DNA of 35,685 nucleotides, taken from a bacterium. Lineage in GTDB: Bacteria > UBP14 > UBA6098 > B30-G16. Below, piece by piece: positions 1 to 35,685 of the stretch. How positions within the stretch are numbered: position 1 is the first letter of the stretch; each line of letters starts with the position of its first letter. Made by a program: the position numbers and the translations under genes. The stretch lies in NCBI GenBank assembly GCA_021162205.1, contig JAGGZE010000053.1, positions 1-35,685 of the forward strand, read 5' to 3'. The notes beneath the pieces are model-generated. The model saw only the letters and a program-made list of their open reading frames with translations, did not search any database and was not told where the DNA came from.

Positions 1-23
1 ATTCTGTAAATCCCGATTTAAAA

Positions 24-857
24 TTACCAGAACATTTTCACAGTAACTGCGACTAAAAGAATGCCGAATGCGATATAGAACCATTTATTTTCCTTTAATT
101 TTTTATGAATTCCTGCACCGAGTTGCGCTCCGAGCATCGCTGGCAAACCCAGTGTCAGTGCAAGTGGGATATTTATCGTGCCGATTGTTCCAGATGGAAC
201 ATTAGCGGGCGGTGTGCCGAGTAATCCTCTGAAAAATACTCCGATAAGCGCAGCGGTAAATGCCACAAGTGCCGATGTCCCAGCTGCATTCTTCGATGGA
301 TAGTGAAGTATGATAACCAATGCAGCGACTACGAAAACTCCACCGCCGATTCCGAGCATCGAAGATTTAACTCCGACAAGCATTCCAAGTGAAAATAGAA
401 ATATTTTAATTTTAAAGGGCATTTTGTCGAGTGAATTGTATAGGAAATTAGTGGAGTTGTCGACTTTTTTCGAATGGAATATAGATTGTTTGAACATTCG
501 GTATGCCGCCCAGATATTGAAAGCTGCAAGCAAATATCGCAATGGTGCACCGCCGATTTTATTTGTGATAATAACACCGACTGCACTCGTCAATACTACG
601 CCGATGATAATCGGGATTACTGTCTCGGTTCGGATATTTCCCATTATTTTATGTCGATATGCCGCCGACGATGTTGAAAGCACAATCGCCCCGAGACTTG
701 TCCCTGTGGCGATAAGCATAGCAGGACCTATGGCATATCCATTTGCTCGCAGAATAAAAAGCAGTGTCGGCACAAAAACTACTCCGCCGCCGATTCCGAA
801 AAATCCCGAAAGTGTTCCTGCAAAAAATCCGCAAATCGATGTGATAAGATATATCAT
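24..857 (-). CDS. TauE/SafE-family (TSUP) membrane permease
   Basis: This 277-residue polytopic inner-membrane protein belongs to the TauE/SafE (formerly DUF81) family. Members are linked to export or uptake of sulfur-containing or organic anions; the substrate here cannot be read from sequence. It shows the two-fold repeat typical of the family: a GIGGG motif near residue 22 (after the first membrane helix) and a second GIGGG near residue 170, with about eight hydrophobic segments. The length fits the family. The start has no visible ribosome-binding site. A TTGACT at 887-892 with a weak TGAATT at 864-869 (spacer 17) would put transcription start almost on the ATG, so a leaderless mRNA is possible. 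No neighbour suggests a pathway. Confidence 0.85.
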   Translation of the reverse strand: MIYLITSICGFFAGTLSGFFGIGGGVVFVPTLLFILRANGYAIGPAMLIATGTSLGAIVLSTSSAAYRHKIMGNIRTETVIPIIIGVVLTSAVGVIITNKIGGAPLRYLLAAFNIWAAYRMFKQSIFHSKKVDNSTNFLYNSLDKMPFKIKIFLFSLGMLVGVKSSMLGIGGGVFVVAALVIILHYPSKNAAGTSALVAFTAALIGVFFRGLLGTPPANVPSGTIGTINIPLALTLGLPAMLGAQLGAGIHKKLKENKWFYIAFGILLVAVTVKMFW

Positions 858-938
858 AGACCAAATTCACAATGTAGAGACACATAAGTCAAGCGATTTA
901 TTGAAATCGATTATTTGTCTTGTGCCAATGGCATCTGA

Positions 939-1203
939 TTATTTCATATATAATATTTTACGAGTGGCAATTTGCCCATTGCTCATCGTTGCACGCACCA
1001 GATAGAGCCCCGATGCGCTCGTTCGAGCGGGTGTGTAGATGAATGTGCGGGATGTAGGAGACATCTCCCGATGTCGATTATCACGGTCGGGAGACCGTTC
1101 CCACACAACATTCCCCCGCTCTTCTTATTATTTCGCCCTTTTCGTCGATAACATCGAGCGGTGTCCCCGCGGGAACACGATACAAATCGACATCGACATA
1201 ATT
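939..1203 (-). pseudogene. Decayed C-terminal sorting-domain fragment
   Basis: On the minus strand the last 36 or so codons, ending at a TAA at 939-941, read TFIYTPARTSASG followed by LYLVRATMSNGQIATRKI. This is the layout of the type IX secretion/FlgD-like C-terminal tail (GLYLVRA..., basic residues, hydrophobic end). A second short frame further upstream (about 1203-1081) reads VPAGTPLDVIDEKGEIIRRAG and stops inside the hairpin element at 1060-1098. No start codon or upstream domain remains, so this looks like the end of a lost secreted protein. The tail motif is convincing; the upstream piece belonging to the same gene is inference. Confidence 0.5.
1060..1098. repeat. Paired small hairpins with GGGA/TCCC loops
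   Basis: Two adjacent perfect hairpins are visible: GACATCtcccGATGTC at 1060-1075 and ACGGTCgggaGACCGT at 1083-1098. Both have 6-bp stems and complementary 4-base loops (TCCC and GGGA). They sit inside the remains of the sorting-domain gene. The form is that of short palindromic intergenic repeats; no other copy occurs in this window. Confidence 0.6.
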
Positions 1204-1421
1204 TTAATATATCGATATTTCAATCTCATTTCAAGTATAAAGCTCCATTCCACTGTTCGCTTTATAATGATTTTTTTAGATTAAACATTTTTAGATAAAA
1301 TTTTCGATGAATAAAACACAAATTTTTTACGATAATTTCGCTTGCAAAAATAATTTATCTACCTAAATTCGTAAAATGACTTTGCAATTTTGCAAAAATT
1401 TTCGCTATCGAAAGGAGCAAT
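1204..1421. other. AT-rich leader upstream of the YfhO-like gene
   Basis: No gene is visible here. A possible promoter for the gene at 1422 is TTGCAA (1342-1347), 16 bases, TAAATT (1364-1369). Just downstream is the inverted repeat TTTGCAAttTTGCAAA around 1381-1396, and TTGCAA occurs three times in the stretch, which could be an operator. All of this is weak. Confidence 0.3.
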
Positions 1422-3860
1422 GTGAAAAAACTCGTATATATATCGATTTTAGTGGCAATCGTCATCGTCTTTTTCGGTGGTTTCATTTTTTCCGATAAAA
1501 TGATTTTCGGCACGGATTATGTCGATATAGGGCACTTTACGGTAAAGTATTTCCACGATTATTTTCACGAGTTCGGCTCGTATCCATTTTGGGATTCGCA
1601 TCTTCACGGTGGACTGCCATTTGTCGAGGCGATGCACGGCGCGATATTTTTCCCGCTTGCTATACCATTGAGAATATTGCTGCCGACACATCGAGCATGG
1701 GGTTTCGGATATGTTCTATATATGCTCATAGCAGGATTTTCGATGTTTCTGCTGCTAAAATTCTACAAATTGAAAGATGGCGCATCGTTTTTGGGCTCGC
1801 TCGTATTTATGCTTTCCCCCGTGCTGATTTCATTCATCTATGCCGGGCACGATGGCAGAATGTCGGTAATCGCTATTTTGCCATTTATGGTATGGCTTCT
1901 CGAACGCGCTATGGCAAAACGAAAAGTTATCGATTTTTTATGGTTCGCATTCGGGTATGCGTTCTATGTGTTGACAGTTCATTTACAGATGGTCTATTTC
2001 GCATCGTGGCTTTTGGGCTCACTTTTCGTATTCAGGTTAATTCGGGGATATGTTTTGAAAAAATATAATTTTGGCGGTGGAGCAAAAATTACTGCTTTGT
2101 TCGCAGGTGCATTGGTTCTTGCAATCGGAATGACAACATTTCAAATTTATCCACCTTATGATTATCTCGGAAAATATTCTGTGCGAACCGAAAAGACAGG
2201 GGATTCACAGGGAATAAATTTTTCTAATAGTTGGCGAATGAATCTCGAGGACCTCGTATCATCGACATATCCCGATTTTGTTGGAATCAATCTGCAAGCG
2301 AAACAGACATACTGGGGCAGAAACACATTTCGCATAAATTCGCATTATCTCGGCATATTATCGATTATTCTTGCGATTGCCGCACTATTTGCACTAAAAA
2401 AAGCACTATTGAAATTTTTAGCGGGATTTTCCCTATTTGCGATTACTTATGCTCTCGGAACGCAAACGCCGTTATTTTATATTTACTATTATCTAATTCC
2501 GGGAGTCAAGAAATTCCGCGGTCCCGAGATGTTATTTTTCACAGTGGCATTTTCGGTCGCTGTGGGTATGGCTTTTGCTGTCGATGCTATTTTGCGAGCA
2601 AAGTCGGATGAGCGGCACAAATCATCGAAAAATAAATCTCACGATAAAAGGAATGAATCCGAAGCAAAAAAATTAGCTCGCTGGATTCTGTGGACAGCAC
2701 TCGGTTTCACTGGGATGCTAATAATATTATCGTTTATTGGGAAACCGCTTGCATCGTGGTGGCTTAATAATATGCCGAACTATGCAAATGCGAATATTCA
2801 AGCTAAATTAGCGGCACTCGGCAGAAACTTCCCAATCTTTTTGAAAAGTTCGTGGCTCGCTCTTGTGCTTGCCTGGCTCGGTATCGGTGTTCTATATTGG
2901 CGTTCTAAAAGTTCTAAACTGGCGAATTACGCTGTGATTATAGTTCTTGGAATAGTTCTAATTGTCGACCTCTGGCGGATGTCGAAACCATTCGTTATAA
3001 CCGATGATATAAACCGATATTTTCCGAAAACAGACCTTATCGAAACACTTCAGCAAATTCAGCAGACCGAGGGACCATTCAGAACTCTCGCTCTTCCGCA
3101 GACTGTATCATATACATATCTTGGGACATTCGGTTTCGATGCCGTTACATTTTCGGAACTTCACGGCAACCAACTCAAATGGTATGACGAATTTACCGGT
3201 CGGCATCGACCGAAAGAGCAAAATATTCAAAAATATTATCCCGAATTCTGGGATATTTTGAATATCGAATATGTTCTCGCACCGCAGCAACTGAATAATA
3301 TTCCATTTCTTTCACCTGTTAAGCAAACGAGCAGGGGAGTCCTATATCGTAATTTGAGTGCATTCCCGCGAGCGAGAGCATTCTATCGATGGGAAACATC
3401 GTCGCATAGTGCGGCACTCGAAAAACTTAAAGACCGAGCATTCACAATGGATTCAGTATCGAACTACCGAACGACATTGCTTGTCGAGGATGCCCCCAAA
3501 ATCTCTATGCCGCAAATTCCCGACAGTTTGATAAATGGGTATTCTCGCGGCGAGATTGCAGAAAATAAAGACGATGATTTCTATGTGAAAATCGATATGG
3601 CTTACGATGGGCTTTTATTCGTATCGCAGAACTGGTATCCCGAATGGAGTGCGGAGGAAAATGGCAAACAATTGCCGATAATTCGTGCAGATTATTCGTT
3701 CATTGCCGTTCCACTAAATGCAGGGGAACACAAAGTTCATTTTGCATATAAGGCTTCACTGTTTAAGAAAAGTTTGAATATTAGTTTAGCTTGTATGTTT
3801 GCAGGATTAGTTCTTTTAATAGCGGTATTATTTCTTAATAAAGCCCCAAAAGAAAAATAA
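1422..3860 (+). CDS. YfhO-like GT-C-fold membrane protein
   Basis: This 812-residue protein has roughly a dozen membrane helices and matches the YfhO family (GT-C-like membrane proteins thought to glycosylate lipid or polymer targets on the outer face of the inner membrane). After the first helix comes a large loop with the acidic/aromatic patch GTDYVDIGHF..PFWDSHLHGG, the usual YfhO N-terminal signature. Helices follow to about residue 545, with a basic linker near 390-410. A soluble domain then leads to the conserved end (GLLFVSQNWYPEW, then a Tyr/Gly-rich strand and a final helix). It starts with GTG, with AAAGGAG five bases upstream. The following methyltransferase, flippase-like and GT4 genes suggest a role in envelope glycan assembly (inference). 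Confidence 0.8.
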   Translation: MKKLVYISILVAIVIVFFGGFIFSDKMIFGTDYVDIGHFTVKYFHDYFHEFGSYPFWDSHLHGGLPFVEAMHGAIFFPLAIPLRILLPTHRAWGFGYVLYMLIAGFSMFLLLKFYKLKDGASFLGSLVFMLSPVLISFIYAGHDGRMSVIAILPFMVWLLERAMAKRKVIDFLWFAFGYAFYVLTVHLQMVYFASWLLGSLFVFRLIRGYVLKKYNFGGGAKITALFAGALVLAIGMTTFQIYPPYDYLGKYSVRTEKTGDSQGINFSNSWRMNLEDLVSSTYPDFVGINLQAKQTYWGRNTFRINSHYLGILSIILAIAALFALKKALLKFLAGFSLFAITYALGTQTPLFYIYYYLIPGVKKFRGPEMLFFTVAFSVAVGMAFAVDAILRAKSDERHKSSKNKSHDKRNESEAKKLARWILWTALGFTGMLIILSFIGKPLASWWLNNMPNYANANIQAKLAALGRNFPIFLKSSWLALVLAWLGIGVLYWRSKSSKLANYAVIIVLGIVLIVDLWRMSKPFVITDDINRYFPKTDLIETLQQIQQTEGPFRTLALPQTVSYTYLGTFGFDAVTFSELHGNQLKWYDEFTGRHRPKEQNIQKYYPEFWDILNIEYVLAPQQLNNIPFLSPVKQTSRGVLYRNLSAFPRARAFYRWETSSHSAALEKLKDRAFTMDSVSNYRTTLLVEDAPKISMPQIPDSLINGYSRGEIAENKDDDFYVKIDMAYDGLLFVSQNWYPEWSAEENGKQLPIIRADYSFIAVPLNAGEHKVHFAYKASLFKKSLNISLACMFAGLVLLIAVLFLNKAPKEK

Positions 3861-3885
3861 TTATTATAAATAATGGAGTGATATT

Positions 3886-4614
3886 ATGTCTGAGGATAGT
3901 CGAAATTTTTATGAAAGATATTTTGTCGAACAGGATTTTTCTCCACAGGAAAAATTTAAGCAATATACAAAAGTCGAAGCTCTTAAAAAATTCGCTAATA
4001 AAATGAAAATCGATGGCTTCGGTATAGTTATCGGTGTTGGTAAGGGTCCCGATCTCGAGGTTGCTCCAAATGGTGTCGTAGCACTCGATTTACCTTTTAC
4101 ATATCTACCACTTGTTAAAGAGCAGTTTCCCAATTCTTTAGTTGTTCAAGGTGATGGCACAATATTGCCATTTGGCGATAACACTTTCAACTGGATTGTT
4201 TGCAGTGAGGTATTAGAGCATGTTCCCGAGCGTGAAAAGATGATTTCGGAATTTGCTCGTGTTCTAAAACCTAATGGAATTTTGCTTTTGACCACACCGA
4301 ATTGGGTGAACTGGTTCGGTATTTTTAGGAAATTAGCCGAATTTTTCGCTCGGAAAGAGGTTCACGCAGGCAATCAACCTTTAGATAATTGGGTTACACC
4401 CTGGGGATTAAAAAAAGAATTCTCTCCATATTTAAAAACACTTAAAATCGGTGGTTGGTGGTATTTTCCTCCTATCGGACGAGGGAATTTTCAACTTTTC
4501 CCAGCATTTTTTGCAAAATTATGGCAAATCTTAATGCCGCTTGAAAAAATTTGCCGTGTTATATTCCCATGGTTTGGACATTCGGTTTTTATAGCTGCAA
4601 TGCCTAAAAAATAA
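3886..4614 (+). CDS. Class I SAM-dependent methyltransferase
   Basis: This 242-residue protein has the Methyltransf_11 type fold. The glycine-rich SAM loop is unusual (IVIGVGKGPDLE near residue 48, in place of VLDVGCGTG). An acidic residue ends the next strand (ALDLP), then come GDGTILPFGDNTFNWIVCSEVLEHV, the post-motif II region with the family EVLEH signature, and LKPNGILLLTTPN. The C-terminal part is Trp/Phe-rich. A GGAG lies seven bases before the ATG. It lies between the YfhO-like and flippase-like genes, so a lipid-linked sugar or lipid is a likely substrate; that is inferred from context only. The DNA here is more AT-rich than the genes before 3.8 kb and after 6.3 kb. Confidence 0.8.
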   Translation: MSEDSRNFYERYFVEQDFSPQEKFKQYTKVEALKKFANKMKIDGFGIVIGVGKGPDLEVAPNGVVALDLPFTYLPLVKEQFPNSLVVQGDGTILPFGDNTFNWIVCSEVLEHVPEREKMISEFARVLKPNGILLLTTPNWVNWFGIFRKLAEFFARKEVHAGNQPLDNWVTPWGLKKEFSPYLKTLKIGGWWYFPPIGRGNFQLFPAFFAKLWQILMPLEKICRVIFPWFGHSVFIAAMPKK

Positions 4615-4628
4615 TTTTTGACTCGACT

Positions 4629-5627
4629 ATGAATAAAAAAACTAAAAAAAGACTTCAGCAAATTATAGGTTTTGTAGTTTCATTAGTCATTCTTTATTTT
4701 GTGATAGCAAGGTTCATAAAATATTGGGACGATATTTCTATGGTTCTTTCAAAAGCCAATTGGTTTATGATGCTTATCGGAGTTCTTGTAATGGGTTCGG
4801 GAGTTGCATCTATTACATTTATATGGCAACGAGCGATGAAAGTTATGTATGATAAATCGGTCCCATTTTATTGCGGTCTTACGATGATTTTTTTACCTAA
4901 CATAACGAGATATATTCCAGGTAAATTCTGGTTCATTTTTGGAATAATGTATTTCGCAAAAAAATGGAAAATCGATACTGCATCGGCATTCACTGTTTCT
5001 TTTATAGCACATTTATTTTTCCTTATTTCCGGTGTTATTTTAGGAATTTTACTTGTTGGATTCGGCAATTTCATTTCTATCCCAATATGGATGATTCTAA
5101 TATTGTTAATAATTTCAGTTATTATACTTAGACCGGCACTAATACATAAACTTTTACAAATAGCTCTAAAATTTGCGGGAAAACAAGATGAATACAGTCG
5201 AATGCCTGTGATGAAACCGAGTTTAATAATTTTCAGTATTGCAGTGGGTTTTGGTATGTGGCTTATGATGGGTTTAGGAATTATGATTTGCACCAAATCG
5301 GTTTATCCCGATTTCCAGTGGCAAAATTATCTTTCTATAACAGGAGCATTCTCTTTTTCCTGGATAATCGGTTATATTAGTATTATTACACCTGCAGGAC
5401 TCGGTGTGCGTGAGGGTGTAATGATGTATTCTTTACCATCTATAATTCCCGAAGCACAAAGAGTTTTTCTTTCTTTGGCGACAAGAGTATGGATGATGTT
5501 TTCTGAAGCAATTTTACTTACAGCTATTATTTTAATACTGTTTATAAAAAATGAATTAAAATTTAATAAAAATCAAAATAACTTATCAATAGAAAATGGT
5601 TTATCGGAGGAATTGGAAAATGAGTGA
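4629..5627 (+). CDS. LPG-synthase-TM / UPF0104 flippase-like membrane protein
   Basis: This 332-residue polytopic protein belongs to the lysylphosphatidylglycerol synthase transmembrane (UPF0104, AglD-like) family. It has about eight hydrophobic helices, the mid-protein NITRYIPGKFW motif and the late signature ITPAGLGVREG that marks the family. It lacks the cytosolic lysyl-transferase domain of MprF, so it corresponds to the membrane half alone. Family members are proposed to move or modify lipid-linked substrates across the inner membrane. Its stop overlaps the next gene's start (ATGAGTGA), indicating translational coupling with the second methyltransferase. No clear ribosome-binding site precedes its own start. 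Confidence 0.8.
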   Translation: MNKKTKKRLQQIIGFVVSLVILYFVIARFIKYWDDISMVLSKANWFMMLIGVLVMGSGVASITFIWQRAMKVMYDKSVPFYCGLTMIFLPNITRYIPGKFWFIFGIMYFAKKWKIDTASAFTVSFIAHLFFLISGVILGILLVGFGNFISIPIWMILILLIISVIILRPALIHKLLQIALKFAGKQDEYSRMPVMKPSLIIFSIAVGFGMWLMMGLGIMICTKSVYPDFQWQNYLSITGAFSFSWIIGYISIITPAGLGVREGVMMYSLPSIIPEAQRVFLSLATRVWMMFSEAILLTAIILILFIKNELKFNKNQNNLSIENGLSEELENE

Positions 5628-6345
5628 AAAAATATCTAAAATTAGAAATTTTTATGAAACAGAATATCACTACGAGGAAGATGTTCGTGCATTCGATATA
5701 AAAAGAGTTAAAAGATATTTTAGATTATTCAATCCACCGGACAATGGTAATATTCTCGATATCGGATGTGGCTCGGGATTAAATTTAAAATATTGGAGCA
5801 AACAAAATTTTCAATTATATGGAATAGATTTATCACATAGAGCATTGAAACTTGCATTAAATAAGGTTGTTCCAAGAGCTTCGTTTACGGTTGCCGATGG
5901 TCAAAATTTACCTTTCGATGATGAAACATTCGATATAATAACGGCACTCGGGGTTATCGAACACTTTCCCGAACCCAAAAAAGGATTTGAAGAAGTATAT
6001 AGATTATTAAAACCCGATGGAAAAGCCTGTATCGTTTTACCGAATTCATTCGGTTCACTTGGGGAAATTATAGGATTTCATGGCACAGAACAAGAACAGG
6101 AACTTATGTTAACTCTCGATGAATGGAAAATTCTTTTACAATCGACAGGACTTGAAGTAAAAAAAGTGTTAAGAGATAGGGGACCAAAAATATTTAAAAA
6201 TTGGAAAATTCATAAAATCATTGCCCGCTTTTTACTTCGATTGACATTATTTTTACCTAAAAAATATGCTTATGTATTCATTTTTCATATCGAAAAAAAT
6301 GGAAATAAAGGTTCTTCACATAGTAACAGCATTTCCGCGCAGTGA
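5620..6345 (+). CDS. SAM-dependent methyltransferase (UbiE-like)
   Basis: This is a second class I methyltransferase, about 241 residues from the chosen start. SAM loop ILDIGCGSGLN near residues 45-55, then GIDLS, ADGQNLPFDDETFD, and the ALGVIEHF and LLKPDGK motifs, all as in Methyltransf_11/UbiE-type enzymes. An upstream in-frame ATG at 5596 lies inside the preceding gene. CGGAGG at 5605-5610 points to the ATG at 5620, which overlaps the previous stop by eight bases. The last 16 codons overlap the following glycosyltransferase, and the tail after FHIEK looks unconstrained. The substrate is unknown; the operon suggests a glycan or lipid. Confidence 0.8.
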   Translation: MSEKISKIRNFYETEYHYEEDVRAFDIKRVKRYFRLFNPPDNGNILDIGCGSGLNLKYWSKQNFQLYGIDLSHRALKLALNKVVPRASFTVADGQNLPFDDETFDIITALGVIEHFPEPKKGFEEVYRLLKPDGKACIVLPNSFGSLGEIIGFHGTEQEQELMLTLDEWKILLQSTGLEVKKVLRDRGPKIFKNWKIHKIIARFLLRLTLFLPKKYAYVFIFHIEKNGNKGSSHSNSISAQ

Positions 6346-7492
6346 TTCCGAGGATTCGATGACGCCGTGGTTGATTGCATTGATTCGGGAACTCGAACGG
6401 CAAAGTGTGAAAAATACTGTTCTCGCACCATCGTATAAAGGACTCGGCAACCAAAAAGTTTTCGGCATCGATGTGCGAAGATACCGATATTTTTTTCGCA
6501 AATGGGAGGATTTGACTCACGATGAGGCGACACCCGTTAAACTTGCGAGAAAACCGTGGTATATGTTCTGGGTGCCATTTATGCTGTTTGCGGGCAGACG
6601 AGCCGTGAAAAAATTGTTGAAACAGGAGCATTTCGATATCGTTCACATTCATTGGCCCATACCGATGGCATTTGTCGCCGCTCCAGCATTTGGGAAATTA
6701 CCGACTGTGCTGCATTTCTATACCGCCGAGACATCGATGATTAGGCGATATCCGATTATTAAACCATTTTTCCGAAAATATATGCGCGACGCCGATGAAG
6801 TTATCGCACTAACGAATTACGGAGCGAAACAGGCTCGAACAGTGTATAATCGCTCGATTAAAATAGTGCCTTATGGAAGTGAATTCCCCGAAATTGTTCC
6901 ATCGGTTAAATTTCCCGATGATAATCGTTCCAAACAGATTTTATTCATCGGCAGACTTGTCGAGCGCAAGGGAGTTAAATATCTTATTCGAGCGATGCCG
7001 AAAATTTTATCGAAAATCGATGCCGAACTTAATATTGTCGGTTCGGGTTCCATTCTCGATGAACTTAAATCGTTAGCACAGGAAATCGGTATCGGCGAAA
7101 AAGTCCACTTCACAGGGCTTGTGCCAGCAGATGAAAAGGAGCGATATTACGATGATTGCGATGTTTTTGTGCTTCCCGCTTGCATAGACCGACACGGCGA
7201 TACCGAAGGTCAAGGTGTCGTGTTGCTCGAGGCATTATCGCATGGCAAACCGCTTGTGGCATCCGCTGTGGGTGGAATAGTCGATTTAGTCAACGATGAA
7301 AAAACCGGTTTACTCGTGGCTGAAAAAAACCCAGATGCACTCGCAGATGCTCTCATTAGAATTTTAACCGATAAAGATTTATATCTCAAATTAGCCAACA
7401 ATGGCTATGATTTTGCACTGGAAAATTTCTCACTCGAAGCGGTGGGAAAATCTGTGGTCGAAATTTATGAATCGCTTTCGAGAGAAAAGTAA
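6299..7492 (+). CDS. Glycosyltransferase family 4
   Basis: This 397-residue cytosolic or membrane-associated GT-B enzyme transfers a sugar from a nucleotide-sugar donor. The N-terminal Rossmann domain opens VLHIVTAFP. The C-terminal donor-binding domain shows FIGRLVERKGVKYLI and the E-x7-E region in GQGVVLLEALSHGKPLVAS, both diagnostic of GT4. I chose the ATG at 6299 because the protein begins directly with the first beta strand; an earlier in-frame ATG at 6266 would add 11 unrelated residues. Neither has a good ribosome-binding site, and the gene overlaps the previous one by 47 bases, so coupling is likely. Base use switches from AT-rich to CGAT-rich at this start. Confidence 0.85.
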   Translation: MEIKVLHIVTAFPRSDSEDSMTPWLIALIRELERQSVKNTVLAPSYKGLGNQKVFGIDVRRYRYFFRKWEDLTHDEATPVKLARKPWYMFWVPFMLFAGRRAVKKLLKQEHFDIVHIHWPIPMAFVAAPAFGKLPTVLHFYTAETSMIRRYPIIKPFFRKYMRDADEVIALTNYGAKQARTVYNRSIKIVPYGSEFPEIVPSVKFPDDNRSKQILFIGRLVERKGVKYLIRAMPKILSKIDAELNIVGSGSILDELKSLAQEIGIGEKVHFTGLVPADEKERYYDDCDVFVLPACIDRHGDTEGQGVVLLEALSHGKPLVASAVGGIVDLVNDEKTGLLVAEKNPDALADALIRILTDKDLYLKLANNGYDFALENFSLEAVGKSVVEIYESLSREK

Positions 7493-7550
7493 ATCGACAA
7501 TTTAGGCAATATCGAAACCTATAATGATAAGGAAAAATAGATGTCGGCAC

Positions 7551-7617
7551 CCGATAAAATAATCGACTGCATGGACTGACGGAAGAAGAGATAAGGATTG
7601 TGGAGGGAGAGAAATGA
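7551..7617 (+). pseudogene. C-terminal scrap of a type IIG restriction-methylase-like gene
   Basis: Codons 7567-7617 read LHGLTEEEIRIVEGEK then TGA. The pattern L-[YH]-GLTEEEI-x-IVEG is the familiar extreme C-terminus of Eco57I/TaqI-like restriction-modification proteins. The residues that normally precede it (IDxLVYxLYG) are matched only as DKIID in a different frame just upstream, so the fragment carries a frameshift or small deletion. Nothing upstream of about 7551 resembles the rest of such a gene. Recognition rests on about 16 residues and family memory. Confidence 0.4.
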
Positions 7618-7688
7618 AAATTGGATTTGCGTATGCGGTAGGGACAGATTTCCAAATTGCTCCTATAGAAAATTTACTAATTATTTAA
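7614..7688 (+). CDS. Possible 24-residue small ORF
   Basis: An ATG at 7614 follows GGAGGGAG with five-base spacing and opens 24 codons (MKIGFAYAVGT..., ending LLII). It overlaps the stop of the restriction-methylase scrap and ends just before the aldolase promoter. The good ribosome-binding site may simply be the GAG-GGA-GAG codons of that scrap. No relative is recognised and expression is doubtful. Confidence 0.15.
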   Translation: MKIGFAYAVGTDFQIAPIENLLII

Positions 7689-7689
7689 G

Positions 7690-7718
7690 TTGACAAATTC
7701 AAAATATTCCATTTTATT
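7690..7718 (+). promoter_or_regulatory. Sigma70-type promoter of the aldolase gene
   Basis: TTGACA at 7690-7695 and TTTATT at 7713-7718 are separated by 17 bases. The element lies 22 bases before the aldolase start, leaving a short leader that holds AAGGGGG as ribosome-binding site. Confidence 0.55.
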
Positions 7719-7740
7719 TGCAGAAAAATAAGGGGGAAAA

Positions 7741-8826
7741 ATGACCGAAAAACAGATGGAAAAGCTTTTGGCAATGCGTCCTGAAAATGCACTCAAAGTT
7801 ATGGGTGAAAATTCCAAAGTTCTGATGATGAACTCGAAACATATTTTCGATGCAATTCTCGATGAGAAAATTCTCATAATGGTTTGCAATGCACGAATTC
7901 CGTTCGTCGTTCCCGGTATAATGCGTGCCGCGCAGGAACTCGATGCTATCGTTGGATACGAACTTGCGAAAACCGAGGGCAATATCGATGGCGGTTATAC
8001 GGCTCAACCACCGAAAAAATATGTGGATACGATTGTTGGATATGCCGAGGACATCGGTTTCTCGATGCCGTTTTTCGTTCATGGCGACCATACGACTGTC
8101 AAGGCGAAAACCGATGAGGAGGTCGATTCATCTGCGGCATTGCTTCAGGCGGAATACGATGCTGGATATACCAGTTTCGCAATCGATGCCTCGCATGTGG
8201 AACTTCCATATAACATCGGTGCGACAATTTATCTCGCCACACCTATAATGAAATGGGGACTCGGTCTCGAGGTCGAGGTCGGCGAAATCGCTGGTGCCGC
8301 TGGCAAACTTACCGAACTATCCGAGGCGATGACATTCATCGAGGCATTGCGAATGGCAAAAATTCATCCGAATCTTCTCGCAATCTCTAATGGCTCGAAG
8401 CATGGCAATTACAAGTCCGGCGAGGCAGTTCATATCGATTTGAAACGAACAGGTGAAATCGCCGAGGCAATCCGCAAATATAATATAACGATAGCTCAGC
8501 ACGGTATCACCGGCACGCCGCTTCATCTTATGGGGCAGTTCGCCGATTATGGTATCCGCAAGGGCAATGTCGGCACTATCTGGCAGAATATCGCTCACAA
8601 ACATCTTCCCACAGACCTTTTCGATGCGATGAAAAAATGGTCGGATGAGAACAATCGTCCAATCAAGCACGCGACACGGCAATTCAAAAGTGAAATCGAT
8701 TCGATTCCCGATAAAAATAAGACTGAAATTGCCGACGAGGCATATATGGTGGCAAAAGAATTCATCGAGGCATTTCGTGCTGTCGGCAGTGCATCGCTTG
8801 TAGCGGAAAAACTTGCGGTAGAATAA
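7741..8826 (+). CDS. fba: Class II fructose-bisphosphate aldolase
   Basis: This zinc-dependent aldolase cleaves fructose 1,6-bisphosphate to dihydroxyacetone phosphate and glyceraldehyde 3-phosphate in glycolysis, or does the reverse in gluconeogenesis. Its 361 residues match the long class II type. Visible active-site pieces: HGDH at 114-117 (catalytic Asp and metal His), EVEVGE at 177-182 (metal Glu region), NGSKHGNYK with the metal His at 221, and QHGITGTP at 253-260 (metal His and phosphate loop). AAGGGGG sits a few bases before the ATG. It has its own promoter and terminator, so it is probably monocistronic. A related bisphosphate sugar is possible, since class II aldolases include tagatose-specific forms. 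Confidence 0.88.
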   Translation: MTEKQMEKLLAMRPENALKVMGENSKVLMMNSKHIFDAILDEKILIMVCNARIPFVVPGIMRAAQELDAIVGYELAKTEGNIDGGYTAQPPKKYVDTIVGYAEDIGFSMPFFVHGDHTTVKAKTDEEVDSSAALLQAEYDAGYTSFAIDASHVELPYNIGATIYLATPIMKWGLGLEVEVGEIAGAAGKLTELSEAMTFIEALRMAKIHPNLLAISNGSKHGNYKSGEAVHIDLKRTGEIAEAIRKYNITIAQHGITGTPLHLMGQFADYGIRKGNVGTIWQNIAHKHLPTDLFDAMKKWSDENNRPIKHATRQFKSEIDSIPDKNKTEIADEAYMVAKEFIEAFRAVGSASLVAEKLAVE

Positions 8827-8848
8827 TTTAACATTTTTCTATACGATT

Positions 8849-8882
8849 AAAATAAGGGCGTAAAATTTTGCGCCCTTATTCG
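8849..8882. terminator. Rho-independent terminator after aldolase
   Basis: A 10-bp stem AATAAGGGCG (8851-8860) pairs with CGCCCTTATT (8871-8880) across the loop TAAAATTTTG. It begins 24 bases after the aldolase stop. The T-run lies within the descending arm rather than after it. Confidence 0.7.
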
Positions 8883-8947
8883 ATGCTCCCGATAAATTTT
8901 ATTGTCGATAATCTCTAATCTATTTTCGCAATAGCGATTTTTTTTTT

Positions 8948-8976
8948 TTGATTCATCAAAAATACTTTTATAAAAA
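8948..8976 (+). promoter_or_regulatory. Likely promoter of the STAND-ATPase operon
   Basis: TTGATT (8948-8953), 17 bases, TAAAAA (8971-8976), directly after a run of 12 T. Transcription starting near 8983 would leave about 40 bases of leader containing GAGGAG for the ATG at 9025. This argues against the TTG at 8992. Confidence 0.45.
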
Positions 8977-9024
8977 ATTAAATGGCATATATTGCATTTA
9001 GATAAATTATCGAGGAGTTTAACA

Positions 9025-11988
9025 ATGGCATTTCCTGAAATAGCATATCCCGAACCTGGATGGGTATCGAGATTTGTTGGCAGAACCGAGCAGTTCAAGA
9101 TTATCGAGAGTATAATCGACAGCACCGACCGTGGAACTGTTCTGCCTATAATTCAGGTAATCGGAGAATCGGGAGTCGGCAAAAGCTGGTTCATTCAAAA
9201 ATTGCGATGGCGCTTGCGCAATTCTATCAATGCACCATCGTTGTTAATGCGATTTTCGAATCCTGCAATGGCTCAAACCGACCGTTCTGCCGATGCTATT
9301 ATGTCGAGATTGATAAATCGATGGAAAATGAATTTAAGACTTACCGAATTCGTTCTCGGACGAATAGCGCATTTGAAAGATGAAAATATCGACAGATTTA
9401 CAACCTATTCGTCTGCGCTGAAAATATTGCCATCGTTAAAATCCCATAAAGGAGAAAGTGAACTGCGAAGAATCCTTATCGAGCGTGGAGTGGATAAATT
9501 AGAAAAGCTTTGGGGCAATGGTTGGGGCAGGCGTTTCCTTGCGATGTCTCCTAAAGAATTGTCATGGTATCTTCCCGAATTACTCGGTATAGATATCGAT
9601 TCGGCTATGAGGACTTTACGGTTCAAGACATTTGTTCTTTTAGTGGACGATGCCGATAGAATTCCCGAATTGTATTACAATGCGCTCAGATTGAAATTTC
9701 ATTCGAGTCTAACACTTCTTGTAACTGCATCCAGGAAAGCTTGTCCAACCGCTAAACATTCTGTTGAAACGATTCCGTTAGAACCTTTACCCGTTCTCGA
9801 ACGGCGAGCATATTTTTATTTACTTGGCATCGATAAGCATAAGCGTCAGGAAAAAATTGTGAAAAAGCATGGTTCAACCTCGATAGGTTATGCTATCGGA
9901 GCGGTCGAGTCCAAACAAATATTGGAGCGAAATCCATCATTGAAAAACCTTTTGGGAACATTGCTCGTATGTCATAGGCCATCACTCGATATTATATATG
10001 AAATGCTCGGCGATATGGGAACGATTACCTCATTTTTTGCGGAATCGAGTCTTGTCGATTTGCTCGAACATCCGGATAGATTTCCCAGAAGATTCACACT
10101 TCATTCTTCTGCACGGGAATGGGTGCTGAATATTATTAAATCGCTTCCAAAACCCGAACAGCCCTATGGTGAAATTATCAATAGACTCGCTCTTTTTGCC
10201 CATAGGGATTTTTCGATGGGCATTCCTGTTATTTACTGGTTTTTTCGCAATTCTATTATCGAGGGTAATTATGGTGATGGTGCCGATGCTATATCTGCTG
10301 CCGATGAAATTGCAAAAAACATCGGCAAGTCTACTTTTAACCAGTATAATCGATATTTATTACTTCGAGCTTTTTGCCCCGATTTTTCAAAGAAAGAAAT
10401 TTACCGATATGCTCGACAAAGAATATTGTGGCAAAACGATGGTATTTCTATACCGGATTTATTAGTGGCTGGGCAATGTTTTAACAAGATTGGAAGACAT
10501 CTGTTTGCTTTATGGACAGCGAGAGGAGTTCTCCCTAAAATTTCTGAAAAACTTATGGAAAATGGTGCTAAAGATGGAGTATATATGCTGTTTCGTTCCG
10601 AGGCGAATAGAATTATCGGCGAGGCACTTTATAAACTCGGAAAGTTTAATGACTCGATATTAGCTCTTACGAAAGCTCGGGAGTCGGTTCGTTCTGTTTC
10701 TTTGGTAGAATCCGCTCTTGTCGATGAAGTAACGATTCAGCAGATAAAAATATTTAAGGCACTTTATCGAACACAATTATCGACAGACGATAGAACTTCT
10801 GCCTGGGATTCGATTAAAAAAGCAATCGATTTATCGGCAAGTTTTCTCAGTGGAGTCGGGTATAAAATAGTTCCTACATTAATCCAAATTGGAGAACTTT
10901 TAGATGAACTTTTCAAAGATGAACTATGGAATTATGACATTATAAAAAGTAAAAAATGGCTCGAACGAACAATCTCGAATTGTCATCGGCAGAGGAAAGA
11001 AAAAGAAAATAAAATAATAGCTGCCGTAGAGGTAAAACTTTTACTTCACTTATCCGAACTTTCACTCGATTTAAATAAACACGATGAAATTTTCGATTAC
11101 TTAAACGATGTGGATAAACTAATTAAAATACTCGGTGAAAAAATGCGATGGGGAGCGGAAATTTGGCGAAAATATTTTGTAGAATCGAAATTAATTTTAG
11201 CCGAATCTTATGCCGCTCAGGCAAAAACAGCTCGGACTTTTGAATCGGTTCAACAAGCGCAGGATACGATAGTTCGATGGGCGATGGATGAAGAGTCCGA
11301 TACGATTCCACTCGCAGTGAAATCGAGAATAATCGGAGGTTTAGCGTTATCGAGAATGGAACGGTTCGACGATGCTCTCGTATGGTTGAATTCGGGTGTT
11401 TCAATTGCCGAGGTGGCATCGAGTAAAGGGCAAGTCGAAAATCCTGTTCAAATACATATACTTTGCGGTGATGCTTATCATGAGCTTGCGAGAATCGAAT
11501 CTCATAGACAAAATCGGCATAAAGCTCGGCAGATGGCTCAAAAGGGAATCGAGCATATTATGGAAATAATATCCACTTCCGATTCTGTGGATTTAAGATT
11601 TAATTTGACTAAAATGTATATGTTTCTCTTGCAAACGACAACAGACGATTTTCAGGAAACAATCGAGATACTCGATAGCTCATCGGCAATGCTTATAGCG
11701 GGTTGTCATATGGAAAGAAATAGAAGTGAACAGTGTTCTCGACTTGCCGAGGAACTTTTTGAATTCGCATTGAAAATAATTCCGACAGCAGATGAACCGT
11801 CATCCGAAAGAATCGCTATATCTGCACTTTCACTTTATCCTTTTCTTAAAAAACAAAGTATCATTCGTAAAGCTCATATTTTAGCCGATTCGATAGATAA
11901 GGGCAATTTGTCTAATGACTTGCTGGCAAGATTTACCAATATAAATGAACTCATAAATAATTTCAAATCGACAGAAAGTGAGGACTAA
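9025..11988 (+). CDS. STAND-type P-loop ATPase with helical-repeat C-terminus
   Basis: This is a 987-residue protein of unknown role. After a short lead comes FVGRTEQF, the usual entry to AAA_16/ORC-like domains. Then Walker A GESGVGKS (47-54), Walker B VLLVDDAD (204-211), a sensor-like LLVTASR (231-237) and an IPLEPLPVLERR stretch typical of STAND ATPases. From about residue 400 the protein is all helices with TPR-like spacing (for example EALYKLGKFNDSILALTKARES, broken here as EALYKLGKF and NDSILALTKA). No signal peptide, membrane segment, effector or DNA-binding domain is visible. GAGGAG at 9012-9017 supports this ATG over a TTG 33 bases earlier. Three bases of stop separate it from yggS. 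The form fits a signal-integrating scaffold. Confidence 0.75.
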   Translation: MAFPEIAYPEPGWVSRFVGRTEQFKIIESIIDSTDRGTVLPIIQVIGESGVGKSWFIQKLRWRLRNSINAPSLLMRFSNPAMAQTDRSADAIMSRLINRWKMNLRLTEFVLGRIAHLKDENIDRFTTYSSALKILPSLKSHKGESELRRILIERGVDKLEKLWGNGWGRRFLAMSPKELSWYLPELLGIDIDSAMRTLRFKTFVLLVDDADRIPELYYNALRLKFHSSLTLLVTASRKACPTAKHSVETIPLEPLPVLERRAYFYLLGIDKHKRQEKIVKKHGSTSIGYAIGAVESKQILERNPSLKNLLGTLLVCHRPSLDIIYEMLGDMGTITSFFAESSLVDLLEHPDRFPRRFTLHSSAREWVLNIIKSLPKPEQPYGEIINRLALFAHRDFSMGIPVIYWFFRNSIIEGNYGDGADAISAADEIAKNIGKSTFNQYNRYLLLRAFCPDFSKKEIYRYARQRILWQNDGISIPDLLVAGQCFNKIGRHLFALWTARGVLPKISEKLMENGAKDGVYMLFRSEANRIIGEALYKLGKFNDSILALTKARESVRSVSLVESALVDEVTIQQIKIFKALYRTQLSTDDRTSAWDSIKKAIDLSASFLSGVGYKIVPTLIQIGELLDELFKDELWNYDIIKSKKWLERTISNCHRQRKEKENKIIAAVEVKLLLHLSELSLDLNKHDEIFDYLNDVDKLIKILGEKMRWGAEIWRKYFVESKLILAESYAAQAKTARTFESVQQAQDTIVRWAMDEESDTIPLAVKSRIIGGLALSRMERFDDALVWLNSGVSIAEVASSKGQVENPVQIHILCGDAYHELARIESHRQNRHKARQMAQKGIEHIMEIISTSDSVDLRFNLTKMYMFLLQTTTDDFQETIEILDSSSAMLIAGCHMERNRSEQCSRLAEELFEFALKIIPTADEPSSERIAISALSLYPFLKKQSIIRKAHILADSIDKGNLSNDLLARFTNINELINNFKSTESED

Positions 11989-12660
11989 ATGGTCGCAGAT
12001 AATTTGAAAAGATTGAAGGATAAAATCGCCGAGACAGCATCGAGATTTAACAGAAATCCCGATGAAATAAATCTGCTCGCTGTTACCAAACTCGCCGATG
12101 TCGATATGATTCGTCGGGCTTACGATAGCGGTCATCGCGATTTCGGCGAGAACTATGTGCAGAAAATCATTCCCAAAATGAAAATTTTACCAGCAGATAT
12201 AAATTGGCATTTCATTGGACATATCCAGAAAAATAAGATAAATAAAATCATCGGCAAATTTGCACTGATTCATTCGGTAGATTCACAGCATATCGCCGAG
12301 GCAATGGAATTTCGAGCATCGAATAACGATATTGTGCAAAATATTCTAATCGAGGTCGATTCCAGTGGCGAGATTCAAAAGAATGGCATTCCAATCGATG
12401 AATCGAATGAACTAGTTCATTTCATAACGGAAAACTGTCCGCATTTGAATCTGCTCGGTCTTATGACAGTTGCACCATTCACCGATGATAGAAAAGTTAT
12501 CGCATCGTGTTTCGAGAAAGTCCGCAATTTGCGTGATGGACTCGAAATCGATGGTCTAAAACTTCCGCATCTTTCTATGGGAATGACGAACGATTGGAAA
12601 ATCGCAATAGAATACGGCTCGACGATTTTGCGTATCGGAACAGCAATTTTTGGAGAGTGA
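11989..12660 (+). CDS. yggS: YggS/PLPBP family pyridoxal phosphate homeostasis protein
   Basis: This 223-residue single-domain PLP-binding barrel maintains vitamin B6 and amino-acid balance; it has no established catalytic activity. The PLP lysine is K34 in LLAVTK, followed by the family motifs DFGENYVQ, WHFIGHIQKNK, NILIEVD and LSMGMTNDW. The phosphate loop is near the C-terminus (GSTILRIGTAIFG). The ATG follows the previous stop directly (TAAATG), with GTGAGG upstream, so it is in the same transcript as the ATPase. It ends with TGA, which shows TGA is a stop in this genome. Confidence 0.93.
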   Translation: MVADNLKRLKDKIAETASRFNRNPDEINLLAVTKLADVDMIRRAYDSGHRDFGENYVQKIIPKMKILPADINWHFIGHIQKNKINKIIGKFALIHSVDSQHIAEAMEFRASNNDIVQNILIEVDSSGEIQKNGIPIDESNELVHFITENCPHLNLLGLMTVAPFTDDRKVIASCFEKVRNLRDGLEIDGLKLPHLSMGMTNDWKIAIEYGSTILRIGTAIFGE

Positions 12661-12666
12661 ATAAAT

Positions 12667-13236
12667 ATGCTCGAATATATACACGGTGTATTGTCTTCTA
12701 AAACTCCTGTTATGGCGGTAATCGAATGCGCTGGAGTAGGTTATTGCATATCGATATCGTTTTCGACTTATGAAAAACTTCCCGCTATCGGCGAGGAAAT
12801 GAAAATATTAACTCATCTTGTTCACCGCGACGATGCTATGGAACTATATGGATTCGCTACATCGTTCGAGCGGGGACTTTTTCGCAAATTGATTTCGGTT
12901 ACACGAATCGGTCCGAAACTTGCAATCGCTATATTATCGGGTGTATCACCGAAAAAACTTGCTTCAGCAATCGATATCGGCGATATTAAAACATTATCGA
13001 AAATTCCTCGTGTCGGCAAAAAAACCGCCGAGCGAATTGTGATGGAACTTCGCGGCAAAATCGAAATATCTACCGAACCGATTGTCGGCGCGGACGATGT
13101 CGTATCGCAGGCAATCGAGGCACTCGTAACGCTCGGTTTCTCACTTACCGATGCCACCGGTGCAATCCGAAAGGTTCATTCCGCTAAACCCGATGCCTCT
13201 ATCGACGAGTTGATTAAATTTGCATTGAAGAAATAA
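12667..13236 (+). CDS. ruvA: Holliday junction branch-migration protein RuvA
   Basis: RuvA binds four-way DNA junctions and loads the RuvB motor during recombination repair. The 189 residues show the N-terminal OB domain (MLEYIHGVL, GVGYCISIS), the conserved HRDDAMELYGF segment, two helix-hairpin-helix motifs (TRIGPKLAIAIL at 79-90; IPRVGKKTAERIVMEL at 113-128) and a C-terminal RuvB-binding domain with the usual EALVTLGFS. It follows yggS by six bases. ruvB and ruvC are not in the window. Confidence 0.95.
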   Translation: MLEYIHGVLSSKTPVMAVIECAGVGYCISISFSTYEKLPAIGEEMKILTHLVHRDDAMELYGFATSFERGLFRKLISVTRIGPKLAIAILSGVSPKKLASAIDIGDIKTLSKIPRVGKKTAERIVMELRGKIEISTEPIVGADDVVSQAIEALVTLGFSLTDATGAIRKVHSAKPDASIDELIKFALKK

Positions 13237-13298
13237 ATCTTGTAAATTTTTTTATTTCAGCCAACTTATCTGAAACCACTTCAAAAAGGAGAATTTTT

Positions 13299-14333
13299 AT
13301 GCGTATTTCAGAGGACTTATTACGGAAACTTGCATCGCTTGCAGAAACCGACCGCACAGTATTTTCTGCATATATCGAAACCGCGGGGAATTGGGATAAA
13401 GTCGATGTTCTTATCGAAAAGGAAATTAAAAGAATAACTCCACTCTTGAATAAAAACGAGTCGGAATATTTCGATGTCTCGCTTTCGCTGATGAAGGATT
13501 ATATAAACAGTAAAAGTTCCAAGGGTTATAATGGACCGGGTCTCGCATTTTTTGCCGATATTGGAGCGGATTTCACACAGGGAGTCGAGCTTTCGGTTGC
13601 GCCGCAAAAAAGTTTTTTCGCTCTCGATAATGAGGCGATAATCGCTCCGTTGGCTTTCGAGTTAGATGAATACGAACCTGTCGGAGTGATAATGGCAGAT
13701 GCATCCGGTGCGAGAATTCTTGTGGTTGCTGGTAAAATTATCGACGATGCGCAAAGTATGCGTGCGAAAATTCATCATCTTTGCAAGGTCGGTGGATGGT
13801 CACAGATGCGCTATCAACGCAGACGCGGGAAACAGGTGAAGCATTTTTCTAAGGAAATAGCATCGGCGGTGGATAAAATTTTTACCGATGAAAAAATAAA
13901 ACGAATATTGCTTGCAGGCAGAGACCAAATATTGAAATCTATCGAGAATGAACTTTCACAAAAATGGCAAAATTCCGTAATCGGTAGAATCGCATGGGAC
14001 CTCGATGCCGGCGATGATGAATTTTTGCGAAAAGTCTCACCGATATTCGAAAAGGCGGAACGCGAACAGGAAAAAAATGTCGTAGGGGAATTTAATGCTG
14101 AAATTCGCAAAAATGGACTCGCCGTAGCGGGAATGGAAAACACGAAAACCGCTCTCGAATATGGACAGGTAGATACATTGCTTTTGGAAATCGGTCTCGC
14201 AAAGGAAATCGTCGAAGAACTTACGAGTCTATCGGAAACTAATTCATCGCATGTCGAGTTTGTCCAGCGGAACAATGAAATATTATCGAAATTCGATGGA
14301 ATCGGAGCGATTTTGCGATATAAAATAAACTGA
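13299..14333 (+). CDS. Vms1/eRF1-like (baeRF-type) release-factor-fold protein
   Basis: This 344-residue protein resembles the bacterial relatives of archaeo-eukaryotic release factors and Vms1/ANKZF1, proposed to act in ribosome rescue or peptidyl-tRNA hydrolysis. Residues 1-110 form an N-terminal domain, then PVGVIMADASGARILVV (127-143), and at 165-176 the loop GGWSQMRYQRRR. The last aligns with the GGQ loop followed by S..R..R in Vms1. The third position is Trp here; from memory GGWSQ is usual in several bacterial subfamilies, with Gln two places later. A helical C-terminal region carries the TLLLEIGLA motif expected for the eRF1 domain 3 fold. AAAGGAG lies just upstream. It is in a probable operon with ruvA and the peptidase. 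Function is inferred. Confidence 0.65.
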   Translation: MRISEDLLRKLASLAETDRTVFSAYIETAGNWDKVDVLIEKEIKRITPLLNKNESEYFDVSLSLMKDYINSKSSKGYNGPGLAFFADIGADFTQGVELSVAPQKSFFALDNEAIIAPLAFELDEYEPVGVIMADASGARILVVAGKIIDDAQSMRAKIHHLCKVGGWSQMRYQRRRGKQVKHFSKEIASAVDKIFTDEKIKRILLAGRDQILKSIENELSQKWQNSVIGRIAWDLDAGDDEFLRKVSPIFEKAEREQEKNVVGEFNAEIRKNGLAVAGMENTKTALEYGQVDTLLLEIGLAKEIVEELTSLSETNSSHVEFVQRNNEILSKFDGIGAILRYKIN

Positions 14334-14335
14334 AT

Positions 14336-15178
14336 ATGCTGAAATCGATTAAAAATTTCTCGATTGTATTTTTAGTTTTTATAGGTTTTGTTTTTGCAGA
14401 CAAAATCGACAAGCAAATTGCAGGTTCGAAAGCGCGAATATGCGATGCGTTCCACTTGCCTGAATCTTCGCTAAATGACACAAGAATCGAATTTGCGAGA
14501 GATAATAACGAACTCGCCCGACTATCTTATGGATATATTCCCGACTGGGGCGCTGGCGTGGCTTTGCCCGATAGAAATACAATTATAATTATAAAAACAG
14601 GTGATACCGAAAGAGATAGAATCGTTCTAAATCACGAACTCACACATATCGCACTTCACAAGAAATTGCAAGGGATACCGATTCCACGGTGGTTCGATGA
14701 AGGAGTCGCACAATATCTATCGACGGGTTTCACAGTTTCCAATCAGGCGCAACTTGCCTGGGCGGTGCTTTGGCGAAATATTTTATCGCTTCAATCCCTC
14801 GAATATGTGAACTCGTTCAATATTTCCAATGCCGAACTCGCTTATGCCGAGTCTTTCGATGCCGTTCTTTATCTCGCCGAATCGAACGATATCGGGACGA
14901 TATGCGATTCGATTGCATCGACAGAGGATTTCGGCGATGGTTTTCGAAATGCGACGAATTTATCCATCTACGATTTCTATCGTCGATGGGTAAAACATCT
15001 CAGCAGAAGATATTTACCATTCGTTCTACTTGGCGACCAGCGATTTCTATGGACTTTTGCAAGTGTAATATTTTTGCTATTCGGCATAATAAAATTCATT
15101 CACCAGCGGAAACATTTTGCGAAATTGCGGAAACAAGCCGATGATGAAAATTGGGGAGAACCACAGAATTATTCATAG
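14336..15178 (+). CDS. Membrane-anchored gluzincin (peptidase MA-like)
   Basis: This 280-residue exported zinc protease has an N-terminal signal or anchor (hydrophobic residues 8-21), then a domain with HELTH at 100-104 and the downstream glutamate in WFDEGVAQYLS (E122). This is the HExxH...E arrangement of peptidase MA-like gluzincins. A single C-terminal membrane helix (about 238-258) is followed by a basic tail, so the catalytic domain should face the periplasm while held in the inner membrane. It begins two bases after the previous stop. The substrate is unknown. It faces recR tail to tail, with the small hairpin CCGATattATCGG (15188-15200) between them. Confidence 0.75.
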   Translation: MLKSIKNFSIVFLVFIGFVFADKIDKQIAGSKARICDAFHLPESSLNDTRIEFARDNNELARLSYGYIPDWGAGVALPDRNTIIIIKTGDTERDRIVLNHELTHIALHKKLQGIPIPRWFDEGVAQYLSTGFTVSNQAQLAWAVLWRNILSLQSLEYVNSFNISNAELAYAESFDAVLYLAESNDIGTICDSIASTEDFGDGFRNATNLSIYDFYRRWVKHLSRRYLPFVLLGDQRFLWTFASVIFLLFGIIKFIHQRKHFAKLRKQADDENWGEPQNYS

Positions 15179-15187
15179 ATATTAAAT

Positions 15188-15200
15188 CCGATATTATCGG
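15188..15200. other. Short hairpin between convergent genes
   Basis: CCGAT, loop ATT, ATCGG lies in the 42-base gap between the converging peptidase and recR genes. There is no T-run on either side, so terminator function is uncertain. Confidence 0.3.
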
Positions 15201-15220
15201 CTCGAAGACTTCGTTATCGA

Positions 15221-15859
15221 TTACGCTGGTTTTCGGTTGATTAAGGCATTTGTCAAAGTTTTTGGGTCGGCAAATTCGAGCGTGCTGCCTGCTGAAATTC
15301 CTCGAGCTAAAACCGTTATCTTAACTCCTGTCGGCGCAAGCAATTTCGCAATATGTTTCGCAGTGATTTCCCCTTCGTTCGATGGGTCGAGTGCGAGAAT
15401 AACCTCGTCGATATCACCGGCGGAAACTCTTTGGATTAGTTCATCGATATGCAATTGCTTGGGACCGATACCTCGCAAAGCATCGAGAACTCCACCGAGT
15501 ATATGATATACGCCATTATATATCCTCGTAGTTTCGATAGCTGCCAAATCCTGTGGTTCGGCGACAGCACATATTAAAGAATGGTCTCGTTCAGGACTGG
15601 CACAAATATAACACGGGTCGGATGTGGAAATATTAAAGCATATCGAACAAGTTTTAATCTGTTCTTTAAGAGCTTTGAAAGCACCGGCAAATTCATCGAG
15701 TTTATCTTCCGATGTCCCCAATAGCCAATATATAATTCTTCTCGCTGTTCGGTCGCCTATACCTGGTAGTTGTTTGAAAGCATTCACCGCTCTTTCGACC
15801 GCATCGGGTTCCTCCCATGGAATTTCTTCACTACGATATATTTTCGGTTTTTCAGCCAT
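15221..15859 (-). CDS. recR: Recombination mediator RecR
   Basis: RecR acts with RecO, and often RecF, to load RecA at gapped DNA. The 212 residues show a helix-hairpin-helix (FKQLPGIGDRTARRI, 28-42), a four-cysteine zinc site (C71, C74, C83, C86), then a Toprim domain with CAVAEPQD and VILALDPSNEGE (about 154-165). The C-terminal part contains LARGISAGSTLEFAD, matching the usual LA.G.P.G..LE.AD. It begins with an ATG preceded by a weak ribosome-binding region and lies downstream of tRNA-Val on the same strand. The frequent partner dnaX or ybaB is not adjacent. Confidence 0.95.
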   Translation of the reverse strand: MAEKPKIYRSEEIPWEEPDAVERAVNAFKQLPGIGDRTARRIIYWLLGTSEDKLDEFAGAFKALKEQIKTCSICFNISTSDPCYICASPERDHSLICAVAEPQDLAAIETTRIYNGVYHILGGVLDALRGIGPKQLHIDELIQRVSAGDIDEVILALDPSNEGEITAKHIAKLLAPTGVKITVLARGISAGSTLEFADPKTLTNALINRKPA

Positions 15860-15924
15860 AATTTATTATTATCACTAACTAATTATTTAAATGCTCGAAT
15901 ATATTATGTTCATTTGCAAATAAA

Positions 15925-15998
15925 TGGGCGAAAGTGGATTTGAACCACCGACTTCCTGCTTGTAAGGCAGGCGCTCTCACCAGCTGAGCTATCCGCCC
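15925..15998 (-). tRNA. tRNA-Val (anticodon TAC)
   Basis: On the minus strand the gene runs from GGGCGGA to TTCGCCC plus discriminator A. The 7-bp acceptor stem has one G-U pair. The D arm contains AGCTCAGCTGGT, the anticodon arm is CCTGC-CTTACAA-GCAGG with anticodon TAC, and the T arm contains GGTTCAAATCC. CCA is not encoded. All arms fold without mismatches. Confidence 0.95.
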
Positions 15999-16007
15999 TT
16001 TTATTCG

Positions 16008-16035
16008 ATTATATACATCTTTTCTATGAACGCAA
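16008..16035 (-). promoter_or_regulatory. Promoter of tRNA-Val
   Basis: On the minus strand TTGCGT (16030-16035) and a perfect TATAAT (16008-16013) are 16 bases apart. The -10 ends nine bases before the mature tRNA 5' end. The same -35, TTGCGT, recurs before rpsF. Confidence 0.7.
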
Positions 16036-16075
16036 GAAATTTATATTCAATTAACACAATTTAACAGATTTTAAT

Positions 16076-16094
16076 CGATATTTCTAAAATATCG
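16076..16094 (-). other. Hairpin enclosing the stop codon of the DUF3307 gene
   Basis: CGATATTT, loop TAG, AAATATCG: an 8-bp stem whose loop is the stop codon of the gene ending at 16084. It is AT-rich and followed by ATTAAAA, so it is a weak terminator at best. It may simply reflect the TCGATA-rich character of this genome. Confidence 0.25.
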
Positions 16095-16770
16095 GTCCTA
16101 ATGCAAATCTTGCTCCCAATGCAAGCGCAATCGTTATAATCCATTCCCATATCGGCACGGGGACATTTTCCTCATTGAAAATAAGCAATGACCGTATAAT
16201 AATCGGGATAACAATTCCTCCTAAAAGCAACCATAGCGACGATGCAGAAAGACCTAAAAAAAGCAATACTCTTTCTATAACGGCAAAACGATAGAATGGT
16301 TCATTATAAACACCGACTTTTCCAACTTTCTTCATTGCGCATTCGATTTGGAAAATCAATATAGGACCGCCCCAGATTGCAAATATAGCCAGCGAAAGCT
16401 CGAAATATGGTATCGGATTACCATAAGAATATCCCCATGCGAAAAGAGACACAAACAGTAAGATAGAACCGAGATGAACTATCTGGTCTATTAAAAACAG
16501 CAAAAAGCTCGATTTGGCATCGACATTTTTCACGAGAGATTTTAAGTAATCGACGAGAAAATGAGCCACTGTGATAATTATCGGTAAAGTCCATAGAATA
16601 GGTCTGTATAAGGCCAGTGGGATTATTACTGCGGTTGCTGTTAGAAACACCAATGCAATATGAATAAACAAACCCCTTGTTGTATTTTTCTGCCTAATAA
16701 TGGCTGGGGTTTGAAGTGGAAAATCGGCGAATAAATGCGCCGAATAAAGTCTCCAAAAAAGTGACCACAT
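16084..16770 (-). CDS. DUF3307-family membrane protein
   Basis: This 228-residue inner-membrane protein has about six helices. The N-terminus carries the DUF3307 signature HLFADFPLQT (residues 12-21), followed by HIALVF near 57 and HFLVDYLKS near 90. These conserved His and Asp residues spaced across helices are the family hallmark. The C-terminal half (about 120-228) has further helices and is less distinctive. The biochemical role is unknown. It starts one base beyond the rplI stop on the same strand and is probably cotranscribed with the ribosomal-protein genes. Confidence 0.7.
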   Translation of the reverse strand: MWSLFWRLYSAHLFADFPLQTPAIIRQKNTTRGLFIHIALVFLTATAVIIPLALYRPILWTLPIIITVAHFLVDYLKSLVKNVDAKSSFLLFLIDQIVHLGSILLFVSLFAWGYSYGNPIPYFELSLAIFAIWGGPILIFQIECAMKKVGKVGVYNEPFYRFAVIERVLLFLGLSASSLWLLLGGIVIPIIIRSLLIFNEENVPVPIWEWIITIALALGARFALGPIF

Positions 16771-16771
16771 A

Positions 16772-17221
16772 TCAATCTTCGTGTTTTAAAATCCACACTC
16801 TAATTTTAGTTTCGATATCCGAATGCAATTTGACAGCTACATTATAGACACCGAGACTTTCGATAGGCTCGTCGATAATAATCTGTTTTCGGTCGATATT
16901 GAAACCTTGTTTATTAAGAGAATCAGCGATTTGTCCCGTTGTAACGGAGCCAAAAAGCTTGTCCTCGTCATCGACCTCGACAACGATATCTATCGACACT
17001 CTCGAAAGTTTATCGGAGATAGTCATAAGTTTTGCCTTATGCTTTTGCTCGATAGACATCTGCCGTCTTTTAATCGTTTCGACCTGTCTGAGATTACCCT
17101 TTGTGGCTGATATCGCGAGGTTGCGGGGAATCAAAAAATTGCGGGCATAACCATCTTTGACAACTATTATATCCCCTGCAGTGCCAAGTTTTGAATGTGG
17201 TTGTGTGAGAATAACTTTCAT
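16772..17221 (-). CDS. rplI: 50S ribosomal protein bL9
   Basis: From the ATG at 17221 the protein has 149 residues, exactly the usual bL9 length. It begins MKVILTQPHSKLGTAGDIIVVKDGYARNFLIPRNLA (compare the family VILL..V..LG..G..V.VK.GYARN.L.P...A). A long connecting helix with Lys/Arg repeats follows, then the C-terminal domain (DKLFGSVTTGQIADSL). A longer reading with a start at 17254 would add 11 residues; GAGG before the ATG at 17221 decides against it. It is third in rpsF-rpsR-rplI. Confidence 0.95.
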   Translation of the reverse strand: MKVILTQPHSKLGTAGDIIVVKDGYARNFLIPRNLAISATKGNLRQVETIKRRQMSIEQKHKAKLMTISDKLSRVSIDIVVEVDDEDKLFGSVTTGQIADSLNKQGFNIDRKQIIIDEPIESLGVYNVAVKLHSDIETKIRVWILKHED

Positions 17222-17231
17222 TTTAATTACC

Positions 17232-17489
17232 TCATCTATAAGTATATACGACATAAGGAATAAGTGCCAAAAAACGAGCGCGCTTTATTTCCTTTGCAAG
17301 TCTGCGTTGATGTTTTGCACAAATTCCAGTATTTTTTCGAGGAATAATTTTACCTCTATCATTCACATATCGCTTAAGTAAATCGATATTTTTATAATCG
17401 ATATCGATATGCGAATTGGCACAGAATGGACATTTTCTGTGCTTTCGCGGTTCACGCCTATTCCTCGGATTTCTTTTCCGCTCCATCAT
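17232..17489 (-). CDS. rpsR: 30S ribosomal protein bS18
   Basis: This 85-residue protein has the paired-basic N-terminus and CPFC, then [43 protein letters not shown], the core bS18 sequence that binds 16S rRNA beside bS6. The single CPFC plus a later CAKH suggests a zinc-binding form. GGAGG stands eight bases before the ATG. Its first 32 bases overlap the end of rpsF in another frame. The usual neighbour ssb is missing between rpsF and rpsR. Confidence 0.96.
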
Positions 17490-18174
17490 TTTCTATTCCT
17501 CCAATTTCTTTTTGTTCTTCGATTCGATTATTATCTTCATTTTCATCGGACTCGTTATTTTCATCAGATTGTTCTTGTTCACGAACTACCTCGGGGTCTT
17601 CCTTTATTTCCTCTTGAATTTCCACTGTTTCCTCGATTTCAGCAGATGGTTCGTTAGATGGTTCGCTTTCAGATGTTATTTCGGAAGCTGTTTCGGTGGA
17701 TGGTTCAACGACATCCTGTGTTTCTTCTTCTTTTGAAACCTCGATTGTTTCATTTTCCACAGGTGGTTCGACTGCTTTCTCGATAATAGGTAGTTCTTCT
17801 TTCACGGGTTCGACAGGTTCCGTATGTTCGATTTTATGTATCGGTTCGCTATGAAGTTTATTTAGATATTCCACCGACCGTGAATTCCCTGCGATTATCA
17901 TATGCCGAAGAATCTTTTCATTCATTTTCAATGCGTGAGCGAGTTGAACAGGAGTATCTATTTCAGCTTTGAAAAGGAAATATACATAATAGCCGGAATT
18001 CCTTTTCGTTATCGGATATTTGAATTCTTTCAAACCCCAATCGGCTCTACCGATAAATTCGGTCGAACGCTTCTCGACAAGCGATTGCACAACATCGAAC
18101 TCACGATGAATTTCCGCTTCATCCCCCTGACTGTCAAAAATTACCATCAACTCATAAATTTTTTCTTTTGCCAT
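17458..18174 (-). CDS. rpsF: 30S ribosomal protein bS6 with long acidic tail
   Basis: Residues 1-110 are a normal bS6: [13 protein letters not shown], the [23 protein letters not shown] core and [10 protein letters not shown]. From about 112 to 238 the protein continues as a low-complexity tail dominated by Glu, with Ser, Pro, Asn and Asp (for example [26 protein letters not shown]). bS6 is commonly 95-140 residues; E. coli has only a short glutamate tail added by RimK. The tail overlaps the rpsR start. GGGAG precedes the ATG. A promoter at 18210-18237 drives the rpsF-rpsR-rplI run. Confidence 0.93.
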
Positions 18175-18209
18175 ATTTACTCCCTGTTTTCTATTTTCTA
18201 TAAACCACT

Positions 18210-18237
18210 ATGTTAATTTTTATAACTAAAAACGCAA
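18210..18237 (-). promoter_or_regulatory. Likely promoter of rpsF-rpsR-rplI
   Basis: On the minus strand TTGCGT (18232-18237), 16 bases, TAACAT (18210-18215). The spacing and -35 are the same as in the tRNA-Val promoter. It leaves a leader of about 30 bases with GGGAG before the rpsF ATG. Confidence 0.5.
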
Positions 18238-18360
18238 GCATTTTTTTATAAAATTCCAAATAAATTCTTGTAAAATCTATTATCTATTTTATTTTTCGAT
18301 TTCATTTTTACAAAATTAGTATCGTTTTTTTTCGATTTATCAAATTTATAAGGGGGTAAA

Positions 18361-19710
18361 ATGGCAAAAGCCGATAAAACAATGAACGAAATCGTTGCAT
18401 TATGCAAAAGAAGGGGTTTTATTTTTCAATCCAGCGAGATTTATGGTGGTATCAACGCTCTATGGGATATGGGTCCGCTCGGTGTCGAGATGAAAAAAAA
18501 TATAAAAGATTTCTGGTGGAAATCCATCGTGCAAATGCGTCCAGATGTCGAGGGACTCGATTCATCGATTCTTATGCACCCGAAAATATGGGAGGCATCG
18601 GGACATATCGAAAATTTCACCGACCCGTTAATCGAATGCCGAAATTGCCATAAAAGGTTTCGCGCCGATGATATAAAAGGCAAAAATTGCCCCAATTGCG
18701 GCTCCGACCAATTGACCGAACCGAGAATGTTCAACCTTATGTTCAAAACATTTATTGGGCCGCTGGAATCTGTCGAAAATACGATATATCTTCGGCCGGA
18801 AACTGCTCAGGGAATTTATATCGACTATCAGAATGTTCTAATGGCTACTCGTCAGAAAATTCCATTCGGAATTGCTCAAATCGGGAAAGCATTCCGCAAC
18901 GAGATTTCACCGGGAAATTTCATTTTCCGCTCACGGGAATTCGAGCAAATGGAAATGCAATATTTTGTCCATCCAGACGATGCCAACAAATGGTTCGAAT
19001 ACTGGCGTGAAATGCGGTGGCAGTGGTATATTCAGCTCGGTATCGACGAGGAAAAAATCCATTGGCATCGGCACGGTGAAAATGAACTGGCTCACTATGC
19101 CCGCAATGCCTATGATATCGAATTCGATTTTCCATTCGGTAGAAAGGAACTCGAGGGTGTTCACAATCGTGGAGATTTCGACCTTTCGAGACATCAGCAG
19201 TATTCGAATAAAAATCTTGAATATACCGATAAAATCACCGGCGAAAAATTTATCCCATTCATTATCGAGACATCGGGCGGCGTGGACAGAGGTATGCTTG
19301 CGATATTGTCCGATGCTTACACTGTCGAGCCCGAACCGAAAAATCCCAGCAAAATGCGCGTCGTTCTTAAAATGCACCCTCGAATTTCACCGATTAAGGT
19401 CGGTGTATTCCCGCTTGTGAAAAAGGATAATATGCCGAAGGTCGCAAGTGAAATCGCTCGAGAATTGCGCAAAAAGTTCACGGTATTTTACGATGAAAAG
19501 GATTCTATTGGCAGACGCTATCGCCGGCAGGATGAGGCAGGCACGCCATTTTGCGTAACTGTCGATGGGCAAACTTTCGATGACGATACTGTTACAATTC
19601 GTGAGCGTGACACATTGGTTCAAGTGCGTGTGAAAATCGATGAAATTGCACCGATGATTAATAAATATATCGAAAATTGGAAAAAAAATAAAGGAATAAG
19701 TCTTTCTTAA
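18361..19710 (+). CDS. glyS: Glycyl-tRNA synthetase (single-chain, alpha2 type)
   Basis: This 449-residue class II synthetase charges tRNA-Gly. It is the homodimeric form found in archaea, eukaryotes and many bacteria, not the E. coli GlyQ/GlyS pair. It opens with CKRRGFIFQSSEIYGGINALWDMGPLGVEMK (split here as CKRRGFIFQSSEIYGG and LWDMGPLG). A four-cysteine zinc-like insertion follows (CRNC, then CPNC, near 93-117), then motif 2 FRNEISPGNFIFRSREFEQME, the glycine-site region SGGVDRGMLAIL, and an anticodon-binding domain ending in VRVKIDEIAP. GGGGG precedes the ATG. It diverges from rpsF. A weak promoter, TTGTAA-16-TATTTT, lies near 18268-18295. Confidence 0.95.
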   Translation: MAKADKTMNEIVALCKRRGFIFQSSEIYGGINALWDMGPLGVEMKKNIKDFWWKSIVQMRPDVEGLDSSILMHPKIWEASGHIENFTDPLIECRNCHKRFRADDIKGKNCPNCGSDQLTEPRMFNLMFKTFIGPLESVENTIYLRPETAQGIYIDYQNVLMATRQKIPFGIAQIGKAFRNEISPGNFIFRSREFEQMEMQYFVHPDDANKWFEYWREMRWQWYIQLGIDEEKIHWHRHGENELAHYARNAYDIEFDFPFGRKELEGVHNRGDFDLSRHQQYSNKNLEYTDKITGEKFIPFIIETSGGVDRGMLAILSDAYTVEPEPKNPSKMRVVLKMHPRISPIKVGVFPLVKKDNMPKVASEIARELRKKFTVFYDEKDSIGRRYRRQDEAGTPFCVTVDGQTFDDDTVTIRERDTLVQVRVKIDEIAPMINKYIENWKKNKGISLS

Positions 19711-19819
19711 CAATGACGATATTGAATGGTGAAAATTCAGCGAGTGATTTCAATAACACGAATTGGAAATTGTGATTTAAATTTATTTATAACGCAGGGA
19801 GAAGGTGTCCCGAAGTGTC
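19711..19819. other. Intergenic start of the repeat-filled gap
   Basis: No gene is visible. A small hairpin CCCGAagtgTCGGG (19809-19822) with alternative pairing CCGAAG/CTTCGG (19810-19815 with 19830-19835) leads into the first copy of the 107-bp repeat. Confidence 0.35.
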
Positions 19820-19926
19820 GGGTGGAGCCCTTCGGCTTTTCCTTGAGGGCATATTCGATACGCCCCTACATCGTGTTTTTTAATTTGTTAAATGTTATTT
19901 GGATTAATCTGGTGCAACAGGGAATT
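19820..19926 (+). repeat. 107-bp direct repeat, copy A
   Basis: This matches 20079-20185 at 106 of 107 positions, with an offset of 259 bases. It contains an interrupted palindrome (GGGCATAT tcg ATACGCCC, with one mismatch in this copy), then an AT-rich spacer. It ends inside the left part of compound hairpin E1. Short translations across it are low-quality and identical in both copies, so they are not genes. Confidence 0.9.
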
Positions 19927-19976
19927 CCAACTTTGTTGGAAGGGAAGTTGCACAAAGAAAACAGGTGAATGCCTGT
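19912..19976 (+). repeat. Compound hairpin element E1
   Basis: The outer stem is GTGCAAC (19912-19918) with GTTGCAC (19947-19953). It encloses the linker AGGGAAT and the inner hairpin TTCCAACtttGTTGGAA (19925-19941). The third hairpin, ACAGGTgaatGCCTGT (19961-19976), follows after a purine-rich linker AAAGAAA. See E2-E6 for variants. Confidence 0.75.
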
Positions 19977-20013
19977 CGCCGAGAAATTTTGATATGGTTA
20001 TTTGACTAATCAG

Positions 20014-20094
20014 GCGTTGCAATGAATTCCCCGATTTTTAATCGGGGAAGAAACGCAACGCGAAGAAAACACCCGAAGGGGTGGAGCCCTTCGG
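20014..20094 (+). repeat. Compound hairpin element E2
   Basis: The outer stem is GCGTTGC (20014-20020) with GCAACGC (20055-20061). The inner hairpin is CCCCGATTtttAATCGGGG (20029-20047), followed by the linker AAGAAA. The third hairpin is CCGAAGGG (20073-20080) with CCCTTCGG (20087-20094), which runs into copy B of the 107-bp repeat. Confidence 0.75.
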
Positions 20095-20185
20095 CTTTTC
20101 CTTGAGGGCGTATTCGATACGCCCCTACATCGTGTTTTTTAATTTGTTAAATGTTATTTGGATTAATCTGGTGCAACAGGGAATT
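20079..20185 (+). repeat. 107-bp direct repeat, copy B
   Basis: This is the second copy of the repeat at 19820-19926. Here the palindrome is perfect: GGGCGTAT (20106-20113), loop TCG, ATACGCCC (20117-20124). The single difference between the copies lies in this stem. The high identity implies a recent duplication or ongoing conversion. Confidence 0.9.
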
Positions 20186-20235
20186 GCCGATTCCATCGGT
20201 AAGAAAGGTTGCACGATAAAGACAGGCGAAGCCTG
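20171..20235 (+). repeat. Compound hairpin element E3 (leader of the 20251 gene)
   Basis: The outer stem is GTGCAAC (20171-20177) with GTTGCAC (20208-20214). The linker is AGGGAAT. The inner hairpin TTGCCGATtccATCGGTAA (20184-20202) has one G-U pair, and is followed by AAGAAA. The third hairpin is CAGGCgaaGCCTG (20223-20235). The start codon of the following gene is 15 bases further on, with AAGGGTG as ribosome-binding site, so the element would lie in its 5' leader. Confidence 0.75.
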
Positions 20236-20250
20236 CCCGAAGGGTGATAT

Positions 20251-21483
20251 ATGGGAAAGATACTTTTATTTTTATTTATAATATTCGGCTATTTTTTCCC
20301 CGATGGTTCGGGACAAGTTGCGGCTTTATCGAGTTTGCGAATCGGTTTCGGCGGCTCGATGGTCGGGCAAAAATATTCTATATTCGAACAGGACACTGTT
20401 TCGATTACAACCGAGTCTAAAATTCTTGCCGATGGCTCGTATTCAATCGATTTAAAATCGCATAAAATTTCTGGCGAATTTTCATCGGATATTGGCGATG
20501 CAAGTTTTTGGGGAAATACCAAATTAAAATGGAAATATACGCTCGGCGAATTCAATACTGAAATGTCCGAAATTGTCGAGGGTAGAGCGCCTTATAAGAA
20601 AAATACCGATGTTGTCGGTTATTTAAAGCATCGATTCAATTTAAATCTTGCTCAAAAAATCGATTTAAAAAAAATATCTGCAAGACTTTGGGTCGAGGGT
20701 AAAAGCCATTCACAAGTCGGTGAATTCTATTACGATTACGACCTTTTGCGTTCGCAATTATACTATGAATTTCCGCTATTCGATGGCGATGGCGGCATTT
20801 CGTGGAGTTATTCGTTTCGCAGTGTTCCCGATTCCGCCGATGCAAACTATGACCGAAGGCAACTCGAATTATCCTATGCAAAATTGTGGAAAGCGGGGCA
20901 TTTCAGCGATTTCGTTACAGGATATGACCGCAGACATTTCCCATCCGAGGATGAGCACGGTTCGTATTCCTCGTTTTATTTTTGGTCGAACCAATCTATT
21001 TTACTCGGCAAAATATTTATCGAGTCGAAAATCGATTTCGAGAAAAGATTATACGACAACGAGGATGATATTTTTTTCGATTATACATATCTCGAAATCG
21101 AACCGTCGATAGTAAAGAATTTCGGCAGATGGCGATTGGGAACAGGTCCACTTTATTCGGCTCGATGGGCGAAAAGCGAATATACCGGCGAAACATTCGA
21201 TGAACTCGGAATCGACATTTCGATAAATCATTTGGATTACGGTGTATTTTGGCTGTTTGCAGATATAGATTTTGGCAAGCGATTCTATTCCGATATTCCC
21301 GATACCGAGTTATTTTTCTCGAATTATTTATTTGTGGATGTTTCTGGAATGCTCTCGGTTTGGTTCACACAACGAATCCGTGCAGATTTATCGGTTGCAT
21401 ATTCGCCCGAATGGCACATGCGCAAGGATGATAATATTCAGACATCGTATATTTCACTCGCGGTGCGATACGAATTGAAATAA
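20251..21483 (+). CDS. Predicted outer-membrane beta-barrel protein
   Basis: This 410-residue protein of unknown role has a signal peptide (hydrophobic residues 3-15, cleavage probably near GSGQVAA). The rest alternates aromatic and polar residues in short amphipathic strands (for example ELSYAKLWKAG, GTGPLYSARW, RADLSVAYSPEW) and ends in a strand YISLAVRYELK, as in outer-membrane barrels. Many Tyr/Trp/Phe residues would form aromatic girdles. No named family is recognised. AAGGGTG lies about seven bases before the ATG. Compound element E3 occupies the leader, so expression may depend on it (inference). No co-directional partner follows. Confidence 0.65.
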   Translation: MGKILLFLFIIFGYFFPDGSGQVAALSSLRIGFGGSMVGQKYSIFEQDTVSITTESKILADGSYSIDLKSHKISGEFSSDIGDASFWGNTKLKWKYTLGEFNTEMSEIVEGRAPYKKNTDVVGYLKHRFNLNLAQKIDLKKISARLWVEGKSHSQVGEFYYDYDLLRSQLYYEFPLFDGDGGISWSYSFRSVPDSADANYDRRQLELSYAKLWKAGHFSDFVTGYDRRHFPSEDEHGSYSSFYFWSNQSILLGKIFIESKIDFEKRLYDNEDDIFFDYTYLEIEPSIVKNFGRWRLGTGPLYSARWAKSEYTGETFDELGIDISINHLDYGVFWLFADIDFGKRFYSDIPDTELFFSNYLFVDVSGMLSVWFTQRIRADLSVAYSPEWHMRKDDNIQTSYISLAVRYELK

Positions 21484-21513
21484 AAAACAGCCGATAATGA
21501 ACATCGATTTTCC

Positions 21514-21588
21514 TCATTGCTGTTCGGGATGAATGGCATTCAACCGTAATCGTAAGCTTTCGTGGTCATCATTTTTCATTATTCCCAT
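21514..21588 (-). CDS. Possible 24-residue small ORF downstream of ade
   Basis: The minus-strand ATG at 21588 (or GTG at 21591) opens MGIMKNDDHESLRLRLNAIH and ends PEQQ. The frame is the same as that of adenine deaminase and is open back to the ade TGA, so readthrough would add 35 residues. Adenine deaminase already has its normal C-terminus, so a readthrough product is not expected. No relative is recognised, and the ribosome-binding site is poor. Confidence 0.15.
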   Translation of the reverse strand: MGIMKNDDHESLRLRLNAIHPEQQ

Positions 21589-21621
21589 CACCTGTTCAAA
21601 TCCTCGAATAAAAGAATGATA

Positions 21622-23331
21622 TCATACGAACACATCGATGAATTGGAATTTTGCCGAATCGACAAGACCTTTATCGGTGAGTCTCAATGCTGGAATCGGC
21701 ACGAGCGATAAAAAACTCATTGCAGCGAATGGGTCCGGTAGATTGCAGCCGATATTTTTTGCGGTATCTATTAAGTTCTCGACTTTATCCTTGACGATTT
21801 CCAATGGCTGGTCGCTGACAAGTCCCGCAACTGGAAGTGGAAGTTCGGATAGCACTTTGCCATTCGATACGATTACAAGTCCGCCGCCGAGTTCGATAAC
21901 ACGGATAGCAGCGATTAGCATATCGTTATCGTTCGTCCCGAGAACGCCGAGATTATGGCTATCGTGAGCTACCGACGATGCGAATGCTCCATTATTTATA
22001 CCGAACCCGCGCACAAATCCCTTACCGATATTGCCAGATGCTCGATGTCGTTCGATTACAACGAATTTTGCGATGTCGCGTTCAGAATCGGCAACCGCAT
22101 AACCATTTTCAATTTTAGCATCATCGATAGTATTTTTTGTGACAATTTGTCCGGGAACGACTTCGATAATTCTAATTCGTTTGGCTTTCGCAGGAATTTT
22201 GAACGATTCATCGTCGAGTTTAGCGACATTCATAGTGCCTCGGATATGTATATGCTGCGTTTCAGATGGTTTGAATAACGATTTGCCATCTTTTGCAACC
22301 AGCGCACCTTTTTTGAATACCATCCGCGGTCTCGGATTTAAAATATCGTCGAACACAATAAAGTCTGCCCAATAGCGCGGGATAATCGCACCGATATTTT
22401 TGAGATTGTAAAATCTGGCAGTGTTTATTGTCGCAATTTGGAAAGCTGTTATAGGTTCGAGTCCATTTTGAATCGCAATTCGAAGATTATTATCGATATG
22501 TCCTTCGGACACAAGCGATGCTGGATGTCGGTCGTCGGTTACGAAACTGAAATTATTCCAATTCGTCTCGCTTACTAATGGCAGCAAATCCCGCATATTT
22601 TTTTCCGATGAACCCTCTCGCAAATGTATATGAAGACCGAGTCTCAATTTTTCGCGAGCCTCGTCGACAGTAGTGCATTCGTGGTCGGAGCGAGGACCAG
22701 CGAGTATGTATGCATTCAGGGCTTTTCCGCTAAGTCCAGGTGCGTGACCATCGACCACTTTATCTCTGCCTATGTGCAATTTATTCAAAACCTCACGGTC
22801 GCCAGAAATCACTCCCGGATAGTTCATCATCTCGCCGACACCGACAACGCTCGGTTCATTGATTAACAGATGTATATCGTAAGCCGAAAGTCTCGCTCCA
22901 CTGGATTCCAATTCGGTTGCAGGCACACAGGATGGCAGCATAACGAAAATGTCTAATGGAAGATTTTCACGATGTTCGAGAACATATCGAATGCCATCGA
23001 GTCCCAGCACATTTGCGAATTCGTGCGGGTCTGCGACGACGGCACCTGTTCCCAGCGGAACTACCGCTCGAGTGAATTCTGGCACGGTCAACATCGAGCT
23101 TTCGATATGAATATGTCCATCGATAAGACTCGGTGCGAGATATGCTCCATCGATGTCGATTATTTCTTTTGCATCATAATCGCCGAATCCGACAATCCTG
23201 CCATCGACAATAGCAACATTTGCAGGATGGATTTCACCCGATATCACATTTACCAATCGAGCATTCTTAATCAACAAATCGGCGGGTTTTTTGCCCAAAG
23301 CCCTGAATATTTTATCTTCTACATTTCTCAT
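21622..23331 (-). CDS. ade: Adenine deaminase
   Basis: This 569-residue amidohydrolase converts adenine to hypoxanthine and ammonia in purine salvage. Metal-site and signature motifs: DGHIHIESS near residue 72, DPHEFANVLG near 102, GEMMNYPGVI near 166, DGHAPGLSG near 194, HIHLREGSS near 232 and FVTDDRHP near 262. The Ade-specific C-terminal domain has NLGVLGTNDNDM, GGGLVIV, LPLPVAGL and DPFAAMSFLSL, so the gene is full length. The ATG at 23331 is preceded by AGGTGGGG; a GTG nine bases upstream would sit inside that site. Element E4 abuts the start, and its third hairpin includes the ribosome-binding site. Confidence 0.94.
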   Translation of the reverse strand: MRNVEDKIFRALGKKPADLLIKNARLVNVISGEIHPANVAIVDGRIVGFGDYDAKEIIDIDGAYLAPSLIDGHIHIESSMLTVPEFTRAVVPLGTGAVVADPHEFANVLGLDGIRYVLEHRENLPLDIFVMLPSCVPATELESSGARLSAYDIHLLINEPSVVGVGEMMNYPGVISGDREVLNKLHIGRDKVVDGHAPGLSGKALNAYILAGPRSDHECTTVDEAREKLRLGLHIHLREGSSEKNMRDLLPLVSETNWNNFSFVTDDRHPASLVSEGHIDNNLRIAIQNGLEPITAFQIATINTARFYNLKNIGAIIPRYWADFIVFDDILNPRPRMVFKKGALVAKDGKSLFKPSETQHIHIRGTMNVAKLDDESFKIPAKAKRIRIIEVVPGQIVTKNTIDDAKIENGYAVADSERDIAKFVVIERHRASGNIGKGFVRGFGINNGAFASSVAHDSHNLGVLGTNDNDMLIAAIRVIELGGGLVIVSNGKVLSELPLPVAGLVSDQPLEIVKDKVENLIDTAKNIGCNLPDPFAAMSFLSLVPIPALRLTDKGLVDSAKFQFIDVFV

Positions 23332-23337
23332 TTTCCC

Positions 23338-23407
23338 CACCTTTTAGGTGTTTTTTGTGCGTTGCGTTTTTCTTAATCCCGATAAGTCGGGACATTCCCT
23401 GCAACGC
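23338..23407 (-). repeat. Compound hairpin element E4 (leader of ade)
   Basis: In the ade sense the outer stem is GCGTTGC (23407-23401) with GCAACGC (23365-23359). The linker is AGGGAAT. The inner hairpin TCCCGActtaTCGGGA (23392-23377) is followed by ATTAAGAAA. After ACAAAAAA the third hairpin is CACCTaaaAGGTG (23350-23338). The right arm of that hairpin is the start of AGGTGGGG, the ade ribosome-binding site. Confidence 0.75.
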
Positions 23408-23428
23408 CCGATTAATCAAATAACTTTT

Positions 23429-23464
23429 AACCATTATATATAACAGAATGGTTTTCTCAAAACC
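23429..23464. other. AT-rich hairpins between E4 and the ade-leader-like copy
   Basis: AACCATT near 23429 pairs with AATGGTT near 23446-23452. The latter overlaps a second hairpin, GGTTTTctcAAAACC (23451-23464). They are mutually exclusive. No gene is visible here. Confidence 0.35.
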
Positions 23465-23493
23465 CTTTTTCAGAAAAGTTTGAATATTTTCCC

Positions 23494-23534
23494 CACCTTT
23501 AAGGTGTCTCTTCGCTGGCGTTTGCCTGTTTTTA
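23494..23534 (-). repeat. Partial element E7: copy of the ade-leader hairpin
   Basis: In the minus sense this has AAAAACAGGC, GCCAG and then CACCTTAAAGGTG followed by GGGGAAAAT. It closely repeats the third hairpin and ribosome-binding site of ade, but continues ATTC instead of a start codon plus gene. The nested stems seen in E1-E5 are absent. It looks like a duplicated or truncated leader. Confidence 0.5.
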
Positions 23535-23623
23535 TTGCGAAATGTTGTCAAAGAGCAGGTTGTCGCCACAGTATAGGGTATTCCCTATCCTAATATTTCC
23601 ACACGGAGCGGAAGGAAAGATGA

Positions 23624-24871
23624 TTAATCGGTTTCAATTATGAGAGACTTCGGTTTATCATCTTTTCTACGTAGTCTACCGCTTACTGTTATTATTTTGT
23701 TTTTATCCAAACTACGTGTGTATTTCGACTCTTCTATAGGTTCATCAGTTTCAATTTTAATCGACACTTTCGGCGTTCTATTCTCTTCAATTATATATGC
23801 CTTGCCTTTTCCAGTTTCCGTATTTAACTGATAAATATGGATTCGGTATTCCGTTAAACTATCATCTACGGTATAGATTTCACTCTGAATAATCTCTTTG
23901 GTTTTTTCAAACCGGTCATAATCTTTTCTTTCTATTTTAGTAATCGGTGAAATACCCGAAAATTCTATTGAATTATAAGAACAACCTATGTCTTTTGTCA
24001 TATCAGATAATATTTCTTGAGTATCGATTATTTTATCAAGAAATAATTCTTCATAGTCCTCGGGAACAAGAAAATGGTATTCTCTTATTAGTTGTTTATA
24101 TTCTTGAATTATATTCTGTGCTTCTTCGGGTATTTCCTTCTTTATTATAATATCTATAGAATCAGGGAGTTTGGAAATACAATAGCTTAAATACTTATCT
24201 AATAGGATAGATATTTTATTTTCTAAATCTTTATTATAGTCTATAAGGAAACCAGTGCTATCACCGGGATATACGAGTTCAGTATTTAAAACTATTTCGA
24301 AACTCGCCGGATTCGTTGCTTGTATATAAGTTTTCCCATTTAATCCCATAGATTTAATTAAACTAATGCCGTTTTCTACAAAAGCCTCAGTCTTATTAGC
24401 TATATTGCTAAAAATGCTCGTTAAAACACGATGTTTTGCCGCTTCGAAACCTTCTAAGTGAACTCTATGTGTAAGATTCGGATATAATTGGCATGAATAA
24501 CTTGGACAGAACGAATTTTCTGTAGGTAGATAATCTTTAGGTATATCTTCGAAATCAATCGGGAAAGCTTTCATGTAAGAATTATCGAAAGCTTTTTCCA
24601 AAATAAAGAGGTCCGATGTTTTCTTCATTATTTCCAGATAGGATAACTCCCGCTTGAAAAACTTGGACAATAAATCGAAATAGACTACCGCATGGAAATG
24701 CCAGTCAATTTTTTTATCGTAGTCTTCATCGATGGATGAACCAAGTATCCAATTCCCGAAACTATTTTTTCCGCAATATAAAATCGGCTCGTCGTCGAAT
24801 AATATATCTTTATATTCGCAAGTTATTATCGGATAACTAACTGCTTTAGTTGTGCGATTGAATTCGAACAT
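23624..24871 (-). CDS. Unknown protein (DUF6575-like N-terminus), second gene of a cassette
   Basis: This 415-residue cytosolic-looking protein has no signal peptide or membrane segment. The first 100 residues (YKDILFDDEPILYCGKNSFGNWIL, split as DDEPILYCGK and SFGNWIL) recall the DUF6575 pattern, in which a 'display/price' strand of the type DGPLLF-x-N-x-G precedes a helix-rich stretch; this is from memory and uncertain. The middle is helical and acidic; the C-terminal 80 residues form a strand-rich Lys/Glu domain (TVSGRLRRKDD). Its ATG overlaps the stop of the upstream gene (TAATG). Base use is more AT-rich and less CGAT-biased than in neighbours, pointing to acquired DNA. No function can be assigned. 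Confidence 0.6.
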   Translation of the reverse strand: MFEFNRTTKAVSYPIITCEYKDILFDDEPILYCGKNSFGNWILGSSIDEDYDKKIDWHFHAVVYFDLLSKFFKRELSYLEIMKKTSDLFILEKAFDNSYMKAFPIDFEDIPKDYLPTENSFCPSYSCQLYPNLTHRVHLEGFEAAKHRVLTSIFSNIANKTEAFVENGISLIKSMGLNGKTYIQATNPASFEIVLNTELVYPGDSTGFLIDYNKDLENKISILLDKYLSYCISKLPDSIDIIIKKEIPEEAQNIIQEYKQLIREYHFLVPEDYEELFLDKIIDTQEILSDMTKDIGCSYNSIEFSGISPITKIERKDYDRFEKTKEIIQSEIYTVDDSLTEYRIHIYQLNTETGKGKAYIIEENRTPKVSIKIETDEPIEESKYTRSLDKNKIITVSGRLRRKDDKPKSLIIETD

Positions 24872-25311
24872 TATGTGAATACCTCTATGTTAATAAGGTT
24901 TATTTTTTCTAAACTAAAACCATCTGATTTAAATAAACTGCAATGATAAGGCGGTCTATTTTGCCCTTTTTTGACAACCCCTGCGTCTTTTATTAACTTG
25001 AAAGTGCAATATTTTTTCGGCAATCTTTCTCCCGCACGAATTCTCTTTATCTCATTCGCTGTTGAAAACTTCTCCTTATAATAATCAGTTATATCTTCAT
25101 GATTTCTATTTATAGAAATACTTCTCCATTCGCATTCTTTATTGTCTTTTATAGGTCGTCTAGGCATTCCTCGTTCCCAATGCGATTGGAAATCGTATTC
25201 TTTAACTTCTTGGCCAGCAAGCTTCCTTGTAAAAATAGTGCTCGTATCTTCTTTGCAATCATCGGTTATGCAATTATAATTAAGATCTCTGTGTAACTCG
25301 TCAAACGTCAT
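24871..25311 (-). CDS. Unknown small protein, first gene of a cassette
   Basis: This 146-residue, highly charged, soluble protein opens MTFDELHRDLNYNCITDDCKED. Features that look conserved in type are DFQSHWERGMPRRP near 42, RLPKKYCTFKLIKDAGVVKKG near 95-115 (split here as RLPKKYCTFK and LIKDAGVV), and a C-terminal YHCSLFKSDGFSLEKINL. Three or four Cys and His residues could bind metal, but no classical motif is formed. GGAGGAG lies upstream of the ATG, and a promoter lies at 25390-25418. Its TAA overlaps the next gene's ATG, so the two are made together. Toxin-antitoxin or defence roles are possible but unsupported. Confidence 0.6.
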   Translation of the reverse strand: MTFDELHRDLNYNCITDDCKEDTSTIFTRKLAGQEVKEYDFQSHWERGMPRRPIKDNKECEWRSISINRNHEDITDYYKEKFSTANEIKRIRAGERLPKKYCTFKLIKDAGVVKKGQNRPPYHCSLFKSDGFSLEKINLINIEVFT

Positions 25312-25389
25312 ATAAATACTCCTCCATTTTTAATTTCGAGTTATTTTTATTCATCAAAAAAATACTCTTTCTAATTAATCTACGCAATC

Positions 25390-25418
25390 ATTATATCACA
25401 CTTATTCAAAAAACCCAA
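25390..25418 (-). promoter_or_regulatory. Promoter of the two-gene cassette
   Basis: On the minus strand TTGGGT (25413-25418) and a perfect TATAAT (25390-25395) have 17-base spacing. It leaves about 70 bases of leader before the first cassette gene. Confidence 0.5.
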
Positions 25419-25445
25419 GAAAAAAATGAGGTGAGGGGAAAATTG

Positions 25446-25575
25446 TTTGAACCGGTGATACCTATGATGAAATGATTTCGCATGATGGGGTGTTCAGATG
25501 GGATACACCTTGTAGGTGTAGCCAATCATAAAGTGTAGTCCATCTCAAAGAAGGGCTACACTTGCCGGTTCAGAA
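25446..25575. other. Structured intergenic element with alternative stems
   Basis: TGAACCGG (25448-25455) pairs with CCGGTTCA (25565-25572) and encloses several stems. TACACCttgtaGGTGTA spans 25504-25520. AGATGG (25496-25501) can pair with CCATCT (25540-25545). Competing with these, AAGTGTAG (25531-25538) pairs with CTACACTT (25556-25563), and GTGTAGCC (25516-25523) pairs with GGCTACAC (25554-25561). It could be a structured leader of the cassette, a 3' structure of the PmbA-like gene or a mobile palindromic element. No known RNA family is recognised. The rest of 25312-25614 shows no gene. Confidence 0.4.
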
Positions 25576-25614
25576 TGTTTCATTAAAATTGCTTCCGTTC
25601 ATAAATCCCTATAT

Positions 25615-26973
25615 TTATCCACCGAATTCGGTAGCGCTGGAGAAATTGAATTTTTCCACAAGCATAGCGGGAGTGTAGGCGCCGCCGAAGAAAAATCCCG
25701 ATACAAGTTTCTGTTTTTTGCCGATTGCGATGATATTATTGAAAGTATCGAGTGTGCTTTGAGTAAATCGCAAATTCTTCACAGGATATGCGATTTCGCC
25801 ATTCTCGATTGCGAAAAGACCATCTCGAGTCATTCCAGTAATTGTGAGTTTAGTTAGCTCAGAAACATTAGTATAGTGAAAATGAGTTACCAAAAGCCCA
25901 TTTTTAACCGATTTTACCATATCTTTTAGCGATGTCTCGCCGGGTTCGATGACGACATTAAGAGGAATAGCTCCCCATCGGTTCGGTTGCGGCAAACCGT
26001 GTCCTGTCGGCTCGATATTCATTTTTTGAGCTGTCCAGCGGTCGGCTACGAGATTTGTCAAAATACCATTTTTTACGAGTTCGACTTTTCGACGGGGAAC
26101 ACCCTCGAAATCGAATGGAATACCCGACAAATTCTCATTATAAGCGTCGTCTACGATTGTAAGCTTGTCGTCGAATACTTTTTGCCCGAGCTTCCCCGTT
26201 AGCAAACTTTGTCCCTCGAGATGCATTCTCGCATTAAAACCGTATATCGACATAAATGAAATAAAATCGGCGACAGCAGCGGGAGTCAGAACGACAGTAT
26301 ATTGCCCCGATTTAATATCCCGTGGATTTTGATTTCTTTTAGCGATATCGATTGCATCGGCAATATCGGATTGTGGATTTGTTTTACCTATCGACCAGTT
26401 AATCGATTCAGCCCATCCAGTCCCTGTTTTTCCTTCGACAGTCAAACTGAATTCAAAATTTGTGCCATCCCAATATGCGAATAATCCATTAGAATTTGCA
26501 AGACCGAGCGCCGATGTCGAATTTTCAACGATACCAGCCGAACTAAGGTTTTCCTTTTCGCATGCTGAAACCACATTGGAAACTATATTCACTCGTTTCT
26601 CGGGACTAATTTCTGATGTTTCGGTGCAAAATCGCGCGATTTCATCATATTTTTGCATTCCAAGCATAGGTAATATCTCATCGTTATCACTCGAATGCTC
26701 GACTATCTCACGGGCTTTTTGCACAGCTTTGGCGATTGTTCCATCATCGGAGAATAGATTGATAGCGACTTTGCCATCTTTTTTCCCTCGTTGAAGTCTA
26801 ATCGATAGCGCACCATTGCTGACAACGACATTTTGATGAATCACATTATTTGCAAATCGTGTCAAAGCAGAATCCGAAAAATTCAAACTTACCTCGGCAT
26901 CGAATCCATCTAAAAGCGAAAATACTTTATCCGATATTCGCTTAAAATTATTTTGAACTTGTTCCCTGTTCAT
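25615..26973 (-). CDS. PmbA/TldE-like metalloprotease-family protein
   Basis: This 452-residue protein belongs to the TldD/PmbA family, whose E. coli members form a TldD-TldE heterodimer that degrades or matures small peptides such as microcin B17 and CcdA. It shows the N-terminal family domain (AEVSLNFSDSALTRFANNVIHQ), the region VVLTPAAVADFISFM, RRKVELVKNGILTNLVADRWTA, and the C-terminal VTHFHYTNVSELTKLTITGMTRDG. I see no HExxxH, so this is the TldE/PmbA-like non-catalytic type. A tldD partner is not in this window. It is probably cotranscribed after the acyl-CoA ligase (14-base gap). Confidence 0.88.
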   Translation of the reverse strand: MNREQVQNNFKRISDKVFSLLDGFDAEVSLNFSDSALTRFANNVIHQNVVVSNGALSIRLQRGKKDGKVAINLFSDDGTIAKAVQKAREIVEHSSDNDEILPMLGMQKYDEIARFCTETSEISPEKRVNIVSNVVSACEKENLSSAGIVENSTSALGLANSNGLFAYWDGTNFEFSLTVEGKTGTGWAESINWSIGKTNPQSDIADAIDIAKRNQNPRDIKSGQYTVVLTPAAVADFISFMSIYGFNARMHLEGQSLLTGKLGQKVFDDKLTIVDDAYNENLSGIPFDFEGVPRRKVELVKNGILTNLVADRWTAQKMNIEPTGHGLPQPNRWGAIPLNVVIEPGETSLKDMVKSVKNGLLVTHFHYTNVSELTKLTITGMTRDGLFAIENGEIAYPVKNLRFTQSTLDTFNNIIAIGKKQKLVSGFFFGGAYTPAMLVEKFNFSSATEFGG

Positions 26974-26987
26974 TGAAACCCCCTATT

Positions 26988-28670
26988 TTATAAAATTTTA
27001 ATTTCCTCGCCTGTGTATAAATATCGTTTAATTTTTTTCGTGGATGTTTTCAAAAATTCTTCCTCTCGTATCTTAAATCCGACAATACGCTTGAACGATG
27101 CCATTTGCAAATTGATTTTTTCGATTTCATCGCGAATAATATCGTTTAATTGTTCAATATTCCAATTTCTATTAAAATGTTCATCGATAGTATCGTAATT
27201 TGGAACGATAATGGCAAATGGTTTTTCACTATTTTCATTTTTTACACCGATAACGAGTGATTCGAGAATAAAATCGGATGAATCGAGTCTTTCTTCGAGT
27301 TCCTCCGGATATATATTTTTCCCGCCTGCTGTAACAATCAAGTTTTTAGCTCTCCCCGATATACATAAATAACCATCGCTATCTATTTTACCCAAATCGC
27401 CAGTTTTGAACCAATTATCTTCGGTGAATACTTTTTTGGTTTCATCACTATTTTTATAATAACCGGCGAAAACAGGACTACCTTTCGCTAAAATTTCACC
27501 GATACCATTTTCATTTGGCTCGGAAATTTTAAACTCGATTCCATCGATTGCAGGGCCAACAGATTCGGGTTTAATTTTATCCGGTGGATTTACCGATAAT
27601 ACAGGCGATGTCTCGCTTAAACCATAACCCTGCGCAAATATGATTCCAAAATGATTGAAAAAATTCACTACATCGGGATTTACCGAAGCTCCGCCGGATA
27701 CCATTAACCAGAGATTATTAAATCCAGCTTTTTCCCTGAATTTTTTCATAAGCGAAGTGCCGGAGTTTATTCCAAAAGTCGAATTTAACAATTTCACAAC
27801 ATTCATCGCTGTGCCGAATACAGATTTTGCCAAAAGCCCTTTTTTCTCGATTCCCTTTTTGATACCATTATAAAATTTCTCGAATAGAAGTGGAACACCG
27901 AGAATTATAGTGGAATTCGATGCCTGAATATCCTCCAAAATTTCCTTTGCCCGTAATGCTCTTGCATAGCATATTCCGCATCCGATAGCGATAGGGGTCA
28001 AAAAACCTGCGGTAGACTCGAATGCGTGATGAATGGGCAATACCGAAAGAAAATTATCCTGCTCCGTGAATGGAAACAGCGGCACAACACCTGCAATATC
28101 CGAAACAATATTTTTGTGAGTAAGCACCACTCCTTTGGGTGAACCTGTTGTCCCCGATGTATATATAATCGCCGCATTTTGCATATCGTTTTTGGGAAAT
28201 CTCGGCGGTAGTGGTTTATCCTCGGTTTTAATCAATGTCTCGATATGTTCCAATTCGAAATGCGATATTTCGGGAAAATAGTTTTCATCATCATCTGCAA
28301 GCACCTTATTAAATTTCGATGCGAGAAAAATCCCGGTGGCATCGGAATGGCGAATTATATGACGAAGTTCCTGCGACCGTTGAGCCGAGTCGAGCGGAAT
28401 GACCACGCAACCTGCGGTTTGGATTGCAAAATATGCGATTGCCCACTCACAAGAATTTGTGCCGAGCAATGCGATATGTTCACCCGATGCGAATCCTGTT
28501 TTTTGAATGAACGATGCAAGTTTGACAACTGTATCCCAAAGCTGTGAATATGAAATAGTGAAAAGTGTGCCATCGCCGTTATTGAGCATCAAAGCTGTTC
28601 TGTCGGGCAGTCTTTTTGCACTATCCTCGAGAAGTTGGGGGATTATTTTTCCATCGAAATTGTATTTCAT
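26988..28670 (-). CDS. Long-chain acyl-CoA synthetase (AMP-forming)
   Basis: This 560-residue adenylate-forming enzyme activates a carboxylic acid, probably a long-chain fatty acid, via an acyl-AMP to acyl-CoA. Motifs: the AMP loop YTSGTTGSPKGV at 170-181, PIHHAFE, the acyl-site region LMVSGGASVNPDV, GYGLSETSPVLS, WFKTGDLGKID, the hinge ISGRAKNLIVTAGGKNIYPEELE and a late KRYLY. AAGGAA lies eight bases before the ATG at 28670; a longer frame starting at 28706 would add 12 residues with no support. The downstream PmbA-like gene is 14 bases away. It diverges from dapA. The exact substrate is not readable. Confidence 0.88.
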   Translation of the reverse strand: MKYNFDGKIIPQLLEDSAKRLPDRTALMLNNGDGTLFTISYSQLWDTVVKLASFIQKTGFASGEHIALLGTNSCEWAIAYFAIQTAGCVVIPLDSAQRSQELRHIIRHSDATGIFLASKFNKVLADDDENYFPEISHFELEHIETLIKTEDKPLPPRFPKNDMQNAAIIYTSGTTGSPKGVVLTHKNIVSDIAGVVPLFPFTEQDNFLSVLPIHHAFESTAGFLTPIAIGCGICYARALRAKEILEDIQASNSTIILGVPLLFEKFYNGIKKGIEKKGLLAKSVFGTAMNVVKLLNSTFGINSGTSLMKKFREKAGFNNLWLMVSGGASVNPDVVNFFNHFGIIFAQGYGLSETSPVLSVNPPDKIKPESVGPAIDGIEFKISEPNENGIGEILAKGSPVFAGYYKNSDETKKVFTEDNWFKTGDLGKIDSDGYLCISGRAKNLIVTAGGKNIYPEELEERLDSSDFILESLVIGVKNENSEKPFAIIVPNYDTIDEHFNRNWNIEQLNDIIRDEIEKINLQMASFKRIVGFKIREEEFLKTSTKKIKRYLYTGEEIKIL

Positions 28671-28751
28671 AAAAAAATTCCTTAATCGAAATAATTTACA
28701 GCGCAATCTCCGATAAAATATATAGTCGAATAGGAAATAGCAAAAACAATT

Positions 28752-28780
28752 TTGTCGATATTTTAAAATATCGATAGATT
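28752..28780 (+). promoter_or_regulatory. dapA promoter with operator-like spacer
   Basis: TTGTCG (28752-28757), 17 bases, TAGATT (28775-28780). The spacer is almost entirely filled by the 20-bp palindrome at 28755-28774. Confidence 0.45.
28755..28774. promoter_or_regulatory. Perfect 20-bp palindrome, candidate operator
   Basis: TCGATATTTTAAAATATCGA is perfectly self-complementary. It lies in the divergent region between the acyl-CoA ligase and dapA genes, between the -35 and -10 of the dapA promoter. Genome-wide richness in TCGATA lowers its weight. Confidence 0.4.
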
Positions 28781-28847
28781 ATTTATTGCGAAAGACAAAG
28801 AAATTTAACAAATTTAAAATTGGGAAAAATTAACATTGGAGGTGAAA

Positions 28848-29720
28848 ATGTTTTCAGGTTCGATTCCAGCACTTGCGACACCATTTAATAAATCGGGTAA
28901 TATATGCAAGCGAACATATAGAAAGCTGATTAGATGGCATATCGAACAGGGCAGCGATGGAATTCTTGTCGCAGGATGCACAGGCGAAAGTTTTACATTG
29001 ACCGAGAATGAGAGGATTAAATTATCCGAAATTGCTATCGATACTGCTAACGGAAAAATTCCAGTGATTATCGGCACGGGAGCATCCAGCACGAGTGTAG
29101 CAGTCGAACGGACAAAAATAGCAAAAAAACTCGGTGCCGATGCTGTTTTGGTTATCACTCCATTCGGGAATAAGCCATCGCAGGAAGCACTCGTTCGATA
29201 TTATAATGAAATCGCAGATGTCGGTATTCCCGTGATTTTATATAATGTGCCATCTCGAACAGGAACAGATATTCAAGCTGAAACCGTTGTGAAGCTTGCG
29301 AAACATCCGAATATCGTTGCAATAAAAGAAGCATCGGGGAAACTCGACCAGGTGAGTGCGATATTAAAAAATACTCCCAAAAATTTCACTGTTCTTTCCG
29401 GCGACGATGCATTGACACTGCCGATGCTCGCTCTCGGTGCCAAAGGTGTGATTTCGACTACTGCGAACATTGCACCTAATGAATTTTCTCGGATGGTATC
29501 GTCATTTTTCGAGGGTGATATTCAGACAGCGAGAAAAATTCATTTAGAAATGTTCCCTGTGATAAAAGCATTATTTATCGAGGGCAACCCCGTTCCGCTG
29601 AAATTTGCGATGTCCGAAATGGGACTTTGCGAAAATAGACTTCGACCACCACTTGTTTTAGCATCGGATGCTACAAGAAAAATTATTAAAAAAGTATTGA
29701 AATCCGCGGGGCTTTTGTAG
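28848..29720 (+). CDS. dapA: 4-hydroxy-tetrahydrodipicolinate synthase family protein
   Basis: This is a 290-residue class I aldolase barrel of the DHDPS/NAL family. DapA condenses pyruvate with aspartate semialdehyde for lysine and peptidoglycan synthesis. Seen: IPALATPF, GCTGE (43-47), ITPFGNKPSQE (103-113), YNVPSRTG (132-139) with Tyr132 and Arg137, and the Schiff-base lysine K160 in AIKEASG. Two residues of the E. coli proton relay are changed: Thr44 is Cys and Tyr107 is Gly. The substrate-binding arginine is kept, which favours DapA over other family members, but another aldolase activity is possible. TGGAGGTG fixes the ATG at 28848; a TTG at 28836 lies within it. Confidence 0.82.
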   Translation: MFSGSIPALATPFNKSGNICKRTYRKLIRWHIEQGSDGILVAGCTGESFTLTENERIKLSEIAIDTANGKIPVIIGTGASSTSVAVERTKIAKKLGADAVLVITPFGNKPSQEALVRYYNEIADVGIPVILYNVPSRTGTDIQAETVVKLAKHPNIVAIKEASGKLDQVSAILKNTPKNFTVLSGDDALTLPMLALGAKGVISTTANIAPNEFSRMVSSFFEGDIQTARKIHLEMFPVIKALFIEGNPVPLKFAMSEMGLCENRLRPPLVLASDATRKIIKKVLKSAGLL

Positions 29721-29740
29721 ATAACAGAATTGTTTCATAG

Positions 29741-29785
29741 AAATAAAAAACCCCGAGTTTTTAAACTCGGGGTTCTTATTTGTGC
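29741..29785. terminator. Bidirectional terminator between dapA and the barrel gene
   Basis: A 10-bp stem CCCCGAGTTT (29751-29760) pairs with AAACTCGGGG (29763-29772) across a TT loop. An A-rich run precedes it and T-rich sequence follows, so it can serve both converging genes. Confidence 0.85.
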
Positions 29786-29798
29786 ATAATTTATAAAA

Positions 29799-30980
29799 TC
29801 ATTCCCAATTGTAGCTCGCTGAAAGCTGAACTGCATTGACAGTTCTCCCACTGAGGAACCAAAATCCCTCGAATAAATCGTCGTCTGCAAATGTCAGGTC
29901 GAGATTGAAATCGTGGAATTTAATACCTGCTCCAAACGATGCGAAAACAGTATTAGTTTCGTTAAAACTCATAACCGAATCGATGTCGTTTTCGGTATGA
30001 GTAATCGAACCGAATGATTTTGATATTCCCGTTCTAAGATAAAGCCAATCCGTTGTTGGAATTTCGGTTGAAATCGATAATTGAGGTAATGTTAGTGTTT
30101 TGTCTTCGGTTTTTGCAGTCGAAACCAGTTCATCTTTAATATTTAACATATTCATTCCGACACCGACCGAAACAACACCATCATCGAGAATTTGTGTATT
30201 AACTGCGCAACCGATGTCTAAATTCATATTTGTGTAATCGCCGAAATCGGTTACATTACCGGAATAATCGTTTATTTCTCTGCTATGGCTGAATGTAGAA
30301 AATGCGATAGCTGGCACGATTTTTACATTATCGGTCGCAGGTAAAAATGCTCTAAATTTAAAACCGATTTCCATTCCGCCAGTTGTTTCATCGGTGTAAG
30401 TCTGGTTAGATGAATTTTTTGCTTCTGCCGATAGTCCATTCAAATCGACATTAAAAGATGTTGCAGCTACACCACCGAGAATATCCATGCCGGCGGATGC
30501 TCGAATAGAAAGCACACTCGATTTATATTCATTGTCGGTATTATTAGTATTGTCGGTTTGTTTTTCGCCATAAGATGCACGATAAACTCCAAGTCCAAGT
30601 TTTACAGAACCGAGATTGTAAGCGCCCCAAAGATTGATTCCCGGATTTGGAGATGTTGTTCCCATATCGTTAGCTATTGAGAAAATTTGACCGTCTGTTC
30701 TTCTAACTGCGGCGCCTATTACCAAATTTTCACCGAGTCCAAGATTGAAAAGTCCCCATTGTCCGAAAGGTGTTGCGCCACCGCCAGTATAATTTCCCAA
30801 TTCGAATTGAACTTGGTTTTTATAGCTCAATGCGGCAACAGGTGTATAAATCATATTGTTAGCATCGGAAATATATTTTGCTCCATATCCAAACGCAGAC
30901 AGTCTCGCATCGGTGGCAAATACCGACGATGCCATCATAACAATCCCGATAACAACCAGTAATAATGTTGCTTTCCTCAT
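29799..30980 (-). CDS. Predicted outer-membrane beta-barrel protein with signal peptide
   Basis: The 393-residue protein begins with a clear signal peptide (MRKATLLLVVIGIVMMASSVFA, cleaved after the second-last Ala-x-Ala-like FA; shown here in full length of 22 only as MRKATLLLVV plus IGIVMMASSVFA). The mature part has repeating amphipathic strands with Gly/Asn turns (NLVIGAAVRR, LGLGVYRASYG, VGVGMNMLN, LRTGISKSFG) and ends AVQLSASYNWE, with aromatic residues near the C-terminus as in outer-membrane barrels. It resembles the PorV/FadL-like barrels of FCB bacteria in style, but no family is certain. AAGGAG precedes the ATG at 30980. It has a strong promoter and terminator, suggesting an abundant monocistronic product. 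Confidence 0.7.
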   Translation of the reverse strand: MRKATLLLVVIGIVMMASSVFATDARLSAFGYGAKYISDANNMIYTPVAALSYKNQVQFELGNYTGGGATPFGQWGLFNLGLGENLVIGAAVRRTDGQIFSIANDMGTTSPNPGINLWGAYNLGSVKLGLGVYRASYGEKQTDNTNNTDNEYKSSVLSIRASAGMDILGGVAATSFNVDLNGLSAEAKNSSNQTYTDETTGGMEIGFKFRAFLPATDNVKIVPAIAFSTFSHSREINDYSGNVTDFGDYTNMNLDIGCAVNTQILDDGVVSVGVGMNMLNIKDELVSTAKTEDKTLTLPQLSISTEIPTTDWLYLRTGISKSFGSITHTENDIDSVMSFNETNTVFASFGAGIKFHDFNLDLTFADDDLFEGFWFLSGRTVNAVQLSASYNWE

Positions 30981-31011
30981 ACTTTCTCCTTGTTTGTGGT
31001 TAAACACCCGA

Positions 31012-31040
31012 TAAATAAACTATGATTTTAATATTGTCAA
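31012..31040 (-). promoter_or_regulatory. Strong promoter of the barrel gene
   Basis: On the minus strand a consensus TTGACA (31035-31040), 17 bases, TATTTA (31012-31017). The leader is about 25 bases and carries AAGGAG. Confidence 0.6.
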
Positions 31041-31068
31041 TAAAAAAAGATGGTATTATACAATTAAC

Positions 31069-31097
31069 TTGACTATGTGATAATTAGGTAGTAATTT
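31069..31097 (+). promoter_or_regulatory. Possible promoter of the polysaccharide cluster
   Basis: TTGACT (31069-31074), 17 bases, TAATTT (31092-31097). If used, transcription begins near 31104 and the TTG start at 31097 is impossible; the next ATGs at 31139 or 31154 would be used instead. Confidence 0.4.
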
Positions 31098-31690
31098 TGG
31101 AAATAACAAATGACCGACTGAATTTAATAAATTGGGCGATGATTGGGAAAAAGATGAAAATAGAATCTGAAAAAACATACCAGTCTGTTCTTGGATATCT
31201 ATGGAAAACTAATCCAGTGGAATTCACATATCCAAAATTTCTTAACTCGTTCAGGAATGTTTTATTGATTATGCCGAGAAACCAGCAATTTCATAACCAA
31301 TTGAACAGATGGCGTGAGAAAATTATATTTGCACTCGGAACGAAAAGTATTACAATGCTTTCGATTGGAACACAAATCGAGTATTTGCGCGAATGGTCCC
31401 AGAAACCTATGCTTTTTACCGATACAGATATAAATTTCGCAGGGATAGTATCCTCGAGAATTATTAAGGATATTATGAAAAACAAATTTAAGTTCGCTAT
31501 CGATTTATCCCCCGATTTCGATTTAATTACGGCGCAAATCGCACTGCGAGCGAAAATCCCGACAAGAATCGGACTCGTATCGGGACAGACTGTGAATATC
31601 GGGAGGAAATATTTCAATATACTCGTTTCTGGGGATTTCACAGATGGATATGAACAATTGACAAAGCTGCTATCCGCTAAAGGAAGGTGA
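31097..31690 (+). CDS. GT9/DUF6913-like protein, first gene of polysaccharide cluster
   Basis: This protein has up to 197 residues. The core FRNVLLIMPRNQQ, then FKFAIDLSPDFDLITAQIALRAKIPTRIGL (in pieces: FAIDLSPDFD, IALRAKIPTRIG) and YFNILVS, recalls the N-terminal Rossmann half of ADP-heptose-type (GT9) glycosyltransferases and the short DUF6913 proteins. It lacks the C-terminal nucleotide-sugar domain, so catalysis alone is doubtful. The start is uncertain: the TTG at 31097 has a weak AGG, while ATG at 31139 or 31154 (the latter after GGGAAAAAG) fits the promoter better. It is followed after six bases by a GT2 enzyme, which suggests a shared role in surface glycan synthesis. Confidence 0.55.
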   Translation: MEITNDRLNLINWAMIGKKMKIESEKTYQSVLGYLWKTNPVEFTYPKFLNSFRNVLLIMPRNQQFHNQLNRWREKIIFALGTKSITMLSIGTQIEYLREWSQKPMLFTDTDINFAGIVSSRIIKDIMKNKFKFAIDLSPDFDLITAQIALRAKIPTRIGLVSGQTVNIGRKYFNILVSGDFTDGYEQLTKLLSAKGR

Positions 31691-31696
31691 TTTTAG

Positions 31697-32911
31697 ATGG
31701 CTCGAAAAATAAAAGTATCGATTATCGTGCCTGCATACAATGAAGAAGAAAATATTCTTCCGCTGTTCGAGGCCTTCGCAGATTTGCAGAAAAATATAAA
31801 TTTTAATTTCGAACTTATAGTAGTCGATGATGGTTCTACCGACAAAACCGCCGAACGCACTAAAAATCTTTTGCGGCATTTTCAGTTTGCATCGCTGATT
31901 TCGTATTCTGCGAATCGAGGGAAAACTTATGCAGTTCTTCAGGGATTCGAGATATCTAAGGGCGATTATATCGTTATATTCGATGCCGACCTTCAGTTCG
32001 ACCCGAAAGATATTCCACCGATGGTCGAAAAACTCGATAGGGGAGCAGATGTTGTCGCGGGATATAAGGTCGGGAAATATCAAAAACCGCTCGTCTCTGG
32101 AGTATATAATTTATTTGGCAAACTGCTTTTTGGTGTGCCGGTAAAAGATATGAATGCGCTGAAAACGGTTCGTCGCGAGGTGCTGGAACAGATGCCATTT
32201 CGCCCCGATTGGCATAGATATATCGTGATATGGGCGCATAAAAATGGTTTCAAAATCGTTCAGCATCCGGTGAAACTTCGACCGAGAAAATGGGGTAAGT
32301 CCAAATACCGCGGTTTCGGAAGAATTTTAATCGGATTTTTCGATATGATGTCGGTATGGTTTCAGTTGAAATTTGTTCGCCGACCGATGTTGTTTTTCGG
32401 TTCTTTGGGATTATCGACTTTCTTTTTAGCATTCATTATCGGTATAGTGGCTTTAATTCTGCGATTCGGTTATAATCTTGGATATCGTCCACTTTTGACA
32501 CTTATCGCGATGCTTGCGAATATCGGTCTCCTTTTGATTATCGGCGGTTTTCTCGGTGAAATGGTCGAAAATATTTCGGGAAAAGTTAGGCATATCGAGG
32601 AAAAAATGAGTTCGACTAAAAATGAGAAAATTCAATCGAAACCATATAATGAAAATCGAAATTCCGATGATAAAAATCGAAAAAGACGAGATGATATGCA
32701 CTCGAAAAAACCGAATAGTTCGCGAAAGAATTCGAGTCGGAATCGGAATATTTCCGATGTGAAACCAATCGAGTCGGTGGAAAAAATAGATAAAGTCGAA
32801 CCATCTAATATCGAGCGGAAAAGTATGAATTCCGATGAAACAGGCGTCGATAATAAAAAATCCAATGAAATCAACTGGGGCAGACGCAAAAGAAAATCGT
32901 CAAAATCTTAG
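31697..32911 (+). CDS. Glycosyltransferase family 2 with two membrane helices and basic tail
   Basis: This 404-residue enzyme is of the dolichyl-phosphate-mannose-synthase/ArnC style, transferring a sugar to a lipid carrier. Motifs: SIIVPAYNEE (8-17), VVDDGSTDKT (42-51), NRGKTYAVLQGF (73-84) and the metal site DADLQFDP (96-103). Two membrane helices lie near 235-255 and 268-290. From about residue 296 a roughly 110-residue tail of Ser, Asn, Lys, Arg, Asp and Glu follows, ending RRKRKSSKS. It is predicted disordered and is not part of the family. The ATG follows AAGGTG by several bases. It lies between the GT9-like and deacetylase genes. Confidence 0.85.
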   Translation: MARKIKVSIIVPAYNEEENILPLFEAFADLQKNINFNFELIVVDDGSTDKTAERTKNLLRHFQFASLISYSANRGKTYAVLQGFEISKGDYIVIFDADLQFDPKDIPPMVEKLDRGADVVAGYKVGKYQKPLVSGVYNLFGKLLFGVPVKDMNALKTVRREVLEQMPFRPDWHRYIVIWAHKNGFKIVQHPVKLRPRKWGKSKYRGFGRILIGFFDMMSVWFQLKFVRRPMLFFGSLGLSTFFLAFIIGIVALILRFGYNLGYRPLLTLIAMLANIGLLLIIGGFLGEMVENISGKVRHIEEKMSSTKNEKIQSKPYNENRNSDDKNRKRRDDMHSKKPNSSRKNSSRNRNISDVKPIESVEKIDKVEPSNIERKSMNSDETGVDNKKSNEINWGRRKRKSSKS

Positions 32912-32926
32912 ATTTCAAACTAACCG

Positions 32927-33754
32927 ATGCAATATCCTATCCCAAATACCTGTATATTAACATTCGATGTCGAGGAGTGGTATCACGGAGCGTATCCCGG
33001 ATACGATTATTCGATGCTTAATACAGATATTGTTCGAGTTGTTCCGATGATGAAATCGATTGTCGGGATACTTGCTAGAAACAATGCCACTGCGACATTT
33101 TTTGTTCTCGGCGAGGTCGCTCAAAAACATCCCGAAATTGTGAAAATGATACTCGATGGTGGAAATGAGGTGGCATCGCACGGTTTCCATCATCTGCGAG
33201 CTGGAATACTCGGTGAAAAGGGATTTGCGGATGATTTAATTCACTCGAAAGAAATTTTGGAATCTATTTCGGCAAAAAAAATAAATGGATTTCGTGCCGC
33301 TAATTTTTCTATTTCGCCTCAAAAAACTCCATGGGCATTCGATACATTGAAAAAACTCGATTTCGAATACGATTCGAGCATTTTCCCTGCGATTGCCTAT
33401 TATGGTGGTTCACCCAAAGCGAATCGTTATATTCATAATTTGGCGGGTATCGAGGAATATCCACTTTCAGCATCGAGTATATTGGGTCTTCGTGTTGCAT
33501 TTTCAGGTGGATTCTATTTCAGAGTTATGCCGAAATTCTTTATATGGCATGGTATCAAACATTATTGGAAAAATAATTTTCCACCGGTGTTATATTTGCA
33601 TCCAAAAGATATCGATTCACAAACGCCGTCGTTGCCATTGGGATTTATTAAAAATTTCACTCATAAGGGACTCGCCGATAAGGCATTTGCGAAATTTGAA
33701 TATTTTCTAAAGCGCTGCAAATTCGTATCTATCGAGAAATGGCGTGCTAAATAA
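32927..33754 (+). CDS. Polysaccharide deacetylase (NodB fold)
   Basis: This 275-residue carbohydrate esterase family 4 protein removes N-acetyl groups from a polysaccharide. It begins directly at the fold with LTFDVEEWYHG (catalytic Asp14-Val-Glu), then TATFFVLGEVAQKHPEI and SHGFHH (His85 and His89, metal ligands), FRAANFSI, and YPLSASSILG. The layout and 275-residue length match the exopolysaccharide-associated DUF3473-type deacetylases. No signal peptide is present, as in that group. It closes the three-gene cluster and converges with the aconitase-family gene, leaving two bases between stops and no terminator. Confidence 0.87.
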   Translation: MQYPIPNTCILTFDVEEWYHGAYPGYDYSMLNTDIVRVVPMMKSIVGILARNNATATFFVLGEVAQKHPEIVKMILDGGNEVASHGFHHLRAGILGEKGFADDLIHSKEILESISAKKINGFRAANFSISPQKTPWAFDTLKKLDFEYDSSIFPAIAYYGGSPKANRYIHNLAGIEEYPLSASSILGLRVAFSGGFYFRVMPKFFIWHGIKHYWKNNFPPVLYLHPKDIDSQTPSLPLGFIKNFTHKGLADKAFAKFEYFLKRCKFVSIEKWRAK

Positions 33755-33756
33755 AA

Positions 33757-35013
33757 TTATAAAAATTCTCTCGGGTCGGTTATTTTACCTGCCGATGCAC
33801 TTGCCGCAGCGGTATATGGACTCGCGAGATATACAAACGATTTGGGATTGCCCATTCTGCCTTTGAAATTTCGGTTCGTTGTCGATATGCAAACCTCGTC
33901 ATCGGCAAGAACGCCCTCGTGAGCTCCAAGACAGGGTCCGCAGCCGGGATTCATAAGTATCGCACCTGCCGATAAAAGTTTTTCGACTGTGCCATCGAGA
34001 AGGATTTCCATCAAAATTTTGCTACTCGCTGGGAAAAGCAAAAGTCTTGTGCCTTTGGCAATTTTGCGTCCATCGAGAATTTCGGCTGCCATTCGGAAAT
34101 CCTCGGCTCGTCCATTGGTGCAGGAGCCGATTAGAACTTGATTCACTTTCTTGCCGGCGACATCTTTAACTGGAACGACATTATCGACAGTATGCGGAGC
34201 CGCAACCACTGGAACGATATTTTCGGCATTATATTCGAGAACTTTTTCGTATTCGGCATCGTCATCTGCAAAAATAGAAATATATCGCTTTTTAGCTCGA
34301 TTTTCGAGATATTCATCGGTTTTATTATCGGGCGGAATAATTCCAAATTTTGCACCGGCTTCGACCGCCATATTTGAAAGCACCATTCTCGATGCTATCG
34401 TCATATTATCGATTGTATCGCCGTAAAATTCCAGCGATTTATAAAGTGCGCCATCGGCACCGATATCACCGATAATCGTGAGTATCAAATCCTTCGACGA
34501 GACACCTTTGGGCAATGTATTAGAAATTATGATTTTAATCGATTGCGGCACCATCAGCCACATTTCGCCTGTTGCCCATACCGCAGCGACTTCACTTCTG
34601 CCGATACCGGCACTCGCAGCACCGAATGCACCATAAGTCGTTGTATGTGAATCGGCACCAAGAACGAGTGTGCCGGGTAATGCAAATCCTTCCTCGGAAA
34701 AAACCTGATGGCATATTCCGCGACCGATGTCATAAAAATGCTCGATATTATTTAGCTCGACAAATTCGCGAATTTGCTTATGATTGTTAGCATATTGCGC
34801 TGTCGATGGCGGAACAGTATGGTCGAGAACGATTACAGACTGTTGCGGATTTTTCACTTTATCGACAGACAATCGAGCGAATTTTTTGGATATCGCTGCA
34901 GTATTATCGTGTGATAGAACATAATCGGGAATTACTGTAACTATTTGCCCGATTTTCACTGTTTCATTTCCACTGTGATTTGCTAAAATTTTTTGTGCTA
35001 TAGTTTGCCCCAT
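33757..35013 (-). CDS. leuC: 3-isopropylmalate dehydratase / homoaconitase large subunit
   Basis: This 418-residue [4Fe-4S] hydro-lyase is the large subunit of the archaeal-type LeuC/HacA group, which isomerises 2-isopropylmalate to 3-isopropylmalate (leucine pathway) or a related acid. The cluster cysteines are C298 (GSCTNGR), C358 and C361 (NPGCGPCLGAHEG). GADSHTTTYGAFG (119-131) and the substrate region SHDNTAAI are present. This short form needs a separate small subunit (LeuD), which is not adjacent on either side. AAAGGAAA precedes the ATG. Substrate choice among isopropylmalate, homoaconitate and related acids cannot be settled from sequence; the leuC symbol is provisional. Confidence 0.85.
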   Translation of the reverse strand: MGQTIAQKILANHSGNETVKIGQIVTVIPDYVLSHDNTAAISKKFARLSVDKVKNPQQSVIVLDHTVPPSTAQYANNHKQIREFVELNNIEHFYDIGRGICHQVFSEEGFALPGTLVLGADSHTTTYGAFGAASAGIGRSEVAAVWATGEMWLMVPQSIKIIISNTLPKGVSSKDLILTIIGDIGADGALYKSLEFYGDTIDNMTIASRMVLSNMAVEAGAKFGIIPPDNKTDEYLENRAKKRYISIFADDDAEYEKVLEYNAENIVPVVAAPHTVDNVVPVKDVAGKKVNQVLIGSCTNGRAEDFRMAAEILDGRKIAKGTRLLLFPASSKILMEILLDGTVEKLLSAGAILMNPGCGPCLGAHEGVLADDEVCISTTNRNFKGRMGNPKSFVYLASPYTAAASASAGKITDPREFL

Positions 35014-35132
35014 TGTTTTTCCTTTCCGATTGAGTTATTTTTTCCAAATATATTTATTATATAAAAATAGAATAGAAAAAATTTGAAAACAAGAAATATT
35101 TATATGAACTATTTAATAGTTTTTATTTTCAC
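35014..35132. other. Divergent AT-rich region between leuC and tRNA-Ser
   Basis: No gene is visible. A perfect 7-bp inverted repeat AACTATTtAATAGTT (35107-35121) lies upstream of the tRNA-Ser promoter. A leuC promoter is not clear; TTGTTT-17-TATTTT on the minus strand near 35065-35093 is a weak candidate. Confidence 0.3.
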
Positions 35133-35161
35133 TTGACAAAAGTCGATGAAGATTTTATCTA
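35133..35161 (+). promoter_or_regulatory. Promoter of tRNA-Ser
   Basis: A consensus TTGACA (35133-35138) is followed after 16-17 bases by TTATCT/TATCTA (35155-35161). The mature tRNA begins about 12 bases downstream. Confidence 0.6.
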
Positions 35162-35172
35162 AATAAACATTT

Positions 35173-35263
35173 GGAGAGGTGGCCGAGTATGGCTGAAGGC
35201 AACCGCCTGCTAAGCGGTTGAGGGGGTAAAACTCCTCCCAGGGTTCAAATCCCTGCCTCTCCG
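35173..35263 (+). tRNA. tRNA-Ser (anticodon GCT)
   Basis: This class II tRNA has 91 bases. Acceptor GGAGAGG pairs with CCTCTCC, with discriminator G. The D arm contains TGGCCGAGTATGGCTGAAGGC (one base beyond limit omitted: GGCCGAGTATGGCTGAAGGC). The anticodon arm is ACCGC-CTGCTAA-GCGGT with anticodon GCT. A long variable arm (GGGGG...CTCCTCCC) and the T arm GGGTTCAAATCCC follow. CCA is not encoded. Confidence 0.95.
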
Positions 35264-35283
35264 CAGGCATTCGCCTGTTTTTT
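35264..35283 (+). terminator. Rho-independent terminator of tRNA-Ser, part of element E5
   Basis: CAGGCattcGCCTG (35264-35277) is followed at once by six T. It begins on the base after the tRNA discriminator. The same hairpin is the third hairpin of compound element E5, so a repeat supplies the terminator. Confidence 0.75.
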
Positions 35284-35327
35284 GTGCGTTGTTTTCCTCC
35301 CGACAATGTCGGGATTCCCTGCAACGC
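35264..35327 (-). repeat. Compound hairpin element E5
   Basis: In minus sense the outer stem is GCGTTG (35327-35322) with CAACGC (35291-35286). The linker is AGGGAAT, and the inner hairpin is TCCCGACattGTCGGGA (35314-35298), followed by GGAAAA. ACAAAAAA leads to the third hairpin CAGGCgaatGCCTG (35277-35264). Confidence 0.75.
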
Positions 35328-35359
35328 CAGATTAATAAGTATTTCAACTAATTAAAGAG

Positions 35360-35434
35360 CCGAAGACTCCTCTTCGGGTATCTTCTTTGTATTGTGTCTT
35401 TCTTAATCCCAATGAGTCGAAATCGGGAGACAAT
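35360..35434 (-). repeat. Divergent compound hairpin element E6
   Basis: In minus sense the outer stem is AGACAAT/ATTGT-TCT type (35430-35434 with 35391-35395, one bulge). A weak inner TCCC/GGGA pairing and the shared linker ATTAAGAAAG follow, then ACAAAGAAGATA and a strong third hairpin CCGAAGAggagTCTTCGG (35377-35360). It keeps the E-element order with new stem sequences. Confidence 0.5.
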
Positions 35435-35456
35435 CAATAAATCACGAATTCGATTA

Positions 35457-35621
35457 ATGAATAAAAAATATTATTTGTGAGTATTTATAGTTATTCTTGT
35501 CGGTATTATTTTTTGAGGTTCGATTTTTACTGGTGGTGCCGATGTATTAGATTGGTTATTCGATTTAGTCGGGCTCGGTTTTATTATCGTTGGTTTAATT
35601 CAATTATTTACAAATAAGTAA
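35457..35621 (+). pseudogene. Small membrane-protein frame with two in-frame TGA codons
   Basis: From an ATG at 35457 the frame reads MNKKYYL, TGA (35478-35480), VFIVILVGIIF, TGA (35514-35516), GSIFTGGADVLDWLFDL, then VGLGFIIVGLIQLFTNK and TAA: 54 codons. Both halves contain a membrane helix and a basic or polar end. Trp (TGG to TGA) would suit both interrupted positions. TGA is a real stop elsewhere here, so decay is the simplest reading. No ribosome-binding site is evident. The last 64 bases of the window show no further feature. Confidence 0.4.
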
Positions 35622-35685
35622 GAATAATTATAGTAATATTATATAATTTTTATTGAATTATTATTTGTATATAGAACTGTTAAAT

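Follow-up and report, generated by a model that had tools for sequence, protein, structure and literature searches.

The window, a 35,685-nt stretch of bacterial DNA, carries five good copies of a compound hairpin whose stems covary and which is dispersed through its genome. As far as the searched collections show, these hairpins form an undescribed nested-hairpin family of the REP/BIME kind that is untagged, has a built-in terminator and contains a covarying non-canonical loop. Our preferred reading, to which we give a probability of roughly 65%, is that they are non-autonomous repeats of the REP/BIME class, about 500 per genome, whose fold on one strand (F) would be read by an HUH (Y1) nuclease and whose terminator would aid their persistence. 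Throughout, F is the strand in the orientation used by the first-pass annotation of this DNA, and R is its complement.

Structure of the unit and its copies in the window

On F, the unit runs from an outer arm through a left linker, an inner hairpin, a right linker, the other outer arm and an A-rich linker to a third hairpin, and it measures about 62–75 nt or more from the outer arm through the end of the third hairpin. It has two nested stems, an internal loop of 6 + 5 nt and the additional hairpin. The outer arm occurs in the versions GCGTTGC, GCATTGC, GTGCAAC and GGGCGAC, the inner hairpin in 98 distinct sequences in the parsed set, and the third hairpin as CACCCGAANGGGTG or CAGGCGAANGCCTG; the third-hairpin motif lies within a unit in 117 of its 137 occurrences. 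Where units form tandem arrays, such as the three at locus L037, the repeat period extends from outer arm to third hairpin. An extra hairpin, TCCCGAYTTCATCGGGATT, sits in the right linker of 28 of 208 parsed units (~13%), and this nested form is also found in a related genome, G005 (L065).

The five good copies lie at the places, and with the fold, that the first-pass annotation had given them: covariance-model scores are 47–75 bits, and the energies of the single-stranded DNA folds are 4.5 to 5.8 SD below those of shuffles (z −4.5 to −5.8). Copy 1 (19912..19976, + strand; model match 19909–19977, 68.7 bits; fold z −4.8) has the outer stem GTGCAAC/GTTGCAC, and its right linker and outer arm are followed by an A-tract and the third hairpin ACAGGTGAATGCCTGT. 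It is preceded by an AT-rich leader (...GTTATTT.GATTAATCNG; 19886..19911, +), a feature found 5′ of most intergenic copies and missing from copies within genes. Copy 2 (20014..20083, +; match 20011–20085, 69.9 bits; fold z −5.8) has the outer stem GCGTTGC/GCAACGC. Copy 3 (20171..20235, +) again has GTGCAAC/GTTGCAC and ends 15 nt before an ORF start (20251); its match (20168–20237) scores 74.6 bits, this copy being one of the seed members of the model. Between copies 2 and 3 lies a different, GTAG-tagged palindrome, GTAGGGGCGTATCGAATACGCCC (20106..20128, −), which sits in a 107-nt direct repeat (19820–19926 and 20079–20185).

The remaining copies are on the − strand. Copy 4 (23338..23407; match 23335–23410, 46.9 bits) has the outer stem GCGTTGC/GCAACGC and lies 5′ of, and on the same strand as, an ORF for adenine deaminase (Pfam PF13382). 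Copy 5 (35264..35327; match 35262–35330, 67.9 bits) has the shorter outer stem GCGTTG/CAACGC, and its third hairpin adjoins the 3′ end of a tRNA (35173–35263, an Rfam match). A sixth, divergent copy had been proposed at 35360..35434 (−). Because it scores only 11.6 bits when the family model is run with filters off on a 170-base stretch, with a fold z of only −1.6, it is best labelled a degenerate remnant.

Family size and distribution across genomes

The assembly that contains the window, as contig C21, has 185 contigs and a size of 2.57 Mb. The motif GCGTTGCAGGGAAT was found 152 times when up to two mismatches were allowed, compared with 10 times for a reversed control. A covariance model of 71 positions and 20 pairs, built from 15 ungapped copies, gave 112 matches (E up to 0.1) when run on the window and 310 kb of copy-rich contigs. 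On a 724-kb set made up of the window and 60 other contigs, picked in order of their numbers, it gave 138 matches at E < 0.01. Extrapolation from the sampled contigs gives about 500 copies per 2.57 Mb genome, an estimate that may be low because contigs picked earlier for their copy density were excluded. With so many copies genome-wide, together with the strong covariation described below, a chance origin of the hairpin family is excluded.

Counts in relatives are lower bounds, scoring having covered the first 82 to 150 candidates in each genome: two genomes of two genera in the same family (G001 and G005) hold confident copies, at least a few each among the candidates scored, and a third genus (G002) yielded one weak but plausible match among those scored. 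Nine other members of the class gave no model matches. Rfam returned only tRNAs at gathering scores and nothing credible at E up to 10. In viral contigs, 21 pattern matches were found, all in unrelated sequence and all without the layout, and a strict DNA pattern had no matches in the GTDB genome collection, which may omit records near the genome of the window. A tRNA-synthetase query against the GTDB collection placed the lineage loosely among relatives of Zixibacteria, Calditrichota, KSB1 and Gemmatimonadota. The first-pass annotation had recognised no described family, a view that stands, and none of the outcomes it had named as refuting came about: many further copies exist, a few of them in related genera, covariation is significant, and Rfam offers no match at either gathering or permissive thresholds.

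Covariation of the stems

Among 136 distinct matches, standard pairs fill 96.5% of pair cells, compared with 73.0% after shuffling, and both partners vary in 19 of the 20 stem pairs. The matches reach a covariation score of 0.522 and shuffles 0.176, with none of 500 shuffles attaining the observed value, and controls with the alignment slid stay at or below 0.063. Double-changed cells number 594 (190 when shuffled), and all three stems covary. Because the structure was used to fit the alignment and the copies share descent, the slid controls and separate parsing outweigh these raw numbers, and copy counts do not equal independent events. The stems covary far beyond both shuffles and slid controls, which supports the earlier proposal that RNA or single-stranded DNA structure is under selection. 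The accompanying description, conserved linkers between arms that change in pairs, stands for the arms only; the linkers vary too, as matched pairs. While right about structure, the annotation had missed this linker covariation, a terminator on the opposite strand and the in-frame copies within genes.

Matched linkers and the internal loop

The linkers fall into three types: AGGGAAT/AGGAA (type 1), AAGGAAT/AGGGA (type 2) and AATGAAT/AGAAA (type 3), with a single variable base after each right linker. Both linkers belong to these sets in 134 copies, of which 58, 26 and 38 are matched as types 1, 2 and 3, respectively, and 12 are mismatched. In the window, copy 2 (AATGAAT/AGAAAC, type 3) and copy 5 (AGGGAAT/AGGAAA, type 1) obey the rule, and copies 1 (AGGGAAT/AGGGAA) and 3 (AGGGAAT/AGAAAG) are discordant and count among the 12 exceptions; the rule is inapplicable to copy 4, whose right linker is the longer form ATTAAGAAAAA. 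After removal of duplicates, 115 of 127 copies are concordant where 46 are expected. The agreement persists when shuffling is confined to copies with the same outer arm (104/115 observed, 48 expected) or with identical inner hairpins (44/52 observed, 25 expected, with a maximum of 36 in 5000 shuffles), and also when both are held fixed, although cases are then few (20/23 observed, 11.5 expected, p about 0.001). Mutual information between left and right linker is 1.03 bits; between left linker and outer arm class it is 0.05. Linker agreement is therefore largely independent of the surrounding stems. Parseable copies in the other genera obey the same rule, with one or two near misses.

The paired linkers are non-complementary. 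In type 1, GGGA faces GGAA; type 2 has these strands swapped, so that it would be the type 1 internal loop after a 180-degree turn, which is what one would expect if a folded single strand contained a G·A-rich internal loop. By the same reading of the letters, type 3 could form tandem G·A pairs together with a T-A pair. Such a loop may be comparable to the (GGA)2 zipper of centromeric DNA. That the facing loops covary without ordinary pairing suggests that the folded single strand itself is retained. We also considered the linkers as a guide and cleavage-site pair, which seems improbable because they lack complementarity. A more far-reaching proposal is that selection maintains a non-Watson–Crick DNA internal loop with three interchangeable solutions, which would serve as the recognition code for single-strand transposition by an untagged system, one that takes built-in terminators to the ends of genes; we put it forward tentatively, as possible but rather doubtful. 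On that proposal, two of the three loop solutions would be one G·A/GG motif in its two rotational settings.

The folding strand

A G·T pair on one strand is C·A on the other, so that an imbalance between the two can point to the strand that folds. Read on F, distinct outer and inner variants contain twice as many G·T (56) as A·C pairs (28; binomial p 0.003, the variants being not fully independent), an asymmetry that favours folding of F. Fold energies are slightly better on F in all five good window copies, and F is also the better folding candidate because its internal loop is purine-rich. We infer that single-stranded DNA is the form under selection.

The third hairpin as a terminator and the placement of copies

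On R, at least five T occur within the 8 nt after the third hairpin in 168 of 170 parsed copies (99%), compared with 7% on F. Read on R, the third hairpin and A-tract become a GC stem followed by a T-run, that is, a predicted intrinsic (Rho-independent) terminator. It shares this layout with known Rho-independent terminators and differs from them in belonging, as a single module, to a longer repeat that is dispersed whole. On the opposite strand, the third hairpin of copy 5 (35264..35277, +) reads CAGGCATTCGCCTG followed by TTTTTTGT, which has the shape of an intrinsic terminator immediately 3′ of the window tRNA. R-oriented units end, by their third hairpin, within 13 nt of the 3′ ends of several other tRNA genes (two at L047 and one each at L049, L053 and L150) and of the tmRNA gene (L152).

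Protein-coding genes show the same tendency. Of 664 genes, 68 have an R-oriented copy just 3′ of the stop codon and 9 have an F-oriented one there; gene-to-copy distances are approximate because genes were called with our own hexamer-based caller. The stop codon (TAA or TAG) directly adjoins the hairpin in 22 copies and lies in the hairpin loop in others. For about 1 gene in 10 of the sampled genome, a copy is positioned to end the transcript, so the dispersed repeat appears to have taken over part of the transcription-termination layer.

Copies avoid coding sequence: 177 lie in gaps and 8 inside called genes, in sequence that is 84% coding. Per kb of gap, convergent gene pairs hold about 2.7 copies, same-direction pairs 1.4 and divergent pairs 0.45. 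Orientation is even between same-direction genes (57 vs 55) and shows no bias relative to GC skew, taken as a proxy for replication direction, and neighbouring copies are more often head-to-head (43) than tail-to-tail (10). A role as leader RNA, which the position of two window copies had brought to mind, is not borne out, because orientation is even in these tandem contexts and copies prefer the 3′ ends of genes, where they lie the opposite way round.

Presence and absence of the unit can be compared at a host palindrome in G005, which occurs with a unit at three loci (L325, L305 and L309) and without one at two (L297 and L313). The filled sites hold exactly the segment from outer arm to third hairpin, and the short spacer is replaced, not simply interrupted. 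No clean target-site pattern was seen, the third-hairpin flanks being mixed except for stop codons. Within genes, in-frame units occur in the C-terminal NPFNSS...YDLRGN domain, a putative secretion-signal or FlgD-like domain, of several proteins, at the same loop each time. The encoded peptides include AGVAGNSVSTEGKQRNEMTLKV and GIAMNSRFHREETQCNKNTLKV; in other paralogues the same loop has either another palindrome or none.

Candidate nuclease and proposed mechanism

The genome encodes, on contig C129, one intact 136-aa Y1 (IS200-like) protein (Pfam PF01797) that matches the structures of IS608 and related TnpA proteins, and a unit ends about 35 nt upstream of its start. The gene is inherited vertically. 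The link between this protein and the repeat is weak, because the gene is single-copy, its orthologues are widespread (14 of 17 class genomes, its own included, and also genomes without detected copies), and those in G001 and G005 have no unit nearby. A canonical RAYT, truncated on contig C149, was rejected as the mobiliser: it is flanked by its own GTAGGAG palindromes and, being bordered by them, more likely belongs to them. A third Y1 match lies in a mosaic region of contig C114. A full-length parent element was not found.

Under our preferred reading as REP/BIME-class repeats, a single F strand of DNA would fold into the outer stem, the purine-rich G·A loop, the inner stem, the A-tract and the GC hairpin, and a structure-reading HUH (Y1) nuclease would recognise the folded strand, as in IS200/IS605 and RAYT/REP systems. 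Compensatory changes would keep the unit mobilisable because the nuclease would read structure. Copies landing just past the end of a gene would persist because the built-in terminator would be harmless or useful there. Mobility by such a single-strand (HUH) mechanism is suggested by analogy with these systems.

Alternative explanations

The good terminator layout on R, the strong gene-end bias (68 vs 9), the abutting stop codons and the tRNA and tmRNA ends would also suit an RNA element, in which the terminator and a structured 3′ untranslated RNA serve to end transcription, stabilise messages or stall ribosomes. We consider this unlikely. On R the compound hairpin lies past the terminator and its loop is pyrimidine-rich, whereas the excess of G·T over A·C favours folding of F, which is antisense to the gene being terminated; the even orientation in tandem contexts and the copies in coding sequence also speak against it. 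More improbable is a mutational by-product, in which template switching at quasi-palindromes and gene conversion keep the arms complementary without selection on structure. Such a process would agree with stems that are often perfect, with inner hairpins as varied as these, and with outer arms, linker pairs and inner hairpins that occur in largely shuffled combinations. Template switching cannot, however, co-change non-complementary linkers, yet this is seen in identical inner hairpins and across genera, and the stratified linker shuffles already argue against it; nor would it favour G·T over A·C on one strand.

Two other types of dispersed site were weighed and carry very little probability. 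Neisseria and Haemophilus have DNA-uptake signals that double as terminators, and high copy number, terminator positions and head-to-head pairs would fit a signal of this type; uptake signals are, however, short and nearly exact words, whereas here sequence varies while the fold is kept, and we regard this explanation as barely credible. Least probable of all is the recombination substrate that had been raised as an option, whether an attC-type integron site or the border of a cassette. The general design is similar, in that arms pair and conserved linkers stay unpaired on a folded strand, but attC sites have a core of RYYYAAC ... GTTRRRY in cassette context, and the right arms here (GCAACGC, GCAATGC and GTTGCAC) have no GTTRRRY core, which leaves the attC reading unsupported. 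The copies are moreover scattered over most sampled contigs among ordinary genes, and tandem units are without cassettes.

Comparison with known systems

REP/BIME families consist of tens to hundreds of dispersed, mostly intergenic palindromes, with a cognate RAYT flanked by the repeat. Described REPs are defined by a GTAG (or GTGG)/CGTC tag 5′ of the stem, and most are a tag plus a simple palindrome of 20–40 bp with at most one small bulge. The earlier suggestion of a REP/MITE-like element fits well on the REP/BIME side in copy number, intergenic and convergent placement, head-to-head pairs and in-frame copies. Like REP/BIME/REPIN elements, the present family has hundreds of intergenic copies near 3′ ends, stop codons and head-to-head dimers. 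It differs in being untagged (GTAG/CGTC gave 5 matches over 201 copies × 6 stem feet and is essentially absent) and in having no transposase gene clearly paired with it. It also exceeds a 20–40 bp palindrome, with nested stems, a covarying G·A-rich loop and a separate terminator hairpin. The family suggests that an untagged REP-like repeat can work, recognised via the shape of G·A pairs and carrying its own terminator, and its flip-related linker pairs are a rare natural test of selection on a non-canonical nucleic-acid motif versus sequence.

REPs lie between convergent and same-direction genes near 3′ ends, with copies inside genes too; their termini supply stop codons, and they form head-to-head dimers with a conserved spacer (PMC3733652). 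In E. coli, TnpA-REP reads one strand only and requires the REP stem to have an unpaired bulge (PMC8266576), which is the kind of mechanism proposed here for the hairpin family. The ends of IS200/IS605 elements carry single-strand hairpins in a subterminal position; a guide sequence lies at the foot of the hairpin, and an HUH Y1 transposase reads the structure (PMC6006769). The present units differ from these ends and their derivatives in showing no guide and cleavage site that complement each other, and their covarying linkers are non-complementary. Rickettsia palindromic elements are palindromes inserted in frame in protein genes, where they are tolerated (PMC3733652). Compared by description, they share in-frame insertion in protein genes with the present family, which differs in that coding copies are a small minority and the unit bears a terminator hairpin.

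A possible local duplication and associated palindromes

Copies 1 and 3 of the hairpin family (19912..19976 and 20171..20235, both on the plus strand) may stem from a local duplication, because a direct repeat of 107 nt, 99% identical (19820-19926 and 20079-20185), spans their leader and first bases; it also contains a GTAG-tagged palindrome. In the same genome, a canonical but truncated RAYT-like gene lies at L035:9500-9960, with its own GTAGGAG/CTCCTAC palindromes on its borders. This gene and its palindromes probably constitute a second REP system.

Of the 208 parsed copies, about 13% have a nested hairpin, TCCCGAYTTCATCGGGATTMAG, within the right linker, always at the same position and in company with all three left-linker types (e.g. 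L047:1840-1931 and L038:4223-4315; also locus L065 of the related genome G005). Beyond the model hits there are just a few occurrences of this hairpin, the majority of them within degenerate units. In C-terminal domains of the NPFNSS...YDLRGN type (loci L084-L113; e.g. L035:12574-13221 and L151:4095-5615), one loop is a hotspot for in-frame insertion of several unrelated palindromic repeats, among them the hairpin family and GTGGGAG/GTAGGGG-type palindromes.

In G001, a genome of a different genus, contig C62 (L059, L293) carries three units in a tandem array adjoining a tRNA gene, with the outer arms shortened in the later units. The host palindromes of G005 (L295, L296, L301, L319) are interspersed with CCCACGACTTNAGTCGTGGG hairpins, which resemble the ends of IS200/IS605 elements.

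Follow-up and report, generated by a model that had tools for sequence, protein, structure and literature searches.

A dispersed, structured repeat that lies directly against the start codon of the adenine deaminase gene ade most probably supplies the ribosome-binding site of that gene through the AGGTG arm of its terminal hairpin. Its effect on ade would be constitutive and modest, and elsewhere in the genome the repeat's terminal hairpin, read on the opposite strand, probably terminates the genes that end at it. The gene, its leader and the other repeat units occupy the following positions in the window, that is, the whole stretch of 35,685 nt that was analysed:

21622-23331, minus strand: ade, adenine deaminase gene (TIGR01178, 615 bits)
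23329-23331, minus strand: ATG start codon of ade, 6 nt after AGGTG and conserved in relatives
23338-23350, minus strand: 3′ terminal hairpin of the repeat unit, CACCT-AAA-AGGTG, with the right arm AGGTG (23342-23338) as the Shine-Dalgarno (SD) sequence
23351-23358, minus strand: linker ACAAAAAA of the unit; the plus-strand reading gives T6 after the hairpin, which is terminator-like
23359-23407, minus strand: unit core, with outer stem GCGTTGC (23407-23401)/GCAACGC (23365-23359) around the inner hairpin CCCGA-CTTA-TCGGG (about 23391-23378)
23429-23460, minus strand: AT-rich inverted module TTGAGAAAACCATTCTGTTATATATAATGGTT, with about eight further occurrences near units in the sampled DNA
23486-23512, minus strand: duplicate of the terminal hairpin that also carries the GGGGAAAAT tail; over 27 nt the two are 89% identical, and no start codon comes after this one
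20001-20083, plus strand: unit of the same family ending in CACCCGAAGGGGTG
35276-35336, minus strand: unit of the same family, then a CAGGCGAATGCCTG hairpin
35392-35419, minus strand: diverged, partial unit core

On the minus strand, the region ahead of ade reads CACCT (23350-23346), AAA, AGGTG (23342-23338), GGGAAA and ATG (23331). This start codon is backed by the N-terminus MR-x-[MVI]-x-DK, common to five related ade proteins, and AGGTG is both the best SD match near it and the only good one in range. Because the 16S 3′ end GGATCACCTCCTTT is found in the source genome, AGGTG can pair with the anti-SD, and we infer that it is the functional SD of ade. The first-pass annotation had described a hairpin overlapping this site, and the hairpin is real: CACCTaaaAGGTG on the minus strand (23350-23338) includes AGGTG, and CACCTNNNAGGTG forms an exact inverted repeat at 23338-23350, for which the chance expectation in the window is 0. 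The left arm CACCT does equal the anti-SD core, as the annotation had also pointed out; this follows trivially from a right arm that is SD-like.

The isolated hairpin is weak (-3.8 kcal/mol, RNAfold) and local folding predicts it as well. With 130 nt of context, none of the five AGGUG bases has an unpaired probability above 0.22 (RNAfold), and these bases are mostly paired, with low accessibility, in every ade fold and context tested. The second palindrome copy, at 23494-23506, is predicted to be able to pair with the ade hairpin and likewise hide AGGTG, which could add to its sequestration. The gap that separates ORF 24871-25311 from ORF 25615-26973 holds a third such palindrome, CACCTTGTAGGTG, at 25506-25518. 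In MS2, expression remained at 80-100% when the coat SD was covered by hairpins of -6.6 to -7.9 kcal/mol (table in PMC9894550), so a stem of -3.8 kcal/mol is expected to affect translation little. The MS2 comparison involves a different SD; the AGGUG site of ade is weaker, so the hairpin could matter more. The AGGUG:anti-SD duplex is calculated at -6.5 kcal/mol for ade versus -9.3 to -9.8 kcal/mol in three of the four relatives tested. Given this weaker duplex and the possible pairing with 23494-23506, ade may have a lower basal translation.

The hairpin is one member of a large family. Searched with the leader, the source genome (a draft of 2.57 Mb in 185 contigs) yielded 47 unit copies at E≤0.001; these span the core and in many cases the terminal hairpin as well. 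The terminal-hairpin pattern AACACCYNAAN{0,1}RGGTG has 240 exact matches in this genome versus 0 for the reversed pattern used as control, and 60 other genomes hold 0-2 matches each, as scattered singles. By DNA similarity the unit is absent from 20 other genomes, seven of them of the same family. The first-pass annotation had taken the upstream part of the leader for a dispersed repeat, which holds, but the genome search and the pattern matches place the hairpin itself in the repeat too. Its tail belongs there as well: the GGGGA behind AGGTG is repeat sequence, exact after five hairpins, and CACCTNNNAGGTGGGGA, the ribosome-binding sequence of ade, occurs exactly five times, with no start codon directly after the other four. 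The family is a lineage-specific, dispersed, multi-hairpin structured repeat.

Position and anatomy statistics refer to 343 kb of sequence chosen around hairpins in the draft genome, with genes and their starts called by a simple codon-score script; AGGTG-type hairpins (50) are complete for the genome and the other arm types are a sample. In these stretches 181 units consist of an outer stem, an inner part that is usually a hairpin, an A-rich linker of 8 nt and a terminal hairpin. Outer stems come as four unrelated pairs (GTGCAAC/GTTGCAC, GCGTTGC/GCAACGC, GCATTGC/GCAATGC and GGCGACA/AGTCGCC) and terminal arms as CACCC/GGGTG, CAGGC/GCCTG, CACCT/AGGTG, GAGCC/GGCTC, GAACC/GGTTC and rarer types, so that whole stems are exchanged among units between constant linkers. 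Complete terminal hairpins are found in 163 of the 217 units with an outer stem, compared with a mean of 56 after arm shuffling. The percentage of paired outer stems is no evidence, because the outer stem served to select units; the evidence for this stem is the variety of pair types together with a shuffle test from an earlier search that used a narrower linker pattern (120 versus 40). Units are clustered and occur in both orientations, in the manner of BIMEs, and only 5 of 310 sampled hairpins are located deeper than 20 nt within a called gene.

Other repeated sequences accompany the units. AT-rich inverted modules of the TTGAGAAAACCATTCGGTTATATATAATGGTT type are linked to units and also appear on contigs C3, C31, C58, C40, C60, C17, C126 and C174. 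The ade copy of this module (23429-23460) happens to include the sigma-70-like TTGAGA-16-TATAAT, an 11/12 match; this site (23460-23433) may be no more than an AT-rich repeat-module arm and was set aside as evidence. A direct repeat of 107 nt, 99% identical, flanks the unit at 20001-20083 on either side (19820-19926 and 20079-20185) and includes TTCGATACGCCCCTACATCGTGTTTT, a module also seen close to other units.

Only the SD-like arm is over-represented before genes. In 11 of 48 cases a hairpin of the AGGTG type has a start codon no more than 25 nt away, whereas 60 null draws averaged 3.8 and never exceeded 7. Other types stand at or below chance: GGGTG in 11 of 118 cases versus 8.4 expected, GCCTG in 4 of 59 versus 3.9, and GGTTC and GGCTC in none (AGGTG type versus other types, Fisher p=0.0009). 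Besides ade, the AGGTG-type hairpin stands ahead of uvrB, a histidine-phosphatase gene, a patatin-like gene and others, which are functionally unrelated. For ade and these three named genes, inspection revealed no other strong SD.

At the ends of genes the association concerns the other strand. Of 310 hairpins, 48 are at an opposite-strand stop codon, versus a mean of 7.8 and a maximum of 18 under random non-coding placement, with peaks at 0 (the stop touches the hairpin, 14 cases) and at -9 (the stop is within the hairpin, 10 cases). At least five A occur in the 6 nt before the hairpin in 228 of the 310, and since the linker carries this A-tract the opposite strand reads a hairpin followed by a T-tract. 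The family as a whole thus combines the hallmarks of intrinsic terminators, namely a G+C-containing hairpin, a T-tract and a stop codon; the ade copy does not, no gene ending there. Judged from these sequence features, the hairpin and T-tract probably terminate transcription of the genes that end at them. In some copies (L183, L184, L185, L188 and L189 among them) the gene's stop is inside the hairpin, as CACCTTTAAGGTG or CAGGCTTAGCCTG on the gene strand, and there the repeat encodes the last residues of the protein as well as its stop.

The ade leader was compared with those of five relatives, four genomes of the same family and the record UBP2_UBA4780, of unconfirmed family. These are other genera with 73-83% protein identity, and the comparison accordingly shows no pre-insertion empty site. 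An AGGTG-type terminal hairpin is missing from all five related leaders, whose pre-ATG sites are of the GGAG type (GGAGGAGAA, GGGAGGAAAAA, GGAGGATTAGGT, GGAGAAGGT and GGAGGGGAAGT), and no unit arm was found in the 300-nt ade leaders of the four relatives scanned. One relative (G004) has another palindrome, GCGCC-GGAAG-GGCGC, about 25-50 nt upstream of ade and clear of the SD (L022).

The reading that fits best is that a repeat element came to lie directly against the ade start codon, where its AGGTG arm, with the GGGGAAAAT-type tail of the element behind it, would serve as ribosome-binding site instead of the GGAG-type site of the relatives. The element would thereby have replaced the ancestral site. 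Its influence on ade would be a constitutive, modest tuning of initiation and not a ligand-controlled switch.

An ade-specific, purine-responsive translational switch had been the earlier interpretation, drawn from the sequestered SD and the nested stems upstream, and it is now scarcely tenable. The comparison of related leaders, named beforehand as the refuting test, went against it: conservation upstream of orthologous genes is expected of a riboswitch, and the hairpin is lacking in five of five relatives. The stems are generic repeat stems, the same hairpin stands before unrelated genes, and the local hairpin is weak. The annotation's own statement that the leader is not a known purine riboswitch is borne out, as Rfam has no cis-regulatory match at gathering score anywhere in the window and its weak matches at 23250-23650 include no purine riboswitch and nothing credible at relaxed thresholds. 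Nothing points to a ligand for the ade leader. A broader form of control, in which the AGGTG hairpin is a shared post-transcriptional on/off element for about a dozen genes, operated for example by an RNA-binding protein, temperature or the upstream palindrome copy, is improbable, if less so. The enrichment of AGGTG-type hairpins before starts, the retention of structure through stem swaps and the mostly paired state of AGGUG in each ade fold would agree with it. Yet retention of SD-compatible arms alone would yield the same enrichment, 37 of the 48 AGGTG hairpins are not ahead of a start, and the downstream genes share no common pathway. Several of the 11 hairpins that do precede a start are followed by an independent GGAG-type site before the ATG; at the enolase-like gene on contig C14, named from its sequence, GGAGG lies between hairpin and start.

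It is also very unlikely that the hairpin is only the terminator-like end of a repeat, with the ade leader starting downstream of it or with no effect on ade. The plus-strand reading of hairpin and T6 and the strong association of the family with stop codons speak for such a role, but no called plus-strand gene ends at the ade hairpin, there is no promoter-like site between the hairpin and the ade ATG, and AGGTG is the sole good SD in range. Supply of the ade ribosome-binding site by the repeat is accordingly retained as the preferred reading. An extension of it, speculative and on balance doubtful, would make the repeat a mobile expression-boundary cassette, with a stop and terminator on one strand and a portable SD-in-hairpin, possibly with its own promoter, on the other. 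If true, spread of the cassette would rewire transcript ends and translation starts across the genome.

An apparent gene-specific riboregulator thus becomes an example of a dispersed repeat taking over the ribosome-binding site of a gene, and cautions that leader structure derived from repeats may be misread as a switch. With its stem swapping, constant linkers and hairpins at stops and starts, the family is a natural set for asking how such elements spread, whether through single-stranded DNA, through RNA, or by selection as useful terminators and ribosome-binding sites.

Among known systems, SD-sequestering hairpins such as that of the MS2 coat gene and riboswitch expression platforms share the SD inside a stem; the ade hairpin differs in that it lacks a ligand domain, its local stem reaches only -3.8 kcal/mol and it is not conserved along with the gene. 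The inverted uptake sequences of Neisseria, mentioned in PMC3049150, also form a dispersed repeat, and their hairpin is a predicted transcription terminator. The present family has no fixed uptake word, because its stem sequences vary among copies.

The family also resembles REP and BIME sequences, which go with RAYT transposases related to IS200/IS605. As described in PMC2817692 and PMC3733652, REP and BIME sequences are extragenic palindromes that number hundreds in a genome, stand alone or form clusters in which the orientation alternates, and keep their pairing through complementary changes; GTAG REPs supply stop codons to flanking ORFs (PMC3733652). The present family is likewise a high-copy extragenic palindromic repeat (240 terminal hairpins in 2.57 Mb) whose units are clustered, conserve pairing and provide stop codons, but each unit comprises three hairpins in about 75-90 nt, and stems are swapped between units. 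No GTAG/CGTC tag was seen at the palindrome foot in units inspected by eye, which have A-rich linkers (ACAAAAAA, AAAGAAAA) or AGGGAAT instead. A RAYT-like ORF (L210:2005-2463, contig C149) matches NF047646 at 61.5 bits (cut-off 80) over the first 89 of 146 profile positions; it is perhaps a decayed REP transposase, and no family hairpin occurs in the 4 kb inspected there. An IS200-like gene on contig C129 has one different hairpin nearby. A link to RAYT or IS200 was rejected, as Y1 genes are present but unflanked by the repeat in the stretches inspected, and such genes also occur in most relatives, where the repeat is missing. As inspection showed no GTAG tag and no RAYT gene flanked by the units was found, the family is termed REP/BIME-like and not REP.

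The BOX, RUP and SPRITE repeats of Streptococcus pneumoniae are also mosaic, structured repeats in operon leaders and tails, with SPRITE terminator-like, a likeness of description. In the excerpts of PMC3049150 consulted, BOX repeats encode the stop codons of 36 genes, BOX-encoded ORFs lacked good SDs and no SD supply is described for BOX. SD supply by the hairpin arm of a repeat was not met with in the limited, partly consulted literature searched. Stop-codon supply by extragenic palindromes is already known, from GTAG REPs (PMC3733652) and BOX (PMC3049150), and the present family resembles BIME/REP and BOX repeats.
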